The notes beneath the pieces were generated by a model that was not told where the DNA came from, searched no databases, and worked only from the letters and a program-made list of their open reading frames with translations. A stretch of DNA of 64,000 nt from Fluviirhizobium alvei (lineage in GTDB: Bacteria; Pseudomonadota; Alphaproteobacteria; Rhizobiales; Rhizobiaceae), in the NCBI RefSeq assembly GCF_030551875.1, contig NZ_JAUOZU010000009.1, positions 1 to 64,000 on the forward strand, written 5' to 3'. Made by a program: the position numbers and the translations under genes. Below are positions 1-64,000 of this stretch, piece by piece. How positions within the stretch are numbered: the first letter of the stretch is position 1; the number at the start of each line of letters is the position of its first letter.

Positions 1-712
1 TGCGGCCAGCGATGGAGACGGTGGATAGTTTCATTGGTGTTCTCCTTGCATCGAGCGTCAGGCGCTCCTCATCTTGTGAACTGCTGCAGGAATGTCTGCG
101 ACAGCATCGTTCAGCTAAGCCGGCGCCAAAGTTCGGCGATCTTCTGCTCAATCTCATCCGGTTGACGGGCGGTACCATATCCGATTTCACATATGTCGCG
201 ACCTGGCAGGGCTTCGTATACGTTGCTTTCGTGATCGACGCCTTCTCCCGCCGCATCGTTGGCTGGCGGGCAAGCCGGACGGCGCAAGCGGGTTTTGTCC
301 TCTACGCACTGGACCAGGCACTCCATGATCGGCGGCCCATCCATCGCGGCGGGCTCATGCACCATTCCGACAGGGGCGTGCAATACGTGTCGATCAAGTA
401 TTCCTGGCGGAGGCGGGCATCGAGCAGTCTGTCGGAAGCGTCGGCGACAGTTACGACAATGCTCTCGCAGAAACGATCAACGGCCTTTACAAGGCAGAGG
501 TCATCCATCGACGAGGACCATGGTGCAACTCCGAAGTGGTAGAGTTCGCCACACTCGAATGGGTCGACTGGTTCAACCACCGACGTCTTCTGGAACCCAT
601 CGGAAACATCCCGCCAGCAGAGGCAGAAGAACGATGCTACGGCATGCTGGACGCGCCGGCCATGGCGGCATAGCTTAAACCAAACGGTCTCCGGCAAACC
701 CGGGGCGGTTCA
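1..712 (+). pseudogene. Decayed IS3-family transposase (orfB) and right end of the element
   Basis: The reading frame from about position 12 contains the integrase-core segment SDFTYVATW and later HHSDRGVQY, the first two acidic positions of a DDE catalytic triad. Near position 410 the frame breaks. The homologous continuation (NALAETINGLYKAEVIH, with the third catalytic Glu, then WVDWFNHRR) lies in another frame and ends at a stop around 671. The sequence then runs into a typical IS3-group terminal repeat ending in GGGGCGGTTCA at about 712. The upstream part is also out of frame and the left end is outside the window. It is therefore an inactive remnant. Confidence 0.8.
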
Positions 713-1145
713 ATGCTTGTGTGAGGCTAAACACCTAGCAGGCTGTTGAAAAAGGCTCTCGCCTGATGGGGCTGGGGGTGATGCACTGAATCAACGGGCT
801 TCGGGGATGATAGAATGCGCGGCGGAGATATGTCGCCAAGCTGCTCGCGAACAGTTGGATCAGCGCTGGCTTGCGCAATATCGCAAGGAGTATCTCGGGG
901 AGTTTCAGAAAGTAGCTGAGATGGATTTGATCGGCCCTCAATCCGACGCGCCGGAGGCATAGCCGCACGCTGCCGGCGAAAGAAACCTGTCTGGTCCCAT
1001 CGGACTGCTGAACGCGTTAGCCTCGTTGGACCCGGTAATACGATTATCGTCTACTCACCAACGCTTTGCTGATCCGCCCATATCATCCCTGCAGCATTGA
1101 AAGAGGTGATGCCGATGCCGTCGAACATGTCCGTCGTCGAATGAT
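713..1145. other. Gene-poor stretch between two IS elements
   Basis: No convincing gene is seen. The segment around 740-760 (CTGTTGAAAAAGGC) resembles the terminus of another insertion sequence. One short frame, 807-962 on the plus strand, encodes 51 residues (starting MIECAAEICRQ, ending GPQSDAPEA) and looks like the C-terminal scrap of some protein. I do not recognise it, and it has no clear ribosome binding site. The stretch is best read as insertion-sequence debris. Confidence 0.4.
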
Positions 1146-1201
1146 TTGAGACTTTTTGGGCTTTGGAAGAGTGGAGTTTCCGGCTCGGTTTGCGGGTTGA
1201 T

Positions 1202-2182
1202 CTAAGCTGCTTTGGTCTGGTGGTTCAAGCGGCGCTGTTTGATGGTGTCGCGTTTGATCCTTTCGCGTTCGAGCAGGATGGTATGGCCGCGCCCGAGATA
1301 GACGTCGGCGGGCGTGAGATTGTCGAGGCTCTCGTGGTATCGTCGGTGATTGTAATGCTCCACGAAGGCCGCGATCTGGGCTTCGAGGTCTTCCTTGAAG
1401 AAGTAGTTTTCCAGCAAAATGCGGTTCTTCAACGTCTGATGCCAGCGTTCGATTTTCCCTTGTGTCTGCGGATGGCCGGGAGCGCCGTGAACCTGGTTGA
1501 TCTTGTATGTCTCCAGCCATTCACCGAGATCGGCAGCGACGTAACACGGGCCGTTGTCGGACAGCAGGCGCGGCCGGTGCTCCACCTTGACCTTGTCGCA
1601 GCCTGAGGCGGCCAGCGCCAAGTCGAGCGTGGCTGTGACATCATCTACCTTCATGCTGGTGCATAGCTTCCAGGCGATGATGTATCGGGAATAATCGTCG
1701 AGAATGGTCGACAGGTAGAACCATCCCCAGCCGATGACCTTCAGATAGGTGAAGTCGGTTTGCCACATCTCGTTCGGCCGCGTGGTCTTGTCCTTGAACT
1801 CGTCATGGGTCTTGATGACGATATAGGCCGGGGACGTGATCAGGTCATGGGCCTTGAGCAGGCGGTAGACCGAAGCCTCTGAGACGAAATAGCTTTCCGT
1901 GTCGGTGAACTTCACCGCCAGCTCGCGCGGCGACAGGTCGGCGTGATCGAGCGCCATGGTGACGATCCGGTCCCGGACATCGTCGGGGATGCGGTTCCAC
2001 ACCTGTGACGGCGCGGATGTTCGGTCCTCCAGCCCCTCGACGCCATGGGTCATGAACCGATCATACCAGCGATAGAAGGTTGGCCTGGGAATGCCGAGCT
2101 TGTCGAGTGTCTGCGTGGCCGACAGATGAGACTGCTCGACCAACCGGATGATTTCCAGTTTCTCTGAGGCGGGGTATCTCAT
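1202..2182 (-). CDS. IS3-type transposase OrfB (DDE integrase core)
   Basis: This 326-residue protein starts with a helix-turn-helix segment (residues about 1-60, with a TFYRWYDRF motif typical of helix-turn-helix transposase N-termini). It continues into an rve integrase core: WQTDFTYL holds the first catalytic Asp, LLSDNGPCY the second, and GKIERWHQTLKNR the Glu. The C-terminal part has the usual HYNHRRYHESLDNLTPADVY ending. Its ATG overlaps the orfA stop by four bases (ATGA), which suggests translational coupling. The gene appears complete. Confidence 0.9.
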   Translation of the reverse strand: MRYPASEKLEIIRLVEQSHLSATQTLDKLGIPRPTFYRWYDRFMTHGVEGLEDRTSAPSQVWNRIPDDVRDRIVTMALDHADLSPRELAVKFTDTESYFVSEASVYRLLKAHDLITSPAYIVIKTHDEFKDKTTRPNEMWQTDFTYLKVIGWGWFYLSTILDDYSRYIIAWKLCTSMKVDDVTATLDLALAASGCDKVKVEHRPRLLSDNGPCYVAADLGEWLETYKINQVHGAPGHPQTQGKIERWHQTLKNRILLENYFFKEDLEAQIAAFVEHYNHRRYHESLDNLTPADVYLGRGHTILLERERIKRDTIKQRRLNHQTKAA

Positions 2183-2553
2183 TCTTCGTCGCCCCCATCC
2201 CCGATCATGCTTTTTTTGAGCAGGCGGTTCTCCAGAGTGAGGTCGGCTAGCGCCTCCTTCAGGTCGCGGCTCTCCTTACGCAGCGCTTTCACCTCGTCAC
2301 TCGTTGCTGAACGGGAGGTATCGCCTGCAAGGCGCTTCTTGCCAGCTTCGAGGAATTCCTTGGACCAGCTATAATACAAGCTCTCGGCGATCCCTTCACG
2401 GCGGCAGATCGCGGCAATGCTGTCCTCACCGCGCAAGCCTTCCAGCACGATGCGGATTTTTTCTTCGGCTGAATGGTGCTTGCGCGTCGCGCGGCGGATG
2501 TCCTTGATCGTTTTCTCTGCCGCCGATGTCTGCGGCCCGGATTTTTGTCTCAT
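2179..2553 (-). CDS. IS3-type transposase OrfA (helix-turn-helix)
   Basis: The protein is about 124 residues and begins MRQKSG. I chose this start because it follows AAGGAAG and because the longer frame to 2604 would begin inside the terminal repeat. The sequence HHSAEEKIRIVLEGLRGEDSIAAICRREGIAESLYYSWSKEFL is spread over residues about 25-70 and matches the helix-turn-helix of IS3/IS911 OrfA. It is followed by a leucine-rich helix (residues about 85-115) that in this family mediates multimerisation with OrfB. Confidence 0.85.
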   Translation of the reverse strand: MRQKSGPQTSAAEKTIKDIRRATRKHHSAEEKIRIVLEGLRGEDSIAAICRREGIAESLYYSWSKEFLEAGKKRLAGDTSRSATSDEVKALRKESRDLKEALADLTLENRLLKKSMIGDGGDEE

Positions 2554-2623
2554 CTTCGCTTCCTTTGATAGAGCTACGATGAGCCGAAAATCCTCTCTTC
2601 TCAATTAAGCCAGTTTGGTCTCG

Positions 2624-2828
2624 AAGGCGCTGATCCTGGACACCTTGCCGCTTCGACCCTGCCATGGCCGGCGATGATCACATTGTCGACGGTTGCGATG
2701 ACGGGACTGACGAATCCGAATTTGCTGATCGATGACGCAATCATCCTCAGCTGCTTCTTCGAATGCGTTCTGGCGTTCTTTGGGTGAGACCTTAAAATGT
2801 CGATATCGACGAGCTTGACTTCCAGCAT
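2624..2828 (-). pseudogene. ParB-like N-terminal domain protein, truncated by the IS
   Basis: The frame begins MLEVKLVDIDILRSHPKNAR and contains GFVSPVIATVDNVIIAGHGR. This is the ParB/sulfiredoxin-type nuclease fold found at the N-terminus of plasmid-partition proteins and of phage- or plasmid-borne DNA methyltransferases. After GRVEAA the homology ends, at the edge of the insertion sequence, and the frame stops within it. The rest of the gene is not visible on the other side of the element. The variant with HPKNARTHS is more typical of methyltransferase-linked ParB domains than of true partition genes, but that cannot be settled here. Confidence 0.65.
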
Positions 2829-3425
2829 GACACCTCTATCCTAAATTGCAGAAAATCTTCAGAAACACGTCTCCCGTGCCTGTACTGTTTCTGCTGGTTG
2901 CGCCGAGATCGTCCCGGCACTGCGTCGCTGGAGTTTTGCTACAGCGCGTTTTTCCAGAAAATGGAACCCGGCTGATGACACCGTGCCGGTTTTTGACTGA
3001 ACTTCGGCGCTTGATGGATTTGCGGATCGATTAAGCTTTTGGCCGTTTGGCTTCTCTGGGCGATGTCATACTTTTCCGCAGTTCTCTCGCTTTCCCTGTA
3101 TTTTTCCCTGTTTTTGGCAAGGCGCGAACGGAGACCGGTTCGAAGCCGACTGTCTCTTGCACCATTCTTTCCTTGAAAAGATGTTAGTTCTGGACATCGC
3201 CTCGCATTGGCCAGCTCCGTTTCAGTTGAATTGCCGGAGAAAGCGCGTTCCCATGCCGAAAAAACACATTCTCCAGATCAAGCAACAGATGATACTCTGA
3301 TTGCCAGTTGTGCCATAAGGCTGCTTAGGAGAGCAGGTGACGCGCTCCTGCAAATGACCCCGAGCTGGAGGATGCCCGCTGGTTCGGAAGGTGCCGACGA
3401 AATTGCATTCCATAGACAGGGTGTA
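2829..3425. other. Gene-poor stretch upstream of the regulator's 3' end
   Basis: No frame here has convincing protein character. The only local feature noticed is an imperfect tandem repeat near 3092-3116, two copies of TTTCCCTGT spaced 12 bases apart. The segment borders insertion-sequence debris and is probably remnant mobile DNA. Confidence 0.4.
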
Positions 3426-4826
3426 TCAGTCGGAAAAGCCGTAGGGCGTGTCGGTGCGGCGATAGTTGTCGGGAAGGATCTGGCGGCCGATCGGCGGTTC
3501 TGAACGCGACCGGCAATCGGTGCGCTGGCAGAGCCGACAGGTAATGCCGATGGGTGTCGGGGTCGTGGTCGCGGCCTGCTGGTTGAAATAGACGAGGCGA
3601 TCGGCAAAACTCGCCTCACAGACCAGAGCTACTGCTCTCGTAACGGTCGGCAGCCCAAAACCGCCGCCGCCGGAACTGACGGTGCGGGCAATGGAGACGA
3701 AGCGCTGGCCGTCCGGCAGTTCGAGAAGCTGTGTTAGCACCGTACGAGGCTTCGCGAAGGCCTGGTGCAGACTCCAGAGCGGACAGCCGCCGCCATGGCG
3801 GGCGAAGGGGAAGTTGGCGCTGTCGAGCCGTTTCGACACATTGCCGGCGGCATCGACGCGGATGAAGAAGAACGGTACCCGCTCCTGTCCCGGCTTCTGC
3901 AGTGTCGTCAGGCGGTGGGCCGTCTGTTCGAAGCTGGTGCCGAAATGCCGCGCGATCGCCTCGACATCATATTTGCGCGTATCGACCATCCGGACAAAGG
4001 CGGTGTAGGGCATGATGATGGCGCCGGCGCAATAGGCCGCGACCGCGCGGTGCGCGAGGCGGGCCGCACTTTCGGACTTCAGATTGCCCTCATCGACCGT
4101 TTTCAGGATCTCTTCGCCGAACTCGATATAGGCGAGCTGCTGGGCGAGCTGGAAATTCTGGCTGGCAGTGTCGAGACTGTCGTCGAGGAGCACCTCGCGC
4201 CGGTGCCAATCGAGCCGTCTGAGGCTGCCGGTCATGACCTCGACCGGCAGGCGCCTGACCGTCAAGGCATGCTTCTGCTTGAAGTAGGCGCTGAAACCAC
4301 CGGCCTGCTGAACGGCATTGGCAAGTTTCTCGGCGGCGGTATCGAGAAGCGGAAAACAGTTGCGGCGTGCGGTGAGGAAGCCGCGCACCGCCGCGACGGG
4401 ATCGGCTCCCATCTCGATGCCCTGGTCGGCGGCGACCTGTCGCTGGTCGGCGAGCACGAACTGGGCTTCCTTGTAAGCGGTGTAAAGGCGCAGCATTGCC
4501 TCGGTGAAACCGGGGAAACTGCTGAGCACATCGGCCACTTCGAGCGGCGACACATCGCTTTCGGCAAAAATCGGATCGCGCATGGCAACCCGCAGCCGCT
4601 CGGTCAGCTCTCCGCCATGATCTTCGAGTGCGGAAGCGAGATCGATCTTGTAGGCCTTGACAAGCCGCAGCAGCACTTCCGCCGTCACCGGACGCTGGTT
4701 GCGTTCGATCAGTGCGATATAGGAGGGCGAGATCTGGAGATCGTTCGCCATCTGGGCCTGGGTAATGCCCATGTCCTTGCGCAGGCGACGCAGACGGGGG
4801 CCGATATAGTTTCCGAGCTTTTCCAT
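3426..4826 (-). CDS. XRE-family regulator with ImmA/IrrE-like domain (short-chain acyl-CoA regulator type)
   Basis: The 466-residue protein has an N-terminal Cro/CI helix-turn-helix (residues about 8-62, with ITQAQMANDLQISPSYI). A central IrrE/ImmA-related domain and a C-terminal region (from about residue 330, with cysteines near CRLCQRTDC) follow. This is the architecture of RamB/ScfR-type regulators, which control acetate and propionate metabolism genes in other bacteria. It lies divergent to and 123 bp from aceA. Control of isocitrate lyase, the first glyoxylate-shunt enzyme, is therefore the likely role. The control is inferred from family and position. Confidence 0.82.
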   Translation of the reverse strand: MEKLGNYIGPRLRRLRKDMGITQAQMANDLQISPSYIALIERNQRPVTAEVLLRLVKAYKIDLASALEDHGGELTERLRVAMRDPIFAESDVSPLEVADVLSSFPGFTEAMLRLYTAYKEAQFVLADQRQVAADQGIEMGADPVAAVRGFLTARRNCFPLLDTAAEKLANAVQQAGGFSAYFKQKHALTVRRLPVEVMTGSLRRLDWHRREVLLDDSLDTASQNFQLAQQLAYIEFGEEILKTVDEGNLKSESAARLAHRAVAAYCAGAIIMPYTAFVRMVDTRKYDVEAIARHFGTSFEQTAHRLTTLQKPGQERVPFFFIRVDAAGNVSKRLDSANFPFARHGGGCPLWSLHQAFAKPRTVLTQLLELPDGQRFVSIARTVSSGGGGFGLPTVTRAVALVCEASFADRLVYFNQQAATTTPTPIGITCRLCQRTDCRSRSEPPIGRQILPDNYRRTDTPYGFSD

Positions 4827-4841
4827 ACTAACATTACAACA

Positions 4842-4860
4842 TTACAGAATTTGTTTGTAA
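4842..4860. promoter_or_regulatory. Candidate operator between the XRE regulator and aceA
   Basis: An inverted repeat with arms TTACA and TGTAA separated by 9 bases lies in the 123-bp divergent intergenic region. A further TTACA copy sits just to its left. The AT-rich repeat is close to both genes and could bind the adjacent regulator. Confidence 0.4.
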
Positions 4861-4949
4861 AGATATACAACGTCACACCGACAGGCCTTCCGGAGCGTGA
4901 TCGGGCAGGCTATCCCGGCTTCATCGAACATGAACTCGCGGAGATGACC

Positions 4950-6542
4950 ATGTCTTACCAGACCTACCTCGAAGAAGCCTCCAAGCTGATCGGCAAGAGC
5001 AACAACATGTCGGGCATCTCGGCCGAAGCCGTCGCTCGCATGCGCCTGCAGAACCGTTTCCGCACCGGGCTTGATATTGCCAAGTACACCGCCAAGATCA
5101 TGCGGGCCGACATGGCTGCCTATGATCTCGACCACGCCAAGTACACCCAGTCGCTCGGCTGCTGGCACGGTTTCATCGCCCAGCAGAAGGTCATCTCGAT
5201 CAAGAAGCATTTCGGCACAACCGACCGTCGTTACCTCTACCTCTCGGGCTGGATGGTTGCTGCGCTGCGCTCGGAGTTCGGCCCGCTGCCGGACCAGTCC
5301 ATGCATGAAAAGACCTCGGTTCCGGCCCTCGTCGAAGAACTCTACACCTTCCTGCGTCAGGCCGATGCCCGCGAACTCGGCATGCTGTTCCGCGATATCG
5401 ATGCCGCCCGCAACGCCGGTGACGAAGTCAAGGAACGTCAGCTCCTCGACAAGGTCAACAACTACCAGACCCATGTCATCCCGATCATCGCCGACATCGA
5501 CGCCGGTTTCGGCAATGCAGAGGCAACCTACCTGCTCGCCAAGAAGATGATCGAAGCCGGCGCCTGCGCGCTGCAGATCGAAAACCAGGTCTCGGACGAA
5601 AAGCAGTGCGGCCACCAGGATGGCAAGGTCACCGTTCCGCACGAGGATTTCGTCGCCAAGATCCGCGCCTGCCGCTATGCCTTCCTCGAACTTGGCGTCG
5701 ATGACGGCATCATCGTTGCCCGCACCGACTCGCTCGGCGCCGGCCTCACCAAGCAGATCGCTTTCTCCGCTAAGGAAGGCGACATCGGCGACCTTTACAA
5801 CTCCTACCTCGATTGCGATGACGTCACCGGCCAGACCCCGTCGAACGGCGATGTCCTCATCACCCGTGGCGGCCGCACCCTGCGTCCGAAGCGCCTGCCG
5901 TCGAACCTCTACCAGTTCCGCGAAGGCACCGGTGCTGACCGTTGCGTTCTCGATTGCATCAACGCAATCAACAACGGCGCCGACCTGCTCTGGATCGAAA
6001 CCGAAAAGCCGCATGTCGAGCAGATCGCTTCGATGATGGACAAGATCCGCGACGTCATCCCGACGGCCAAGCTGGTCTACAACAATTCGCCGTCCTTCAA
6101 CTGGACGCTGAATTTCCGCCAGCAGGTCTTCGATGCCTGGCAGAAGGAAGGCAAGGACGTTTCGGCCTACGATCGCGCCAAGCTGATGAGCGTCGATTAT
6201 GACGAAAGCGAACTGGCCAAGGAAGCTGACGAGCGTATCCGCACCTTCCAGGCCGATGCTTCCATGCGCGCCGGCATCTTCCATCACCTGATCACGCTGC
6301 CGACCTACCACACCGCGGCTCTGTCGACCGACAATCTTGCCAAGGAATATTTCGGCAGCCAGGGCATGCTCGGCTATGTCGCCAACGTCCAGCGTCAGGA
6401 AATCCGTCAGGGTATCGCCTGCGTCAAGCACCAGAACATGTCTGGTTCCGATATCGGCGACGACCACAAGGAATATTTCGCTGGCGAAGCCGCGCTGAAG
6501 GCCGGTGGCATCCACAACACGATGGGCCAGTTCGCTGCCTGA
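4950..6542 (+). CDS. aceA: Isocitrate lyase, large Pseudomonas-type form
   Basis: The product (530 residues) splits isocitrate into succinate and glyoxylate for growth on C2 units. The catalytic motif is DEKQCGHQDGK with Cys220, matching the KQCGH form of the roughly 531-residue isocitrate lyases of Pseudomonas rather than the KKCGH form of about 430 residues common in rhizobia. DIDAGFGN (residues 182-189) supplies Mg-binding aspartates. The open frame extends far upstream, but that part is antisense to the regulator gene. I place the start at MSYQ because GGAG lies six bases before it; MTMSYQ at 4944 is the alternative. Acetyl-CoA from the neighbouring acyl-CoA pathways would make this enzyme useful. 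Confidence 0.93.
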   Translation: MSYQTYLEEASKLIGKSNNMSGISAEAVARMRLQNRFRTGLDIAKYTAKIMRADMAAYDLDHAKYTQSLGCWHGFIAQQKVISIKKHFGTTDRRYLYLSGWMVAALRSEFGPLPDQSMHEKTSVPALVEELYTFLRQADARELGMLFRDIDAARNAGDEVKERQLLDKVNNYQTHVIPIIADIDAGFGNAEATYLLAKKMIEAGACALQIENQVSDEKQCGHQDGKVTVPHEDFVAKIRACRYAFLELGVDDGIIVARTDSLGAGLTKQIAFSAKEGDIGDLYNSYLDCDDVTGQTPSNGDVLITRGGRTLRPKRLPSNLYQFREGTGADRCVLDCINAINNGADLLWIETEKPHVEQIASMMDKIRDVIPTAKLVYNNSPSFNWTLNFRQQVFDAWQKEGKDVSAYDRAKLMSVDYDESELAKEADERIRTFQADASMRAGIFHHLITLPTYHTAALSTDNLAKEYFGSQGMLGYVANVQRQEIRQGIACVKHQNMSGSDIGDDHKEYFAGEAALKAGGIHNTMGQFAA

Positions 6543-6564
6543 TCGTAAAGACGCAACAAGTTAT

Positions 6565-6586
6565 GTGGGCGGTGAAAACCGCCCAC
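6565..6586 (+). terminator. Hairpin terminator after aceA
   Basis: A perfect 9-bp stem (GTGGGCGGT / ACCGCCCAC) with a GAAA loop is followed by TTTGCGTTT. It lies 22 bases after the aceA stop and before the convergent MarR gene. Confidence 0.75.
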
Positions 6587-6655
6587 TTTGCGTTTGATGA
6601 AAGCATGGAATGGGTGCCTGCAACGAGGCGCCCGATCAATCATCGACGCTTGGTA

Positions 6656-7138
6656 TCAGTCTTCCGAAAGGTGCCGCTGGGCGGATGCCTTGACATGGCC
6701 GACATGGGTCAGCAGGCCGGAAATCACGACCGGATCGACATCCGCCATCATTTCCTTGATCCAGCGCTCATGGGCATCTGCCATGCCCTCGAAATAGCTG
6801 CGCCCCTTGTCCGTCAGGCGGGCCACAGTCACACGCTTGTCATCCGGCAGGCGTTCCCGAATGATGGTGCCGTCTGCCTCTAGCCGTTCGACAAGCCCCG
6901 TGACATTGCCATTGGTCACCATCGTCCGGCTTGAAAGTTCCCCGAGCCGAAGTCCGTCCTTCTCCCGGTAAAGCTGCGCCAGAAGGTCGAATTGCGGCAG
7001 GGTCGCGCCGAACTCGCTGCGCAGCCGGCGGCGGATCTCCTGCGACATCAGTTTCGTCGTCGCCAGAAGCCGCAGCCACAGCTTCAGTTCCTGTTTCTTG
7101 CCCTCCTGGGCGTCGCTGACAACGAATTCGAGATCCAT
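6656..7138 (-). CDS. MarR-family transcriptional regulator
   Basis: The 160-residue protein (start MDLEFVV preferred; a TTG-initiated extension to 7189 is possible) has the MarR winged helix at residues about 40-120. This includes LPQFDLLAQLY, LGELSSRTMVTNGNVTGLVERLE as the recognition region and the wing RERLPDDKRVTVARLTDKG. MarR proteins usually repress nearby catabolic genes and release DNA when bound by an aromatic ligand. The gene lies immediately downstream, in the same direction, of the CrtI-like oxidoreductase, next to the isatin hydrolase gene. Control of that divergent pair is likely but inferred. Confidence 0.85.
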   Translation of the reverse strand: MDLEFVVSDAQEGKKQELKLWLRLLATTKLMSQEIRRRLRSEFGATLPQFDLLAQLYREKDGLRLGELSSRTMVTNGNVTGLVERLEADGTIIRERLPDDKRVTVARLTDKGRSYFEGMADAHERWIKEMMADVDPVVISGLLTHVGHVKASAQRHLSED

Positions 7139-7273
7139 CTTGGTTCCGTCTTCTACTATATTTCCGGTCCCTAACTGATGGAAGTGCAACTCTGCGTCAA
7201 GTGAAATCCTTGAGGCCTGAAACAGTTGCCATCGGCTTGTGCCAGGCGCCGATGGCGGGGTTGTTGTTTGCTG

Positions 7274-8845
7274 TCAGCCGGCCAGCATCCGCGCCAGCAG
7301 GAAGCCGGAACCCGCACCGGTTCCGGCACCCGGCCATGTTGCGGCGCCGCACATGTAAAGCCCGTCGATCGGGCTCTTGTAGCGCGAATAGCCTGCGACC
7401 GGCCGGAACAGGAAATTCTGGTCGAGATGGTGCGAACCCGACAGGCTGTCGCCGCCGATAAGATTGGGGTTTTCCCGCTCGAGATCGACAGGCGACCAGA
7501 CCGACCGACCACGGACCAACCCGCCAAGACCCGGCGCATAGGCCTCGATGATCTTGAGCACGCGATCGGCGTAGGCTTCCTTGGCGGAGGCCCAGTCGGT
7601 CACCGTGATCTCGCCCGCTGCATCGCCTTTGATATCGGCGGGCAGCACGCGCACCTGCACCCAGAGCACATGTTTGCCATCCGGGGCGCGCGACGGATCG
7701 AGGGCCGTCGGTTGGCCGACAACGAGCGCCGGTTCGCGCGGTAGCAGTCCGGAGATCGCCTCGTCATAGACCCGGTTCATCATCGAGAGGTTGGGGGCGA
7801 TATGGACATAGGCGTAGGATTTGAGCGCCGGTGACGCAGCCCAGTCCGGCAGGCGATCGAGCGTCAGGTGGATCATCATGGCGCCTGGTCCGGAGCGATA
7901 GGCTTTCAGCCCTTCCGAGAAGCGCGCCGGCAACGAGGCGGCTGGCACCATGCCGCCGAACAGGATTTTCGGATGTACGTTGGAAATCACGGCCTTGCGC
8001 GCGGTCAGCCGTCTTCCGTCGCACAGGACCACGGTCTTTGCCCGACCCTGCGAGAGTTCGATCGATTGAACCGGGGCATTGAGAAGAAGCGTGCCGCCCT
8101 TGGCCAGCAGCAGGCCCGACATGGCCTTGATGATCGTATCGGCACCGCCGGAACCGATGACCATGCCGAAGGCCTGGTTGGTCATGGTCTCGAGATAGGG
8201 AAACAGCGCGCCGCCGGCGGCATCCGGCGGAAAATCGAGATGCAGTCCCCAGGCAGCCATCATCGCCTTCAGCTTTTCATTGTCGAAATGGCGATCGAGA
8301 AAGCCGCGCGGCGAAGACATAAGCAGACGCAGGAGATCGTGAAGCAGCGGCAGGCCGCCGGCACGCCAGGCTTTCCACACCGTTTTCACGCTGGCGAAGG
8401 AGGGCATCGGCGCGCCCAGAAGCCCGAAGAGATGCGGCGCCATGGTGCCAAAGGCCGACGACATGGAGGCGAAGCTTTCCGCATCCCTGGACGAAAGGGC
8501 GGCAATGGCGCTCCGGTTCGCCGCAGCGTCGGTTCCAATCCCGAGATGGGTCCCATCGGGAAACACGCTCGCAAAACAGTGCGGCGCCGGCACGAATTTC
8601 AACCCGTGCGCGGCAAGATCGCCGGCATAGAGCTGGTGGAAGGCTGAACCGGCAAACATCGAAAGGTTCATGGCGCAGAGGTCGTGCCTGAAGCCGGGCT
8701 CGATGAGTTCCTCGGTCTTGACGGCGCCGCCGGCGGTCGGCTTGGTCTCGACAACGGCGACTTTCCAGCCCTTTGTTGCGAGATGGATCGCTGCGGCCAG
8801 CCCATTGTGGCCGGCGCCCACGATCACGGCATCGAATTCAGACAT
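7274..8845 (-). CDS. CrtI/phytoene desaturase-like FAD-dependent oxidoreductase 1
   Basis: The 523-residue protein begins with a dinucleotide-binding motif, VIVGAGHNGLAAAIHLA (residues about 7-23), followed by VVETKPTAGGAVKTEE. It ends with the second FAD contact region GLYMCGAATWPGAGTGAGSGF. This is the fold of phytoene desaturases and related amine oxidase-like flavoproteins. No carotenoid genes are nearby, so a carotenoid role is unlikely. It is divergent from the isatin hydrolase-like gene, across an intergenic region with two palindromes, and has a paralogue on the other side of that gene. Dehydrogenation of a hydroxylated indole intermediate is a reasonable guess. The substrate is unknown. 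Confidence 0.75.
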   Translation of the reverse strand: MSEFDAVIVGAGHNGLAAAIHLATKGWKVAVVETKPTAGGAVKTEELIEPGFRHDLCAMNLSMFAGSAFHQLYAGDLAAHGLKFVPAPHCFASVFPDGTHLGIGTDAAANRSAIAALSSRDAESFASMSSAFGTMAPHLFGLLGAPMPSFASVKTVWKAWRAGGLPLLHDLLRLLMSSPRGFLDRHFDNEKLKAMMAAWGLHLDFPPDAAGGALFPYLETMTNQAFGMVIGSGGADTIIKAMSGLLLAKGGTLLLNAPVQSIELSQGRAKTVVLCDGRRLTARKAVISNVHPKILFGGMVPAASLPARFSEGLKAYRSGPGAMMIHLTLDRLPDWAASPALKSYAYVHIAPNLSMMNRVYDEAISGLLPREPALVVGQPTALDPSRAPDGKHVLWVQVRVLPADIKGDAAGEITVTDWASAKEAYADRVLKIIEAYAPGLGGLVRGRSVWSPVDLERENPNLIGGDSLSGSHHLDQNFLFRPVAGYSRYKSPIDGLYMCGAATWPGAGTGAGSGFLLARMLAG

Positions 8846-8873
8846 AGGATCCCCCGATTTTCGGAATTATTTT

Positions 8874-8885
8874 TGTATGCATACA
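8874..8885. promoter_or_regulatory. Palindromic operator candidate TGTATGCATACA
   Basis: This is a perfect 12-bp palindrome 29 bases upstream of the CrtI-like gene start, in the divergent region before the isatin hydrolase-like gene. The 10-mer TTTGTATGCA that includes its left half recurs upstream of iorA at 15951. Both places suggest binding of the same MarR-type regulator. Confidence 0.6.
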
Positions 8886-9029
8886 TTTTTCCAAAACAGG
8901 CTCAAGCCCAATCTCATTGCCTGGCGGGTATTCATGGGTCGAAATCCGCCAGAAGGAAGTGTTAATAGTGCAATTGATGGACGGTTTGTCGCGCGCATGC
9001 TGAGATGGAGTGCAAGAATCGCATCATGA

Positions 9030-9043
9030 AAATGCTTGCATTT
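9030..9043. promoter_or_regulatory. Palindromic operator candidate before the isatin hydrolase-like gene
   Basis: This is a perfect inverted repeat AAATGC-TT-GCATTT, 85 bases before the start codon of the hydrolase gene. Its spacing (6-2-6) equals that of the palindrome upstream of iorA. The remaining 283 bp of this divergent intergenic region hold no gene. Confidence 0.55.
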
Positions 9044-9128
9044 ACATATTTTATGAAATAGCGTTTCCGGTAATGCAGGACCTTGCCGGCAGTCCGGCCG
9101 GCCACCTGCTGCCAACAAGGGGAACGCC

Positions 9129-9908
9129 ATGGCAAACTCGCTCAATCAACTCGCTGCCGGCCTGCTGACGGGCTCGGTCAAGGTCGTCGATCTCACTGCG
9201 CCGCTCGGCCCTGAGACGCCGGTTCTTTATCTGCCGCCACAGTTCGGCAAGAATACGCCGAACGTCAAGGTCCATACCATTTCCGCCTATGACCAGGACG
9301 GTCCGTTCTGGGCCTGGAACTGGCTTGAGCTCGGCGAACATACCGGTACCCATTTCGATGCGCCCTGTCACTGGATCACCGGCAAGGACAATCCGCAGAA
9401 CACGACCGACACCATTCCGCCGCAGAATTTCGTCGCGCCCGTCAATGTCATCGACCGGTCGAAAGAGGCTGCAGCCGATCCGGACTATCTCCTGACTGTC
9501 GACAGCATCAAGGAGTGGGAAGCCGAGAACGGCGAGATCGAGGCCGGCACCTGGGTTCTCATGCGCACCGACTGGTACAAGCGCAACGGCTCCACCGAGA
9601 CCTTCCTTAATGCCGATGAGAATGGCCCCCATTCGCCGGGTCCGACGGCAGAAGCGATCGAATATCTTCTGTCGAAGGGCATCATCGGCTGGGGCCAGGA
9701 GACGATCGGAACCGATGCCGGTTCCGCTGGCGGCATGAACCCGCCGTTCCCTGCGCACAATCTCATGCACAAGGCCAACAAATACGGCCTCGCCAGCCTG
9801 TCGAATCTCGACCAGCTGCCTGCCAAGGGTGCAATCCTCATTGCCGCGCCGCTGAAGCTGGTCAAGGGCACCGGTTCGCCGGTGCGTGCCCTGGCGCTGA
9901 TCGCCTGA
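9129..9908 (+). CDS. Isatin hydrolase-like metal-dependent hydrolase (cyclase family)
   Basis: The 259-residue protein carries the metal motif HTGTHFDAPCHW, with His71, His75, Asp77 and His81. This is the hallmark of the cyclase family (PF04199) that includes Mn-dependent isatin hydrolase and arylformamidase. From memory, long stretches such as GPFWAWNWLELGEH, LNADENGPHSPGPT and PAKGAILIAAPLKL closely match characterised isatin hydrolase of Labrenzia. This favours isatin to isatinate over N-formylkynurenine hydrolysis. The start follows AAGGGGAACGCC. It lies between two CrtI-like flavoprotein genes and two MarR genes. Cytoplasmic; no signal peptide is seen. Confidence 0.82.
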   Translation: MANSLNQLAAGLLTGSVKVVDLTAPLGPETPVLYLPPQFGKNTPNVKVHTISAYDQDGPFWAWNWLELGEHTGTHFDAPCHWITGKDNPQNTTDTIPPQNFVAPVNVIDRSKEAAADPDYLLTVDSIKEWEAENGEIEAGTWVLMRTDWYKRNGSTETFLNADENGPHSPGPTAEAIEYLLSKGIIGWGQETIGTDAGSAGGMNPPFPAHNLMHKANKYGLASLSNLDQLPAKGAILIAAPLKLVKGTGSPVRALALIA

Positions 9909-9917
9909 TTGCAGCAA

Positions 9918-9942
9918 AGGCGGCGGACAAGGTTCGCCGCCT
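9918..9942 (+). terminator. Hairpin after the isatin hydrolase-like gene
   Basis: An 8-bp GC-rich stem (AGGCGGCG / CGCCGCCT) with a 9-base loop lies ten bases past the stop. It is followed by CTTGCCTG rather than a T run, so it is more likely a weak terminator or mRNA 3' stabiliser. The next gene is on the same strand. Confidence 0.45.
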
Positions 9943-10025
9943 CTTGCCTGCAGGCTCTTTCTTTCTCACCATGGAAGCTGCCGGGAGCGCCATGCGTTCG
10001 CTGGCTTTACGTCTGGAGGCGACCC

Positions 10026-11615
10026 ATGAGCGTTCCCGATTACATCGTCGTTGGTTCCGGCATCAATGCGCTGGTGGCCGCTGCCATGCTCGGCAAGAAG
10101 GGCAAGAAGGTTCTGATGCTGGAGCGTAACGCCCAGCTCGGAGGCTGCTTGCGCACGGAAGAAGCGACCGTCCCCGGCTTCGTCCATGACGTGATGGCAA
10201 CGACCATGGTGCTCTTCATGACATCGCCGGCCTTTGCTGCGCTAGGCAAGGATCTGGAAGCGCGAGGCCTCGAATTCTGCCATTCGGCTCTGCCCACGGG
10301 GGTTCTGCGTCCGGACGGAACGCATGCCATCCTCAGCATGAAGCGCGAAGACAACATTGCCCGCTTCGACGCTCTCGCGAGCGGCGATGGCCAGGCGTTC
10401 GATCGCGAGATGAACCGTTTCGGCGGCAATGCCGGCTTCGTTTTCGGGCTCCTGGGTGGCAATCTCTGGTCGATGGCAACCGCAAAACTGGTAGCGAAGG
10501 AAGCCTGGAAACGCGGCCTCAAGGGCTTGGCCGCCTTCTTTGGCGAAGCCTTGGCTCCCGCGCGCGGCTATCTCGAAACCACCTACCGCTCCGAAGAAAT
10601 GAGGGCGCTCTGGGCGCCTTGGGCTCTGCATTGCGGGCTCGGTCCGGAGAGCAGCTATTCGGCCGAGATGACCAAGGTGATCGGCTTTGCGATCGAACTT
10701 GCGGGCTGCCCGATCGTGAAGGGCGGTGCTGCCAATCTCGTCAAGGCATTCGAGCGCCTGATCCGCGACCAGGGCGGGGAAATCCTGACCGGCGCCGATG
10801 TCGACCAGGTGACGGTTGGGGCAGGCGGACGCGCTTCCGGCGTCGTTCTCGCCGATGGCCGCAAGTTCACCAGCAAATCGGGCGTCATCGCCTCCATGAC
10901 CCCGGACCAGATCTATACCCGTCTTTTGAAATCGGCGCCAACGCCGCTTCCGGAAAGTGTTTCGGATGGTTTAAAAACCTACCGATACGGCAAGGGCAAC
11001 ATGCAGATCCATTACGCCCTGAAAGAAGCGCCGCGCTGGAAGGCAGGCGAAGAACTCGGCAAGGTCGCCCTCCTGCATCTGACGCCGGGGCTGGATGGCG
11101 TATCGAAATCGTCCAACGAGGCGGAGCGCGGCATGCTTCCCGCCGAGCCGACGGTTTGCGTTGGACAGCCGACTTCGTTTGATCCGAGCCGGGCGCCGGA
11201 AGGGCAATCCATCCTCTGGCTTCAGTTGCCAGACACGCCGCGCTTCATCAAGGGCGATGCAGCCGGCGAACTGGATTGCCCGACCGATGGTCGCTGGACC
11301 GAGGCTCTGCGCGAATCCTTTGCCGATCGCGTCGAAAACATGCTGCGCCACCATATAGAGAATTTCGACGAAGCGGTGATTGCCCGCCGCGTCTATTCGC
11401 CCGCCGATCTCGAAACCATGAACATGAATCTGGTCGGCGGCGACCCCTACGGTGGATTCTGCGGGCTGGACCAGTTTTTCCTCTGGCGTCCGTTCAAGAG
11501 ACCGAATAACCACATGACGCATGTGCCGGGGCTCTATCATATCGGAGCGTCCACCCATCCGGGGCCCGGCCTTGGCGGAGGATCTGGCTTCTTGCTGGCA
11601 TCCTCATTGAAGTAA
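10026..11615 (+). CDS. CrtI/phytoene desaturase-like FAD-dependent oxidoreductase 2
   Basis: The 529-residue protein starts MSVPDYIVVGSGINALVAAAML, with GGAGGCGACCC upstream; the longer open frame to 9909 has no such site. It has the N-terminal FAD motif VVGSGINALVAA, then MLERNAQLGGCLRTEE. The C-terminal flavin-contact region is GLYHIGASTHPGPGLGGGSGF. It has the same length and architecture as the gene at 7274-8845, so the two are diverged paralogues or two halves of a heteromer. It is separated from the downstream MarR gene by 16 bases, implying co-transcription. The substrate is not known; oxidation of a dioxindole-like compound to isatin would fit the neighbourhood. Confidence 0.75.
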   Translation: MSVPDYIVVGSGINALVAAAMLGKKGKKVLMLERNAQLGGCLRTEEATVPGFVHDVMATTMVLFMTSPAFAALGKDLEARGLEFCHSALPTGVLRPDGTHAILSMKREDNIARFDALASGDGQAFDREMNRFGGNAGFVFGLLGGNLWSMATAKLVAKEAWKRGLKGLAAFFGEALAPARGYLETTYRSEEMRALWAPWALHCGLGPESSYSAEMTKVIGFAIELAGCPIVKGGAANLVKAFERLIRDQGGEILTGADVDQVTVGAGGRASGVVLADGRKFTSKSGVIASMTPDQIYTRLLKSAPTPLPESVSDGLKTYRYGKGNMQIHYALKEAPRWKAGEELGKVALLHLTPGLDGVSKSSNEAERGMLPAEPTVCVGQPTSFDPSRAPEGQSILWLQLPDTPRFIKGDAAGELDCPTDGRWTEALRESFADRVENMLRHHIENFDEAVIARRVYSPADLETMNMNLVGGDPYGGFCGLDQFFLWRPFKRPNNHMTHVPGLYHIGASTHPGPGLGGGSGFLLASSLK

Positions 11616-11631
11616 CGAGGAGCAACGCGGG

Positions 11632-12138
11632 ATGGAGAACGGTTTTTCCGGCGAGGTTCTCGGGCCGCCCGGCTCCGAGGACGGTCGCATGCCGAGCCTC
11701 GGCGAAATGGGGCTCAACCACTTTGCGCCCTACATCATGAACCGGATCATGGCGCGCTGGAACGCCAACCTGGCCGATGAATTGCGCGCGCGCGACATCA
11801 CGACGGCCAAGATGCGGGCGCTTGCCGTCCTTTCGGTCTCGACATCGCTGACGATCAATGAACTCTCTGTCTTCGGCGTGACGGAACAGTCGACCATGAG
11901 CCGCACGGTGGATTCTCTCGAAGAGCAGGGGCTGATCAGCCGTACGCCGCGTGCTGACGATCTGCGTGTGCGCGATGTTTCCATCACCGAGGAAGGCCGT
12001 AACGTCTTCAACGAAATCTGGCCGCTGATGTATGATGGTTTGCGCCAGATGTTTCGCGACATCGATGACGACGAATATCGTGCCTTTCTCACCACTTTGC
12101 ACAAGATCCTGCGCAACGTCCGCAAGAACGAGATCTGA
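11632..12138 (+). CDS. MarR-family transcriptional regulator
   Basis: The 168-residue protein has a MarR winged helix at residues about 55-130. The recognition helix lies in VTEQSTMSRTVDSLEEQGLI and the wing is RTPRADDLRVRDVSITEEG. It follows the CrtI-like gene by 16 bases and is convergent with iorB. It is a second candidate ligand-responsive repressor for the isatin-related genes, whose promoters share palindromes. Confidence 0.87.
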   Translation: MENGFSGEVLGPPGSEDGRMPSLGEMGLNHFAPYIMNRIMARWNANLADELRARDITTAKMRALAVLSVSTSLTINELSVFGVTEQSTMSRTVDSLEEQGLISRTPRADDLRVRDVSITEEGRNVFNEIWPLMYDGLRQMFRDIDDDEYRAFLTTLHKILRNVRKNEI

Positions 12139-12177
12139 GCGGTCAAGCCATACCGATTTGCCGCCGCGCGTATAAAC

Positions 12178-12207
12178 ATCAAGGCCGCCCGAAAGGGCGG
12201 CCTTGAT
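12178..12207. terminator. Bidirectional terminator between MarR gene and iorB
   Basis: A perfect 13-bp stem with a GAAA loop (ATCAAGGCCGCCC and its complement) sits between two convergent genes, just beyond both stop codons. Confidence 0.85.
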
Positions 12208-12210
12208 CAT

Positions 12211-13761
12211 TCAGAGCGTCGCCACCGTTTTCAGTGCACCATCGAGCGCCGTGCCGTTTTCATCGAGCAGAGCTGCCTGCCGCAACCGGCGCATCCAAGC
12301 GGCGCCATCCTCGCGGTCAGCGAGTTTCGGCAAGGCCGACATCACGCGATCGAACTTGGAGAGGCCGCGCGAATGGGTATCCGAATAGCCCTTCACGAGC
12401 CGGCGGTTACCGAGAATCTCGACAGCCAGATCATAGTTTTTCGGCAGCAACCGCAGCGCTTCGCCAACCCACGCCTGGCGATGTTCGGTCTCGATGGCAT
12501 GGCGCAGGCTGCCGCGTCGGAACCGGCGCAGCGCCGAGACGAAATAGAGCCCGGTGAACCAGAACAGCGTACCGGTCTTGACGCGACGACCCTTGTCGAT
12601 CCGGCGATTGAGCCAGTTGAACAGTCCGGGCCTGTTCTCGATCCAGCGTCCGAGCGCTTTGGGCAGCGTGCCGCAAACTTCTTCCATCCGCGGATGCATA
12701 TATTCGGTGGTGTAGAGAAGCTGGTCGGCCTTGACGCCGACTTCCTTCTTCACGCGGTCGAAGCGCGTGGCTCGTGTCTTCAAATCGGCGACCCGGATGA
12801 CGTCGTCATAGGCCATGGCGATCGCCACATATTTGGCAGCCTGTGCAGTAAAGGCAAAATCCTTGGCTTCGCCGCCATTGGTCCTGTCGGCACTGTAAAG
12901 CCGGGCGACCTCATCGAGATATTCATTGGCATAGGCCGGATCCTGGAAATCGGTCAACTTCTTAACGCCGGCATAGAGCATGGCATGGATGGTTGCCGGA
13001 AACTCGTTGCGGATGCGGGCAAGCAGCTTGTCGAGGGCCGGATGACCCGCCTTGGCCGGTAGTGGTGCGAATGTCTTGCCCGGCTCGGCCGAGAGCTTGT
13101 CGTTACCGCCCTTGAGCACGCGCTCATAGGCGGCATTGAAGGCGCGCAGACTGGCTTCCACACCCTTGCCGCCTTTGCGCACGGTGGCTTCGAAAGCCTC
13201 CTTCGTGAAGGGCAGGGCGCCTGAGGCGCAAAGGGCGCCGAACATCGAGGCCGAAATCACGCTGCCATTTTTCACCGCCAGCGTATCCATGTCGAAAGCG
13301 ATCGTCTTTTTCGCGGCAAAATCGGTGGCATCGACAACCACAGTCGGGTTGCCGGTGCCATCACCCGGCTTCTCCTTTTCGCCCACCGCATAGGAACGGT
13401 GCGTAGACGCGATCAGCATCGTTTTTTCAGGGGTGACGAGGCCGCGCAGCACCGAGCGTCCGGCTTCCATCAGCTCGGCGGCGAGCACGACATCGACATC
13501 GCCTGGTGTCGGCATCAGCGCTAGCACCGGTTCCACACCCTCGCGGGCTTTCAGAAGTTCGAGATAATAGATGGTGGCGCCGGTTCTCTGGGCGACACCG
13601 GGAACCGAGGTGGTCTGCGCCACCCAGCCTTCACCTTCGGCGAGATCGACGATCCAGTCAGCGAGGACGCCGCCGCCCTGTCCACCCATGGCGAGAATGG
13701 CAAGCGCCAGCGGCTTGTCCTGAGACAGCATGGCAGACGTGTTTTCGACATGTACGTTCAT
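12211..13761 (-). CDS. iorB: Indolepyruvate:ferredoxin oxidoreductase-type beta subunit (extended form)
   Basis: The 516-residue product begins with the gamma-type domain of the 2-oxoacid:ferredoxin oxidoreductases (ILAMGGQGGGVLADWIV, residues about 22-38; PFOR gamma family). It carries a long C-terminal extension (from about residue 220) found in the large proteobacterial form of this subunit. It lies 12 bases downstream of the alpha subunit gene, so the two form one transcript and one complex. The enzyme class converts aryl 2-oxoacids to aryl(acetyl)-CoA plus CO2 with ferredoxin reduction. Given the neighbouring isatin hydrolase-like gene, isatinate (2-aminophenylglyoxylate) is an alternative substrate to indolepyruvate. 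That is inference. Confidence 0.85.
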   Translation of the reverse strand: MNVHVENTSAMLSQDKPLALAILAMGGQGGGVLADWIVDLAEGEGWVAQTTSVPGVAQRTGATIYYLELLKAREGVEPVLALMPTPGDVDVVLAAELMEAGRSVLRGLVTPEKTMLIASTHRSYAVGEKEKPGDGTGNPTVVVDATDFAAKKTIAFDMDTLAVKNGSVISASMFGALCASGALPFTKEAFEATVRKGGKGVEASLRAFNAAYERVLKGGNDKLSAEPGKTFAPLPAKAGHPALDKLLARIRNEFPATIHAMLYAGVKKLTDFQDPAYANEYLDEVARLYSADRTNGGEAKDFAFTAQAAKYVAIAMAYDDVIRVADLKTRATRFDRVKKEVGVKADQLLYTTEYMHPRMEEVCGTLPKALGRWIENRPGLFNWLNRRIDKGRRVKTGTLFWFTGLYFVSALRRFRRGSLRHAIETEHRQAWVGEALRLLPKNYDLAVEILGNRRLVKGYSDTHSRGLSKFDRVMSALPKLADREDGAAWMRRLRQAALLDENGTALDGALKTVATL

Positions 13762-13773
13762 GATGCTGTCCCC

Positions 13774-15927
13774 TCAATCTGCAAATACGATGCGGCCGGC
13801 GTCGCGGCGCTTCTGTAGCCAGCCGATGACGGCTGCGCGGATACGGTGGGCAAACCGGTCCCAACCGGTCGGATTGTGGATGACGTCGGCGCGATAGAAG
13901 GAAGGACAGAGGACGGCTGCCTCCGAGACCTCGCCGCAATTGCCGCAACCGACGCAGGAATTGTCGATCGCCGCGACCGGATCGTCCTTGAGCGGGTCGT
14001 CCGTATGCTTGACCGACAGCGACGGGCAGCCGGACAAACGGATACAGGCGTGATCGCCCGTGCAGACATCCTCGTCGACGCCGAACCGTTCCTTGACCAT
14101 GCGCTTACCGTCCTTGACGGCTTTCGCAAATTGCGGCTTCACGCGGCGCTGCTTGTTCAGCATGCATTCCGAGGAGGCGACGATGATCTTCGGTCCCGGT
14201 TCCTTTGTCGTCAGCGCTTCCTTCAGCGTGTCGCGCATCTTGGCCACATCATAGGTGCGGTCGATCTGGCGCACCCAGGTCGCTCCGATACCCTTGACCG
14301 CATTGACGATGGAATTGTTGGTCTTGCGTCGCGGATTGAGCGCTCGCGAGGACATGATGTCCTGACCGCCCGTTGCCGCTGAGTAGTAATTATCGACGAC
14401 AAGAATGACACCGTCCTGCTTGTTGAAGACGGCATTGCCGACCGAGGTTGCCAGGCCATTGTGCCAGAAGCCGCCATCACCCATGACGGAAATCGAACGC
14501 TTGCCGGCTTCGACATTGAAAGCGGATGCGGAGGCCGGCCCGAGCCCGTAACCCATCGTCGTGCCGCCGATATTGAAGGGCGGCAGGATGGAGAAGAGAT
14601 GGCAGCCGATATCGGCCGAGACGTGATGTTCTCCCAGTTCCTTTTCGACAAGCTTCATGGCGGCGAAGATCGGGCGTTCCGGGCAACCGGTGCAGAAGCC
14701 GGCCGGCCGCGGCGGTACGACCTCGGCAAGGGCCTTGACCTTCGGATCCGAAAGCACCGGCTCGGGATTGGGAACCGGCGGTCGATTGCCAAGAAGGGCA
14801 GGGGCATGGGTTTCGATGAAGGTGCCGAAACCCTTGATGAGAACCGGCGTCGTATATTCACCGCCGAGCGGCAGCACGTCCTTGCCGGAGATCTTTGTCG
14901 CGATATCGCGGCGACGGAAAAGCGCATGCAGCGTGTGCTCGATATATTCGGGAGCGCCTTCCTCGACCATGAGGATTGCCTTCTTGCCCTCGGCAAAGGC
15001 GATCAGCTCCTCATCCACCATCGGATAGGAGACGTTCATGACATAGAGCGGAACCCGGCAGTTGCCATAGACATCGGCCAGCCCGAGATGCTGGAGCGCC
15101 CGCATGGCACCATTATAGACGCCACCCTGAAGCACGATGCCGATTTCGCCCTCGTCGGGACCGAAGAACTCGTTAAGCCGGTTTTCGCGAACGAAGTTGA
15201 CAGCGGCCGGCCAGCGCTTTTCGAGCTTTTCCTTCTCGTGCACGAAAGAGGCCGGCGGCAGCACGATGCGATTGACGTCACGGCGCGGATTTTCGAGCGC
15301 TTCCTTGAGCGTATATTCGGGACGCTTGTTGTCCTTGGCGACAAAATGGCCGTGGACATGGCAGGACCGGATGCCGACCTGCAGCATGACCGGCGTGTTC
15401 GAGGCTTCGGAAAGCTCGAAGCCCTTTTCGACAGCCTCGACGATCGACGGCAGGTTCGGCCGCGGCGTCATCAGCCACATCTGCGATTTCATCGCAAAGG
15501 CGTGGCTGCGTTCCTGCATGATCGAGGAACCTTCGCCAAAATCCTCGCCGATGATGATGAGAGCGCCGCCTGTCACCCCGCCTGAGGAAAGATTGGAAAG
15601 CGCATCGGAAGCAACGTTGGTTCCTGCCGTCGATTTCCAGGTGACCGCACCGCGCACGGGATACATGACGGAGGCCGACAGCATGGCTGCCGCTGCGGCC
15701 TCGGAGGCGGACGTCTCGAAATGGATGCCGAGTTCTTCCATGACATCCTTGGCATCAGCCAGAACGTCCATCAGGTGCGAGATCGGTGAACCCTGATAGC
15801 CGCCGACATAGGACACGCCCGATTGCAGCAGCGCTTTCGTAATGGCGAGAATGCCCTCGCCACGGAAGATGTCGCCATCCTTGAGTTTCAGATCCTCAAC
15901 TTCACGTGCGAATGATCGCTCTGCCAT
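13774..15927 (-). CDS. iorA: Indolepyruvate:ferredoxin oxidoreductase-type alpha subunit (TPP, Fe-S)
   Basis: The product is about 717 residues starting MAERSF, preceded by GGGGAACGTC; an upstream ATG at 15939 has no good ribosome site. The N-terminal part (YVGGYQGSPISHLMD) is the pyrimidine-binding domain of 2-oxoacid oxidoreductases. TPP is bound by GDGGFWHNGL...VVDNYYSAATGGQ. PAGFCTGCPERP is conserved in the family. The C-terminus has an unusual cysteine set, CX5CX5CP then CX2CX2CX9CP, seven cysteines for Fe-S clusters. It would catalyse CoA-dependent oxidative decarboxylation of an aryl 2-oxoacid in the cytoplasm. A perfect palindrome lies 28 bases upstream of the start. Confidence 0.87.
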   Translation of the reverse strand: MAERSFAREVEDLKLKDGDIFRGEGILAITKALLQSGVSYVGGYQGSPISHLMDVLADAKDVMEELGIHFETSASEAAAAAMLSASVMYPVRGAVTWKSTAGTNVASDALSNLSSGGVTGGALIIIGEDFGEGSSIMQERSHAFAMKSQMWLMTPRPNLPSIVEAVEKGFELSEASNTPVMLQVGIRSCHVHGHFVAKDNKRPEYTLKEALENPRRDVNRIVLPPASFVHEKEKLEKRWPAAVNFVRENRLNEFFGPDEGEIGIVLQGGVYNGAMRALQHLGLADVYGNCRVPLYVMNVSYPMVDEELIAFAEGKKAILMVEEGAPEYIEHTLHALFRRRDIATKISGKDVLPLGGEYTTPVLIKGFGTFIETHAPALLGNRPPVPNPEPVLSDPKVKALAEVVPPRPAGFCTGCPERPIFAAMKLVEKELGEHHVSADIGCHLFSILPPFNIGGTTMGYGLGPASASAFNVEAGKRSISVMGDGGFWHNGLATSVGNAVFNKQDGVILVVDNYYSAATGGQDIMSSRALNPRRKTNNSIVNAVKGIGATWVRQIDRTYDVAKMRDTLKEALTTKEPGPKIIVASSECMLNKQRRVKPQFAKAVKDGKRMVKERFGVDEDVCTGDHACIRLSGCPSLSVKHTDDPLKDDPVAAIDNSCVGCGNCGEVSEAAVLCPSFYRADVIHNPTGWDRFAHRIRAAVIGWLQKRRDAGRIVFAD

Positions 15928-15954
15928 GACGTTCCCCATCTTGTTGGCAATTTG

Positions 15955-15968
15955 TATGCAAATGCATA
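15955..15968. promoter_or_regulatory. Operator candidate TATGCA-AA-TGCATA before iorA
   Basis: This is a perfect 6-2-6 inverted repeat located 28 bases upstream of the iorA start. It is flanked by TTTG on the left, giving the 10-mer TTTGTATGCA that also occurs at 8872-8881 upstream of the CrtI-like gene. It fits a MarR-type site. It lies in a 255-bp divergent region shared with the binding-protein gene. Confidence 0.65.
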
Positions 15969-16113
15969 TAATGCCAGTTCGAATGTGTCAATTGCATAAA
16001 TCGACGCCGATCAAGCGCCTATTCCCCCTGAATTATACGTGTTGAAAAATATTCCGATACATATTTAATTCGAAAATCCGCCTTCGCACCTCTTGTCAAA
16101 GGCCAATTTTTCA

Positions 16114-16127
16114 TTTTAAGTTTAAAA
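16114..16127. promoter_or_regulatory. Operator candidate TTTTAA-GT-TTAAAA before the ABC transporter
   Basis: This is a perfect 6-2-6 inverted repeat 56 bases upstream of the binding-protein start. It lies near a possible -35 (TTGTCA at 16093-16098). The same arms with a different 2-base centre occur at 29491-29504 in front of the 2-aminobenzoyl-CoA monooxygenase/reductase gene. Confidence 0.55.
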
Positions 16128-16182
16128 CAATCAAAAATCCGGAAGAGACCGGAATTCCGCAAGGGGAACGAAGGAGTCCAAC

Positions 16183-17718
16183 ATGACTGACATTACGCGT
16201 CGTGGCGTACTGGGGCTGGGTGCAGCAACGGTGCTGACAAGCATTCTTGCAGGCCGTCTGCCCGTGCAGGCCGCCGAAACCGATACGCTGACCATTGCCT
16301 TCAATGCCAATCTGCCGTCTTTCGACGGCACGGTTGGTCTTTCGGGCGTCAATCCCGCCATCCAGGCGATCTATCGCTCGATCTACGATCAGTATATCGG
16401 CCAGAAGCCGGATCTCGCCTTCGAGCCTGGCCTCCTGACGGCCTGGGGCTGGAACGACGACAAGACGCAGGTATGGATGGATGTGCGCGAAGGCGTAAAG
16501 TGGCACGACGGGTCCGATTTCACCCCGGAAGATGTCGTCTGGTCGCTGACGCGCGCCGCCAAGCCTGAAACCGGTAACCCGGTCGCCAGCGTCTGGGCCG
16601 GCATCGGCAACTATAAGGTTGAAGGATCGCGGATCACCGCCGATGTGCTGGCATTCGATCCGACCATCTTCAAATGGATGGCGTTCCTCACCGGCTACGT
16701 TCTGCCCAAGGCCTATTATGAAAAGGTTGGCGCTGAAGGGTTCGAAAAGAAGCCGATCGGCACGGGCCCCTACATGTTCGACGCTTACGAGGGCAATTCC
16801 TTCCTGCGCCTCAAGGCCAACCCGAACTATTGGGGCGGCAAGCCGGCGTTTGAGACCGTGATCTTCAAGTTCGTGACCGATGCGACGAGCCGCGTCGCCG
16901 AAATCGAATCCGGTTCGTCCGACGTGACCCTCGAAATTCCCTTCGAGGAATTCGACCGCCTGAAGGAGATGGAAGGCCTGGCCGGCGTCTCGTCCCCGAT
17001 CTCCGATATCGGCATGATCTTCATCACCAATGTCGAGCCGATGCTGGACAAGAATGTGCGTCTGGCCGCCCACCATGCCATCGACAAGGCCGGTATCGTC
17101 AAGAAGCTCCTGCGCGGCTATGGCGTGCCGATCGATACGCTCGAAGCACCGGAATATGCGGCTTTCGATCCGTCCATCAAGGTCGAGTACAATCCCGACA
17201 AGGCTGTCGAACTGCTCGCAGCCTCGGGCTTCTCGAAGGAAAATCCGGTCAAGTTCAAGATCCAGACCACCCGCGGCCTCAAGCCGAAGGACTATGAGAT
17301 GATCCAGGCGATCGTCGGCATGTGGCGTAAGGTCGGCATCGAGGCGGAAATCGAAGTCTACGAAATCGCCAAGCATTTCGAACTGCGTGCCGGCCACAAA
17401 CTTGCGCCGGCTGCCTTCTACAACTGGGGCAATGCGATCGGCGATCCGACCACTTCGACAGGCTTTGCGATGTTCTCGAAGTCGCCGCATTCCGGCTGGA
17501 AAACGGACGATGTCGATGCCCTCATCGGCCCGCTCTGGGGCGAAAAGGATGAAGAAAAGCGCATCGCCGGCTGGAAGGCTGTCGATAAATACATCGCCGA
17601 GCAGGGCTACGTGATCCCGCTCCTGCAGTATGTGCAGCCGATCGTCTTCAAGTCTTCGCTGAAGGTAACGCCGAACGTTTCGAGCGCGCTCCAGCCGACT
17701 CTCGTCTCCAAGGCCTGA
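16183..17718 (+). CDS. Tat-exported ABC transporter solute-binding protein (SBP_bac_5 family)
   Basis: The 511-residue protein has a twin-arginine signal (TRRGVLGLG, residues 4-12, then a hydrophobic stretch and a likely cut after PVQA, about residue 29). The body has hallmarks of peptide/nickel-type binding proteins: AIYRSIYDQYI, VWSLTRAA, GTGPYMF and the C-terminal IPLLQYVQPIVF. It precedes an Opp-type permease/ATPase set and would deliver the ligand in the periplasm. Family members bind peptides, opines, nickel or plant-derived compounds, so the ligand is uncertain. The position suggests an indolic compound or conjugate. The ribosome site is AAGGAG. Confidence 0.87.
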   Translation: MTDITRRGVLGLGAATVLTSILAGRLPVQAAETDTLTIAFNANLPSFDGTVGLSGVNPAIQAIYRSIYDQYIGQKPDLAFEPGLLTAWGWNDDKTQVWMDVREGVKWHDGSDFTPEDVVWSLTRAAKPETGNPVASVWAGIGNYKVEGSRITADVLAFDPTIFKWMAFLTGYVLPKAYYEKVGAEGFEKKPIGTGPYMFDAYEGNSFLRLKANPNYWGGKPAFETVIFKFVTDATSRVAEIESGSSDVTLEIPFEEFDRLKEMEGLAGVSSPISDIGMIFITNVEPMLDKNVRLAAHHAIDKAGIVKKLLRGYGVPIDTLEAPEYAAFDPSIKVEYNPDKAVELLAASGFSKENPVKFKIQTTRGLKPKDYEMIQAIVGMWRKVGIEAEIEVYEIAKHFELRAGHKLAPAAFYNWGNAIGDPTTSTGFAMFSKSPHSGWKTDDVDALIGPLWGEKDEEKRIAGWKAVDKYIAEQGYVIPLLQYVQPIVFKSSLKVTPNVSSALQPTLVSKA

Positions 17719-18023
17719 GCCGAGGTGGTTTCCCCTTCTCCCCCATGGGGGGAAGGTGGTCCGCAGGCTGGATGAGGGGGGTGCGCGCGGGGCTTCGTTG
17801 AATGTCTTGCCGCGTCGACCCCTCACCCCGCCTCCGCTGCGCTCGGCGGACCTCTCCCCGAGGGGAGAGGTCCAAGAGGCTGCGGCTTGCTCCCTCTTCT
17901 CCCCATGGGGAGAAGGTGGCGCGCAGCGCCGGATGAGGGTTCCCATAGGGCCATTGCGGCCAAAGAGACCGCACTGCTGCGATCTCCCAATCTCAAGACT
18001 TCGAAGGCAGCAGGAGGGTTATC
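17719..18023. repeat. Rhizobial-type palindromic intergenic mosaic repeat
   Basis: This 305-bp gap holds no gene. It contains two inverted copies of a motif built on CTTCTCCCCCATGGGGGGAAGG (17732-17757) and CTTCTCCCCATGGGGAGAAGG (17895-17917). Between them is a central palindrome, CCTCTCCCCGAGGGGAGAGG, near 17850. Flanking GGATGAGGG segments complete the pattern. Such elements are common between genes in rhizobial genomes. In the transcript they would fold into strong hairpins. This may separate expression of the abundant binding protein from that of the permeases. Confidence 0.8.
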
Positions 18024-19031
18024 ATGACCGCTTCCGATCTTCTCAATCGCCTCTTCATGGCTGTGCTCACCCTTGCCGGTGTCGCTGTCGTCGTTTTCTG
18101 TCTCTTGCGCATCGTGCCGGGCGATCCGATCGCCATGATGATCTCGCCGAGCGCCACGCCGGCCGATATCGCGGCCCTGCGCGCCCATTACGGGCTTGAT
18201 CTCAGCCTGCCGCAACAGTTCTTCATCTGGTCCAAGGATGTCCTTCGGGGCGATTTCGGTATATCGATTTCCCAGCGCCGCGATGTCATGGAGCTTATCG
18301 GAGAGCGCCTGCCAGCAACGCTGGAACTGGCCTTTGCCGCGCTCGTTTTCGGCGTCATTGCCGGTGGTGTGATTGCCACGCTCGGCACGCTTGCCCGCCG
18401 CACGGCGCTCGATCCGACGCTCGATTTCGTCAACGGCCTGTTCCTCGCGGTGCCGGATTTCGTCTGGGCGCTCGCGCTGGTGCTCATCCTCGGTGTGTTC
18501 TGGCCGCTCTTTCCGCTCTCGGGTCGTATCGATCCTGCTCTCTCGACGGATTTCTACACGGATTTCTATCTGATCGAGAGCCTGTTGACCCTGAAGTTCG
18601 CAGCCTTCGCCGATCTCTTCATGCATCTTGTCATGCCGATGCTGGCGCTTGGCCTGCCGCTTGCGGCCATCGTCATCCGCACGCTCAAGGAAGCGCTCGC
18701 CGAAGCTATGGTGCAGGACTATGTGCTGCTTGCGAAACTCAAGGGAATGTCGCCGATGCGTCTCGTGCTGCAGGAAGCGCTCCGCAATGCCATCGGCCCG
18801 ACGCTGACGCTGACCGGCGTCCAGTTCACCTTCATGATCGGCGGCACCGTGATTGTGGAGCGCATTTTCTCCTATCCGGGTCTCGGAAACATGGCGATCG
18901 ATGCGGTGATCAACCGCGACCTGCCGCTGATTCAGGGGATCGTGCTGACCTTCGGCGCCATCTTCATTCTCGTCAACATTGTCGTCGATCTCATCGCCGC
19001 CTGGCTGAACCCGAGGCAGGCCCATGGCTGA
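18024..19031 (+). CDS. ABC transporter permease (DppB/OppB type)
   Basis: The 335-residue membrane protein has an N-terminal transmembrane helix (AVLTLAGVAVVVFCLLRIVPGDP) followed by about five more. It contains the cytoplasmic coupling segment EAMVQDYVLLAKLKGMSPMRLVLQEALRN, typical of BPD_transp_1 peptide permeases. It ends seven bases inside the next permease gene, so translation is coupled. It pairs with the next gene to form the channel. Confidence 0.92.
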   Translation: MTASDLLNRLFMAVLTLAGVAVVVFCLLRIVPGDPIAMMISPSATPADIAALRAHYGLDLSLPQQFFIWSKDVLRGDFGISISQRRDVMELIGERLPATLELAFAALVFGVIAGGVIATLGTLARRTALDPTLDFVNGLFLAVPDFVWALALVLILGVFWPLFPLSGRIDPALSTDFYTDFYLIESLLTLKFAAFADLFMHLVMPMLALGLPLAAIVIRTLKEALAEAMVQDYVLLAKLKGMSPMRLVLQEALRNAIGPTLTLTGVQFTFMIGGTVIVERIFSYPGLGNMAIDAVINRDLPLIQGIVLTFGAIFILVNIVVDLIAAWLNPRQAHG

Positions 19032-19920
19032 AGTCGCGACCTCTCAAGCCCCCGTCCATTCCCGGAGCCTGCCGATGAAGCAACTGAAACCGCTCCTTCG
19101 CGAGCCCCGCGTGGTGATCGCCGGCGGCTTCATATTGCTCCTGCTGCTGATAGCGGTTTTCGCGCCCTTCATCGCGCCGAAAGACCCGCTCGAGCAGGAT
19201 CTGATGCTCGGCACCATGCCGCCGGCCAATTATCCGGATGCAGAGCCTGGCTATTGGCTGGGGACCGACGATCTCGGACGCGATGTTTTGTCCCGCGTCC
19301 TTTATGGGACGCGCATCGCGCTTACGGTCGCTTTCGTGGCGGCCAGCCTCTCGGCGCTCATTGGAACCCTTCTCGGTCTGGCTGCAGGCTGGTATGGCGG
19401 CTGGGCCGATCGCATCATCTCCCGGCTCGTTGATATCTGGATGGCCTTTCCGCCGGTCTTGCTGTCGGTCCTGCTCGTTGCCGTCATGGGATCGGGCCTG
19501 CATTCGGTTATTGCCGCCATCGTCATTATCGACTGGACCCGCTTCTGTCGTGTCGTGCGCGCCGAAACCATGGCACAGGCGCGGCTTGACTATGTAACGG
19601 CAGCCGAGACGATCGGCTTCTCCCGGTCCCACATCCTGTGGCGGGAAATCCTGCCCAATGTGGCGCCGGTACTGATCGCGCTTGTCAGCCTGGAAATGGG
19701 CATTGCGGTGATCGTCGAAGCCATTCTCTCCTTCGTCGGCCTATCTCTTTCTTCCGATACACCGACCTGGGGCGGAATGATCGCACAGGGCCGCCAGATG
19801 ATCCATCAGGGCTGGTGGGTTTTCGTTTTCCCCCTTATCGCGCTGTTTGCCACCGTGCTCGCCTTCAACCAGTTGGGCAATGGTTTGCGCAGGGCGCTCG
19901 ACCCGGTGATGCGCCGATGA
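19024..19920 (+). CDS. ABC transporter permease (DppC/OppC type)
   Basis: The 298-residue protein has an N-terminal helix (VIAGGFILLLLLIAVFAPFI), the conserved WLGTDDLGRDVLSRVLYGTR motif of OppC/DppC, and a coupling loop near YVTAAETIGFSRSHILWREILPN. Its start overlaps the upstream permease by 8 bases, and its stop overlaps the next ATPase start (ATGA). It forms the second half of the transmembrane channel. Confidence 0.93.
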   Translation: MAEVATSQAPVHSRSLPMKQLKPLLREPRVVIAGGFILLLLLIAVFAPFIAPKDPLEQDLMLGTMPPANYPDAEPGYWLGTDDLGRDVLSRVLYGTRIALTVAFVAASLSALIGTLLGLAAGWYGGWADRIISRLVDIWMAFPPVLLSVLLVAVMGSGLHSVIAAIVIIDWTRFCRVVRAETMAQARLDYVTAAETIGFSRSHILWREILPNVAPVLIALVSLEMGIAVIVEAILSFVGLSLSSDTPTWGGMIAQGRQMIHQGWWVFVFPLIALFATVLAFNQLGNGLRRALDPVMRR

Positions 19921-20789
19921 CCAATCCTCTAATCTCCATCGAGGCGCTCAGCGCCATTTCCACCCGCGATGCCGGCCAGCCGGTGCTGCGCGATGTCTCG
20001 CTCACCCTTGAAAAGGGCGAGGTGCGCGGTCTCGTCGGTGAATCCGGTGCGGGCAAGTCCACCATTGCCAAGGCGCTGCTCGGCATCCTGCCATCGACCG
20101 TCAAGGTCACGGGCGGCTGGATCCGCTTTGAAGGCCGGGATCTTTTGGCGATGGCGCCGCGCGATCTTTCCGCCATCATGGGGCGCGACATTACCCTCAT
20201 TCCGCAGGATCCGCAGACGGCCCTCAACCCGACCCGGCGGATCGAAGCGCAATTGACCGATGGCTTGCGGCTCAAGCTCAACATGGGCAAGGGGGCGGCG
20301 CGGGAACGCGCCCTGCAATTGCTCGACGAGGTACAGATCCGCGATCCGGAGCGGGTGCTCAAGGCCTATCCGCATGAGCTTTCGGGCGGCATGCGCCAAC
20401 GTATCCTCATTGCCTCGGCCTTCGCGCTCAATCCCAAGCTGGTCGTCGCCGATGAGCCGACAACGGCCCTCGATGTGACCGTGCAGAAGGAAATCCTGCG
20501 CCTCATCCGTCGTATGCAGGAAGCCCATGGGACGGCGGTTATCTTCGTCACACACGATCTCGGTGTCGTCGCCAAGATCTGTGATCAGGTGACCCTGCTC
20601 TATGCCGGCAAGGTGATCGAAGATGGGCCGACGGCCGAACTGTTGACGGCGCCAAGGCATGTCTACACAAGAGCGCTGATCGCTGCCGGGCCACGTTACG
20701 ACCAGCCGAATGCCGGGCTCGAGCCGGTGCCCGAATCCGTCTTCCGGCAGTTGCGTGCCGAAATCGGCATCGCCGAAAGGAGGATCTGA
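19917..20789 (+). CDS. ABC transporter ATP-binding protein (OppD type)
   Basis: The 290-residue protein (start MTNPLISIE, ATGA-coupled to the permease) has Walker A GESGAGKST, Q-loop LIPQDPQTALNP, signature LSGGMRQR and Walker B LVVADEPTTALD, followed by the H-loop FVTHDLG. All catalytic elements are intact. It works with the next gene product as a heterodimeric ATPase. The open frame extends upstream to 19638, but that part overlaps the permease gene and is not coding. Confidence 0.93.
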   Translation: MTNPLISIEALSAISTRDAGQPVLRDVSLTLEKGEVRGLVGESGAGKSTIAKALLGILPSTVKVTGGWIRFEGRDLLAMAPRDLSAIMGRDITLIPQDPQTALNPTRRIEAQLTDGLRLKLNMGKGAARERALQLLDEVQIRDPERVLKAYPHELSGGMRQRILIASAFALNPKLVVADEPTTALDVTVQKEILRLIRRMQEAHGTAVIFVTHDLGVVAKICDQVTLLYAGKVIEDGPTAELLTAPRHVYTRALIAAGPRYDQPNAGLEPVPESVFRQLRAEIGIAERRI

Positions 20790-20790
20790 C

Positions 20791-21633
20791 ATGAGTGAAC
20801 CACTTTTCGAAGCCAAAGGCATCGAGGTGACCTATGGTAAGGCCAGTGGTCTGCTCGGTCGGGGATGGAAGGGTGTCCGCGTGCTTCACGGCGTCGACAT
20901 CTCCATCCGCCGTGGCGAAACGATCGGCATTGTTGGCGAGTCCGGTTCCGGCAAGACCACGCTCGGGCGGGCCCTTCTGAAACTCGTGCCGATTTCCGGC
21001 GGCTCGATCCGTTTCGACGGACAGGACATCACCAATATGCCAGCAGCGGCCATGCGCCCGCTGCGCCGCCGCATGCAGATGATCTTCCAGGACCCGATGG
21101 CGTCGCTCAATCCGCGCCACTCCATCCGCCAGATCCTCACCGAACCCCTGTTCCTTCACGGTCTTGCCAAGACCCGAGAAGAAGCAGAGCGGCAGGTTCG
21201 GGCCATCCTTGATCGCGTCTCGCTGCTGCCGGTCGTGCTCGATCGCGCGCCGCACGAGCTTTCGGGCGGTCAGCGCCAGCGTGTCGGCATTGCCCGCGCA
21301 GTGCTGATGAAGCCGGATTTCGTGCTCGCCGATGAGATCGTCTCCGGCCTCGATGTTTCCACCCAGGCGCAGGTCCTCAATCTTCTGAAGGCGCTGTCGC
21401 AGGAAATGGGCCTCGCGATGGCCTTCATCAGCCACGATCTGTCGGTTATCCGCGCCGTTTGCGATCGCGTCTATGTGATGCGCTTTGGCAAGGTTGTCGA
21501 AGAGGGTCCGTGCGAAACCGTGTTCGATGCGCCGCAATCTTCCTACACGCGCCTGTTGCTCGACGCCATTCCACTGCCGGAAATCGATCCCGATTGGCTG
21601 ACGCGACCGGCACCCGCTCTCGAACCCGCCTGA
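20791..21633 (+). CDS. ABC transporter ATP-binding protein (OppF type)
   Basis: The 280-residue protein starts MSEPLFEAKG after AAGGAGG. Walker A is GESGSGKTT, the Q-loop is MIFQDPMASLNPRHS, the signature is LSGGQRQR and the H-loop is FISHDLS. Walker B reads FVLADEIVSGLD, with Ile replacing the usual Pro after the catalytic Glu. The C-terminal oligopeptide-type extension is short. It is the partner of the preceding ATPase. One base separates the two genes. Confidence 0.92.
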   Translation: MSEPLFEAKGIEVTYGKASGLLGRGWKGVRVLHGVDISIRRGETIGIVGESGSGKTTLGRALLKLVPISGGSIRFDGQDITNMPAAAMRPLRRRMQMIFQDPMASLNPRHSIRQILTEPLFLHGLAKTREEAERQVRAILDRVSLLPVVLDRAPHELSGGQRQRVGIARAVLMKPDFVLADEIVSGLDVSTQAQVLNLLKALSQEMGLAMAFISHDLSVIRAVCDRVYVMRFGKVVEEGPCETVFDAPQSSYTRLLLDAIPLPEIDPDWLTRPAPALEPA

Positions 21634-21647
21634 TCAGGAGCATGACC

Positions 21648-22202
21648 ATGACCTCTTCCGTATCGGCAACCAAGGGTCTGCCCGGTCTCGTCGGTCACGA
21701 CCATACCGGGCTTACGGTTCCCAATCTCGATGAAGCGATCGATTTCTTCGATCGGGTTCTCGGCTGCACCCATGTGCTGACCTTTGGTCCGATCGGGGAT
21801 CCCGAAGGCAGTTTCATGACGGATGCGCTCGGCGTCCATCCACGCGCCCGGATCGAACGCGTGGCGATGATCCGCTGCGGCAATGGTTCCAATCTCGAAC
21901 TGTTCGAATATTCCGCACCCGATCAACGCGATCTTCAGCAGAAGAACAGCGATATCGGCGCCTTCCACATCGCCTTCTACGTGCGCGACATCGCTGCTGC
22001 CAAAGCCTATCTCGATGCCATGGGTGTCGCGACACGGCTCGGTCCGCTACCGATCGAGGATGGCCCGATTGCCGGCCAGTCGATCCTCTATTTCCAGGCG
22101 CCGTGGGGTCTTCAGTTCGAGGCGATCAGCTATCCCAACGGCATGGCTTATGAGGCGATCAGCCCTGTCCGGCTCTGGAATCCCGAAAAGCCGGGCATGT
22201 GA
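21648..22202 (+). CDS. VOC-family (glyoxalase/dioxygenase fold) protein
   Basis: The 184-residue protein contains two VOC halves: HDHTGLTVPNLDEAIDFFDRVLGC (residues about 18-42) and GAFHIAFYVRDIAAAKAYLDAMG (about 105-127). It ends with LYFQAPWGLQFEAISYP, whose Glu is the usual last metal ligand. A His in the first half and the Glu in the second support metal binding. Family members include glyoxalase I, extradiol dioxygenases and lyases, so the reaction cannot be named. The start at 21648 has CAGGAG seven bases before it; MTMT at 21642 is the alternative. It follows the transporter by 14 bases and is probably in that operon. Confidence 0.8.
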   Translation: MTSSVSATKGLPGLVGHDHTGLTVPNLDEAIDFFDRVLGCTHVLTFGPIGDPEGSFMTDALGVHPRARIERVAMIRCGNGSNLELFEYSAPDQRDLQQKNSDIGAFHIAFYVRDIAAAKAYLDAMGVATRLGPLPIEDGPIAGQSILYFQAPWGLQFEAISYPNGMAYEAISPVRLWNPEKPGM

Positions 22203-22228
22203 AGACTTGTCATCGACAGTAACAATTA

Positions 22229-22257
22229 TTGCGCATTTTTCGTTATTGACGCATAAT
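22229..22257 (+). promoter_or_regulatory. Promoter and direct-repeat operator of parDE
   Basis: A -35 TTGCGC and -10 CATAAT are spaced by 17 bases. Two direct repeats, ATTGCGCAT (22228) and ATTGACGCAT (22245), span them. This is the usual arrangement for autoregulation by an antitoxin. Confidence 0.5.
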
Positions 22258-22283
22258 GTACTGCGTCGAAGGAGAATTCTGCA

Positions 22284-22529
22284 ATGAATGTATCATTGGG
22301 CGAACGCTGGGAAAAATTCGTCGAGCAGACTGTGCGTGAAGGACGCTACGGCTCGGCGAGCGAAGTCGTGCGCGAAGGCCTCCGTCTGGTCGAGGAGCGC
22401 GAGATTCGCCTGAATGCCCTGCGGACGCAGTTGAATATATCGATCTCCTCGGGAGGCGACAATAATGACGAGGCGGTCGACGCCGCGTTGGCAGAGGAAG
22501 CCAGGCAGTTGGTAGCCAAAGGCTACTAA
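22284..22529 (+). CDS. parD: ParD-like antitoxin
   Basis: The 81-residue protein begins MNVSLGERWEKFVEQ and has the ribbon-helix-helix pattern GRYGSASEVVREGLRLVEERE of ParD/CopG antitoxins, followed by an acidic toxin-binding tail. The stop is followed one base later by the toxin gene start, the normal order for this type II system. It neutralises ParE and represses its own promoter. Confidence 0.92.
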   Translation: MNVSLGERWEKFVEQTVREGRYGSASEVVREGLRLVEEREIRLNALRTQLNISISSGGDNNDEAVDAALAEEARQLVAKGY

Positions 22530-22530
22530 C

Positions 22531-22848
22531 GTGGCGCGCCTCAGTTTTCTTGATAGTGCCAAATCGGACCTCGTCCAGATCCTGCGCTACATAACCACGC
22601 AAAGTGGATCACTGACGCAAGGTCAGGACTTCGTTGCAGAACTCCGGCAAAAATGCCGTAAACTGGCAGATCTGCCGGGTCTTATGGGGCGCCCACGCCC
22701 CGAATTGCGAGACGATATCCGCAGCTTCGCATTTCGAGGCTATGTGATTCTCTTTCGCTACATCGAAGACCGGTTTGAAGTCGTCAACATCCTGGAAGGA
22801 CATCGAGACATCGACGCCTTTTTCGAGGACAACGACCGTCCAGGATAA
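22531..22848 (+). CDS. parE: ParE-like toxin (RelE/ParE superfamily)
   Basis: The 105-residue protein starts with GTG and has the RelE/ParE fold pattern: LSFLDSAKSDLVQILRYITTQSG, then GLMGRPRPELRDDIRSFAFRGYVILFRY and VVNILEGHRDID at the C-terminus. ParE-type toxins act on DNA gyrase. The fold is clear, but the target is taken from the family. It ends two bases from the convergent AraC gene. The pair lies between two catabolic modules and may help retain the region. Confidence 0.92.
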   Translation: MARLSFLDSAKSDLVQILRYITTQSGSLTQGQDFVAELRQKCRKLADLPGLMGRPRPELRDDIRSFAFRGYVILFRYIEDRFEVVNILEGHRDIDAFFEDNDRPG

Positions 22849-22849
22849 A

Positions 22850-23839
22850 TCACCTTCCCCGAACCCGCCGCAGCGTTTCAGAGGGGCTTTCCCCGAAGGC
22901 TTCGCGATAGGCTGAAGCAGCCCGTCCGAGGTGACCAAAGCCGGATGCCAACACGGCATCGGCGACGCTGAGCGTTGCACTGGGTTTCAACAGCAGGCGC
23001 CGTAATGTTTCGAGACGGGCCAGTTGAACGCCGTCCGAAAGCGTGCGGCCGAGCGCCTTGCGATAGGCCTCCTGCAATGTCCGGAGTGGAATGCCTGCCG
23101 CTTCGGCAATATCGGCCATCGAAATGTTTTCAATCGCATGGGCACGGATATAGTCTTCCGCCTTGCGCACGGGCGCAGATCCGACATCGCTCGAGGCTTG
23201 GCCGAGCAGGGATGCGCCGTTGTTCGCAAGCCCGGTGAGCAGCAGCGAAATCAGCCCATCGCGCAGCATGGTTCGGTAGGTGTCGGGAAGCGCGGCCCCA
23301 CCTTCGGCGGCTTCGAACATCATCCTTGTGTGCGAAAAGATGCTGCGCCCGACCGAACTGGTGAGATCGATCGCTGGATCGAACTCGATCGGGCCGCGGG
23401 CGCGATGCGTCAGGGTCTCGTAGAAATCCTCCACCACACTCCGGCGCATCAGGACGATGAGCTTTTCGCAGCCGGCCTTCCAGACCATCCGCGAAGCGAG
23501 CGTCGGCGACAGGAGCGAACCGCATTGGCCGGCGGAGGTTTCGGCAATCCGTGTGCCGCAACGAACGCTGGCTGCGCCTTGCACGGGCAATTGCAGCAGG
23601 AAGAAATCGGACAATTCACCCGGATCGATTTCCACTTCGGCACCATAGGCGACGAAGTTGACGGAATAGCCGGGCTGCTCGACCGCATTGTGCACGGCGT
23701 GAAATCCATCATGCGAACGCCCGTTCACCGACAGGAAATGTGGACAGAAAATGCGCCCGATCGCATCGCGCGCTTCATCGACGGCACGGGTATCCACCAG
23801 TCCGTGATGCTGTAGGGGTCTTGCAATCGCATCGATCAT
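22850..23839 (-). CDS. AraC-family transcriptional regulator
   Basis: The 329-residue protein has an N-terminal cupin-like sensing domain (AraC-binding-like type; residues about 40-200). Two helix-turn-helix motifs follow at the C-terminus: ISMADIAEAAGIPLRTLQEAYRKALG (about residues 240-265), then SVADAVLASGFGHLGRAASAYREAFGESP. It is divergent from the flavin reductase/SDR/monooxygenase operon, separated by 154 bp containing a perfect inverted repeat. Activation of that operon in response to its substrate is the natural reading. Confidence 0.88.
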   Translation of the reverse strand: MIDAIARPLQHHGLVDTRAVDEARDAIGRIFCPHFLSVNGRSHDGFHAVHNAVEQPGYSVNFVAYGAEVEIDPGELSDFFLLQLPVQGAASVRCGTRIAETSAGQCGSLLSPTLASRMVWKAGCEKLIVLMRRSVVEDFYETLTHRARGPIEFDPAIDLTSSVGRSIFSHTRMMFEAAEGGAALPDTYRTMLRDGLISLLLTGLANNGASLLGQASSDVGSAPVRKAEDYIRAHAIENISMADIAEAAGIPLRTLQEAYRKALGRTLSDGVQLARLETLRRLLLKPSATLSVADAVLASGFGHLGRAASAYREAFGESPSETLRRVRGR

Positions 23840-23957
23840 CGGCGGTTTCCCGGTCGAGAGCCGAAATCAAACCACATCTGCCGAAAACGGACAAGGCATT
23901 GCGCAAAGCGGATTGCCGATCGTCAACTTCGGTTCATGATTAGTTTAAACATAAAAT

Positions 23958-23974
23958 GAATGGAAAATCCATTC
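23958..23974. promoter_or_regulatory. Inverted repeat GAATGGA-AAA-TCCATTC upstream of the monooxygenase operon
   Basis: This is a perfect 7-3-7 inverted repeat located 20 bases before the flavin reductase start. It could be an operator or the loop of an mRNA leader. A GTTTAAAC palindrome lies just upstream (23943-23950). Its closeness to the start suggests a repressor-type site rather than an AraC activation site. Confidence 0.45.
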
Positions 23975-23993
23975 GCAAAATGGGAACCGGACA

Positions 23994-24506
23994 ATGGGAA
24001 GCGATCTTTTTCGCGCCGGCATGCGTCGTCTTGCCGGGGGCGTCACCATCATCACCTCTGTCGATGCCGAAGGTCGGCGCTGCGGGATCACGGCAACGGC
24101 CGTCTGTTCGCTCGCAGCCGAGCCGCCATCGCTCATTGCCTGCGTCAATCGCTCGACATCGATTGCCGCCGTCGTCGAGCAGCGCGGCGTCTTCGCGGTC
24201 AATGTGCTGGCGGAAGACCAGCAGCCTGTCGCCGAAACCTTTGCCGGGCGCACGGGCCATTCCCGCGAGGACCGGTTCGCGATCGGCGACTGGGGTATCG
24301 CTGAGACCGGTGCTCCGGTGCTCGGCGGCGCTGCCGTCAGCTTCGATTGCCGGCTGGCCGAAATCCACGAATTCGCCACGCACATGATCCTGATCGGCGA
24401 AGTGGTGGCCACGCGTGTCGAGGGTGAAGAGGCCTCGCCGCTGATCTATGGCGGCGGCGCATTCCTCACCGCCCGTCAGGCCCCGGCGGCTGCGCCGGCC
24501 GCCTGA
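23994..24506 (+). CDS. Flavin reductase (HpaC-like), partner of the styrene-monooxygenase-type enzyme
   Basis: The 170-residue protein has the flavin-reductase-like fold: FRAGMRRLAGGVTIITSVD, then GITATAVCSLAAEPPSLIACVNRSTS (FMN-binding region) and NVLAEDQQPVAETFAG. It reduces FAD or FMN with NAD(P)H and passes the free reduced flavin to an oxygenase. It opens an operon with an SDR and a styrene/indole-monooxygenase-type protein, which lacks its own reductase domain and therefore needs this partner. Confidence 0.88.
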   Translation: MGSDLFRAGMRRLAGGVTIITSVDAEGRRCGITATAVCSLAAEPPSLIACVNRSTSIAAVVEQRGVFAVNVLAEDQQPVAETFAGRTGHSREDRFAIGDWGIAETGAPVLGGAAVSFDCRLAEIHEFATHMILIGEVVATRVEGEEASPLIYGGGAFLTARQAPAAAPAA

Positions 24507-24544
24507 TCCAATCAAGATCCACGAAGAAACAAGGGGAAGCCATC

Positions 24545-25330
24545 ATGAATGGATTGAACGGTAAAACTGCGATCATTTCCGGCGGCGCGACGCTGATCGG
24601 GCAGGGCGTCGCCGAGGTGCTCAAAGGCTACGGCGTCACCGTCGTCATTGCCGATATCAACAAGGAAGCCGGTGAAAAGGCGGCTGCCAATGTTGGCGGC
24701 AACACGCATTTCATCGCCACCGATATCACGAACGACGATGAAATAGCTGCACTCGTCGCCAGGACCGTCGAGAAGACCGGCCGTCTCGATTTTCTCGTCA
24801 ACGTCGCCTGCACCTATCTCGACAATGGAGCCGAAACGACCCGTGGTGACTGGCTGAAGGCGCTCGATGTCAACATCGTCGGCTCTGTCATGCTGATGCA
24901 GGCAGCGCGCAAGCATCTGGCCGCCAACAAGGGTGCGATCGTCAATTTCGGTTCGATCTCGGCACGTGTCGCGCAGACCGGTCGCTGGGTCTATCCGGTC
25001 TCCAAGGCCGCGATCCTGCAGTTGACCCGCAACCAGGCGATGGATCTGGCCCCCGATGGCATCCGCGTCAACGCAGTGTCGCCGGGCTGGACCTGGTCCA
25101 ACATCATGCAGGAACTGACGCATGACACGCGTGCCAAGGCAGACGCCGTCGCCAAGGATTTCCATCTGCTCGGCCGCACCGGCAGCCCGAGCGAAGTGGG
25201 CGAGGCCATCGCCTTCCTTCTTTCTGACAATGCGAGCTTCATCACCGGCACGGATATCCGCGTCGATGGCGGTTACACGGCCATGGGTCCGGAAACCAAC
25301 GTTCCGGCTATCCCGCGCCTGATGGACTGA
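24545..25330 (+). CDS. Short-chain dehydrogenase/reductase (SDR)
   Basis: The 261-residue protein has a variant nucleotide-binding motif (SGGATLIGQG, residues about 13-22) in place of TGxxxGIG. It has NVACTYLDN instead of the usual NNAG. The catalytic elements are a Ser in NFGSISA and YPVSK. It ends with GTDIRVDGGYTA. It lies between the flavin reductase and the SMO-type monooxygenase with short gaps (38 and 39 bases). In the Acinetobacter indole operon iif an SDR oxidises the dihydrodiol formed by the monooxygenase. A similar role is inferred here. The ribosome site is AAGGGGAAG. Confidence 0.85.
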   Translation: MNGLNGKTAIISGGATLIGQGVAEVLKGYGVTVVIADINKEAGEKAAANVGGNTHFIATDITNDDEIAALVARTVEKTGRLDFLVNVACTYLDNGAETTRGDWLKALDVNIVGSVMLMQAARKHLAANKGAIVNFGSISARVAQTGRWVYPVSKAAILQLTRNQAMDLAPDGIRVNAVSPGWTWSNIMQELTHDTRAKADAVAKDFHLLGRTGSPSEVGEAIAFLLSDNASFITGTDIRVDGGYTAMGPETNVPAIPRLMD

Positions 25331-25369
25331 CACTGAAAACTTCAAGAAACTCAAACAAAGGGGAATGAC

Positions 25370-26608
25370 ATGACGAATTCGAGACATTTCACCATCGTCG
25401 GCGGCGGCCAGTCCGGCCTTCAACTCGGCATCGGCCTGCTCAAGGCGGGACATGCCGTTCGCATCGTGCAGAACCGCACCGGCGAAGAAATCGAGAAAGG
25501 CAAGGTTCTGTCGAGCCAGTGCATGTTCGATGTGGCGCTGCAGAACGAGCGCGATCTCGGCATCAATTTCTGGGAAGCTGCTTGCCCGACCGTCGATTCG
25601 ATCAATTTCACCGTGCCTCATCCCGAAGTCGCCGGTGCCAAGGCCATTGATTGGAACGGCAAGCTCGACAAGCCCGCCCAGAGCCTTGACCAGCGTGTGA
25701 AAATTCCGCGCTGGATGCAGGAATTTGCCCGTCTCGGTGGCGAAATGGTCATCCACGATGCCGGCATTGCGGATCTCGAAACCTATGCCAAGCAGAGCGA
25801 TCTGGTGATCGTCGCAGCCGGCAAGGGCGATATCGCCAAGATGTTCGAGCGCGATGCCAGCCGTTCGCCGTTCGACAAGCCGCAGCGCGCTCTGGCTCTG
25901 ACCTATGTGAAGGGCATGAAGAAGCGCTCCGACCATTCGGCCGTCAACTTCAACCTCATCCCGACGGTCGGCGAATATTTCACCTTCCCGGCCTACACGA
26001 CCACGGGTGCCTGCGACATCATGGTGTTCGAAGGCATCCCGGGTGGCCCGATGGATTGCTGGAAGGATGTGAAGACACCGGAGGAACATCTGGCCAAGTC
26101 CAAATGGATCCTCGAAACCTTCACCCCCTGGGAAGCCGAACGTTGCACCGATATCGAGCTGACCGACGATAACGGCATCCTGGCCGGCGCTTTCGCCCCG
26201 ACCATTCGCAAGCCGGTGGGCCGTCTTCCGTCCGGTGCGATCGTGCTGGGCATGGCCGATGCCGTCTGCCTCAACGATCCGATCACCGGTCAGGGCTCGA
26301 ACAACGCCTCCAAGGCGGCAAAATGCTACATGGATGCCATTCTGGCACATGGCGACAAGGCATTCGATGAGGCCTTCATGGTCGATACGTTCGAAGCCTA
26401 CTGGTCATACGCCCAGTTCGTCGTCGGCTGGACCAATGCGCTTCTGATGCCGCCGCCGCCGCATGTGCTGAATATCATGGGCTCTGCCCAGGCCTATCCG
26501 GAACTGGCCAAGCGCATTGCCAACGGCTTCAACGATCCGCGGGATTTCTTCCCCTGGTTCGCCGTACCGGAAGAGGCGGATGCCTATCTTACGCGCCTTG
26601 CTGCGTAA
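25370..26608 (+). CDS. Styrene/indole monooxygenase-type FAD oxygenase (StyA/IifC-like)
   Basis: The 412-residue flavoprotein begins with FTIVGGGQSGLQLGIGL (residues 8-24) and shows the styrene-monooxygenase family pattern: VLSSQCMFDVALQNERDLGINFWE, then GRLPSGAIVLGMADAVCLNDPITGQGSNNA, the second FAD-binding region. Members epoxidise styrene or oxidise indole at C2-C3, using free reduced FAD from a separate reductase. The upstream flavin reductase and SDR reproduce the gene set of known indole oxidation operons. Indole or an indole derivative is therefore the likely substrate. The exact substrate is unproven. Confidence 0.85.
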   Translation: MTNSRHFTIVGGGQSGLQLGIGLLKAGHAVRIVQNRTGEEIEKGKVLSSQCMFDVALQNERDLGINFWEAACPTVDSINFTVPHPEVAGAKAIDWNGKLDKPAQSLDQRVKIPRWMQEFARLGGEMVIHDAGIADLETYAKQSDLVIVAAGKGDIAKMFERDASRSPFDKPQRALALTYVKGMKKRSDHSAVNFNLIPTVGEYFTFPAYTTTGACDIMVFEGIPGGPMDCWKDVKTPEEHLAKSKWILETFTPWEAERCTDIELTDDNGILAGAFAPTIRKPVGRLPSGAIVLGMADAVCLNDPITGQGSNNASKAAKCYMDAILAHGDKAFDEAFMVDTFEAYWSYAQFVVGWTNALLMPPPPHVLNIMGSAQAYPELAKRIANGFNDPRDFFPWFAVPEEADAYLTRLAA

Positions 26609-26635
26609 GGATCGTCTGCATTCAGGCGAACCCTT

Positions 26636-26661
26636 GGCCGCGTTTCGACGCGGCCTTTTTT
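26636..26661 (+). terminator. Strong intrinsic terminator after the monooxygenase gene
   Basis: An 8-bp stem GGCCGCGT / ACGCGGCC with a TTCG tetraloop is followed directly by six T residues, 27 bases past the stop codon. Confidence 0.92.
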
Positions 26662-26770
26662 GTTTAAGGCAAAGAATGCCGCGGGTTGCTCCACTTTCGC
26701 TAAGCGCTTGTGACTGCTCAGCGAACACAATCGCGGAAGGTCCGCCGTTATAAACAACGCTGCTTGTTGT

Positions 26771-26875
26771 CTTCCTCGGGCTTGTCGCGAGGATCTGCTG
26801 AGGCGGCCAGGCAATCCACGTAGCTATAGGAATTGTGCGAGGGCAGATGCTCGGGACAAGCCCGAGCATGACGGT
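26771..26875. repeat. RIME-like inverted palindromic repeat
   Basis: The gap 26662-26934 holds no gene. It contains two related palindromes in inverted order: CCTCGGGCTTGTCGCGAGG (26774-26792) and ATGCTCGGGACAAGCCCGAGCAT (26847-26869), with GGATCTGC and GCAGATGC on their inner sides. This pattern is a familiar rhizobial dispersed intergenic repeat and differs from the one at 17.7-17.9 kb. Confidence 0.7.
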
Positions 26876-26934
26876 GGGCGGGCTGCGGCGCTATGAACAT
26901 CTTGCGAAGCTGGTTACTTGGACGCTGAGGGGGC

Positions 26935-27492
26935 CTATTTCGGCAGGCGTCTGTGCGTTGCCGCCGTCCTTGCCACCTGTTCGTAGATGCCCGTCATCAG
27001 GTCGAGCGTTTCGGTGGCCTGTTCCAGCCGGTGCGCAAGGTTGGGGACCGACTGTACGGCCTTGACCAGCAACGAGGCGCGGATATCGGCGTAACGGTCG
27101 GTCACGTCGCGGCCGGCCTGGGTAACGGTGTAAGTCACGCCCGAACGCCCGCTGCCGGTCCGCTCGACAAGGCCCGCACCGATAAGCTTGCGCAAACTGT
27201 ATTGCATGTTGGGAATGTCCTCGCGGTTGGAAAGCCGCGCAATATCCTTCAGCGTCTTCGGCCGGTCGTTCATGCGGATGATGTGCAGCATGGCATTTTC
27301 CGGACCGCTGGCCGTCAGGTCGATCACGGTGGCCAGACATTCCGCCTGCCAGCGTCCGAAGGCTTCGAAGGCGCGCATCAGGGCATATTCCAGTTCGGCG
27401 ACATCCATTTCCGCCGTGGTGCGTGCCAGATGCCAGTGGCGATCGAGACCCTCCTCGCCGTCTCTGCCGTTGTCTTGGCTCTTGTCCTGCAT
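26935..27492 (-). CDS. MarR-like winged-helix transcriptional regulator
   Basis: The product is about 185 residues starting MQDKSQD, with GGGAG seven bases before. The longer frame to 27618 would run through the promoter of the divergent gene. The winged helix is in RPKTLKDIARLSNREDIPNMQYSLRKLIGAGLVERTGSGRSGVTYTVTQAG, spread over residues about 75-130, preceded by a helical dimerisation region. It lies divergent to the luciferase-like monooxygenase gene, so control of that promoter is likely. Confidence 0.8.
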   Translation of the reverse strand: MQDKSQDNGRDGEEGLDRHWHLARTTAEMDVAELEYALMRAFEAFGRWQAECLATVIDLTASGPENAMLHIIRMNDRPKTLKDIARLSNREDIPNMQYSLRKLIGAGLVERTGSGRSGVTYTVTQAGRDVTDRYADIRASLLVKAVQSVPNLAHRLEQATETLDLMTGIYEQVARTAATHRRLPK

Positions 27493-27597
27493 CTGATACT
27501 CCCGTCCCGATTCGAGGGGCATGCTCACTGTCGTCGGCACCTGCTTAGAACCATCCCCTGCTGCAGTCAAAAAAAGGGCCGCACCGGAAAATGTCCA

Positions 27598-27625
27598 TTG
27601 ACAAACTTTATGTTTCAAATAAAAT
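27598..27625 (+). promoter_or_regulatory. Promoter of the luciferase-like monooxygenase gene with overlapping repeat
   Basis: A -35 TTGACA (27598-27603) and -10 TAAAAT (27620-27625) are separated by 16 bases. An inverted repeat, TTTAT-N7-ATAAA (27607-27623), lies between and over them, a good position for a repressor. Confidence 0.6.
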
Positions 27626-27663
27626 TTCTATCGTAAATTCTAACAAATATTTGGGGAACTACC

Positions 27664-28782
27664 ATGACAGAGAACTCGATGTTCGCTGAAGGACAATTCG
27701 TGCTCGGAACCTTCGCCTCCAACTGCTCAGGCGGCATGTCCGTGACGAAAGTGCCGGAGCGCTGGGTCAATTCCTGGGACAACAATCTGAAACTTGGCAG
27801 GCTGCTCGATGATGCCGGGATCGACTTCATGCTGCCGATCGCCCGCTGGATCGGTTATGGCGGCGAAACCAACTTTCATGGCGGCGTGCTGGAAACCATG
27901 ACCTGGGCCGCCGGCCTGCTCGCAAGCACCAAGAATATCAATGTGTTCGCGACCATCCACACGGCCGCGAACCATCCCGCCGTGGTGGCAAAGCAGATCG
28001 CGACGATCGACCAGATCAGCCATGGCCGCATCGGTCTCAACATCGTCGCCGGCTGGAACCAGCCCGAATATGAGGCGCTTGGTCTGTCGCTGCCAGCCGG
28101 CCATGAGGACCGTTATGGCTATGCGCAGGAATGGTTCGATGTCATCAAGGCATTGTGGAGCAAGACTGAGGCCTTCGATTGGGATGGCGCCCATTTCAAG
28201 CTCAAGAATATTCTCGGCGACCCGCGACCCTCGCGCAAGATTCCGATCCTCAATGCCGCCGGTTCGGGTGAGGGCAGGGCTTTTGCCGTGCGTAACGCCG
28301 ATTTCCTCTTCACGCCGGCTATCGATCTATCACGCTCCGGCGAAGAGATCGCTGCCCTCAAGCAGCAGGCTGCCGATGTCGGTCGCAAGGTCGGCGTTCT
28401 GACCTTCAGCCATGTCGTCTGCCGTCCGACCGAGAAGGAAGCGAAGGACTATCTGCAGCATTTCGGCCAGGACAATGCCGATTGGGACGCCGTCGACAAT
28501 CTGGTGCGCCTGCAGTTCGCCCATGCCCATTCCTTCCCGCATGATCTTCTGGCGCTGATCCGCGATCGTATGGCAGCCGGCCATGGCGGCTTTCCGCTCG
28601 TCGGCACCCCGGAACAGGTGGCGGAAGGGCTGATTGCGCTTCACAAGGCGGGCTTCAACGGAACGACATTGTCCTTCGTGGATTATGCCGAGGAGTTCCC
28701 CTACTTCCGCGACAATGTGCTGCCGATCCTGGAAGCCGCCGGTATCCGCCGTTCGGTGACGCTGGAAGCAGCGGCAGCCTGA
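27664..28782 (+). CDS. LLM-class (luciferase-like) FMN-dependent monooxygenase
   Basis: The 372-residue protein is a bacterial-luciferase-like TIM barrel. It contains GGVLETMTWAAGLLASTKNINVFATIH, NHPAVVAKQIATIDQISHGRIGLNIVAGWNQPEYEALGL and RPSRKIPILNAAGSGEGRAFA, spread over residues about 75-215. This matches the RutA / alkanesulfonate monooxygenase subgroup. These enzymes use FMNH2 from a separate reductase to insert oxygen, often opening a ring or cleaving C-N or C-S bonds. The next gene encodes such a reductase. It lies between the indole-type monooxygenase operon and the 2-aminobenzoyl-CoA operon, so a role on a nitrogen heterocycle such as an oxidised indole is an attractive guess. The substrate is unknown. 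The ribosome site is TTGGGGAAC. Confidence 0.87.
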   Translation: MTENSMFAEGQFVLGTFASNCSGGMSVTKVPERWVNSWDNNLKLGRLLDDAGIDFMLPIARWIGYGGETNFHGGVLETMTWAAGLLASTKNINVFATIHTAANHPAVVAKQIATIDQISHGRIGLNIVAGWNQPEYEALGLSLPAGHEDRYGYAQEWFDVIKALWSKTEAFDWDGAHFKLKNILGDPRPSRKIPILNAAGSGEGRAFAVRNADFLFTPAIDLSRSGEEIAALKQQAADVGRKVGVLTFSHVVCRPTEKEAKDYLQHFGQDNADWDAVDNLVRLQFAHAHSFPHDLLALIRDRMAAGHGGFPLVGTPEQVAEGLIALHKAGFNGTTLSFVDYAEEFPYFRDNVLPILEAAGIRRSVTLEAAAA

Positions 28783-28895
28783 TCGGTCTGCATCGGGGTG
28801 GCGTGATCGCCGCCCCATTTCTCTTTCAAAACCGGAAATCTGGACGTCGGGTTGAAGCCCGCGACGGTTTCCTGCATCCATACAGCGAGGCAAAC

Positions 28896-29417
28896 ATGCA
28901 GTTCGATCAGGATGTTAATGCACTTCCAGACCTCTACAAGCGCGCCATGCGCAGCTTCGCAGGCAATGTCAGCGTCATCACGGTCGGCCGCGGCGAAGAC
29001 CGGTCCGGTCTGGTTGCCACATCCACCGTGTCCCTCTCCGTCGACCCCGCCATGATGCTTGTTTGCGTCAACCGGGGTGCGTCTTCCTGGCCGCTTTTCG
29101 AGCGCTATCGCCATTTCGGCGTCAACTCGCTGACGCCTGACCAGCAGGCGATTGCCGAGCGCTTTTCGGGTCGCGGCGGCGTGAAAGGGCAGGATCGTTA
29201 TGCACTCGGCCGCTGGACCACGGCGGTCACCGGTGCGCCGCTTCTCGAGGATGCCGCCGTCTCCATCGATTGCTCGATCGAGGACATGATCGAGCGCGAA
29301 ACCCACTCGATCCTGATCGGCCGCGTCCGGGCTGTCGAGATCGGGGATCCCTCTGCGGCCCTCGTTTATTGGCAGGGTTCCTATCGGCCCCTTCTAGCCG
29401 AAAGCTTGTCTGTCTGA
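28896..29417 (+). CDS. Flavin reductase, likely partner of the LLM monooxygenase
   Basis: The 173-residue protein starts MQFDQDVNALPDLYK. It shows the flavin reductase pattern YKRAMRSFAGNVSVITVGRGE and GLVATSTVSLSVDPAMMLVCVNRGAS, with NSLTPDQQAIAERFSGRGG later. It follows the luciferase-like gene by 113 bases on the same strand. Supply of FMNH2 to that enzyme is the obvious role. An open frame from 28803 is longer but has no ribosome site. Confidence 0.85.
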   Translation: MQFDQDVNALPDLYKRAMRSFAGNVSVITVGRGEDRSGLVATSTVSLSVDPAMMLVCVNRGASSWPLFERYRHFGVNSLTPDQQAIAERFSGRGGVKGQDRYALGRWTTAVTGAPLLEDAAVSIDCSIEDMIERETHSILIGRVRAVEIGDPSAALVYWQGSYRPLLAESLSV

Positions 29418-29465
29418 TCGGCCTGACAAGGGCATTTTTCATTGTCTCGGGGTGCCACTTTTTGC

Positions 29466-29504
29466 TTGACGCTTAAAACATCTCGAGATATTTTAATCTT
29501 AAAA
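29466..29504 (+). promoter_or_regulatory. Promoter and operator of the 2-aminobenzoyl-CoA operon
   Basis: A -35 TTGACG (29466-29471) and a -10 TATTTT (29489-29494) are spaced 17 bases apart. A 24-base palindrome with a single mismatched pair covers 29473-29496, centred on ATCTCGAGAT and ending in TTAAAA and TTTTAA. It fills the spacer and the -10. Its right arm also forms a second repeat, TTTTAA-TC-TTAAAA (29491-29504), like the one at 16114. The arrangement strongly suggests repression by a dimeric regulator. Confidence 0.7.
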
Positions 29505-29531
29505 TAAATTCAGGCATGAAGGGAACGACAC

Positions 29532-31847
29532 ATGCGCATCGTTTGTATCGGCGGGGGTCCGGCAGGTCTCTATTTCGGATTGCTGATGAAGAAACTTCAT
29601 CCCGAGCATGACGTTACGGTGGTGGAGCGCAACAAGCCTTACGATACGTTCGGCTGGGGCGTCGTCTTCTCGGATGCCACCATGCAGTCGATGCGGGCCT
29701 GGGATCCGGAAAGTGCAGCCGAGATCGAAGATGCATTCAACCATTGGGATGATATCGAGCTTCTCTTCAAGGGCACGCGCCAGCGCACGACCGGCCACGG
29801 TTTCGTTGGCATCGGTCGCAAGAAGCTTCTCAACATCCTGCAGGCACGCTGCGAAGCGCTCGGCGTCGAACTGGCCTTCGAAACCGAAGTCGACAGTGAT
29901 CTCGACTTCCCGGATGCCGATCTGGTCATCGCTTCGGACGGGTTGAATTCCAGGATCCGCAACAAATATGCCGACGTGTTCCAGCCGGATCTCCTGGTTC
30001 GCCCGAACCGCTATATCTGGCTCGGCACCAACAAGCTTTATGATGCCTTCACCTTCGATTTCCGCAAGACGGATCACGGCTGGTTCCAGGCGCATATCTA
30101 CAAGTTCGACGACCAGACTTCGACCTTCATCGTGGAAACCACCGAGGAGGCCTATCAGGCCCACAAGCTCGGTGAAATGTCACAGGATCAGTCGATCGCC
30201 TTCTGCGAGAACCTCTTCGCGGAAACTTTGGAAGGCGCTTCGCTGATGACCAATGCGCGCCATCTGCGCGGATCGGCCTGGCTGAACTTCAATCGCCTGA
30301 TTTGCGGAAAGTGGAGCCATTTCAACGGCAATTCGCATGTCGTGCTTATGGGCGATGCGGCCCATACCGCTCATTTCGCCATTGGCTCCGGCACCAAGCT
30401 CGCCATCGATGATGCGATCGAGCTTGCCAACCAGTTCAATATTGCCGGCCACGGCAAGGAGACGATTCCGGCGGTTCTCGAAACCTACGAGGAAATCCGT
30501 CGCGTCGATGTCGCCCGCATCCAGAACGCGGCACGCAATGCCATGGAATGGTTCGAAGTTGTCGGCCAGCGTTATGCCGATACGCTGGAGCCGGAACAGT
30601 TCATGTATTCCATGCTCACCCGTTCCCAGCGCATCAGCCACGAAAATCTGCGTCTGCGCGACAAGACCTGGCTCGAAGGTTACGAGCGTTGGTTCGCGGC
30701 CAAGCAGGGTCTCAATGTCCAGGAAGGCGAACGCTGCCTGCCGCCGATGTTCACGCCCTACAAGGTGCGCAACGTTACCCTCGCCAATCGTATCGTCGTC
30801 TCGCCGATGGCAATGTACTCGGCCAAGGATGGTCTGATCGATGATTTCCACATGGTCCATCTCGGTAGCCGCGCCATGGGTGGTGCCGGTCTCGTCTTTG
30901 CCGAAATGACCTGCGTCTCGCCGGATGCGCGCATCACGCCGGGCTGCCTTGGCCTGTGGAACGACGAGCAGATGGAGGGCTGGAAGCGGCTTGTCGCCTT
31001 CGTCCATGCCAACACCAATGCCAAGGTTGCCGTGCAGCTCGGCCATGCCGGTCGCAAGGGTGCGACGAAACTGGCCTGGGAAGGCATCGACCAGCCTCTG
31101 GAAACCGGCGGTTGGCCGCTGATCTCGGCCTCGGCTCTGCCCTATCTCAAGCATAGCCAGGTTCCGAAGGCGATGGATCGCGCCGATATGGATCGTGTAA
31201 AGGCCGATTTTGTCGCCGCGACGAAGCGGGCCGCCGAGGCCGGTATCGACTGGCTCGAATTCCATGCCGCTCACGGCTATCTGTTGTCGAGCTTCCTGTC
31301 GCCGCTCACCAACCGGCGCGAAGATGAATATGGCGGCAGCCACGAGAACCGGGCGCGCTATCCGCTCGAAGTTTTCCGTGCCGTGCGCGATGCCTGGCCG
31401 GCCGACAAGCCGATTTCGGTTCGTCTATCCTGCCATGACTGGTTCGAAGGTGGCAACACGCCGGATGATGCGGCGATTTTCGCGGCCATGTTCAAGGACG
31501 CCGGCGCCGATCTCATCGACTGCTCGTCGGGTCAGGTCTGGAAGGAGGAACAGCCTGTCTATGGCCGCCTGTTCCAGACGCCGTTCTCCGACAAGATCCG
31601 CAACGAGATCCATGTGCCGACCATTGCCGTCGGTGCAATTTCGGAAGCCGACCATGCCAATTCCGTCATCGCAGCCGGCCGTGCCGATCTCTGCGCTGTG
31701 GCCCGCCCGCATCTGGCCGATCCGGCCTGGGCGCTGCATGAAGCAGCCAAGATCGGTCTGAAATCGGTGCCCTGGCCGAAGCAATATATGTCGGGCAAGT
31801 ATCAGTACGAATCCAACCTTGCCCGCGCGGCAGTCGCTGCCAAGTGA
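29532..31847 (+). CDS. 2-Aminobenzoyl-CoA monooxygenase/reductase-type bifunctional flavoprotein (also annotated salicylyl-CoA 5-hydroxylase)
   Basis: The 771-residue protein joins two flavoenzymes. Residues about 1-390 are a class A FAD hydroxylase: IGGGPAGLYFGLLMKK at 5-20, then GDAAHTAHFAIGSGTKLAIDDA. Residues about 400-765 are an Old Yellow Enzyme-type barrel: FTPYKVRNVTLANRIVVSPM, GHAGRKG, EFHAAHGYLLSSFLSP and REDEYGGS. This architecture is that of the Azoarcus enzyme that hydroxylates 2-aminobenzoyl-CoA and then reduces the ring, yielding a non-aromatic oxocyclohexene-carbonyl-CoA. Homologues with the same fusion are annotated salicylyl-CoA 5-hydroxylase. It leads an operon with thioesterase, RidA and SDR genes. 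The isatin-related neighbours favour the 2-aminobenzoyl-CoA assignment. Confidence 0.88.
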   Translation: MRIVCIGGGPAGLYFGLLMKKLHPEHDVTVVERNKPYDTFGWGVVFSDATMQSMRAWDPESAAEIEDAFNHWDDIELLFKGTRQRTTGHGFVGIGRKKLLNILQARCEALGVELAFETEVDSDLDFPDADLVIASDGLNSRIRNKYADVFQPDLLVRPNRYIWLGTNKLYDAFTFDFRKTDHGWFQAHIYKFDDQTSTFIVETTEEAYQAHKLGEMSQDQSIAFCENLFAETLEGASLMTNARHLRGSAWLNFNRLICGKWSHFNGNSHVVLMGDAAHTAHFAIGSGTKLAIDDAIELANQFNIAGHGKETIPAVLETYEEIRRVDVARIQNAARNAMEWFEVVGQRYADTLEPEQFMYSMLTRSQRISHENLRLRDKTWLEGYERWFAAKQGLNVQEGERCLPPMFTPYKVRNVTLANRIVVSPMAMYSAKDGLIDDFHMVHLGSRAMGGAGLVFAEMTCVSPDARITPGCLGLWNDEQMEGWKRLVAFVHANTNAKVAVQLGHAGRKGATKLAWEGIDQPLETGGWPLISASALPYLKHSQVPKAMDRADMDRVKADFVAATKRAAEAGIDWLEFHAAHGYLLSSFLSPLTNRREDEYGGSHENRARYPLEVFRAVRDAWPADKPISVRLSCHDWFEGGNTPDDAAIFAAMFKDAGADLIDCSSGQVWKEEQPVYGRLFQTPFSDKIRNEIHVPTIAVGAISEADHANSVIAAGRADLCAVARPHLADPAWALHEAAKIGLKSVPWPKQYMSGKYQYESNLARAAVAAK

Positions 31848-31854
31848 GGTTCAG

Positions 31855-32640
31855 ATGACCGGCTCTCTCGCCGACAGGCATGTTCTGGTGACCGGTGCCG
31901 GCAGCGGCATCGGCGCGGCGATTGCGCGCCGCCTCGCCCGAGAAGGCGCGCGACTTTCGCTGGCGGGCCGCAGGGCCGCGCCGCTGGCGGACGTCGCCGC
32001 CGAACTCGGACTTGACCGGTCCCATGCCATCGCCGGTTTTGATGTCACCGATCCGGAAGCAATCGCGCGGGGACTGGAAGAAGCGCATGCCAGGTTCGGA
32101 CCGGTATCGATCCTGATCAACAATGCCGGTGAGGCTCCGAGTGCACCCTTCGACAAGACGGGGCTTGATCTCTGGGAAAAGGTTCTGTCGGTGGATCTGA
32201 CCGGCGTTTTCAACGTCATCAAGGCCGTGCTGCCGGATCTCAAGGCGATCGGGCGCGATGCCCGCATCGTCAACATCGCCTCGACGGCGGGCCTGACCGG
32301 CTATGCCTATGTCTCGGCCTATTGTGCTGCCAAGCATGGTGTAGTCGGGCTCACGCGCGCCCTTGCACTGGAACTGGCGAAGACGGGAGTTACGGTCAAT
32401 GCCGTCTGCCCGGGTTTCACCGATACGCCGATCATCAGCCGTTCGATCGAGGCGATCGTCGCCAAGACCGGCCGGACGCCCGAAGAGGCGCTCGCCGAAT
32501 TCACCAAACACAATCCGCAAAACCGCCTTGTCCGGCCTGAAGAGGTTGCCGACACGGTTGCCTGGCTTTCCGGGCCGGGCGCCGGTTCGATTACCGGCCA
32601 GGCTATTGCGGTCGCCGGTGGCGAAGTGCTGGCGGGCTGA
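31855..32640 (+). CDS. Short-chain dehydrogenase/reductase (3-hydroxyacyl-CoA dehydrogenase-like)
   Basis: The 261-residue protein starts MTGSLADRH, seven bases after the stop of the flavoprotein. It has TGAGSGIGAAIARRLA (residues about 13-28), NNAGEAP, the catalytic Ser in NIASTAGLTG, and YCAAKHG. It is a complete classical SDR. In the operon it could oxidise the hydroxyacyl-CoA formed after ring reduction and hydration. That role is inferred. Confidence 0.87.
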   Translation: MTGSLADRHVLVTGAGSGIGAAIARRLAREGARLSLAGRRAAPLADVAAELGLDRSHAIAGFDVTDPEAIARGLEEAHARFGPVSILINNAGEAPSAPFDKTGLDLWEKVLSVDLTGVFNVIKAVLPDLKAIGRDARIVNIASTAGLTGYAYVSAYCAAKHGVVGLTRALALELAKTGVTVNAVCPGFTDTPIISRSIEAIVAKTGRTPEEALAEFTKHNPQNRLVRPEEVADTVAWLSGPGAGSITGQAIAVAGGEVLAG

Positions 32641-32665
32641 GAAAAAGGATAACGAGGGAGAGAAG

Positions 32666-33085
32666 ATGCCATTCAAGATATCCAAGCCTATGCGCTTCGG
32701 CGACTGCGATCTCACGGGGATCGCCTATCATCCGGCCTATCTGGGCTATCTGGTCGATGTGAACGAGGCCATGTTTGCCTCTTTCGGCATCACCTGGAAG
32801 GAGATCATGTTCGAGCGCCGCATGGGCCTGCCGACAGTATCGATGAACCTGCAGTTCATGAAGCCGGCCGTCTATGGCGATGTGCTTGATTTTTCGGTCC
32901 ATGTTCGTGCGATCGGCCGCTCCTCGCTTGATCTTGAAACCGATGTTCGCGTTGGCGAGGACATGATCTGGACCGTCCGGCAGCGCATCGTTCTCACCTC
33001 GACTGAAGACCACAAATCCCGTGCCTGGCCGGATGATATCCGCGCCGGCCTGACCCGTTACCTGGAGCCAAGAAATGATGCATGA
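32666..33085 (+). CDS. Hotdog-fold thioesterase (4-hydroxybenzoyl-CoA thioesterase-like)
   Basis: The 139-residue protein starts MPFKISK after GAGGGAG. It has the 4HBT motif RFGDCDLTGIAYHPAYLGYL (residues about 10-29), where the Asp of the GDCD segment is the usual catalytic residue. It ends 11 bases inside the next gene. Thioesterases accompany aerobic aryl-CoA clusters, where they recycle CoA from stalled intermediates or release the product. Confidence 0.87.
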   Translation: MPFKISKPMRFGDCDLTGIAYHPAYLGYLVDVNEAMFASFGITWKEIMFERRMGLPTVSMNLQFMKPAVYGDVLDFSVHVRAIGRSSLDLETDVRVGEDMIWTVRQRIVLTSTEDHKSRAWPDDIRAGLTRYLEPRNDA

Positions 33086-33473
33086 AATTATCCAGCCCGA
33101 TGGTTGGGCAAAACCCGTCGGCTATTCCAACGGCATCAGCGCCCGTGGCCGGATCGTCCAGGTCGGCGGTCAGGTCGGTTGGGATGAAAACTGCCAGTTC
33201 CAATCCGACGACTTCGTCGATCAGGTTCGCCAGACGCTCATCAACATCGTCCGCGTTCTCGAGAAGGCCGACGCCCGTCCCGAGCATCTCATCCAGCTCA
33301 CCTGGTATTTCACCGATCGCCACGCCTACAAGTCGCGGATGAAGGAAATCGGCGCGGCCTATCGCGAGATCATCGGCCGTCATTTCCCGCCGATGGCTGC
33401 AGTTCAGGTCGTCGCCCTGATGGAAGATCGCGCAAAAATCGAAATCCAGGCGCTCGCCGTCGTTCCGGAATGA
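33075..33473 (+). CDS. RidA/YjgF-family protein lacking the usual active-site Arg
   Basis: The 132-residue protein has the YjgF core with ISARGRIVQVGGQVGWDENC near the start and VVALMEDRAKIEIQALAVV at the end. In canonical RidA deaminases an Arg precedes the last strand. The aligned position here is Met107 (HFPPMAAVQV), so it is not an ordinary imine deaminase. Related proteins occur in aminobenzoate and aminomuconate pathways, where a nitrogen-bearing enamine has to be hydrolysed. That fits removal of the ring amino group after the upstream flavoenzyme acts. It overlaps the thioesterase gene. Confidence 0.85.
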   Translation: MMHEIIQPDGWAKPVGYSNGISARGRIVQVGGQVGWDENCQFQSDDFVDQVRQTLINIVRVLEKADARPEHLIQLTWYFTDRHAYKSRMKEIGAAYREIIGRHFPPMAAVQVVALMEDRAKIEIQALAVVPE

Positions 33474-33513
33474 ACGCTGTCGTCGTCTGACAATCAAACC
33501 CAAGGAGGAAACC

Positions 33514-33939
33514 ATGACTGCTACCGTAATGCCCGTCATCACCCGCAAAGGCCATGAAGACAAGAATACCGGCCAGTCCGGCGGCTGCGTCCGCGTCTCG
33601 GGCGTCGGCCCGCAGCATACGCCTGCCACCAAGATCTGGTTCGGCAAGGTGTCGAACGAGCCCGGCTACCGTTCCTACCCCCATCATCACGGCGAAGCCG
33701 AAACCGGCGGCTATGTGCTGAAGGGCAAGGCCCGGATCTATTACGGTGAGAACTGGCAGGAATATTACGACATGGAAGAAGGCGACTTCATCTTCGTGCC
33801 GCCCTACTGGCCGCATATCGAAGTCAACATGTCGACCACCGAAGAGCTCGTGTGGATGACCACGCGCACGCCTGACAATATCGTCATCAACCTTCCGGAT
33901 GTCGATGATTCCATCCTGGTCGGCTACCGGCGCGCCTGA
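33514..33939 (+). CDS. Cupin-domain protein
   Basis: The 141-residue protein has a clear cupin metal motif: PHHHGEAETGGYVLKG (His, His and Glu ligands, residues about 50-66), followed by GDFIFVPPYWPHIEVN with the final His. A small metal-dependent dioxygenase, isomerase or ligand-binding protein is possible. The ribosome site AAGGAGG is strong. Its stop overlaps the next start (TGATG), so it is translationally coupled to the hydrolase. Confidence 0.8.
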   Translation: MTATVMPVITRKGHEDKNTGQSGGCVRVSGVGPQHTPATKIWFGKVSNEPGYRSYPHHHGEAETGGYVLKGKARIYYGENWQEYYDMEEGDFIFVPPYWPHIEVNMSTTEELVWMTTRTPDNIVINLPDVDDSILVGYRRA

Positions 33940-34787
33940 TGAAACTTCTGCGTCATGGTCCGGCGGGCGCCGAAAAGCCCGCCCTTCTCGATGCTGACGG
34001 CAAGGTCCGGGATCTCTCGGGCATTGTCGCCGACATTGCTGGTGAGGCGCTCTCCGATGCGGCACTGGCCCGGATCGCTTCTATCGATCCTGCGAGCCTG
34101 CCGGAAGTGACGCCGGGCCGCATTGGCCCCTGTGTGGCCGGCACGCGCAAATTCATCTGCGTCGGCCTCAATTATGTCGACCATGCCCGCGAAACGGGCA
34201 AGACGCCGCCTGAAGAACCGATCCTGTTCATGAAGGCGACGAGTGCCATCATCGGCCCGAATGACGAGGTCGAAATTCCCCGCACGTCGGTCAAGGCCGA
34301 TTGGGAAGTCGAACTCGGTATCGTCATCGGCAAACGCGCGAAATATGTTGGCGAAGACAAGGCTCTCGATCACGTTGCCGGCTATTGCGTCGTCAACGAT
34401 GTGTCCGAGCGGGCCTTCCAGTCGGAGCGCGGCGGTCAATGGACGAAGGGCAAGAGCCACGACACGTTCGGACCGATCGGCCCCTGGCTTGTCACGCGCG
34501 ACGAGATCCCGGATCCGCAGAATCTCGCACTCTGGCTTGATGTCGATGGCGTGCGCCGCCAGACCGGCACGACGGCCAACATGATCTTCGGCGTTCGCTA
34601 TCTCGTCAGCTATATCAGCCAGTTCATGACGCTCGAACCCGGCGATATCATTGCCACCGGCACGCCACCTGGCGTCGGCATGGGCATCAAGCCGGAGCCG
34701 GTCTACCTCAAGGCCGGGCAGGTGATGACGCTCGGAATCGATGGGCTGGGCAGCCAGCGTCAGCAGACGATTGAAGCGAGGGACTGA
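33939..34787 (+). CDS. Fumarylacetoacetate hydrolase-family protein
   Basis: The 282-residue protein has the FAH signature: FICVGLNYVDHARETG, then EEPILFMKATSAIIGPND and DWEVELGIVIGKRA, with the metal-binding acidic residues. It continues with VNDVSERAFQ and KSHDTFGPIGPWL. Members hydrolyse C-C bonds in acylpyruvates or hydrate 2-oxo-enoic acids, and some are decarboxylases. The reaction here is unassigned; it could cleave or hydrate an intermediate left after ring opening. Coupled to the cupin gene upstream and 3 bases from the next SDR. Confidence 0.85.
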   Translation: MKLLRHGPAGAEKPALLDADGKVRDLSGIVADIAGEALSDAALARIASIDPASLPEVTPGRIGPCVAGTRKFICVGLNYVDHARETGKTPPEEPILFMKATSAIIGPNDEVEIPRTSVKADWEVELGIVIGKRAKYVGEDKALDHVAGYCVVNDVSERAFQSERGGQWTKGKSHDTFGPIGPWLVTRDEIPDPQNLALWLDVDGVRRQTGTTANMIFGVRYLVSYISQFMTLEPGDIIATGTPPGVGMGIKPEPVYLKAGQVMTLGIDGLGSQRQQTIEARD

Positions 34788-34790
34788 ACG

Positions 34791-35573
34791 ATGAGCGATT
34801 TCGTGGGCAAGGTTGCAATCGTCACCGGTGGCGCGCGTGGACAGGGTGAGGCAGAAGCCCGCCTGTTCGCATCCAAAGGCGCTGCGGTCATCATCGCCGA
34901 TGTGCTGGTAGACGAGGGTGAGGCTCTGGCGGCCGAATTGGTCAAGGCTGGTCAGGAAGCCCGTTTCATCCGTCTCGACGTGACGAGCCCGGAGAGCTGG
35001 GCGGCGGTCATCGAGCTTGCGAAAAGCTGGAAGGGTCGTCTCGATGTGCTGGTCAACAATGCCGGCATCATCAACCGCACCCTTGTTGAAACGACGCCGC
35101 TTGAAGCCTGGGAGCGGGTGCTGAAGGTCAATCTCACCGGTGCCTTTCTCGGCATTCAGGCAGCCAGTGGCCTGATGGCGGAAAGCGGTGGCGGCTCAAT
35201 CGTCAACATCTCTTCCAACAGCGGCTATTCGGGCCACTATGATCCGGCCTACACGGCGAGCAAGTGGGGCTTGCGCGGCCTTACCAAGACCGCTGCCATG
35301 GAACTGGCGCCCAAGAACATCCGCATCAATGCAGTATGCCCCGGACTGGTGGTGACCGGGCTCAATGCCACGAGCCCGCATCTGAAGCCGATGATCGGGA
35401 TGACGCCGATGAAGCGGGCCGGTAAGCCTGAGGAGATCGCCGAACTCGTCTTCTTCCTGGCATCCGATGCTTCGGGTTTCATCACCGGCGAAGATTTCGT
35501 CATCGATGGTGGTTTCACCGCTGGCGCCGCTTATCGCCGTGTCGCATCCGAAACGGGCATCTATCCCGAATGA
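34791..35573 (+). CDS. Short-chain dehydrogenase/reductase
   Basis: The 260-residue protein starts MSDFVGKVAIV. It has TGGARGQGEAEARLFA (residues about 12-27; Gln replaces the usual Ile in the Gly motif), NNAGIINR, the catalytic Ser in NISSNSG, and YTASKWG. It is the last gene of the operon and is followed by a terminator. Substrate not known; an alcohol or hydroxyacid from the ring-reduction pathway is likely. Confidence 0.86.
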   Translation: MSDFVGKVAIVTGGARGQGEAEARLFASKGAAVIIADVLVDEGEALAAELVKAGQEARFIRLDVTSPESWAAVIELAKSWKGRLDVLVNNAGIINRTLVETTPLEAWERVLKVNLTGAFLGIQAASGLMAESGGGSIVNISSNSGYSGHYDPAYTASKWGLRGLTKTAAMELAPKNIRINAVCPGLVVTGLNATSPHLKPMIGMTPMKRAGKPEEIAELVFFLASDASGFITGEDFVIDGGFTAGAAYRRVASETGIYPE

Positions 35574-35612
35574 AGGAACAAGCGGGCGTCTTGACGCCCA
35601 TCGGTTCTGGAG

Positions 35613-35644
35613 CAGCCGGGCGGTTCGTCCGGCTGTTTCTGTTT
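35613..35644 (+). terminator. Terminator at the end of the 2-aminobenzoyl-CoA operon
   Basis: A stem CAGCCGG / CCGGCTG with a 9-base loop is followed by TTTCTGTTTG. A smaller hairpin, GGGCGTC / GACGCCC, precedes it at 35584-35599. The remaining bases to 35851 hold no gene that I can see. Confidence 0.75.
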
Positions 35645-35851
35645 GAATGCTCATCGCTCGCCTAAGGCGTGGACCGTTCTGTGCAAAAAATGCCCATGGA
35701 ACGGGTCTGCCTGAAAATCTTGCAAAAACACTCGTGAAAGTAGAATTTGCGTGAAAACTACCGCTCTTTGAGTTTTGCGGTGGTTGCGACTTCGCCGGTT
35801 TTCGATTTCGATTTGCAGAAAGAAGTCGTTCGACTTGACATCACCCGCGCC

Positions 35852-35873
35852 TTCGTTTTTCCATAAAAACGAA
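35852..35873. promoter_or_regulatory. Candidate GlpR autoregulatory operator
   Basis: This is a perfect inverted repeat with arms TTCGTTTTT and AAAAACGAA and a 4-base centre, ending 20 bases before glpR. TTCG...CGAA arms resemble GlpR operators known from other bacteria and match the ATTCG repeats before glpD. Confidence 0.6.
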
Positions 35874-35893
35874 AATAACGAAAGGAGCTCCCG

Positions 35894-36658
35894 ATGCTGC
35901 CAACGCCGCGACAGGATGATATTCTGGCGCTCGCCCGGGCAAACCGGCGCGTGACGGTCGATGATCTGGCAGCTCGTTTCGGCGTAACGCCGCAGACAAT
36001 TCGCAAGGATCTCAATGACCTGTGCGATGCAAGGCTCCTAAATCGGATTCATGGTGGTGCGGTGTTTCCGACCAGCAACGAAAATGTCCAGTATGAAGCG
36101 CGCCGCGCCATCGCTGCTGCGGAAAAGCAGGAAATCGGTCGCGCCGCCGCTGCCCTCATCCCTGACAATTCCTCTCTGTTCATCAATATCGGGACGACGA
36201 CGGAAGCGGTTGGTGAGGCGTTGTTCGACCATCGGGATCTCATGGTCATCACAAATAACATCAATGTTGCCAACAGGTTGCGCTTGTCTTCCGGCAACGA
36301 GGTCGTAATTGCAGGCGGCGTGGTCCGCCATTCGGATGGTGGGATCGTGGGGGAGGCGGCCGTCGATTTCATTCGCCAGTTCAAGGTGGATTTCGCGGTG
36401 ATCGGTGTCTCCGCCCTCGATGAAGATGGCGAATTGCTCGATTTCGACTTTCGCGAGGTCAAGGTAGCCCAGGCCATCATTTCGAACGCGCGCCATGTCA
36501 TCCTGGTTTCGGATTCGTCCAAGTTCGAGCGTGCCGCTCCGGTGCGGATCGGCCATATTTCCCAGGTGCACACCTTTGTCACAGATCGCTGTCCCAGCGA
36601 ACGGTTCCGGGCTGCATGTGCCGACAACGATGTTCGTCTGATCGAGACTGCCCTCTGA
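35894..36658 (+). CDS. glpR: DeoR-family repressor of the glycerol regulon
   Basis: The 254-residue protein starts with the DeoR helix-turn-helix: RQDDILALARANRRVTVDDLAARFGVTPQTIRKDLNDL, residues about 6-43, then RIHGGAV. The C-terminal sugar-phosphate-sensing domain has NIGTTTEAVGEALFDH, AGGVVRHSDGGIVG and VSDSSKFERAAP. It lies directly upstream of glpD and the glycerol transporter genes, so it is GlpR. In this family glycerol 3-phosphate releases the repressor from DNA. Confidence 0.93.
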   Translation: MLPTPRQDDILALARANRRVTVDDLAARFGVTPQTIRKDLNDLCDARLLNRIHGGAVFPTSNENVQYEARRAIAAAEKQEIGRAAAALIPDNSSLFINIGTTTEAVGEALFDHRDLMVITNNINVANRLRLSSGNEVVIAGGVVRHSDGGIVGEAAVDFIRQFKVDFAVIGVSALDEDGELLDFDFREVKVAQAIISNARHVILVSDSSKFERAAPVRIGHISQVHTFVTDRCPSERFRAACADNDVRLIETAL

Positions 36659-36684
36659 CCTGTTTTCGAATTGGTCGATGAAAT

Positions 36685-36720
36685 ATTCGTTTGACATTCG
36701 TTTTGCATTCGAAATACAGT
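36685..36720 (+). promoter_or_regulatory. glpD promoter with ATTCG repeats at 11-bp period
   Basis: Three ATTCG copies begin at 36685, 36696 and 36707, exactly one helical turn apart. They overlap a -35 TTGACA (36691-36696) and a possible -10 TACAGT (36715-36720). The repeats would place bound GlpR on one DNA face and over the promoter. Confidence 0.6.
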
Positions 36721-36777
36721 GATCACGCTTTCAACAAAGCCGGTAACAAAAGCGGTATGAAAGCTCGGGGAGGATGT

Positions 36778-38298
36778 ATGTCGAACGAGGAAGCTCACGA
36801 CCTGTTCGTGATCGGAGGCGGTATCAATGGTTGCGGCATTGCACGTGATGCAGCCGGCCGCGGATACCGCGTAGCCCTCGCCGAAATGAACGACTTCGCA
36901 TCCGGTACCTCTTCAGCCGCCACCAAGCTCATCCATGGCGGCCTACGCTATCTCGAACATTACGAATTCCGCCTCGTGCGCGAAGCGCTGATGGAGCGCG
37001 AAGTGCTGTGGTCGATGGCGCCGCACATCATCTGGCCTCTGCGTTTCGTCCTGCCGCTGCAGAAGGGTGGGTTGCGTCCGGCCTGGCTCGTTCGTCTCGG
37101 CCTGTTCCTTTACGATCATCTGGGTGGTCGCAAGCTTCTGCCGCCCACCAGCAATGTCGATCTGAAACGGGATCCGGCAGGAAAGCCGTTGAAGCCGATG
37201 TTCACCCGCGCTTTCGAGTATTCCGATGGCTGGGTGGATGATGCTCGCCTCGTGGTCCTCAATGCGCGTGATGCCGCAAGTCGCGGCGCCTTGATCCTCA
37301 ACCGGACGCAGGTTGTTTCAGCGCGGCGCGAGGGCTCGCTCTGGCGCATCGAAACACGCGACGTCGATGGTCAGCGCGCGGTCCACTGGTCGCGCATGCT
37401 GGTGAATGCGGCCGGACCCTGGGTCGACAATGTGATTGCCGGTGTGCTCGGGCGCAACAATGTTCACAATGTGCGCCTTGTTCAGGGCAGCCATATTGTG
37501 GTCAAACGCAAGTTCACAGATCCGAGAGCCTATTTCTTTCAGAACCCGGATGGGCGGATCATCTTTGCCATTCCCTACGAGCAAGATTTCACGCTCATCG
37601 GCACGACCGATCGCGACTATACAGGCGATCCGCGCAAGGTGGAGATATCGGGCGACGAAATCGCCTATCTATGCGATGCTGCGAGCGAATATTTTGCCGA
37701 GCCGGTCAAGCCGGAGGATATCGTCTGGACCTACTCGGGTGTGCGGCCGCTTTTCGATGACGGCGCCTCCAAGGCGCAGGAAGCAACGCGCGACTATGTT
37801 CTGAAGGTCGAAGCCGAAGAGGGTCAGGCGCCGATCCTCAATGTGTTCGGCGGCAAGCTGACGACCTATCGTCGTTTGGCCGAAAGTGCGCTCGAGAAGA
37901 TCGGCGAGGCGATTGGTGTCCGGGGGAGGCCCTGGACGGCCGGTTCGCATCTTCCGGGTGGTGATTTCGCCGCTGGCGGACAGGAAAGTCTGGTCGCTTC
38001 GCTGAGGGCGCGCCATCCCTTCCTTGATCCGCGCCATGCCGAAAGGCTGATCCGCTGCTACGGCAGCGATGCGACGGCACTTCTTTCTGGGGCGACCGAT
38101 GTTGCCGGCCTTGGGCGCCATTTCGGCGGCACGCTCTATGAGGTGGAAGTGCGTTGGCTGATCGAACGCGAATGGGCGCTGACGGCGGCGGACATATTGT
38201 GGCGTCGCACCAAGCAGGGCCTGTATCTGACATCGGAAGACGTTGCGAAACTTGAGGATTATCTGGAGGGAGCCGTCGACCGCCTGAAAGCGGGTTGA
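36778..38298 (+). CDS. glpD: Aerobic glycerol-3-phosphate dehydrogenase
   Basis: The 506-residue FAD enzyme starts MSNEEAHDL, just after GGGGAGG; the open frame upstream to 36691 covers the promoter and is not coding. FAD is bound by FVIGGGINGCGIARDAAGRGY. Conserved segments include ASGTSSAATKLIHGGLRYLEHYEF and ANG-type C-terminal motifs such as NVFGGKLTTYRRLAE. It oxidises glycerol 3-phosphate to dihydroxyacetone phosphate at the inner membrane and passes electrons to quinone. It is followed at 37 bases by the transporter operon. Confidence 0.95.
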   Translation: MSNEEAHDLFVIGGGINGCGIARDAAGRGYRVALAEMNDFASGTSSAATKLIHGGLRYLEHYEFRLVREALMEREVLWSMAPHIIWPLRFVLPLQKGGLRPAWLVRLGLFLYDHLGGRKLLPPTSNVDLKRDPAGKPLKPMFTRAFEYSDGWVDDARLVVLNARDAASRGALILNRTQVVSARREGSLWRIETRDVDGQRAVHWSRMLVNAAGPWVDNVIAGVLGRNNVHNVRLVQGSHIVVKRKFTDPRAYFFQNPDGRIIFAIPYEQDFTLIGTTDRDYTGDPRKVEISGDEIAYLCDAASEYFAEPVKPEDIVWTYSGVRPLFDDGASKAQEATRDYVLKVEAEEGQAPILNVFGGKLTTYRRLAESALEKIGEAIGVRGRPWTAGSHLPGGDFAAGGQESLVASLRARHPFLDPRHAERLIRCYGSDATALLSGATDVAGLGRHFGGTLYEVEVRWLIEREWALTAADILWRRTKQGLYLTSEDVAKLEDYLEGAVDRLKAG

Positions 38299-38335
38299 CG
38301 ATCATTCCAAAGGCTGGAGGAGGCTTTGGATAACA

Positions 38336-39421
38336 ATGCTTGAACTGCGGAACGTCTCCAAGACGGTGGGGGGCTCGAGCCACATCCACCCGACGGACCT
38401 CACGCTGGAGCGCGGCAGCCTCAACGTGCTCCTGGGGCCGACGCTGTCTGGCAAGACGTCGCTGATGCGGCTGATGGCGGGCCTCGACCGGCCGACCGAA
38501 GGAACCATCCATTTTGACGGGATCGATGTCACCGGCATGCCGGTGCAGAAGCGGAACGTCGCCATGGTCTATCAGCAGTTCATCAATTATCCGGCGCTGA
38601 CCGTCTATGAAAACATCGCTTCCCCGATGCGGATTGCCGGTCGCGATGCCGCAACCATAGACCGCGAAGTCCGCAAGGCCGCGGATCTTTTGAAACTGAC
38701 ACCCTATCTCGATCGCACGCCGCTCAATCTTTCGGGTGGTCAGCAGCAACGCACGGCGCTTGCCCGCGCCATCGTCAAGAATGCCAATCTCGTGCTTCTG
38801 GATGAGCCGCTCGCCAATCTGGATTACAAACTTCGCGAGGAATTGCGGCTGGAATTGCCGAAGATCTTTGCCGAATCCGGAGCCATTTTCGTCTATGCGA
38901 CGACCGAACCATCGGAAGCGCTGCTGCTCGGCGGCAATACGGTGACACTTTCGGAAGGCCGTGTCACCCAGTTTGGCAAGACGATCGATGTCTATCGCCG
39001 CCCGATCGATCTCCTGACGGCCAGGACTTTCGCCGATCCGCCCCTCAATACAGTCAATCTCGTTCGGTCAGGCAACCAGTTCCTGCTCAACGGCGTCGCC
39101 GTCATTCCGGTGCCGGCGCATCTTGAAAACATTCCCGAAGGATCGGTGACGGTTGCCTTCCAGCCGCACCATCTCTTTCTCAAGCCTGCCAATGGCCATA
39201 CGACGCCGCTTTCCACCCGCACCCAGGTTTCGGAGATCGCCGGCTCGGAAAGCTTCGTGCATCTCGATTTTGCCGGCGCGCGCTGGGTGATGCTGGCGCA
39301 TGGCATTCACGATATCGACCCGGGTCAGGACCTGACCGTTCATCTCGATACTCGCCACCTGATGGCCTTCGATCAATTGACCGGACGTGCGCTCGGCAGC
39401 GCGTTCCAGGCCGCGGCCTGA
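38336..39421 (+). CDS. glpS: Glycerol ABC transporter ATP-binding protein GlpS (no H-loop His)
   Basis: The 361-residue ATPase has Walker A GPTLSGKT (34-41), signature LSGGQ (132-136) and Walker B LLDEP. The switch His expected in the motif THDQ is missing: the sequence is VYATTEPSEAL, with Thr190 at that position. A C-terminal TOBE-like domain follows. It is paired with GlpT, whose defects are complementary. The gene order matches the glycerol transporter glpSTPQUV of Rhizobium leguminosarum. Confidence 0.9.
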   Translation: MLELRNVSKTVGGSSHIHPTDLTLERGSLNVLLGPTLSGKTSLMRLMAGLDRPTEGTIHFDGIDVTGMPVQKRNVAMVYQQFINYPALTVYENIASPMRIAGRDAATIDREVRKAADLLKLTPYLDRTPLNLSGGQQQRTALARAIVKNANLVLLDEPLANLDYKLREELRLELPKIFAESGAIFVYATTEPSEALLLGGNTVTLSEGRVTQFGKTIDVYRRPIDLLTARTFADPPLNTVNLVRSGNQFLLNGVAVIPVPAHLENIPEGSVTVAFQPHHLFLKPANGHTTPLSTRTQVSEIAGSESFVHLDFAGARWVMLAHGIHDIDPGQDLTVHLDTRHLMAFDQLTGRALGSAFQAAA

Positions 39422-39431
39422 GGAGGCGGAG

Positions 39432-40502
39432 ATGGCACGCATCAATCTCGAACATATCCGGCACGCCTACAGCGCCAAGGCCAAGGCGGCCGGCGACTAT
39501 GCCTTGAAGGAAGTCCATCACGAATGGGACGATGGTGGCGCTTACGCGCTGCTGGGACCATCGGGCTGCGGCAAGACCACGCTTCTCAACATCATTTCGG
39601 GCCTTCTGCATCCATCCGACGGGCGGATCCTGTTCGACGGCCTCGATGTGACCGAACTCTCCACCCAGCATCGCAACATTGCCCAGGTGTTCCAGTTTCC
39701 GGTCGTCTATGACACGATGACGGTGTTTGACAATCTCGCCTTCCCGCTGCGCAACCGCCATGTGCCGGAGGCAGAGGTGCAACGGCGTGTCACCGAAATT
39801 CTCGAGATGATCGATCTTGGAGGCATGGCCAAGCGCCGGGCCCAGGGGCTGACCGCCGACCAGAAGCAGAAGATCTCACTCGGTCGTGGCCTCGTTCGTT
39901 CCGATGTCAACGCCATTCTGTTCGACGAGCCGCTGACCGTCATCGATCCGCATATGAAATGGCAGTTGCGCTCGCAGCTCAAGATGCTGCATCGCCAGTC
40001 CGGCTTCACCATGGTCTATGTCACCCACGACCAGACCGAAGCGCTGACCTTCGCCGACAAGGTTGTCGTCATGCATGATGGCGAGATCGTCCAGATCGGA
40101 ACGCCGGCAGAGCTGTTCGAACGCCCGAGCCATACATTTGTCGGCTATTTCATCGGCTCGCCGGGCATGAACCTGATGCCGGTAGCGATCGATGGATCCA
40201 CCGCCAAGGTCGGCGATCAGTCGATTGCGCTCAAAGGCGCGCCCAAGCTGAATGGTGCGTCAAAGCTGGAACTTGGCATTCGCCCGGAATTCGTTCGTAT
40301 GGGCCGCGAAGGCATGCCGGTCACCATTGCGAAGATCGAAGATATCGGTCGTCAGAAGATCGTACGGGCCAGCTTCTGCGGCCAATCATTGTCGATCGTG
40401 CTCGGCGAGGATGACGATATTCCGGCCGATCCGAAGATCACATTCGAACCGGATGCGATCGGCATTTTTGCCGATAGCTGGCGTGTCGGGCAGGAGGGCT
40501 GA
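39432..40502 (+). CDS. glpT: Glycerol ABC transporter ATP-binding protein GlpT (degenerate signature)
   Basis: The 356-residue ATPase starts MARINLEHIR after GAGGAGGCGGAG. Walker A is GPSGCGKTT (42-50), Walker B is ILFDEP (162-167) and the switch His199 is in YVTHDQTEAL. The signature motif reads LTADQKQK (140-147) instead of LSGGQ. A TOBE-like regulatory domain lies at the C-terminus. Together with GlpS it would form a dimer with one standard and one degenerate ATP site. The open frame before the start overlaps glpS and is not used. Confidence 0.9.
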   Translation: MARINLEHIRHAYSAKAKAAGDYALKEVHHEWDDGGAYALLGPSGCGKTTLLNIISGLLHPSDGRILFDGLDVTELSTQHRNIAQVFQFPVVYDTMTVFDNLAFPLRNRHVPEAEVQRRVTEILEMIDLGGMAKRRAQGLTADQKQKISLGRGLVRSDVNAILFDEPLTVIDPHMKWQLRSQLKMLHRQSGFTMVYVTHDQTEALTFADKVVVMHDGEIVQIGTPAELFERPSHTFVGYFIGSPGMNLMPVAIDGSTAKVGDQSIALKGAPKLNGASKLELGIRPEFVRMGREGMPVTIAKIEDIGRQKIVRASFCGQSLSIVLGEDDDIPADPKITFEPDAIGIFADSWRVGQEG

Positions 40503-40504
40503 CA

Positions 40505-41374
40505 ATGAACAAGACCTGGAACAACAAGGCCTGGTTCATGGTTTTACCGGTGCTTCTGCTGGTCGCCTTCTCTGCCGTCATTCCGCTGATGACGGTGGTG
40601 AACTATTCGGTACAGGATACGTTCGGCAATAATGAGTTCTTCTGGGCCGGCAGTGACTGGTTTGCGGAAATGCTCGCATCCGACCGGTTCTGGAATGCGC
40701 TTGGCCGCAACCTGATCTTTTCTGCCATCATTCTGGCGATCGAGGTGCCACTCGGAATCGTCATCGCGCTCAACATGCCCAAGAAGGGTCTCGGTGTCCC
40801 GGTCTGCCTCGTCTTGATGGCGCTGCCGCTTCTGATCCCGTGGAATGTCGTCGGTACGATCTGGCAGGTCTTTGGCCGTGTCGATATCGGCTTCCTCGGT
40901 CATTATCTGACCAAGCTTGGGTTTGACTACAACTATACGCAGGATCCCGTCGATGCCTGGGTGACGGTCATCGTCATGGATGTCTGGCACTGGACCAGCC
41001 TCGTGGTGCTCTTGTGCTATGCCGGTCTCGTCTCGATCCCGGACGCCTATTATCAGGCAGCAAAGATCGATGGTGCCTCGCGCTGGTCTGTATTCCGCTT
41101 CATCCAGCTGCCGAAGATGAACAGAGTGCTGCTGATCGCCGTGCTGCTGCGCTTCATGGACAGTTTCATGATCTATACCGAACCCTTCGTCGTCACCGGC
41201 GGTGGGCCCGGCAACTCCACCACCTTCCTGTCGATCGACCTTGTGAAGATGGCTGTGGGCCAGTTCGATCTCGGTCCGGCTGCAGCCATGTCGATCATCT
41301 ACTTCCTGATCATTCTTCTGATGTCCTGGGTCTTCTATACCGTGATGACCAACAGCGACGCCGAGCAGGCGTGA
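40505..41374 (+). CDS. glpP: Glycerol ABC transporter permease GlpP
   Basis: The 289-residue protein has about six membrane helices, the first being WFMVLPVLLLVAFSAVIPLM. It carries the MalF-type coupling segment YYQAAKIDGASRWSVFRFIQLPKMN, then FVVTGGGPGNSTTFL. It starts two bases after glpT ends and pairs with GlpQ in the inner membrane. Confidence 0.92.
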   Translation: MNKTWNNKAWFMVLPVLLLVAFSAVIPLMTVVNYSVQDTFGNNEFFWAGSDWFAEMLASDRFWNALGRNLIFSAIILAIEVPLGIVIALNMPKKGLGVPVCLVLMALPLLIPWNVVGTIWQVFGRVDIGFLGHYLTKLGFDYNYTQDPVDAWVTVIVMDVWHWTSLVVLLCYAGLVSIPDAYYQAAKIDGASRWSVFRFIQLPKMNRVLLIAVLLRFMDSFMIYTEPFVVTGGGPGNSTTFLSIDLVKMAVGQFDLGPAAAMSIIYFLIILLMSWVFYTVMTNSDAEQA

Positions 41375-41384
41375 GGGGCGCGCG

Positions 41385-42203
41385 ATGAACAACAACAGCA
41401 GCAACGCGCGGTTCGGCTTCCTGATCCCGACGCTCTATATCATCTTCCTGATGATCCCGATCTACTGGCTCGTCAACATGAGCTTCAAGGACAACAACGA
41501 GATCACCTCCACCTTCTCGCTATGGCCACAAAGCCCGACGATCCGCAATTACGCCGTCATCTTTACCGATCCGTCCTGGTATAACGGCTATATCAATTCG
41601 ATCATCTATGTGGTGATGAACACGGTGATCTCGGTTCTGGCGGCGCTTCCGGCAGCCTATGCCTTCTCGCGCTACCGTTTTCTGGGCGACAAGCACCTGT
41701 TCTTCTGGCTCCTGACCAACCGCATGGCGCCACCGGCCGTCTTCGCGCTGCCCTTCTTCCAGCTCTATTCGGCCTTCGGCCTGATCGATACCCATATCGC
41801 GGTTGCGCTGGCCCACTGCCTGTTCAACGTGCCGCTGGCAGTCTGGATCCTCGAAGGCTTCATGTCGGGCGTACCGAAGGAGATCGACGAAACCGCCTAT
41901 ATCGACGGTTATTCGTTCCCGCGCTTCTTCGTGAAGATCTTCATGCCTCTGATCGCAAGTGGTATCGGTGTGGCTGCCTTCTTCTGCTTCATGTTCTCGT
42001 GGGTCGAGCTTCTGATCGCCCGTACCCTGACGACAACCGATGCCAAGCCGATTGCCGCGACCATGACGCGCACCGTCTCCGCCTCGGGCATGGACTGGGG
42101 TGTTCTGGCCGCGGCCGGTGTGCTGACCATCATTCCGGGTGCGCTCGTCATCTACTTTGTCCGCAATTATATCGCCAAGGGCTTTGCCCTGGGCCGCGTC
42201 TGA
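41385..42203 (+). CDS. glpQ: Glycerol ABC transporter permease GlpQ
   Basis: The 272-residue protein resembles MalG-type permeases. It has an N-terminal helix (FLIPTLYIIFLMIPIYWLV), the ALPAAYAFSRYRF segment, and the coupling loop PKEIDETAYIDGYSFPRFFVKIFMPL. It is the second transmembrane subunit of the glycerol importer. Confidence 0.92.
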   Translation: MNNNSSNARFGFLIPTLYIIFLMIPIYWLVNMSFKDNNEITSTFSLWPQSPTIRNYAVIFTDPSWYNGYINSIIYVVMNTVISVLAALPAAYAFSRYRFLGDKHLFFWLLTNRMAPPAVFALPFFQLYSAFGLIDTHIAVALAHCLFNVPLAVWILEGFMSGVPKEIDETAYIDGYSFPRFFVKIFMPLIASGIGVAAFFCFMFSWVELLIARTLTTTDAKPIAATMTRTVSASGMDWGVLAAAGVLTIIPGALVIYFVRNYIAKGFALGRV

Positions 42204-42213
42204 GGAGGGTTCG

Positions 42214-42495
42214 ATGGATTTCTCATGGATGGCCTGGACGCTGCCGACGGCGATCTTCTTTCTGGTGATCCTCGGCCTCATCCTGTCGATGGCCATTTGG
42301 GAGTATGTTTCGCCCGGCGGCAATCCAAGGGTCGGCATTCTCAAGTTCGAAACCACCCGCGGCGACCGCCTGTTCGTGTCGTTGCTCGGGTCGGCTTTCA
42401 TACATCTCGCTTGGTTGGGCCTCATCGGGCCGAACCTGTGGTGGGCTCTTGCCCTGTCAGTGGTCTACGCCATCGGCGTTTTCCGCTTCGTCTAG
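42214..42495 (+). CDS. glpU: Small membrane protein GlpU (DUF2160)
   Basis: The 93-residue protein (start MDFSWMAW after GAGGAGG) contains three hydrophobic segments: TAIFFLVILGLILSMAIW, LFVSLLGSAFIHLAWLGLIG and WWALALSVVYAIGVF. This matches the short DUF2160 protein conserved inside glycerol ABC transporter operons. Its exact function is not known; an accessory membrane subunit is likely. Confidence 0.88.
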   Translation: MDFSWMAWTLPTAIFFLVILGLILSMAIWEYVSPGGNPRVGILKFETTRGDRLFVSLLGSAFIHLAWLGLIGPNLWWALALSVVYAIGVFRFV

Positions 42496-42579
42496 GGTTG
42501 GAAAAGGCGGATGGCGGCGGGAGGTCGCCATCCTGGGACTGAAATCTACCTGCAATCGCAACCTTTAGGGAGGACAATC

Positions 42580-44301
42580 ATGCGAAAGCAACTTCTGACA
42601 ACGACTGCCGCCATGCTTCTGGCGATGACCGGCATCGCCTTTGCCGGCATGGACGAGGCCAAGCAGTTCCTCGACAAGGAAATTGGCGACCTGTCAGCGC
42701 TCGACCGCGCGGGCCAGGAAGCGGAAATGCAGTGGTTTGTCGATGCGGCCAAGCCGTTCTCGGGCATGGAAATCAAGGTCGTTTCCGAAACCATCACCAC
42801 GCACGAATATGAATCCAAGGTGCTGGCACCTGCCTTCACGGCAATCACCGGCATCAAGATCACCCATGACCTGATCGGCGAAGGCGACGTCGTCGAAAAG
42901 CTGCAGACCCAGATGCAGTCGGGCGAAAACATCTATGACGCCTACATCAACGACTCCGACCTGATCGGCACCCACTGGCGTTATCAGCAGGCCCGTTCGC
43001 TGACCGATTTCATGGCCAACGAAGGCAAGGACGTCACCAACCCGAACCTCGACATCAATGACTTCATCGGCAAGTCCTTCACGACTGCGCCGGATGGCAA
43101 GCTCTATCAGCTGCCCGACCAGCAGTTCGCCAACCTCTATTTCTTCCGTTACGACTGGTTCAACGACGAGAAGAACAAGGCCGATTTCAAGGCCAAGTAT
43201 GGCTACGATCTCGGCGTGCCGGTCAACTGGTCGGCCTATGAAGACATCGCCGAATTCTTCACCGGTCGCGAAATCGACGGCAAGAAAGTCTATGGTCACA
43301 TGGACTACGGCAAGAAGGATCCGTCTCTCGGCTGGCGTTTCACCGACGCCTGGCTCTCGATGGCCGGCAATGGCGACAAGGGCATTCCGAACGGTCTGCC
43401 GGTCGATGAATGGGGCATCAAGGTCGACGAGAATTCGCGCCCGGTCGGTTCCTGCGTTGCCCGCGGTGGCGACACCAACGGCCCGGCTTCGGTCTATGCG
43501 ATCGAGAAGTACCTGGAATGGATGAAGAAATATGCTCCGGCTGCGGCCAATGGCATGACCTTCTCGGAATCCGGCCCGGTTCCTTCGCAGGGTGAAATCG
43601 CCCAGCAGATGTTCACCTACACCGCCTTTACGGCTGATTTCGTCAAGGAAGGTTTGCCGGTCGTCAACGCCGACGGGACCCCGAAGTGGCGTTTCGCACC
43701 GAGCCCGCATGGCGTCTACTGGAAGGAAGGCATGAAGCTTGGCTATCAGGACGCCGGTTCCTGGACCTTGATGAAGTCGACCCCGGACGATCGCGCCAAG
43801 GCAGCCTGGCTCTATGCCCAGTTCGTTACGTCCAAGACGGTCGACGTCAAGAAGAGCCATGTCGGCCTGACCTTCATCCGTCAGTCGACGCTTGACCACA
43901 AGTCGTTCACCGAACGTGCACCGAAGCTCGGTGGTCTGATCGAGTTCTACCGCTCGCCGGCCCGCCTGCAATGGTCGCCGACCGGTACCAACGTTCCGGA
44001 CTATCCGAAGCTGGCTCAGCTCTGGTGGCAGGCGATCGGCGATGCCTCTTCCGGTGCCAAGACCGCACAGGAAGCTATGGACTCGCTCTGCGCCGAACAG
44101 GAGAAGGTGCTGCAGCGTCTTGAGCGTGCTGGCGTTCAGGGCGATATCGGACCGAAGCTCGCCGAAGAGCATGATCTCGCTTACTGGAACGCCGATGCCG
44201 TCAAGAACGGCCATCTCGCGCCGCAGCTGAAGATCGAGAACGAGAAGGAAAAGCCGCTGACGGTCAACTATGACGAACTCGTCAAGAGCTGGCAGAAGTA
44301 A
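42580..44301 (+). CDS. glpV: Glycerol ABC transporter substrate-binding protein GlpV
   Basis: The 573-residue protein has a Sec signal peptide (MRKQLLTTTAAMLLAMTG..., likely cut after IAFA near residue 22). The mature protein is a large solute-binding protein with EIKVVSETITTHEYESKVLAPAF near the N-terminus. In the periplasm it would capture glycerol for GlpPQST. The 84-bp gap from glpU and the AGGGAGG site give it strong independent initiation. Confidence 0.9.
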   Translation: MRKQLLTTTAAMLLAMTGIAFAGMDEAKQFLDKEIGDLSALDRAGQEAEMQWFVDAAKPFSGMEIKVVSETITTHEYESKVLAPAFTAITGIKITHDLIGEGDVVEKLQTQMQSGENIYDAYINDSDLIGTHWRYQQARSLTDFMANEGKDVTNPNLDINDFIGKSFTTAPDGKLYQLPDQQFANLYFFRYDWFNDEKNKADFKAKYGYDLGVPVNWSAYEDIAEFFTGREIDGKKVYGHMDYGKKDPSLGWRFTDAWLSMAGNGDKGIPNGLPVDEWGIKVDENSRPVGSCVARGGDTNGPASVYAIEKYLEWMKKYAPAAANGMTFSESGPVPSQGEIAQQMFTYTAFTADFVKEGLPVVNADGTPKWRFAPSPHGVYWKEGMKLGYQDAGSWTLMKSTPDDRAKAAWLYAQFVTSKTVDVKKSHVGLTFIRQSTLDHKSFTERAPKLGGLIEFYRSPARLQWSPTGTNVPDYPKLAQLWWQAIGDASSGAKTAQEAMDSLCAEQEKVLQRLERAGVQGDIGPKLAEEHDLAYWNADAVKNGHLAPQLKIENEKEKPLTVNYDELVKSWQK

Positions 44302-44322
44302 CGGCTGATTGCTAGAAGTCGA

Positions 44323-44350
44323 TGGCCGGGGCGGCAAACCGCCCCGGCCA
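44323..44350 (+). terminator. Strong hairpin between glpV and glpK
   Basis: A perfect 12-bp GC-rich stem (TGGCCGGGGCGG and its complement) with a CAAA loop is not followed by a T run. It is more likely an mRNA-stabilising or partial-termination hairpin that raises the binding protein over glpK than a full terminator. Confidence 0.65.
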
Positions 44351-44383
44351 CATTGCTGTCCGGAAAACAGGAGGGAGATCGTC

Positions 44384-45880
44384 ATGGCTGGTTACATTCT
44401 TGCTATCGACCAGGGCACCACATCAAGCCGCGCGGTTGTATTCGATGCCGACATGGCCATCGCCGGTGTGGGCCAGCAGGAGTTCACACAGCATTTTCCC
44501 GCTTCCGGATGGGTCGAGCATGATGCGAACGAAATCTGGCAAAGCGTGCTGGCGACCATTGAAACAGCACTCGCCAAGGCCGGCATCACCGCCGCCGGGA
44601 TTGCTGCGATCGGCATCACCAACCAGCGCGAAACCGTCGTCGTCTGGGACCGCAAGACGGGTGAACCGTTGCATCATGCCATTGTCTGGCAGGACCGTCG
44701 TTCGGCCCGGTTCTGCGATGAACTGAAAGGCCGCGGTCTCGAGCCGACCTTCACGGCCAAGACCGGTTTGCTGCTCGATCCCTATTTCTCCGGCACCAAG
44801 CTTGCCTGGCTGTTGCAGAATGTCGATGGCTTGAAGGCGCGCGCCGCTGCGGGCGAAGTCTGCTTCGGCACGGTGGACAGTTGGCTCATCTACAAGCTCA
44901 CGGGTGGGCGCGCCCATGTTACCGATGCCACCAATGCTTCGCGGACGCTGATCTACAATATCGCCGAAAACACCTGGGATGACGAACTCCTGTCGATCCT
45001 CGATATTCCGAAGGCAATGTTGCCGGAGGTAAAGGATTGCGCCGCCGATTTCGGTATCACCGATCCCGATACTCTGGGTGCCGCGATCCCGATCCTCGGT
45101 GTTGCCGGCGATCAGCAGGCTGCCGTGATCGGCAATGCCTGCTTCGAACCCGGCATGATGAAATCCACCTACGGCACCGGCTGCTTTGCGCTTCTGAACA
45201 CCGGCACCGATCGCGTGACCTCCACCAACCGGCTCCTGACGACGATCGCCTATCGCCTCGATGGCGTGACGACCTATGCGTTGGAAGGCTCGATCTTCAT
45301 CGCCGGCGCGGCCGTGCAGTGGCTGCGGGATGAGCTCGGCTTCATCAAGGTTTCGTCCGAGGTTGGAGCGCTGGCGGAAGGGGCCGATCCGGCGCAACGG
45401 GTCTATCTGGTTCCGGCTTTCACCGGTCTTGGGGCACCCTACTGGGATGCCGATGCGCGCGGTGCCATCTTCGGCCTCACGCGCAGCACAGGTCCCGCGG
45501 AATTTGCCCGTGCGGCGCTCGAAAGTGTCGCCTACCAGACCTACGATCTCCTGGAAGCGATGAAGAAGGACTGGCAGGGCCATGGTGCAACCACGGTTCT
45601 GCGCGTCGATGGCGGCATGGTGGCTTCCGACTGGACCATGCAGCGGCTCTCCGACATTCTCGATGCGTCTGTCGACCGGCCGACGCTTCTCGAAACCACC
45701 GTGCTCGGTGCGGCCTGGCTTGCAGGCTGGAAAGCCGGCGTCTGGCCCGATGCCAAGGGCTTTGCCGCTCGCTGGAAGCGTGATCGTCGCTTCGAGCCGG
45801 CCATGCAGGCCGATGATCGCCGCGAGGCAATCGCCGGCTGGCATGACAGCGTGTCGCGCTGCCTGACGAAGCGGAACTGA
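44384..45880 (+). CDS. glpK: Glycerol kinase
   Basis: The 498-residue enzyme starts [21 protein letters not shown] after GGAGGGAG. The FGGY family features are ATP-binding [41 protein letters not shown] and the C-terminal [11 protein letters not shown]. It phosphorylates glycerol as it enters and feeds GlpD. It closes the glycerol regulon; a hairpin follows at 45912. Confidence 0.95.
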
Positions 45881-45911
45881 CCGCAGACAAACCTTCAATC
45901 CAATATCCGGA

Positions 45912-45932
45912 TCCCGGCGCATGACGCCGGGA
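45912..45932 (+). terminator. Hairpin after glpK
   Basis: An 8-bp stem TCCCGGCG / CGCCGGGA with a CATGA loop lies 31 bases past the stop. It lacks a T run, so read-through into the next gene is possible. Confidence 0.5.
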
Positions 45933-45943
45933 CGTCAACGCAT

Positions 45944-45959
45944 TTTCACGAATCTGAAA
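45944..45959. promoter_or_regulatory. Candidate IclR operator TTTCA-N6-TGAAA
   Basis: An inverted repeat with arms TTTCA and TGAAA lies 63 bases upstream of the bifunctional hydratase/dehydrogenase gene. The wider sequence ATTTTCACGAATCTGAAATT closely matches the site at 56872-56891 next to the iclR-type gene. Confidence 0.55.
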
Positions 45960-46022
45960 TTGCGGCGGCGGTCTGGATGCCGGCGCCAGGACATGCGAAG
46001 CGGTTCCAAACGGGAGGAGCCG

Positions 46023-48092
<2,070 letters not shown>

Positions 48093-48097
48093 CAACC

Positions 48098-48126
48098 AAA
48101 AGGCGCGGCCATCAACCGCGCCTTTT
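48098..48126. terminator. Bidirectional terminator between convergent genes
   Basis: The stem AAAAGGCGCGG / CCGCGCCTTTT with a 7-base loop is flanked by A and T runs, so it can end transcription from both sides. Confidence 0.88.
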
Positions 48127-48161
48127 CGTCTTGCAAATTGTCCGAAGCAAGAGGGGTTGGC

Positions 48162-48968
48162 CTAGCGGCCCTTGAATTGCGGCTTGGTGCCAGCCTTGAA
48201 AGCCTCGACGCCGATCATATAATCCTCTGTCTGTCCCGCCTGGCGTTGAAGCTCGGCCTCGAGCCTCAGTTGCGCTGCAAGGTCATTGCCGGCGGAAGCG
48301 TTGAAAGCCTGCTTCATCAAGGCAAAGCTCTGCGTCGGACGCTGGGCCAGATCGGCGGCCATGGTTTCGACGGTGGAAAGCAGGACATCGTCATCGACAA
48401 CATCCCAGATCATGCCCCAGTCCAATGCCTGTCCGGCCGAAACCGGTTCGGCCAGAATGGCGAGCGCACGGGCGCGGGCCTCTCCGATCAATCGGGGCAG
48501 GGTAAAGCTGCCGCCGGCATCCGGCACCAGGCCGATGCGGGAAAAGGACTGGATGAAGCGGGCCGAGCGGGCAGCAATCACGATGTCGCAGGCAAGTGCC
48601 AGGTTGGCACCGGCGCCTGCGGCCACACCGTTGACTGCGGCGAGGACAGGCTTTGGGGCCGAGCGGATCGCCATGATGAGTGGATTGTAATAGGTTTCGA
48701 GCGAAAGGCCGAGATCGGGCGCCTTGCCGGGCTCAAGTTTGCGTTCCTTCAGATCCTGTCCGGCGCAGAAGCCGCGCCCTGCACCCGTCAGAGCGATCGC
48801 ACGGCAGTCAGGATCCGCTGCCGCGCTATCGAAAGCGGCTTTGAGTTCGCGATGGAGCGGAACGGTGAAGGCGTTGAGCTTGTCGGGACGGTTGAGCGTA
48901 ATCACGACATAGCCGGGCTCGCGCCGGACCAGCACAACATCCTTTTCTTCGTGCGCTGTCATTTCCAT
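48162..48968 (-). CDS. Enoyl-CoA hydratase/isomerase (PaaG-like)
   Basis: The 268-residue crotonase-family protein has GRGFCAGQDLKERK (oxyanion hole), GVAAGAGANLALACD and IGLVPDAGGSFTLPRLIG. The residue in the last motif is Asp, and the first catalytic Glu of hydratases is replaced (GANLAL). This is the pattern of PaaG-type isomerases, which act on ring-derived or unsaturated acyl-CoA. It is the last gene of the IclR-linked operon and overlaps the small gene upstream by 10 bases. Confidence 0.85.
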   Translation of the reverse strand: MEMTAHEEKDVVLVRREPGYVVITLNRPDKLNAFTVPLHRELKAAFDSAAADPDCRAIALTGAGRGFCAGQDLKERKLEPGKAPDLGLSLETYYNPLIMAIRSAPKPVLAAVNGVAAGAGANLALACDIVIAARSARFIQSFSRIGLVPDAGGSFTLPRLIGEARARALAILAEPVSAGQALDWGMIWDVVDDDVLLSTVETMAADLAQRPTQSFALMKQAFNASAGNDLAAQLRLEAELQRQAGQTEDYMIGVEAFKAGTKPQFKGR

Positions 48969-49255
48969 TCGATATGCGCCTTGATCGACTGGGATTCGGC
49001 ATCGATCCAGCCATATTTTGCAGCTGCCGTCACCATGGCATCGAAACCTTGTCGCCAGGTCCCATCCGGGTCGTCGCCAGCCAGGTCGATAACCGTCTGC
49101 TGATCGATATAGGCGTGATCGTCGGCGATATAGCGAATGCCGGCGATTGCCGGCTGCGAGCCGGCTTCAAGCTGCTCAAACTGCAGTTTGAAGGCTTTGA
49201 AATTGTCGCGCTCGTCGAGCGCCAGCGTCTCATCGCCAGATTTGCGAACGATCAT
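48959..49255 (-). CDS. Small conserved-looking protein of unknown function in the acyl-CoA operon
   Basis: A 98-residue frame starts MIVRKSGDETLALDERDNFK and ends AHIEWK. It has no signal peptide or membrane segment and is acidic, with Asp-rich stretches such as IADDHAYIDQQ. It overlaps the upstream SDR gene by four bases (ATGA) and the downstream hydratase by ten, which strongly supports translation. I do not recognise a family. Confidence 0.7.
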   Translation of the reverse strand: MIVRKSGDETLALDERDNFKAFKLQFEQLEAGSQPAIAGIRYIADDHAYIDQQTVIDLAGDDPDGTWRQGFDAMVTAAAKYGWIDAESQSIKAHIEWK

Positions 49256-50862
49256 TGTGCAGCCTCCCGGACTGAGTTTTCTTCGATTTCGGCAGCATCG
49301 CCGGCATTTCCGAACGCCGTCCAGCCCCCATCGACATAGAGAATGGCACCATTGATGTAGGAGGCATCGTCCGAAGTGAGGAAGATGGCTGCGTCGGCGA
49401 TATCCTCGGGCTTGCCGAGCTCGCCCATCGGAATGCGCCGGCGGATCTTGCCGGAATCGATGCTGCCTGAGGCTTCCAGTGCCGCGACGCCGGGCGTGCG
49501 GATATAGCCCGGCGCGATCGTCGCGAGGCGGATCCCGTCCGGTCCGAGTTCGGCGGCGAGGCAGCGCGTAAGCATGTCGATGCCGGCTTTCGAGGCGCCA
49601 TAGGCATGCCGTGGCGCAAAGGGCAGGAACGTGTTGATCGAACCGATATTCAGAATGACGCCGCCCGGCTTCGTCATGAACCGAAGCGCTTCGCGGGAGG
49701 CGAGGAAGGCACCCGTAAGATTGATATCGAGCAGGCCCATAAGATAGGCGCTGTCCTGCTCCTCCACCGGCATGAACCGGTCGGCAATTGCAGCATTGTT
49801 GATGAGCACATCGATGCGCCCATGGAGGGTCTTGATCGCTGCAAAAGCGTCGATAACTGCCTGCTCGTCCGCCATGTCCACCTTGAGCGACAGGCACCGG
49901 TCGCCAAGAGCCTTTTCGGTCTCGCAGAGTTCCGTCTCGTCGCGATCCAGAATGACGACCTTGTCGCCCTTTGCCGCAAACGCCATCGCAATCGCCTTGC
50001 CGATGCCGCGGCCGCCACCGGTCACCACAACAACCTTGAAATTGTCGGACGGTGCAGGCTTTCCCAGTTCGGCTGCGGGTGTGCCGGAAACCGGCGGATG
50101 CGCTTCGCCCGGCTGGTTGAAGGTTGCCCAGCCGCCATCGACCGCAAGCACGCTACCTGTCACATAACGCGCCTTGTCGGAGGCCAGGAAGCGGGCTGCG
50201 GCTGCGATCTCGTCCGGTCGGGCCATACGCCCCATCGGAATACGCTGGCGAACCTTCGAGAGGTCTGCCTTGCCGTCGCGTTCGAGCCCGGCCACCATCG
50301 GCGTGCGCACGTAACCGGGGGCCACGGCTGCGACGCGAATGTTGCGATGCGCGAGTTCGCAAGCCAGCGATTTGGTGATCGAAACCACCCCAGCCTTGGA
50401 CGCAGCATAGGCGTTGCGTTTCGGGTTGGAAACGATACCGGCAAGCGAAGCGATATTGACGATGGCGCCACCTTCAGGGCCCATATGGCGCGCCACTTCG
50501 CGGGCGAGCAGCAATGGTCCGACAAGATTGACTGTCAGCGCGGCCCGGAAACCATCGGCAGTCGTGTCGACTGTCGCTGCCATGGTCGGTCCGAGTGCGG
50601 CATTGTTGACGAGTACATCAATGCGCCCGAAATGCTGGTGGATGGCCGCGATCGTGGCGACGATCTCCGCCTCGGAGCCAATATTGCAGGTAAAGGCTTC
50701 ATGGTCATCCTTGTCCAGGCTCGAAAGGGCGCCATTGAGGTCGGTGCCCTCAAGATCGACGGCGGCGATGCGGAACCCGTCTTCGGCCAGAAGCGCACAG
50801 AGCGAACGGCCAATGCCGCCCGCAGCACCGGTCACGATCGCGACCTTCTTGCTCATCATCAT
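49252..50862 (-). CDS. Fused tandem short-chain dehydrogenase (two SDR domains)
   Basis: The 536-residue protein (start MMMSKK, with GGAGGAG seven bases before) contains two complete SDR units. The first, residues about 1-252, has TGAAGGIG, NNAALG, NIASLAG and YAASKAG. The second, about 280-536, has TGGGRGIG, NNAAIA, NIGSINT and YGASKAG. They are joined by a Pro- and Ala-rich linker near residues 253-280. Both active sites look intact. Fusion suggests two successive oxidations or reductions of one intermediate. It overlaps the downstream small gene. Confidence 0.88.
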   Translation of the reverse strand: MMMSKKVAIVTGAAGGIGRSLCALLAEDGFRIAAVDLEGTDLNGALSSLDKDDHEAFTCNIGSEAEIVATIAAIHQHFGRIDVLVNNAALGPTMAATVDTTADGFRAALTVNLVGPLLLAREVARHMGPEGGAIVNIASLAGIVSNPKRNAYAASKAGVVSITKSLACELAHRNIRVAAVAPGYVRTPMVAGLERDGKADLSKVRQRIPMGRMARPDEIAAAARFLASDKARYVTGSVLAVDGGWATFNQPGEAHPPVSGTPAAELGKPAPSDNFKVVVVTGGGRGIGKAIAMAFAAKGDKVVILDRDETELCETEKALGDRCLSLKVDMADEQAVIDAFAAIKTLHGRIDVLINNAAIADRFMPVEEQDSAYLMGLLDINLTGAFLASREALRFMTKPGGVILNIGSINTFLPFAPRHAYGASKAGIDMLTRCLAAELGPDGIRLATIAPGYIRTPGVAALEASGSIDSGKIRRRIPMGELGKPEDIADAAIFLTSDDASYINGAILYVDGGWTAFGNAGDAAEIEENSVREAAQ

Positions 50863-50885
50863 TGTGGTCTCCTCCCGAATGACGA

Positions 50886-51437
50886 TTAACCGGCCGGCTG
50901 CAAGCGTCTGAACAGACCGTCCCGATAAAGCAGGACATCGTGATCGACCGATGTAACGCCGACGACACGCCCGATATAAAGATTGTGGCTGCCCGATGGA
51001 ATGCAATCCTCGACGACGCAATCGAAGGCCGCAACAGCGCCTTCGAGAACCGGCGATCCGGTCACCATCTCAGACCAGGTGGCACCGGCAAACCGTTCAT
51101 CCGGGCTCAACTTGGATGTCGAAAACAGTCGGGCGATGTTGTGCTGCTCGTCGGTCAGCATGTTGATCGCAAAGGCGCCACGTGCCGCGATGATTGCCTC
51201 GGCGCTGGCATTGCGATTGACGCAGACGAGCATTGTCGGCGGCTCGGTGGATACCGAACAGATTGCCGTTGCCGTCAGTCCATTGCGGATGTTTCCGTTG
51301 CGGGCGGTGATCACGCCCACCGGAGAAGCGAGCTGCCGCATGGCCATCTTGAATTCGGCTGCATCGACATTGGCGGGTGCGTTTGTATCGGCTCCCTCAT
51401 CTCGTCCGTGACTGCGGGCTTCCTGGCTGGCTGACAT
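50886..51437 (-). CDS. Flavin reductase (HpaC-like) without an obvious oxygenase partner nearby
   Basis: The 183-residue form (start MSASQEAR after GGAGGAGAG; a longer start at 51503 is possible) has KMAMRQLASPVGVITARNG, GLTATAICSVSTEPPTMLVCVNRNAS and NMLTDEQHNIARLFS. This is the flavin reductase pattern. It is 23 bases upstream of the double SDR. No two-component monooxygenase gene is seen within this operon, so its partner may lie outside the window or be one of the earlier monooxygenases. Confidence 0.85.
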   Translation of the reverse strand: MSASQEARSHGRDEGADTNAPANVDAAEFKMAMRQLASPVGVITARNGNIRNGLTATAICSVSTEPPTMLVCVNRNASAEAIIAARGAFAINMLTDEQHNIARLFSTSKLSPDERFAGATWSEMVTGSPVLEGAVAAFDCVVEDCIPSGSHNLYIGRVVGVTSVDHDVLLYRDGLFRRLQPAG

Positions 51438-51544
51438 CGGTCTCTCCTCCGTTATTCCCGAGTCTTGCAGTTCGGGCTTGTCGCTTTTTGCAGTCTGGCC
51501 CATCCTGCCGTGAAATCAATCGCTTCAGATAGCTGAACGAATGA

Positions 51545-51558
51545 TTCACGCATGTGAA
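51545..51558. promoter_or_regulatory. Weak third copy of the IclR-type repeat
   Basis: TTCA-N6-TGAA (CGCATG centre) overlaps the 3' end of the acyl-CoA synthetase gene, upstream of the flavin reductase. It resembles the sites at 45944 and 56874 but has shorter arms and lies partly in coding sequence. Confidence 0.25.
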
Positions 51559-53669
51559 GAGATTTCCCCTCCGGCAGCCGCAACAATCAGAGCGTCAAGC
51601 GGCCGGACACCCTGACCTTCCGGCATGACCATGACCGGGTTGAGGTCGATGCTGGCGATCGCATCGGCATTGGCCGCAGCGAAATGGGACAATCGGGAAA
51701 GCAGCTTTGCCAGCGCTGCAACATCTGAACGCTGGGCACCGCGCACGCCTTCCAGCATCGCATAGCCGCGAATGTCGCGGATCATGCGCATGGCCTCGTC
51801 CTCGTCGAAAGGTGCGGCACGGAACGTCACATCCTTCAGCACTTCCACGAAGACGCCGCCAAGACCGAACATCACCACCGGCCCCATGACCGGATCGTTG
51901 AAGACGCCGACGATCGTTTCGACGCCGCCGGAGATCATCGGCGCCAGAATGACACCATCGAGATGCGCGTCTGGCGCTTTTTCTCGGACCGATGCCAGCA
52001 TCTTCGTCATCGCCTCGCGAACGGCCTCCGGCGATCGGAGATTGAGCGCGACACCGCCGACTTCCGTCTTGTGCGGCAGATCGGCCGACGCGATTTTCAT
52101 AACAAGCGGATAACCGACAGTGTCTGCCGCTGCAGTCGGGTCTTCGCCCGGCGCCACAAGCCGCTCTTCCGGGAACGGAATTCCGGCGGCAACAAGAATA
52201 GCCTTGGCTTCATGTTCGCTGATCGCGCGTTGTGGAATGGCCGCCGGTGCCGCTAGGGCGTTGGTTCGTTTCGTAGCCTTGGCAAGGTCGAAATTCTGGC
52301 GGAACTTGACTAGCGCGCCGAGCGCGTTCGTCAACGCGGTTCCGTCCTCATAGATCAGGAAGCCCTTCTCTTCATAGGAGCGGACGATTTCGGTCGGCGC
52401 CGTCATGGTCACGCATTTGATGCAGTCCTGCTTGCCGGCGGTGGCATCCTCCAGCGCCTGCCGCAGCGAGGCGGCAAAGGTGGGGCTGGCCGGACCGCTG
52501 CCGAAGATACCGGCGAACATGTCATAACCGCCCTTGTCGAGCATCGCATCGATAAAGCGGGTCATCAGCGGCAGATCGGTCAGCGCCTGTGCGGTTGCAT
52601 CGACCGGATTGCGTGGCGATGCGTAAGGCAGCATTTCCTTCAGTTCGGTCTGCGCGTCCTCGGGCATGGGCGCGACATCGAGACCGGCATCGGCCGCGTC
52701 ATCGGCCATCTGGATGCCGAAGCCGCCGGACAGCGTGAAAATACCGAGCCGGTTGCCGCGCGGAAAGATCCCGCGCGAGGCGGCATAGGCCACGTCCAGT
52801 TGTTCTGCCGTCGTAGCAGCACGATAGACGCCATATTGGCGCAGCACGGCATCGAAGACAGCATCCGAACCGGCGAGTGCTGCTGTGTGGGAACTGACGG
52901 CATGCTGGCCCACTTCCGAACGGCCGACCTTCATGAAGACGATCGCCGTTTCGCGCTCGCGTGCGATCTCGAGAGCTTCGATGAACTTGTCGCGGTTGCG
53001 GATTCCTTCCGCATAGGCCATCACGACATTGACGTCGGGCTGGGCGACCACCCAGTGAAGGGCTTCTGCCACATCGATATCGCATTCGTTGCCAGTCGTG
53101 ACCCAATGGTCGATACCGAGGCCCCGCTGCCGGGCGAGATGGGTGATATGCGACCCATAGGCACCGCTCTGCGAGACGACGGAAACCGGCCCCGGCTGGA
53201 TGAAACCGGTATCGAGGATGGCCGAGAAAGTGCCGTAGAAGTTTTGCCGCGTATTGAAGACGCCGAGGCAGTTCGGCCCGAGCACGCGCATGTTGGCTTC
53301 GCGCGCAATACCAGCGATGGTTTCCTGCATCACCCGGCCTTCATCGGACGTTTCGGCGAAGCCGGCGGAAAAGACGATGGCCGAACCGATGCCGCGATCG
53401 GCGCAATCCTGAACGGCCTGGACGGTCGCCGCAGCGGGAACTGCCAGAATGGCAACATCCGGAGATTCGGGAAGCGCCTGGATCGAAGAATAGGCCTGGA
53501 AGCCTTGAACGGTGTCTCGGTTCGGATTGACCGGATAGACAGCGCCAGCAAATCCGGCCTCCCTCAGATAACGTAAGGGCCGGCCGCCAATGCGGGCGGC
53601 ATTCTCGGACGCGCCAACAAGCGCAATCGATCGGGGAGCGAGAAGGGAGGAAAGAGCGCTGGCAGTCAT
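51546..53669 (-). CDS. ADP-forming acyl-CoA synthetase (acetate--CoA ligase family)
   Basis: The 707-residue single-chain enzyme has a CoA-binding domain (residues about 1-140; SIALVGASEN, GPNCLG at 131-136), a succinyl-CoA-synthetase-like central domain and a C-terminal ATP-grasp domain (from about 480; YPLVMKIASADLPHKTEVGGV). The phosphorylated His is His261 in SSHTAALAGSD. It would activate a carboxylic acid to its CoA ester with ATP giving ADP. It sits between a lactonase-like gene and the flavin reductase in one operon and may activate the acid imported by the neighbouring transporter. Confidence 0.9.
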   Translation of the reverse strand: MTASALSSLLAPRSIALVGASENAARIGGRPLRYLREAGFAGAVYPVNPNRDTVQGFQAYSSIQALPESPDVAILAVPAAATVQAVQDCADRGIGSAIVFSAGFAETSDEGRVMQETIAGIAREANMRVLGPNCLGVFNTRQNFYGTFSAILDTGFIQPGPVSVVSQSGAYGSHITHLARQRGLGIDHWVTTGNECDIDVAEALHWVVAQPDVNVVMAYAEGIRNRDKFIEALEIARERETAIVFMKVGRSEVGQHAVSSHTAALAGSDAVFDAVLRQYGVYRAATTAEQLDVAYAASRGIFPRGNRLGIFTLSGGFGIQMADDAADAGLDVAPMPEDAQTELKEMLPYASPRNPVDATAQALTDLPLMTRFIDAMLDKGGYDMFAGIFGSGPASPTFAASLRQALEDATAGKQDCIKCVTMTAPTEIVRSYEEKGFLIYEDGTALTNALGALVKFRQNFDLAKATKRTNALAAPAAIPQRAISEHEAKAILVAAGIPFPEERLVAPGEDPTAAADTVGYPLVMKIASADLPHKTEVGGVALNLRSPEAVREAMTKMLASVREKAPDAHLDGVILAPMISGGVETIVGVFNDPVMGPVVMFGLGGVFVEVLKDVTFRAAPFDEDEAMRMIRDIRGYAMLEGVRGAQRSDVAALAKLLSRLSHFAAANADAIASIDLNPVMVMPEGQGVRPLDALIVAAAGGEISSHA

Positions 53670-53693
53670 GGTTGGTCCATTTCAGTGCGGGGA

Positions 53694-54569
53694 TTAGGCG
53701 CCGAAACGCTGTTCGGGAAGCCCCTTGACCCCCAATCCATCGATGGCAAACAGGCAGCCGCCGTGCGGATGGCGGGAAATTGCGCGGCCGGAGCCGGAAT
53801 TCTTGATCGAGGTGACGAAGAGCGTCGATAGGTCTTCCCCGCCAAAGGCGAGGCAGGACGGCATGTCGGTCGGTGCATTGATCATGCGATCGACGATTCC
53901 CGCTGGCGAGAAGCGGGCGATCTTGCCGACCTGCACGAGGGCGACCCAGACATAGCCTTCGGCGTCGACGGTGGCGCCATCGGGTCCCGAACCGAACACT
54001 TCGGTGTCGACGAATACCCGCGGTTCGGTGAGCGGAACCTTTTCGGCGCAATATTTGTAAGCCCGGATCATGCGATCGAGGCTGTCGGAGAAATACATCG
54101 TGTCGCCGTTGGGGCTGAAGCAGAGCGTGTTCGAAATCCGGATACCATTGGCCAGGATATCGGTTTCGCCACTGTCGCAGACCCTGTAGAGCGCGCCGCG
54201 CGGATCGGCATGCACACCCATCGAGCCGCAGAGAAAGCGGCCGGAGCGATCGGTCTTGCCATCGTTGAAACGCACGAGCGGATCGGCCGGGACAGGCTGC
54301 ACGATCGGCGTGAACGCACCGCTCTCGAGATCGAGCAGGAAAATACCGTCGGCAAGCCCGGTAACGAGCCGGTTGCCGGTCGCAAGACCGACGGAACCGA
54401 CCATCGAGGGCGCCTTCCACTCGCGGAACGTTTGCGTCTGCGGCTCATAGCGGCGAATGAGGCAGGAGACACCATCCACCCAGTAAAGCCAGCCATTCTC
54501 GCTGTCCCAGACAGGGCTTTCGCCGAGAAGGTCCGGTTTGTCGGAGACGCGTGTGATCGCAAGCGACAT
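53694..54569 (-). CDS. SMP-30/gluconolactonase/LRE-family protein
   Basis: The 291-residue beta-propeller protein (start MSLAITRVSD) has LLGESPVWDSENGWLYWVDG, with the first metal-binding Glu, then RFNDGKTDRSGRFLCG and ISNTLCFSPNGDTMYFSDS. These are the standard calcium/lactonase-site motifs. It would open a lactone. Given its place next to a CoA ligase and an uptake binding protein, the product acid could be the ligase substrate. Substrate unknown. Confidence 0.85.
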   Translation of the reverse strand: MSLAITRVSDKPDLLGESPVWDSENGWLYWVDGVSCLIRRYEPQTQTFREWKAPSMVGSVGLATGNRLVTGLADGIFLLDLESGAFTPIVQPVPADPLVRFNDGKTDRSGRFLCGSMGVHADPRGALYRVCDSGETDILANGIRISNTLCFSPNGDTMYFSDSLDRMIRAYKYCAEKVPLTEPRVFVDTEVFGSGPDGATVDAEGYVWVALVQVGKIARFSPAGIVDRMINAPTDMPSCLAFGGEDLSTLFVTSIKNSGSGRAISRHPHGGCLFAIDGLGVKGLPEQRFGA

Positions 54570-54655
54570 GTCTGTTGCCCTGGAGAATTTAGGAAAGATT
54601 GGAAAGGTGCGAGCCGGCGGCAGGCAAACCCCGCCTGCCACCGGCTCCTGGGAGA

Positions 54656-55888
54656 TTACTGCGACTTCAGCGCTTCGCAGGCGCTTTCCGAAGCCGGGCG
54701 CCAGGCGTCTTCAGCCGTAACGGTGCCGGTGATTTCGTAATAGTCGTAGGGATACTTCGATTCATCCGGCTTCTTGATGCGGGCCGACAGCAGCGGACGC
54801 ATGACCTGTCCGTCGGCGCGGATGCTGATATCCTTCATTTCAAAGTCGTTGATCGGCGTCTCGCGCATCTTGGCCATGACGGCTTCACCGTCATCGGTTC
54901 CGGCTGCCTTGACGGCCTTCAGATAGTGATTGACGGCGCTATAGGTGCCTGCCTGGGCCTCGTTCGGGGCGCGATCGTTGAAGGCAGCCATGAAGCGCTT
55001 GGCGAAGGCGCGGGTCTCGTCGTCACGATCCCAGTAGAAGGGGGTCGAAAGACGGACATCCTGGAGAATGTCGAGGCCGATCCCGTGGGTCTGGTTGAGG
55101 AAGAGGCCGAGCGGCGCCATCTTCTGTCCACCTTCGGCAATGCCGAATTCCTGCGCCTGCTTCATGGCGTTGGCGAAATCAGCGCCGGAGTTGGCAAGCG
55201 CGATCACCTTGGCGCCGCTGGCCTGCGCCTGCAGCAGGAAGGAGGAGAAATCGGAGGAGTTCAGGGGATGCAGAACCGAGCCGAGAACCTTGCCGCCACC
55301 CTGTTCGATGAACTTGGTCGCGTCGGTCTGCCAGGCCTTGCCGAAGGCATAGTCGACGGTCACGAAGTACCAGGTGTCGAGACCCTGCGACAGCAGCGAT
55401 TTCACCGTCGCCTTCGGCAGCGCGTAGGTGTCCTGCACCCACTGCGTGGTCATCGGCGTGCACTTGTCGTTGGTGAAGGCAGACGAAGCGGTGCCGGCCA
55501 GCATGTAGGGCTTCTTGCGATCCTTCATGATGTCCTGAACGGCGAGCGCGATCGAGGAGGCCGAGCAGCCGACAATCGTGTCGACACCTTCTTCGTCCAC
55601 CCACTTCATGGCAGCGGCGACACCGACATCCGGCTTGTTCTGGTCGTCGGCAATCACGATCTCGATCTTCTTGCCATCGATCTCGCCGCCGGCATCTTCC
55701 ACCGCAAGCTTGGCCGCAGCTACAGAGCCCGGGCCGCAATTATCCGCATAGGGACCCGACTGGTCGTTCATGACGCCGATGCGAATGACGTCGCCGGAAA
55801 TTCCGGCAGCTGACGCAGGCTGCATGCCGCCCATCATGGTGGCGGCCATCAGGCCAGCTGTCAGTATGCGCATTTTGGTGCTTTTCAT
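54656..55888 (-). CDS. Branched-chain-type ABC transporter solute-binding protein
   Basis: The roughly 410-residue protein has a signal peptide (MKSTKMRILTAGLMAATMMGG, cut likely after PASA near residue 27). The mature protein is of the Leu/Ile/Val-binding (LivJ/K) type: IRIGVMNDQSGPYAD, then AVEDAGGEIDGKKIEIVIADDQ and WYFVTVDYAFG. Binding proteins of this kind also carry aromatic acids and amides. Its permeases and ATPases are encoded at 57.7-61.1 kb, beyond the SDR and regulator genes. Confidence 0.9.
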   Translation of the reverse strand: MKSTKMRILTAGLMAATMMGGMQPASAAGISGDVIRIGVMNDQSGPYADNCGPGSVAAAKLAVEDAGGEIDGKKIEIVIADDQNKPDVGVAAAMKWVDEEGVDTIVGCSASSIALAVQDIMKDRKKPYMLAGTASSAFTNDKCTPMTTQWVQDTYALPKATVKSLLSQGLDTWYFVTVDYAFGKAWQTDATKFIEQGGGKVLGSVLHPLNSSDFSSFLLQAQASGAKVIALANSGADFANAMKQAQEFGIAEGGQKMAPLGLFLNQTHGIGLDILQDVRLSTPFYWDRDDETRAFAKRFMAAFNDRAPNEAQAGTYSAVNHYLKAVKAAGTDDGEAVMAKMRETPINDFEMKDISIRADGQVMRPLLSARIKKPDESKYPYDYYEITGTVTAEDAWRPASESACEALKSQ

Positions 55889-55977
55889 TTCTCTCTCCCA
55901 TTGATGAACCGGGCGGTCCTCCAACCGTTGCCGGATTCGTTGCTCACAGTTTTACGCAGGCTTGAAGGCTGCGCAAT

Positions 55978-56733
55978 TCAGGAAAATGCGAAGGTCATGC
56001 CGCCATCAACGAACAGCATATCGCCTGTCACGAAGCTTGACTCGTCGCTTGCCAAAAACACGGCTGCCTTGGCGATATCATCCGGCGCCCCCAGCCGGCC
56101 GAGCGGCACGCGCTGACGCCGACGCTCCCAGGCTTCTTCGGTGACGACGAGATTGGCGCCATCGGTTGGGGTCGAGCCCGGAGCGATGGCATTGACGCGA
56201 ATGTTGCGCGGACCGAATTCCGCTGATCCGGAGCGCGTCATGCCTAGTACGGCAGCCTTGACGGCGCTGTACATGATGCCATGGCGCATCGCGATCATCG
56301 CCGAGGGCGATGCGATGTTGATGATGGACCCGCCACCTGCCTTGGTCATGCCGTCGAGCACGGCCTGGTAACCCCAGACGACACCCTTGAAACCGACATC
56401 GATCATGCGCCCGACCATCTCTTCGGTCTGGTCTTCGAGCGGTCCATAACGGTTCCACATGGCATTGTTGACGAGAATGGTCGGCGCGCCGACCGAAGCT
56501 TCAAGCACCGCAACGGCGTTGAAAACATCGTCACGCTTGGCAACATTGCCGACGATCGCAATCGCCTTGCCACCTTCCGCCTCGATTGCACGGACGGCAT
56601 CGTTTGCGACTTCGTCCTTGAGGTCGAGAACGCCGACGATTGCGCCTTCGCGAGCGAAGGCGAGGCTGATGGCGCGACCGATTCCGCGTCCACCACCAGT
56701 GACGAGTGCGACCTGTCCGGCCAGTCTTTTCAT
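55978..56733 (-). CDS. Short-chain dehydrogenase/reductase
   Basis: The 251-residue protein starts MKRLAGQVALVTGGGRGIGR (residues 1-20), with GGAGGAG nine bases before. It has NNAMWNRYG at the NNAG position, a Ser in NIASPSA and YSAVKAA. It is the first gene of the operon running leftward and is divergent from the IclR-type gene. Substrate unknown. Confidence 0.87.
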   Translation of the reverse strand: MKRLAGQVALVTGGGRGIGRAISLAFAREGAIVGVLDLKDEVANDAVRAIEAEGGKAIAIVGNVAKRDDVFNAVAVLEASVGAPTILVNNAMWNRYGPLEDQTEEMVGRMIDVGFKGVVWGYQAVLDGMTKAGGGSIINIASPSAMIAMRHGIMYSAVKAAVLGMTRSGSAEFGPRNIRVNAIAPGSTPTDGANLVVTEEAWERRRQRVPLGRLGAPDDIAKAAVFLASDESSFVTGDMLFVDGGMTFAFS

Positions 56734-56838
56734 GGTTTTCTCCTCCTGTCGCAGTGGCGGATCTCCTCCCGCCTCTGGGCCGCCGAATGAAAATTTCATC
56801 GGTGGACTTGACTGAACGCATCCTGTCACGCCAGCTAT

Positions 56839-56889
56839 GAATTGAACAATTGCAATTCGTATGTGCGGCCCATTTTCATAAATGTGAAA
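56839..56889. promoter_or_regulatory. Divergent control region of the SDR and iclR-type genes
   Basis: Two inverted repeats lie here: GAATTG-N8-CAATTC (56839-56858) and TTTCA-N6-TGAAA (56874-56889). The second matches the site at 45944 in front of the bifunctional hydratase/dehydrogenase gene. This is the best candidate for the IclR-type binding motif. Confidence 0.55.
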
Positions 56890-56916
56890 TTCGGACCGCT
56901 AGGGAGGAGGAACGAC

Positions 56917-57696
56917 ATGCAATCGTCGCAAGTGAAGTCCGCGATGCGCGCTTTGGAAATTCTTGAGTTTTTTAAAAAGGTTAGGCAGCCGCGAGCGATG
57001 TCCGAGATCGCCTCTGCCCTCGGCTATCCGCAGTCGAGCACCACGGTGTTGCTCAAGACACTCATCTCGCTTGGCTACCTGAATTTCGATCGACGGGAGC
57101 GACTTTATTTCCCGACGGTGAAAGTGACCTCGCTTGGCGATTGGGTGCCAAAGGCGCTTTTTGGTACGGGCCGCGTCATCGAGGCGATGAGGGACGTTCA
57201 TGCGGCGACCGGCGAGACGGTGTCGATCAACACCAAGAACGACATCTACCTGCAATATGTGCAGATCATCCAGTCTGTGCATGCGCTCAGGTTTCATGTC
57301 GATGAAGGCGAGATGCGGCCGCTGACACGATCGGCCGTCGGCTGGCTGCTTATGTCGACCATGAACGACGATATGATCGACAATGTCATTCGCCGCGCCA
57401 ATATCGCGACTGAAAAGGCGGCCGACCGGGTCAAGCTGCAGGACATGATGGAGAAAATCCGCTCCATCCGTGGCAAGGGCTATTGCTCGGCGGAGAACGT
57501 GCCTTTTCTGGGCGGGGGGACCATTTGCGTGCTCCTGCCGATCACCATCCAGGGCCAGCCGGTCGTTCTCGGCCTCGGTGGAGCGGTCGAACGCATTCGG
57601 CAGAACCATGACCGCTATCTTGCGGTGTTGCAGCGAGCGGCGAAGTCCATCGAGCCGCGTGATCCGTTCGATCAGCCGATCGAACTGGAGATCTGA
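56917..57696 (+). CDS. IclR-family transcriptional regulator
   Basis: The 259-residue protein (start MQSSQVKS after GGGAGGAGG) has the IclR helix-turn-helix: RALEILEFFKKVRQPRAMSEIASALGYPQSSTTVLLKTL, residues about 10-50. An effector domain with the usual C-terminal part follows, including GKGYCSAENVPFLGGGTICVLLP. It is divergent from the SDR-led operon and convergent with the transporter genes. It is the likely local regulator of both. Confidence 0.9.
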   Translation: MQSSQVKSAMRALEILEFFKKVRQPRAMSEIASALGYPQSSTTVLLKTLISLGYLNFDRRERLYFPTVKVTSLGDWVPKALFGTGRVIEAMRDVHAATGETVSINTKNDIYLQYVQIIQSVHALRFHVDEGEMRPLTRSAVGWLLMSTMNDDMIDNVIRRANIATEKAADRVKLQDMMEKIRSIRGKGYCSAENVPFLGGGTICVLLPITIQGQPVVLGLGGAVERIRQNHDRYLAVLQRAAKSIEPRDPFDQPIELEI

Positions 57697-57704
57697 ACGA
57701 AAGT

Positions 57705-57725
57705 GCCCGGGCAATCCGCCCGGGC
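57705..57725. terminator. Hairpin between the iclR-type gene and livM
   Basis: The 8-base palindrome GCCCGGGC occurs twice with a 5-base spacer, giving a strong hairpin between two convergent genes. Confidence 0.6.
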
Positions 57726-57747
57726 GTCTAACGTCGTATCGGCTTGC

Positions 57748-58731
57748 TCAGCCTTTCTGGTCTGCGACCACAAGAGGGGCTTGAGCATCGTTTGCCTTTG
57801 ACTTGCGGTCTGACTTGAGCCGCCGGATGAGGGCCGCACTTTCTCCGACGAAGCCGCGGCGGAAGAAGACGATCACGACCAGCAGCACGACGCCCTGTGC
57901 AATCAGCGCCCATTCTCCCAGGCCGGCCAGAAGATCGTTCATCAGGATGATGATCGCCGCCCCGAACATCGGGCCGGTGAAGGTGCCAAGCCCGCCCAGC
58001 AGCGTCATCAGGATGACTTCGCCGGAAATCGACCAGGATGCATCGGTCAAGGTTGCGAACTGGAAGACGGTTGCCTTCATGGCACCCGCCAGTCCGGCGA
58101 GGGAGGCTGAGAGGATGAAGGCGACCAGCTTGAACCGTTCGGGCGTAAAGCCGAGCGATTCCACCCGCGGTTCATTGTCGCGAATGGCGCGCAGGATCTC
58201 GCCGAAGGGCGAATGAACGATCCGGTAGAAGGCGAAGATCGCAAGTGCGGTAAAGCCGAGGATCACGTAGTAGAAGCTGAAACTGTCCTTCACATCCACC
58301 AAACCGAAGAGCGCATTGCGTGGAATGCTCTGCATCCCGTTTTCACCGCCGGTAAACTCGGCCTGCAGCAGAATGAAATAGACGAATTGCGAGAAAGCCA
58401 GCGTGATCATCGCGAACTGGATCCCCTGCCGGCGGATCGAAAGCGCGCCGACGAGGAGGCCGAGAACCGAGGAGGCGAGCATGCCGATGATAATCGCAAG
58501 CTCAACCGAGATGGCAGTCGTCTTCAACACCTGACCGGTGATGTAGGCGGACATGCCGAAAAACATCGCATGGCCGAAGCAGAGTAGCCCCGCATAGCCC
58601 AGGAGCAGGTTGAAGGACGAGGCGAAGATGACGAAGCAGAGCACCGTCATCAACAGGATGGGATAGACGAAAAACGGAGCGACCAGTGCAAGTGCCGCAA
58701 CCACGGCTCCGATCAGGATGGTTCTGTTCAT
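57748..58731 (-). CDS. livM: Branched-chain-type ABC transporter permease LivM
   Basis: The 327-residue integral membrane protein has hydrophobic helices, the first MNRTILIGAVVAALALVAPF, and the LivM motifs LLLGYAGLLCFGHAMFFG and VGALSIRRQGIQFAMITLAF. Its start overlaps the livH stop (ATGA). It works with LivH, LivF and LivG and the binding protein at 54.7 kb. Confidence 0.93.
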   Translation of the reverse strand: MNRTILIGAVVAALALVAPFFVYPILLMTVLCFVIFASSFNLLLGYAGLLCFGHAMFFGMSAYITGQVLKTTAISVELAIIIGMLASSVLGLLVGALSIRRQGIQFAMITLAFSQFVYFILLQAEFTGGENGMQSIPRNALFGLVDVKDSFSFYYVILGFTALAIFAFYRIVHSPFGEILRAIRDNEPRVESLGFTPERFKLVAFILSASLAGLAGAMKATVFQFATLTDASWSISGEVILMTLLGGLGTFTGPMFGAAIIILMNDLLAGLGEWALIAQGVVLLVVIVFFRRGFVGESAALIRRLKSDRKSKANDAQAPLVVADQKG

Positions 58732-59603
58732 GCCGTGCCCTCGCGATTGGACTGGAACATGCCGGATGGACGAAAGAGAAGGGCCGCCATCATGAAGACG
58801 AAAACGACCACGCTTGCCGCCTCGGGATAGATCGCCTTGGTCAGGCCTTCGACGAGGCCGAGCAAATAGCCGGTGACGATCGCGCCCAGGATCGAACCCA
58901 TGCCGCCGATGACGACGATGGCGAAGACCACGATCATGACGCTCGACCCCATCGAGGGTGAGACCTGGTAGATCGGAGCAGCGAGTACGCCTGAAAGCGC
59001 AGCGAGGCCAGCGCCAAACCCGTAGGTCAGCGTGATCATTTTCGGAACGTTGATGCCGAAACTTTCGACGATCTGCGGTTTTTCATTGGCCGCACGGAGA
59101 TAGGCACCGAGCTTGGTATGTTCGATGAGGTACCAGGTGCCGAAGCAGGTAAACAGCGAAAAGACGACGACCCAGATCCGGTAGTAGGGCACGAACATGA
59201 AACCCAAGCTGACCCCGCCCGGGATCGGATTTGCGTAGGGAATACCTGTGGCGCCGTACTTCTGCCGGATCAGGCCCTCGACGATCAGGGCAACCGCATA
59301 GGTCGCAAGCAGCCCGTAGAGATGGTCGAGATTCTGGAGTGGTCTGAGAAGGAAGCGCTCCATGACCATGGCAAGCACTGCCACGATCAGTGGAGCGATG
59401 ACGAGCGAAGCCCAGTAGGGCACACCGACGGTGGTCAAGAGGAGCCAGGCCAGGAAGGCGCCGATCATATATTGCGCCCCATGCGTAAAATTGACGACGT
59501 TCATGAGGCCGAAGATGATGGCCAGGCCCATCGAAAGCATGGCGTAGAAGGAGCCGTTGATCAGGCCGAGCAGCATTTGCCCGGCAAGCAGTTGGACTGT
59601 CAT
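58728..59603 (-). CDS. livH: Branched-chain-type ABC transporter permease LivH
   Basis: The 291-residue permease has the LivH pattern: GLINGSFYAMLSMGLAIIFGLMNVVNFTHG, then ALSGVLAAPIYQVSPSMG, and multiple transmembrane helices. It ends in a four-base overlap with livM and starts two bases after livF. Confidence 0.93.
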   Translation of the reverse strand: MTVQLLAGQMLLGLINGSFYAMLSMGLAIIFGLMNVVNFTHGAQYMIGAFLAWLLLTTVGVPYWASLVIAPLIVAVLAMVMERFLLRPLQNLDHLYGLLATYAVALIVEGLIRQKYGATGIPYANPIPGGVSLGFMFVPYYRIWVVVFSLFTCFGTWYLIEHTKLGAYLRAANEKPQIVESFGINVPKMITLTYGFGAGLAALSGVLAAPIYQVSPSMGSSVMIVVFAIVVIGGMGSILGAIVTGYLLGLVEGLTKAIYPEAASVVVFVFMMAALLFRPSGMFQSNREGTA

Positions 59604-59605
59604 GG

Positions 59606-60346
59606 TCAGACCCCCAGATAGGTTTTGATGCGGTCGGCAGATTTCTCGAGCTCTGCGGCGGTGAGTATGTCGGCAACCTTGCCGTTCTCGATCACCACAT
59701 GCCGGTCAGCCACCCGGCGGGCAAAGCGCAGGTTCTGCTCCACCAAAAGGATCGTGTAGCCCTTCTCCTTGATCTTGAGGATCAGGTCGCGGATCTCCTG
59801 CACCACCACGGGCGCCAGCCCCTCGCTCGGTTCATCGAGCAGCAGCAGGCGTGATCCGTTGCGCAGGATGCGGGCGATCGCAAGCATCTGCTGTTCGCCG
59901 CCGGAGAGTTTGGTTCCCTGGCTGGATGCCCGTGCCTTGAGATTGGGGAATGTCGCGAGCAGCTCGTCCTCGCTCATGCCGCCCGGCTGCAGCACCGGCG
60001 GCAGGAGCAGGTTTTCGCGCACGGACAGCGAAGAGAAAATTGCGCGTTCTTCCGGGCAGTAGGCGATACCCTTGCGGGCGATCTCGAATGTCCGGCGGCC
60101 GATCAGCTCCTCGTTCTTGAAGCGGATCGAGCCGGTGCGCTTGCGCAGGAGGCCCATGATCGAGCGCAGTGTCGTTGTCTTGCCGGCGCCGTTGCGACCG
60201 ATCAGTGTCAGCAGTTCGCCTTCGCGCAAATCGAAGGACACACCATGCAGGACCTTGGATTCGGCATACCAGGCATTGAGATTGTTGACCGACAGCATGA
60301 CGGGTGCGGTTCCCGCTTGTGCGTTGGAAAGGGCGGCCTCACGCAT
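59606..60346 (-). CDS. livF: Branched-chain-type ABC transporter ATPase LivF
   Basis: The 246-residue ATPase (start MREAALSN) has Walker A GRNGAGKTT, Q-loop-region YCPEERAIFSSLSV, signature LSGGEQQM and Walker B LLLDEPSEGLAP, with LVEQN at the switch. The open frame extends further but overlaps livG. Start and livG stop overlap by eight bases. Confidence 0.92.
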   Translation of the reverse strand: MREAALSNAQAGTAPVMLSVNNLNAWYAESKVLHGVSFDLREGELLTLIGRNGAGKTTTLRSIMGLLRKRTGSIRFKNEELIGRRTFEIARKGIAYCPEERAIFSSLSVRENLLLPPVLQPGGMSEDELLATFPNLKARASSQGTKLSGGEQQMLAIARILRNGSRLLLLDEPSEGLAPVVVQEIRDLILKIKEKGYTILLVEQNLRFARRVADRHVVIENGKVADILTAAELEKSADRIKTYLGV

Positions 60347-61133
60347 CGTCTTCTCCCAGATAGGCAGTCCGGACCAGCGGATTGGCCGAGACTTCGGCAT
60401 AGGTTCCGTCGGCGATGATCTGTCCGTGCTGCAAAACGGTGATGCGGTCGCAGAGTGTGGAAACGACCGACAGATTGTGTTCGACCAGCAGCACCGTTCG
60501 TCCGACAGCCACGCGGCGAATGAGATCGGTGATCGGCTCGATATCTTCATGACCCATGCCGGCGGTCGGCTCGTCCAGAAGGAGCAGTTCAGGCTCCAGT
60601 GCAAGCGTGGTGGCGATTTCGAGCGCCCGCTTCTTGCCGTAGGACAGTTCCGCCGCCGTGACGCCCTGGCTTGCGGACAGACCGACTTCGCCGATGAGCT
60701 CCAGCGCGCGCGCATTCAGACTGTCGATCGAATGGATCGAGCGCCAGAAATGATAGGACTTTCCATGCTTGGCCTGCAGCGCGACGCGAACATTCTCGAG
60801 CACCGTCAGGTTCGGGAAGGTCGCGGAAATCTGGAAGGAACGGACCAGGCCCCGCTTGGCGACGGCTGCTGAGCGCAGGTCGGAAATATCCGAACCATTG
60901 AACATGATCCGGCCGGACGAAAGCGCAAGCGCCTTGGTCAGGAGGTTGAAGCAGGTGGTCTTGCCGGCGCCATTCGGGCCGATCAGCGCATGGATCGAGC
61001 CGCGCCGCACAGCAAGATTGAGATTGCTGACAGCAAGAAAACCGCCGAAACGTTTCGAGACGTTTTCGGCGACGAGAATATTGTCTGTGGGCTGACCCGC
61101 AGCGGCTGGTATCGCCGAAGCTGCCTGTAGCAT
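60339..61133 (-). CDS. livG: Branched-chain-type ABC transporter ATPase LivG
   Basis: The 264-residue ATPase has Walker A GPNGAGKTT and Walker B LLLDEPTAGM, with LVEHNLS at the switch. The signature region reads AAELSYGKKRALEIA, with the LSYG variant usual in LivG proteins. It forms a heterodimer with LivF. It begins about 60 bases after the acyl-CoA dehydrogenase gene, separated by a hairpin. Confidence 0.92.
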   Translation of the reverse strand: MLQAASAIPAAAGQPTDNILVAENVSKRFGGFLAVSNLNLAVRRGSIHALIGPNGAGKTTCFNLLTKALALSSGRIMFNGSDISDLRSAAVAKRGLVRSFQISATFPNLTVLENVRVALQAKHGKSYHFWRSIHSIDSLNARALELIGEVGLSASQGVTAAELSYGKKRALEIATTLALEPELLLLDEPTAGMGHEDIEPITDLIRRVAVGRTVLLVEHNLSVVSTLCDRITVLQHGQIIADGTYAEVSANPLVRTAYLGEDDA

Positions 61134-61155
61134 CTTTTCCTCCCAAATTCGTTTG

Positions 61156-61185
61156 ACCGGGCCGGCACCTCCGCTCCGGCCCGGT
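61156..61185 (-). terminator. Hairpin between acyl-CoA dehydrogenase and livG
   Basis: A perfect 10-bp stem (ACCGGGCCGG / CCGGCCCGGT) with a 10-base loop and no T run lies in the 61-bp gap. It may tune the level of transport proteins relative to the enzymes. Confidence 0.55.
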
Positions 61186-61194
61186 TCGCCTCAC

Positions 61195-62349
61195 TTATCC
61201 CGGCAGCGCCAGGACAGCCTTGGCGAGAATGTTGCGCTGGATTTCGTTCGACCCGCCAAAGATAGCCGGTGCGCGGGAATCGAGGAACAGGTTCATCGCA
61301 TCCACATGTCCGTTGCCGGCCTCGAGATCGTCATTATAGCGGGCTTCTTCGCCGGCCAACATCAGCATCTCTTCGGTAATGCGCTGGTAGAGCTCGGTGG
61401 TGAAGATTTTCAGCATCGATACATCGGCACCAAGTTCGCCACCCGAACGCAGCACCTTTGCGTAACGCTCGAAGCTTGAACCGAGATCGTAAAGATCGAG
61501 CCGAAGCTTGGCATAGCGCGACAGAAAGGCCGGATCATCGAAGGCTCCGCGGGCCTCGGCAAGCTTGTCCAGTCGTCCCAGCGCATATTCGGGTCGCGTC
61601 GGGGCGCCAAGGAAGATCCGCTCATGCCCGAGCACGGATTTCGCCAGCGTCCAGCCCTGGTTGATCTCGCCGACGAGGTTTTCTGCAGGCACCTTCACAT
61701 TGTCGAAGAAGACTTCGCAGAAATCGGTTTCTCCGCGCAGATTGGCGATCGGGCGGACCGTAACGCCAGGCAGCGTCATGTCGACCAGAAGCACCGAAAT
61801 ACCGCGCTGCGGCTTGGCTTCCTTGTCGGTACGCACAAGGACGAAGATCCAGTTGGCGCAATGGGCGAGTGTGGTCCAGATCTTCTGGCCATTGATGACG
61901 AAATGGTTGTCCTCGAGAACCGCCGATGTGCGAAGGCTTGCGAGATCGGAACCGGAGGAGGGTTCGGAATAGCCCTGGCACCAGATATGTTCGCCCGACA
62001 GGATCTTCGGCAGGAATTCCGCCTTCTGCGCTTCGGTGCCATACTGGATGAGCAGTGGCCCGGACAGGCCGATACCGTGATCGGGAATGCGAGGGCAGCC
62101 GAGACGGCCCCATTCCTCGACATAGATCATGTGCTTGGCGGGCGACAGCCCCATGCCACCATGTTCCTTCGGCCAGACCGGCGCGAGCCAGCCCTTCTTC
62201 GAAAGCGCCTGGTACCAGACCTTCACTTCTTCATAGAGCGGGCGTTGCTTGCGCATATAGCGCAGTTCGGCGGGGCAATTGGCTTCCACCCATTCACGGA
62301 AAATGGCGCGGAATTCCTCATCGGAAAGGCTGTTCCAATCCTCGACCAT
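61195..62349 (-). CDS. Acyl-CoA dehydrogenase
   Basis: The 384-residue FAD enzyme has the acyl-CoA dehydrogenase patterns WCQGYSEPSSGSDLASLRT, WTTLAHCANWIFVLVRT and the C-terminal APAIFGGSNEIQRNILAKAVL. The last motif carries the residues for FAD binding; a catalytic Glu is not at the standard place, which is common in longer-chain or ring-acting members. It ends the acyl-CoA block, and its start overlaps the upstream hydratase stop by one base. Confidence 0.9.
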   Translation of the reverse strand: MVEDWNSLSDEEFRAIFREWVEANCPAELRYMRKQRPLYEEVKVWYQALSKKGWLAPVWPKEHGGMGLSPAKHMIYVEEWGRLGCPRIPDHGIGLSGPLLIQYGTEAQKAEFLPKILSGEHIWCQGYSEPSSGSDLASLRTSAVLEDNHFVINGQKIWTTLAHCANWIFVLVRTDKEAKPQRGISVLLVDMTLPGVTVRPIANLRGETDFCEVFFDNVKVPAENLVGEINQGWTLAKSVLGHERIFLGAPTRPEYALGRLDKLAEARGAFDDPAFLSRYAKLRLDLYDLGSSFERYAKVLRSGGELGADVSMLKIFTTELYQRITEEMLMLAGEEARYNDDLEAGNGHVDAMNLFLDSRAPAIFGGSNEIQRNILAKAVLALPG

Positions 62350-63125
62350 CAGATCACATCCTTGAAAACGGCCGGACGCTTCTCGATGAAGGCGCGCATG
62401 GCTTCCTTGGAATCTTCGTGGCGGGTCATTTCAACCGTCAGGTTCTGTTCGAACCTGTATCCGTCCCGCAGTGGCATGTGCTCGACCGTGTTGATCGCCC
62501 TCTTGGCGAGGCTGAGCGCCTTCGGGCTCTTGGAGGCAATGGTGCGGGCAATCTTCATCGCCTCTTCCATCAGGTTTTCGAGCGGCACGCAGGCCTCGAT
62601 AATGCCGCGACGATAGGCTTCTTCCGCCGGAACCCGGTAGCCGGTCAGGATCATGCGGCGGGCCAGCGAATGCGGGAAAATCCGCATCGTGTGGCTGGCG
62701 CCGCCCATCAGGCCGATGTCGATTTCCGGCAGGCCGAAGACGGCATTCTCGGATGCGAGGATAATATCGGCATTGACGATCGGGCCCATGCCGGCGCCGA
62801 GTGCCGGGCCATTGACGGCGGCAATGACGGGCTTGGAGCATTCGAGAATGCAGTTGGCCACTTCACGGGTGCGGCGCAGATGCCGGTAGGTCTCGCCCTT
62901 GATGTCGCCGATATTGGCGCGGTTCTTGATATCGGCACCGGCGGAGAAGATCTTCTCGCGGCCGGTGATGACGATCACGCGCACATCCGGCGAGTCGTTG
63001 AGTTCATCGAAGACCTCGATCAGTTCCTCGGCAAAATCGCGCGAATAGGCGTTGACCGGAGCATTGTCCATCTTCACGACCGCAATATGGTCGGCGATTT
63101 CGGTCTTGATCAGATTGTTCTGCAT
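62349..63125 (-). CDS. Enoyl-CoA hydratase/isomerase family protein
   Basis: The 258-residue crotonase protein (start MQNNLIKTE) has IFSAGADIKNRANIGD (oxyanion hole), GPALGAGMGPIVNADIILAS and LPEIDIGLMGGASHTMRIFP. The Glu expected in GGGxEL is Met/Gly here, while the Glu of LPEIDIG is kept. It is therefore a variant hydratase or isomerase. It lies between two acyl-CoA dehydrogenase genes, consistent with oxidation of a non-standard acyl-CoA. Confidence 0.88.
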   Translation of the reverse strand: MQNNLIKTEIADHIAVVKMDNAPVNAYSRDFAEELIEVFDELNDSPDVRVIVITGREKIFSAGADIKNRANIGDIKGETYRHLRRTREVANCILECSKPVIAAVNGPALGAGMGPIVNADIILASENAVFGLPEIDIGLMGGASHTMRIFPHSLARRMILTGYRVPAEEAYRRGIIEACVPLENLMEEAMKIARTIASKSPKALSLAKRAINTVEHMPLRDGYRFEQNLTVEMTRHEDSKEAMRAFIEKRPAVFKDVI

Positions 63126-63144
63126 AATTGTCTCCCTCGCTGCC

Positions 63145-64000
63145 TCAGGCAGCCCGTTCCAGCGATACGAACTGGCGGCGGAGCTTCTCCGCCTGGCCAA
63201 ACATGGCGCCGAGATTGACGGCGCGTTTGAGATAAAGGCCGATGTCGCATTCGTCGGTGAAGCCCATCGCGCCATAGAGATGGATCGCCCGGCGGCCGAT
63301 CAGGAAGGCGGCGTCGGAGGCGCGTGCCTTGGCAGCCAGGATCGCAAGCCGGGCAGCCTTTTCATCGCCTTCGCCGAGACGCTCGATGGCATTGACCACC
63401 GCAGATCCGGCAAATTCGGCTTCCGTCCACAGATCGACCAACCGATGCTGGATGACCTGGAAGCTGGCGATCGGCTTGCCGAATTGCACGCGCTCCTTGG
63501 TATAGTCGGAAGCCATCTCGAACGCCTTGCTGGCAATGCCCGACAGTTCGGCAGCAAGCGCCAGGCGGGCGAGGTCGATCGCCTTTTCGACAAGTCCGCC
63601 GAGATCGCCGCGCGCCAGGATGCGGGACATGTCGAGCCGGCATCCGGTGAAGATCAGGCTGCTGATCGTTGCACCGTCCACACCGGGTCGGTCGATGAGC
63701 TGCAGTCCCTGGCTACCTGCCGGTACGCTCAAGAGAAGATCCTCGTCGCCGAGACGGGCAAGGACGAGGAAATCGACCGCAGCATGCGCCGCTTCCACGA
63801 ATTCGCGGCGACCATCAAGATAAATTGCGCCATCAGCAGCCCGGGCTATAAGTTTCGAGGCTTCGATATCGTCGGTGATCGCTGTTGCAATGATGGACGA
63901 ACCGGAAACAAGGTTCGCGGCCAAACGCGAACGCTCCTCGCTATCCTGGCTGCCCGCAATCAGCGCGCTTGCGAGAACCGAAGCGGTTGCCATCGGTGCG
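63145..64000 (-). CDS. Acyl-CoA dehydrogenase, partial at the window edge
   Basis: The visible 280 or so residues include FTGCRLDMSRILARGDLGG, AFEMASDYTKERVQFGKPIASFQVIQHRLVDLWTE and AIHLYGAMGFTDECDIGLYLKRA. These are the middle and C-terminal parts of an acyl-CoA dehydrogenase. The N-terminal alpha domain of about 100 residues is missing, and the frame is open to position 64000, so the gene continues beyond the edge. A second dehydrogenase of this family two genes away may pair with it as a heteromer. Confidence 0.85.
   Translation of the reverse strand, partial: APMATASVLASALIAGSQDSEERSRLAANLVSGSSIIATAITDDIEASKLIARAADGAIYLDGRREFVEAAHAAVDFLVLARLGDEDLLLSVPAGSQGLQLIDRPGVDGATISSLIFTGCRLDMSRILARGDLGGLVEKAIDLARLALAAELSGIASKAFEMASDYTKERVQFGKPIASFQVIQHRLVDLWTEAEFAGSAVVNAIERLGEGDEKAARLAILAAKARASDAAFLIGRRAIHLYGAMGFTDECDIGLYLKRAVNLGAMFGQAEKLRRQFVSLERAA

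Follow-up and report, generated by a model that had tools for sequence, protein, structure and literature searches.

An IorAB-type oxidoreductase encoded with isatin hydrolase in Fluviirhizobium alvei is a candidate for ligase-free conversion of isatinate to 2-aminobenzoyl-CoA

Isatinate is an aryl 2-oxoacid, and in the literature searched no enzyme is given for the step that follows it in the degradation of indole and auxin. A 64,000-nucleotide stretch of the Fluviirhizobium alvei genome (hereafter, the window) raises the question of whether an IorAB-type 2-oxoacid:ferredoxin oxidoreductase might catalyse that step. Genes for an isatin hydrolase, for IorB and IorA, and for a fusion of the 2-aminobenzoyl-CoA monooxygenase/reductase type are members of one gene cluster in the window.

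Organization of the gene cluster

The cluster comprises the following features (position, strand, assignment).

7274–8845, minus: CrtI-like FAD oxidoreductase 1 (TIGR02734, 145 bits, below cut-off)
9129–9908, plus: isatin hydrolase, predicted to convert isatin to isatinate (259 aa; PF04199, HTGTHFD, solved relatives)
9909–11615, plus: CrtI-like FAD oxidoreductase 2
11632–12138, plus: MarR-type regulator, repeatedly adjoining IorAB in other loci
12211–13761, minus: IorB-type subunit (516 aa; NF006179, POR domain and DUF6537)
13774–15939, minus: IorA-type ThDP/Fe-S subunit (721 aa; TIGR03336, motifs, co-occurrence)
16183–21633, plus: dipeptide-type ABC transporter (binding protein, two permeases, two ATPases), repeatedly adjoining IorA
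21459–22202, plus: glyoxalase/VOC protein
22850–23839, minus: AndR-like AraC-family regulator (NF041686, 150 bits, below cut-off of 350; Pfam AraC domains)
23994–24506, plus: flavin reductase in IifD-like position (PF01613, 137 bits)
24545–25330, plus: short-chain dehydrogenase (SDR) in IifB-like position (NF006121, 394 bits)
25370–26608, plus: indole/styrene-monooxygenase-type oxygenase, IifC-like (639 bits to 7z4x)
26935–27618, minus: winged-helix (MarR-like) regulator (PF13463, 49 bits)
27664–28782, plus: LLM-class FMN monooxygenase (TIGR04021, 183 bits, below cut-off)
28803–29417, plus: RutF-like flavin reductase (TIGR03615, 122 bits, below cut-off)
29532–31847, plus: 2-aminobenzoyl-CoA monooxygenase/reductase-type fusion (771 aa; NF006101, FAD_binding_3 and Oxidored_FMN)
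31819–33939, plus: SDR, YbgC-type thioesterase, Rid-family protein and cupin (the last by PF07883)
33939–35573, plus: fumarylacetoacetate-hydrolase-type enzyme and SDR

The three principal genes named in the original prediction, for an isatin hydrolase with an HxGTHxD metal motif, an IorAB-type oxidoreductase and a monooxygenase/reductase fusion, were all confirmed. The protein encoded at 9129–9908 scores 134 bits in a Pfam profile search with PF04199 and carries the motif at residues 71–77. Among solved structures, those most similar to it belong to isatin hydrolases: 4j0n/4m8d at 417 bits, followed by 5nna, 5nnb and 5nmp at 304–313 bits. The first match outside this group, another cyclase-family protein, reaches 102 bits. 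Judged from its sequence, this product is an isatin hydrolase, with Mn-dependent activity predicted. The fusion combines an FAD monooxygenase (PF01494) with an OYE-type reductase (PF00724) in a single protein and scores 1365 bits against NF006101 (cut-off 1078), a model itself named salicylyl-CoA 5-hydroxylase; it is of the 2-aminobenzoyl-CoA monooxygenase/reductase type, with the substrate predicted.

IorB scores 720 bits against NF006179 (cut-off 348) and contains a POR gamma-type domain (PF01558, 55 bits). IorA scores 268 bits against TIGR03336, the equivalog model for the alpha subunit of indolepyruvate oxidoreductase, which is under the cut-off of 651. A ThDP motif, GDG-x27-N, is found at residues 487–517 of IorA, together with cysteines of Fe-S type (CxxC at 416, C446, C-x5-C-x5-CP at 626 and CxxCxxC-x9-CP at 662), and ten Fe-S-pattern cysteines and the ThDP motif are kept across 18 aligned IorA sequences. 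No match among solved structures was returned for IorA by phmmer and profile search, or for IorB by phmmer. The AlphaFold model of IorA, built on 18 sequences, is poor (mean pLDDT 58) and a fold search with it returned general ThDP enzymes at a TM of about 0.2, and therefore no inference was taken from the fold search.

An indole monooxygenase set, absent from the original prediction, occupies 23994–26608, between the isatin hydrolase and IorAB genes and the fusion; its oxygenase scores 130 bits against styrene monooxygenase 3ihm. No candidate for the cofactor-free oxygenase IifA was apparent among the annotated ORFs of the cluster, judged by annotation only. A plus-strand ORF at 26953–27636 was considered for this role and rejected, being antisense to the winged-helix gene, for which no NCBIfam match was found at 1e-30. 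CrtI-like oxidoreductase 1, repeatedly found next to isatin hydrolase in other loci, is a candidate isatin-forming oxidase, and oxidoreductase 2 is present in 21 of 80 IorA loci. The genes at 31819–33939, whose order is kept in Alloyangia, probably encode steps after the fusion enzyme.

Co-occurrence of IorA, isatin hydrolase and the fusion

The genome search for co-occurrence of the three genes that had been proposed with the original prediction gave a clear association. Among 199 genomes of the family, IorA is present in 66 and isatin hydrolase (at least 50% identity) in 61, and all 61 of the latter also have IorA (Fisher 8e-46, this and the other Fisher values taking genomes as independent and ignoring shared ancestry). 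The fusion is found in all 66 IorA genomes (60 over the NF006101 cut-off and 6 below) versus 50 of the 133 genomes without IorA. Across the phylum, IorA (at least 61% identity) and isatin hydrolase (at least 51%) each occur in 25 of 398 genomes and coincide in 23 (Fisher 7e-33); the fusion was found in all 24 IorA genomes tested (21 over the cut-off, 3 below) versus 6 of 50 negatives, which were a non-random choice by handle number and from listed rows.

Presence lists behind these counts were compiled by hand from search rows. In 13 more genomes of the family and 6 of the phylum set, isatin hydrolase matches at best with 35–44% identity; such matches were excluded. The IorA match is in two pieces in three phylum genomes (G512, G217 and G418). 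The NF006101 cut-off is passed in 106 of the 116 fusion genomes; the remaining 10 score below it (818–1054 bits), the match in G089 being cut by a contig end. From the 119 fusion matches listed outside the window (at least 818 bits), 80 regions were retrieved, a few of them truncated at contig ends.

IorA and isatin hydrolase are less than 10 kb apart in 49 of the 65 genomes with usable IorA coordinates and less than 25 kb apart in 5 more; in 2 they are more distant on the same contig, and in 9 they lie on separate contigs or isatin hydrolase is missing. One genome with IorA in two pieces (G066) was counted as an IorA genome and left out of these distances. In Sulfitobacter indolifex the cyclase, MarR, IorA and IorB genes are adjacent, and on an Azospirillum plasmid a single gene run combines IorAB with Rieske genes and the fusion, its sole ligase belonging to the IadF type (62% identical to that of Variovorax and 26% to the LIG type). 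As the genes of the cluster are found together again in other genera, their grouping exceeds chance; genes of the identities given above are co-inherited. Loci of IorA paralogues (50–57% identity) contain isatin hydrolase or the fusion in none of 7 cases. Counter-cases are the genomes that have IorA but lack isatin hydrolase (5 of 66 in the family, 2 of 25 in the phylum), G430, where isatin hydrolase is present and both IorA and the fusion are missing, the 27 of 80 IorA loci with neither partner in the stretch examined (up to 10 kb per side), and the fusion in 2 of 4 phylum genomes with paralogous IorA only.

Distribution of aryl-CoA ligases

The expectation that the region would hold no AMP-forming aryl-CoA ligase was borne out: the window contains no match to PF00501 (AMP-binding), and ligases of related loci gave no tblastn match in it at 1e-5. 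The nearest PF00501 match, of fatty-acid/methylthiopropionyl type, lies 747 bases past the right end.

At the genome level, the ligase and IorAB are complementary. A benzoate-CoA-ligase-type gene (at least 53% identity), IorA or both are present in 115 of the 116 fusion genomes, the one genome with neither comparing with 5.6 expected by chance (Fisher 0.0065). In the first pass seven ligase candidates were scored per genome, and for the 13 ligase-less genomes a second search scored every candidate; the query was a ligase from a fusion locus. A ligase occurs, anywhere in the genome, in 54 of the 66 IorA genomes, and 12 family genomes, Fluviirhizobium alvei included, have IorA, isatin hydrolase and the fusion without a ligase, in keeping with its predicted dispensability alongside these three genes. 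Conversely, of the 103 genomes that combine the fusion with a ligase, 49 lack IorA. IorAB is therefore dispensable downstream of 2-aminobenzoyl-CoA and is placed upstream, and a role in the step after the fusion enzyme was rejected. Kynureninase, sought in all 116 fusion genomes, is present in 89 of the 103 with ligase versus 2 of the 13 without, and is missing from 11 of the 12 ligase-less IorA genomes, the exception being G155. Against this pattern, 7 of the 19 loci in which both isatin hydrolase and the fusion lie near IorA contain a ligase too, and the Alloyangia isatin locus has one (72% identity).

It is conceivable, if unlikely, that isatinate gives free anthranilate spontaneously or through another enzyme, that an unrecognised ligase or CoA transferase then activates it, and that IorAB acts on a different 2-oxoacid. 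In G517, which has no IorA, ligase, isatin hydrolase and fusion genes are adjacent, so that the ligase stands in the place of IorAB, and the Fluviirhizobium alvei genome encodes several AMP ligases under every curated cut-off (for example L083, L087, L092 and L094) and two weak PF00501 matches without annotation (L096 and L097). Its best AMP ligase, however, shares 32% identity with the LIG type and 36% with the other clade III-locus ligase group, and the absence of kynureninase from 11 of the 12 ligase-less IorA genomes also argues against this route.

Published data on iad loci

In the available excerpts of the papers cited here, indoleacetate (IAA) induces iorA 30.7-fold and iorB 7.6-fold in B. 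japonicum (PMC3788728), and a Variovorax deletion mutant shows strong build-up of C8H7NO3, the formula of isatinate, only in its iadC-K2 strains (PMC12633357). The deletion (genes 77-53) takes out iadA, gene 72 (PMC9613470), and from the gene order iadB appears to be lost as well. These data are consistent with the proposed IorAB step. The iadC-K2 strain nevertheless forms anthranilate without iadA (PMC12633357), so IorAB is dispensable for anthranilate there, which favours the free-anthranilate route; the accumulation of a compound with the isatinate formula in the absence of iadA speaks against it. The excerpts also name iadA and iadB as exclusive markers of iad-like operons (PMC9613470).

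Were IorAB to have its annotated function, it would convert indolepyruvate to indoleacetyl-CoA in tryptophan or auxin breakdown, in agreement with the family name, the NF006179 and TIGR03336 matches and the reported degradation of IAA by iad loci. This appears highly improbable, as isatin hydrolase accompanies IorAB in loci of both the indole and the IAA type, IorAB is induced by IAA (PMC3788728), a compound that comes after indolepyruvate, and the IorA score falls short of equivalog level. A further variant, in which IorAB makes 2-aminobenzoyl-CoA and an adjoining thioesterase frees anthranilate, which some hosts would use as a true intermediate or excrete, could account for the thioesterase gene after IorB in Ruegeria pomeroyi and Shinella, for YbgC-like genes near IorB in several loci and for the anthranilate reported from B. 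japonicum and Variovorax. It has very little probability, since the fusion enzyme, the expected consumer of the thioester, is encoded in the window and in every IorA genome of the family.

Our literature search found no description of the conversion of isatinate and CoA to 2-aminobenzoyl-CoA and CO2 by IorAB, and no published reaction for IadAB. The name 'iorAB' in PMC6365646 refers to another enzyme.

Proposed pathway

The preferred reading is that the cluster breaks down indole, and probably related compounds, via isatin. Indole would be converted to 3-hydroxyindolin-2-one by the monooxygenase set, in which a flavin-dependent oxygenase acts with the flavin reductase and the dehydrogenase, and one of the two CrtI-like flavoproteins flanking isatin hydrolase may oxidize this to isatin, which the hydrolase would open to isatinate. 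IorAB would then convert isatinate and CoA to 2-aminobenzoyl-CoA with release of CO2 and reduction of ferredoxin or a similar acceptor, a step suggested by the original prediction and strongly supported by comparative genomics through co-occurrence and the ligase-less genomes. The fusion enzyme would hydroxylate and reduce the ring of the thioester, with the SDR, Rid and other enzymes completing the breakdown. Activation would cost no ATP and need no aryl-CoA ligase, and free anthranilate would presumably be bypassed. We regard this ligase-free pathway as a whole as likely; the substrate, product and acceptor of IorAB and the choice of isatin-forming enzyme are deduced from gene content.

By extension, it is on balance probable that IorAB and the IadAB of widespread iad loci are isatinate:acceptor oxidoreductases (CoA-acylating), that anthranilate is largely a by-product or thioesterase product, and that the ligase in this family serves mainly the kynurenine branch. 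If so, isatin-type breakdown of indole and auxin would lead directly to 2-aminobenzoyl-CoA with a gain of reduced ferredoxin, and the enzyme gap after isatinate would be filled by a two-gene system. The accepted end product would change from anthranilate, and IorAB would gain a reaction and serve as a marker for auxin- and indole-degrading bacteria.

Comparison with known systems

Phenylglyoxylate:acceptor oxidoreductase of Azoarcus is a five-subunit enzyme. The reaction proposed for IorAB resembles that of the Azoarcus enzyme in forming an aroyl-CoA and CO2 from an aryl 2-oxoacid and CoA, but the window has only two subunit genes, of the long IorA/IorB type, flanked by the MarR gene and the transporter. 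Archaeal indolepyruvate:ferredoxin oxidoreductase IorAB shares the ThDP and Fe-S motifs and the two-gene layout; it differs in that the window alpha subunit is under the equivalog cut-off and the beta subunit is longer, with DUF6537.

IadA and IadB of the iad locus belong to the same protein families, and Variovorax IorA (L078–L080) is 66% identical to that of the window. In one of these loci (L078), IorA and IorB are followed by Rieske, AMP-ligase, thiolase and isatin-hydrolase genes. The iad locus uses the Rieske system IadCDE where the window has indole-type oxygenase genes, and tblastn with the Variovorax Rieske ORF, AMP ligase and thiolase gave no match in the window at 1e-5.

As far as the available excerpts describe them, the iif/ind indole clusters (PMC6221969, PMC12538310) have in common with the window the oxygenase, flavin reductase and SDR, whereas no IifA candidate was apparent among the annotated ORFs of the window cluster, which has isatin hydrolase and IorAB instead. 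Arthrobacter Rue61a, in the excerpt of its report (PMC3534580), has the same type of downstream 2-aminobenzoyl-CoA monooxygenase/reductase, but there the enzyme is supplied by an ATP-dependent anthranilate-CoA ligase.

The gene cluster and its enzymes

The source genome of Fluviirhizobium alvei (5.2 Mb, 46 contigs, completeness 99.75%) carries the catabolic cluster at ~7.3–35.6 kb of the window, and a glycerol operon then follows. On a gene map with ORFs annotated up to ~51 kb, the positions originally predicted for the isatin hydrolase, IorAB and the fusion protein were all confirmed:

1202-2182, IS481/IS3-type transposase, close to the left edge
7274-8845, CrtI-like FAD oxidoreductase
9129-9908 (+), isatin hydrolase
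9909-11615, CrtI-like FAD oxidoreductase
12211-13761 (-), IorB
13774-15939 (-), IorA
27664-29417, genes for an LLM-class FMN monooxygenase and for a RutF-like flavin reductase, together a putative two-component oxygenase
29532-31847 (+), fusion, a 2-aminobenzoyl-CoA monooxygenase/reductase-type protein

The predicted identity of the isatin hydrolase appears secure, as its top solved relatives are isatin hydrolases. IorA and IorB are of the long two-gene type, and the ThDP motif and Fe-S cysteines present in IorA are kept across 18 aligned relatives; the nearest IorA relatives in the named collection are from Rhizobium sp. C4 (96% identity) and Rhizobium sp. C1 (95%). The fusion well exceeds the curated cut-off of NF006101, which is named for salicylyl-CoA 5-hydroxylase, while context and literature on the same domain pair suggest 2-aminobenzoyl-CoA as its probable substrate. 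An indole monooxygenase set sits between the isatin hydrolase/IorAB genes and the fusion; its oxygenase scores 639 bits against the solved chain 7z4x, which we take to be an indole monooxygenase, versus just 130 against styrene monooxygenase. The two CrtI-like oxidoreductases adjoin the isatin hydrolase, a pairing that recurs in other genera, and are good candidates for the isatin-forming step. Of 80 fusion loci, four (L155, L157, L159, L162) were seen to carry the LLM-class gene.

Co-inheritance of IorA, isatin hydrolase and the fusion

One set of 199 family genomes was searched for the fusion, IorA, isatin hydrolase and an AMP-forming ligase of the benzoate-CoA-ligase type, which could feed the fusion alternatively. 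IorA was found in 66 genomes belonging to 43 of the 109 genera, isatin hydrolase in 61 (at least 50% identity) and the fusion in 116, with matches above the NF006101 cut-off in 106 of these and in 60 of the 66 IorA genomes, the remainder lying below it. The co-occurrence expected from the original prediction held: all 61 isatin hydrolase genomes carry IorA, and all 66 IorA genomes carry the fusion. Among 398 phylum genomes, IorA (at least 61% identity) and isatin hydrolase (at least 51%) were each found in 25, with both in 23. Four phylum genomes with only an IorA paralogue (51–56%) have no isatin hydrolase, and two of them have the fusion; neither gene occurs in seven fetched paralogue loci (50–57% identity), so the link is limited to the window-type IorA clade. 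The co-occurrence P values treat genomes as independent and therefore overstate the case; more weight belongs to how widely the link is spread over genera and classes.

Distribution of the ligase

Of the 116 fusion genomes, 103 have the ligase (at least 53% identity); it is absent from all 83 family genomes lacking the fusion. Ligase and IorA occur together in 54 fusion genomes, ligase only in 49, IorA only in 12 and neither in one, an assembly of ~250 contigs (G196) where the fusion match begins 362 bases from a contig end. With all candidates scored, two ligase-less genomes (G000 and G155) gave no match at 1e-60, and the other 11 none exceeding 36% identity. The AMP ligases encoded by the source genome itself fall into acetate, propionate, acetoacetate and fatty-acid types or are unassigned; the best is 32% identical to the clade II-type ligase.

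Fusion clade II (50–70% identical to the window fusion) has the ligase in all 34 fetched loci, 3.2–4.1 kb from the fusion; it belongs to the benzoate-CoA ligase family, at 369–371 bits slightly below the 375 cut-off. The ligase was found in 5 of 39 fetched loci of clade I, the window's type. Kynureninase is also present in 11 of the 34 clade II loci, and in 89 of 103 fusion genomes with the ligase versus 2 of 13 without. We read this as one pathway with two feeds: a kynurenine route through free anthranilate and the ligase, and an isatin route through isatinate and IorAB. The ligase would accordingly act on anthranilate. In Arthrobacter, genes in the anthranilate-CoA ligase role that neighbour a fusion of this kind were assayed (PMC3534580, available portion).

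Proposed placement of IorAB between isatinate and the thioester

The 2-oxoacid:ferredoxin oxidoreductases catalyse oxidative, CoA-acylating decarboxylation, and by such a step IorAB would convert isatinate to 2-aminobenzoyl-CoA. This placement is favoured because IorAB accompanies both the gene for the preceding step, isatin hydrolase, and that for the following one, the fusion, because it is absent from 49 genomes where the fusion has the ligase, and because the family chemistry is what separates isatinate from 2-aminobenzoyl-CoA. Compact units make the same point: Sulfitobacter indolifex has a unit cyclase-MarR-IorA-IorB; G565 holds IorA, IorB, isatin hydrolase and fusion inside 8 kb, with no ligase match at 1e-60; G418 has two fusion copies, one <4 kb from IorA and the other <4 kb from the ligase; and an Azospirillum plasmid has a single gene run with IorAB, Rieske genes and the fusion, where the only ligase is IadF-type.

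There is also evidence against this placement. Variovorax without iadA, the IorA homologue, still forms anthranilate (PMC12633357, available portion). The ligase is also present in 54 of the 66 IorA genomes, and in 7 of the 19 loci that carry both isatin hydrolase and the fusion it lies in the same stretch, as it also does in Alloyangia. Rhizobium tropici-group loci (L007, L009–L011, L014–L016) combine, within one stretch, a benzoate-CoA-ligase-family gene with IorAB, isatin hydrolase and fusion, the ligase gene being divergent from the fusion in the five of the seven examined for gene layout. In G517 (L225 8957–14600), ligase, MarR, isatin hydrolase and fusion adjoin, with the ligase in place of IorAB, possibly a third layout. 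IorA occurs without isatin hydrolase in five family and two phylum genomes. These are real exceptions, and they agree with a mixed scheme where isatinate could also lose CO2 to give anthranilate.

A thioesterase gene stands immediately 3' of IorB in Ruegeria pomeroyi and Shinella (L248, L249), and could release anthranilate from its thioester.

Comparison with published IorAB and IadAB systems

The comparison draws on the available portions of three papers. The IorA/IorB homologues of iad loci are named iadA/iadB and termed exclusive markers, in a pathway that degrades IAA to anthranilic acid by way of isatin and isatinic acid (PMC9613470). The main text of a 2025 preprint, as available, makes no mention of iadA or iadB; C8H7NO3 accumulated strongly only when iadC-K2 was expressed in the deletion background, and the authors excluded N-formylanthranilate in a passage that does not mention isatinate (PMC12633357). 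C8H7NO3 is the formula of isatinate, and the iadC-K2 strains lack iadA because of the extent of the deletion. IAA raised iorA 30.7-fold and iorB 7.6-fold in Bradyrhizobium japonicum, and the same enzyme is described as a prominent element of how Azospirillum brasilense responds to IAA (PMC3788728); such induction fits a substrate later than IAA rather than indolepyruvate. Isatinate is not proposed as the IorAB/IadAB substrate by the authors of any of the three, in the portions available. A literature search, with most subscription papers outside its scope, returned neither a description of isatinate oxidation to 2-aminobenzoyl-CoA nor a function for IadAB. The proposed reaction is of a known chemical kind, and its substrate and place in the pathway would be new.
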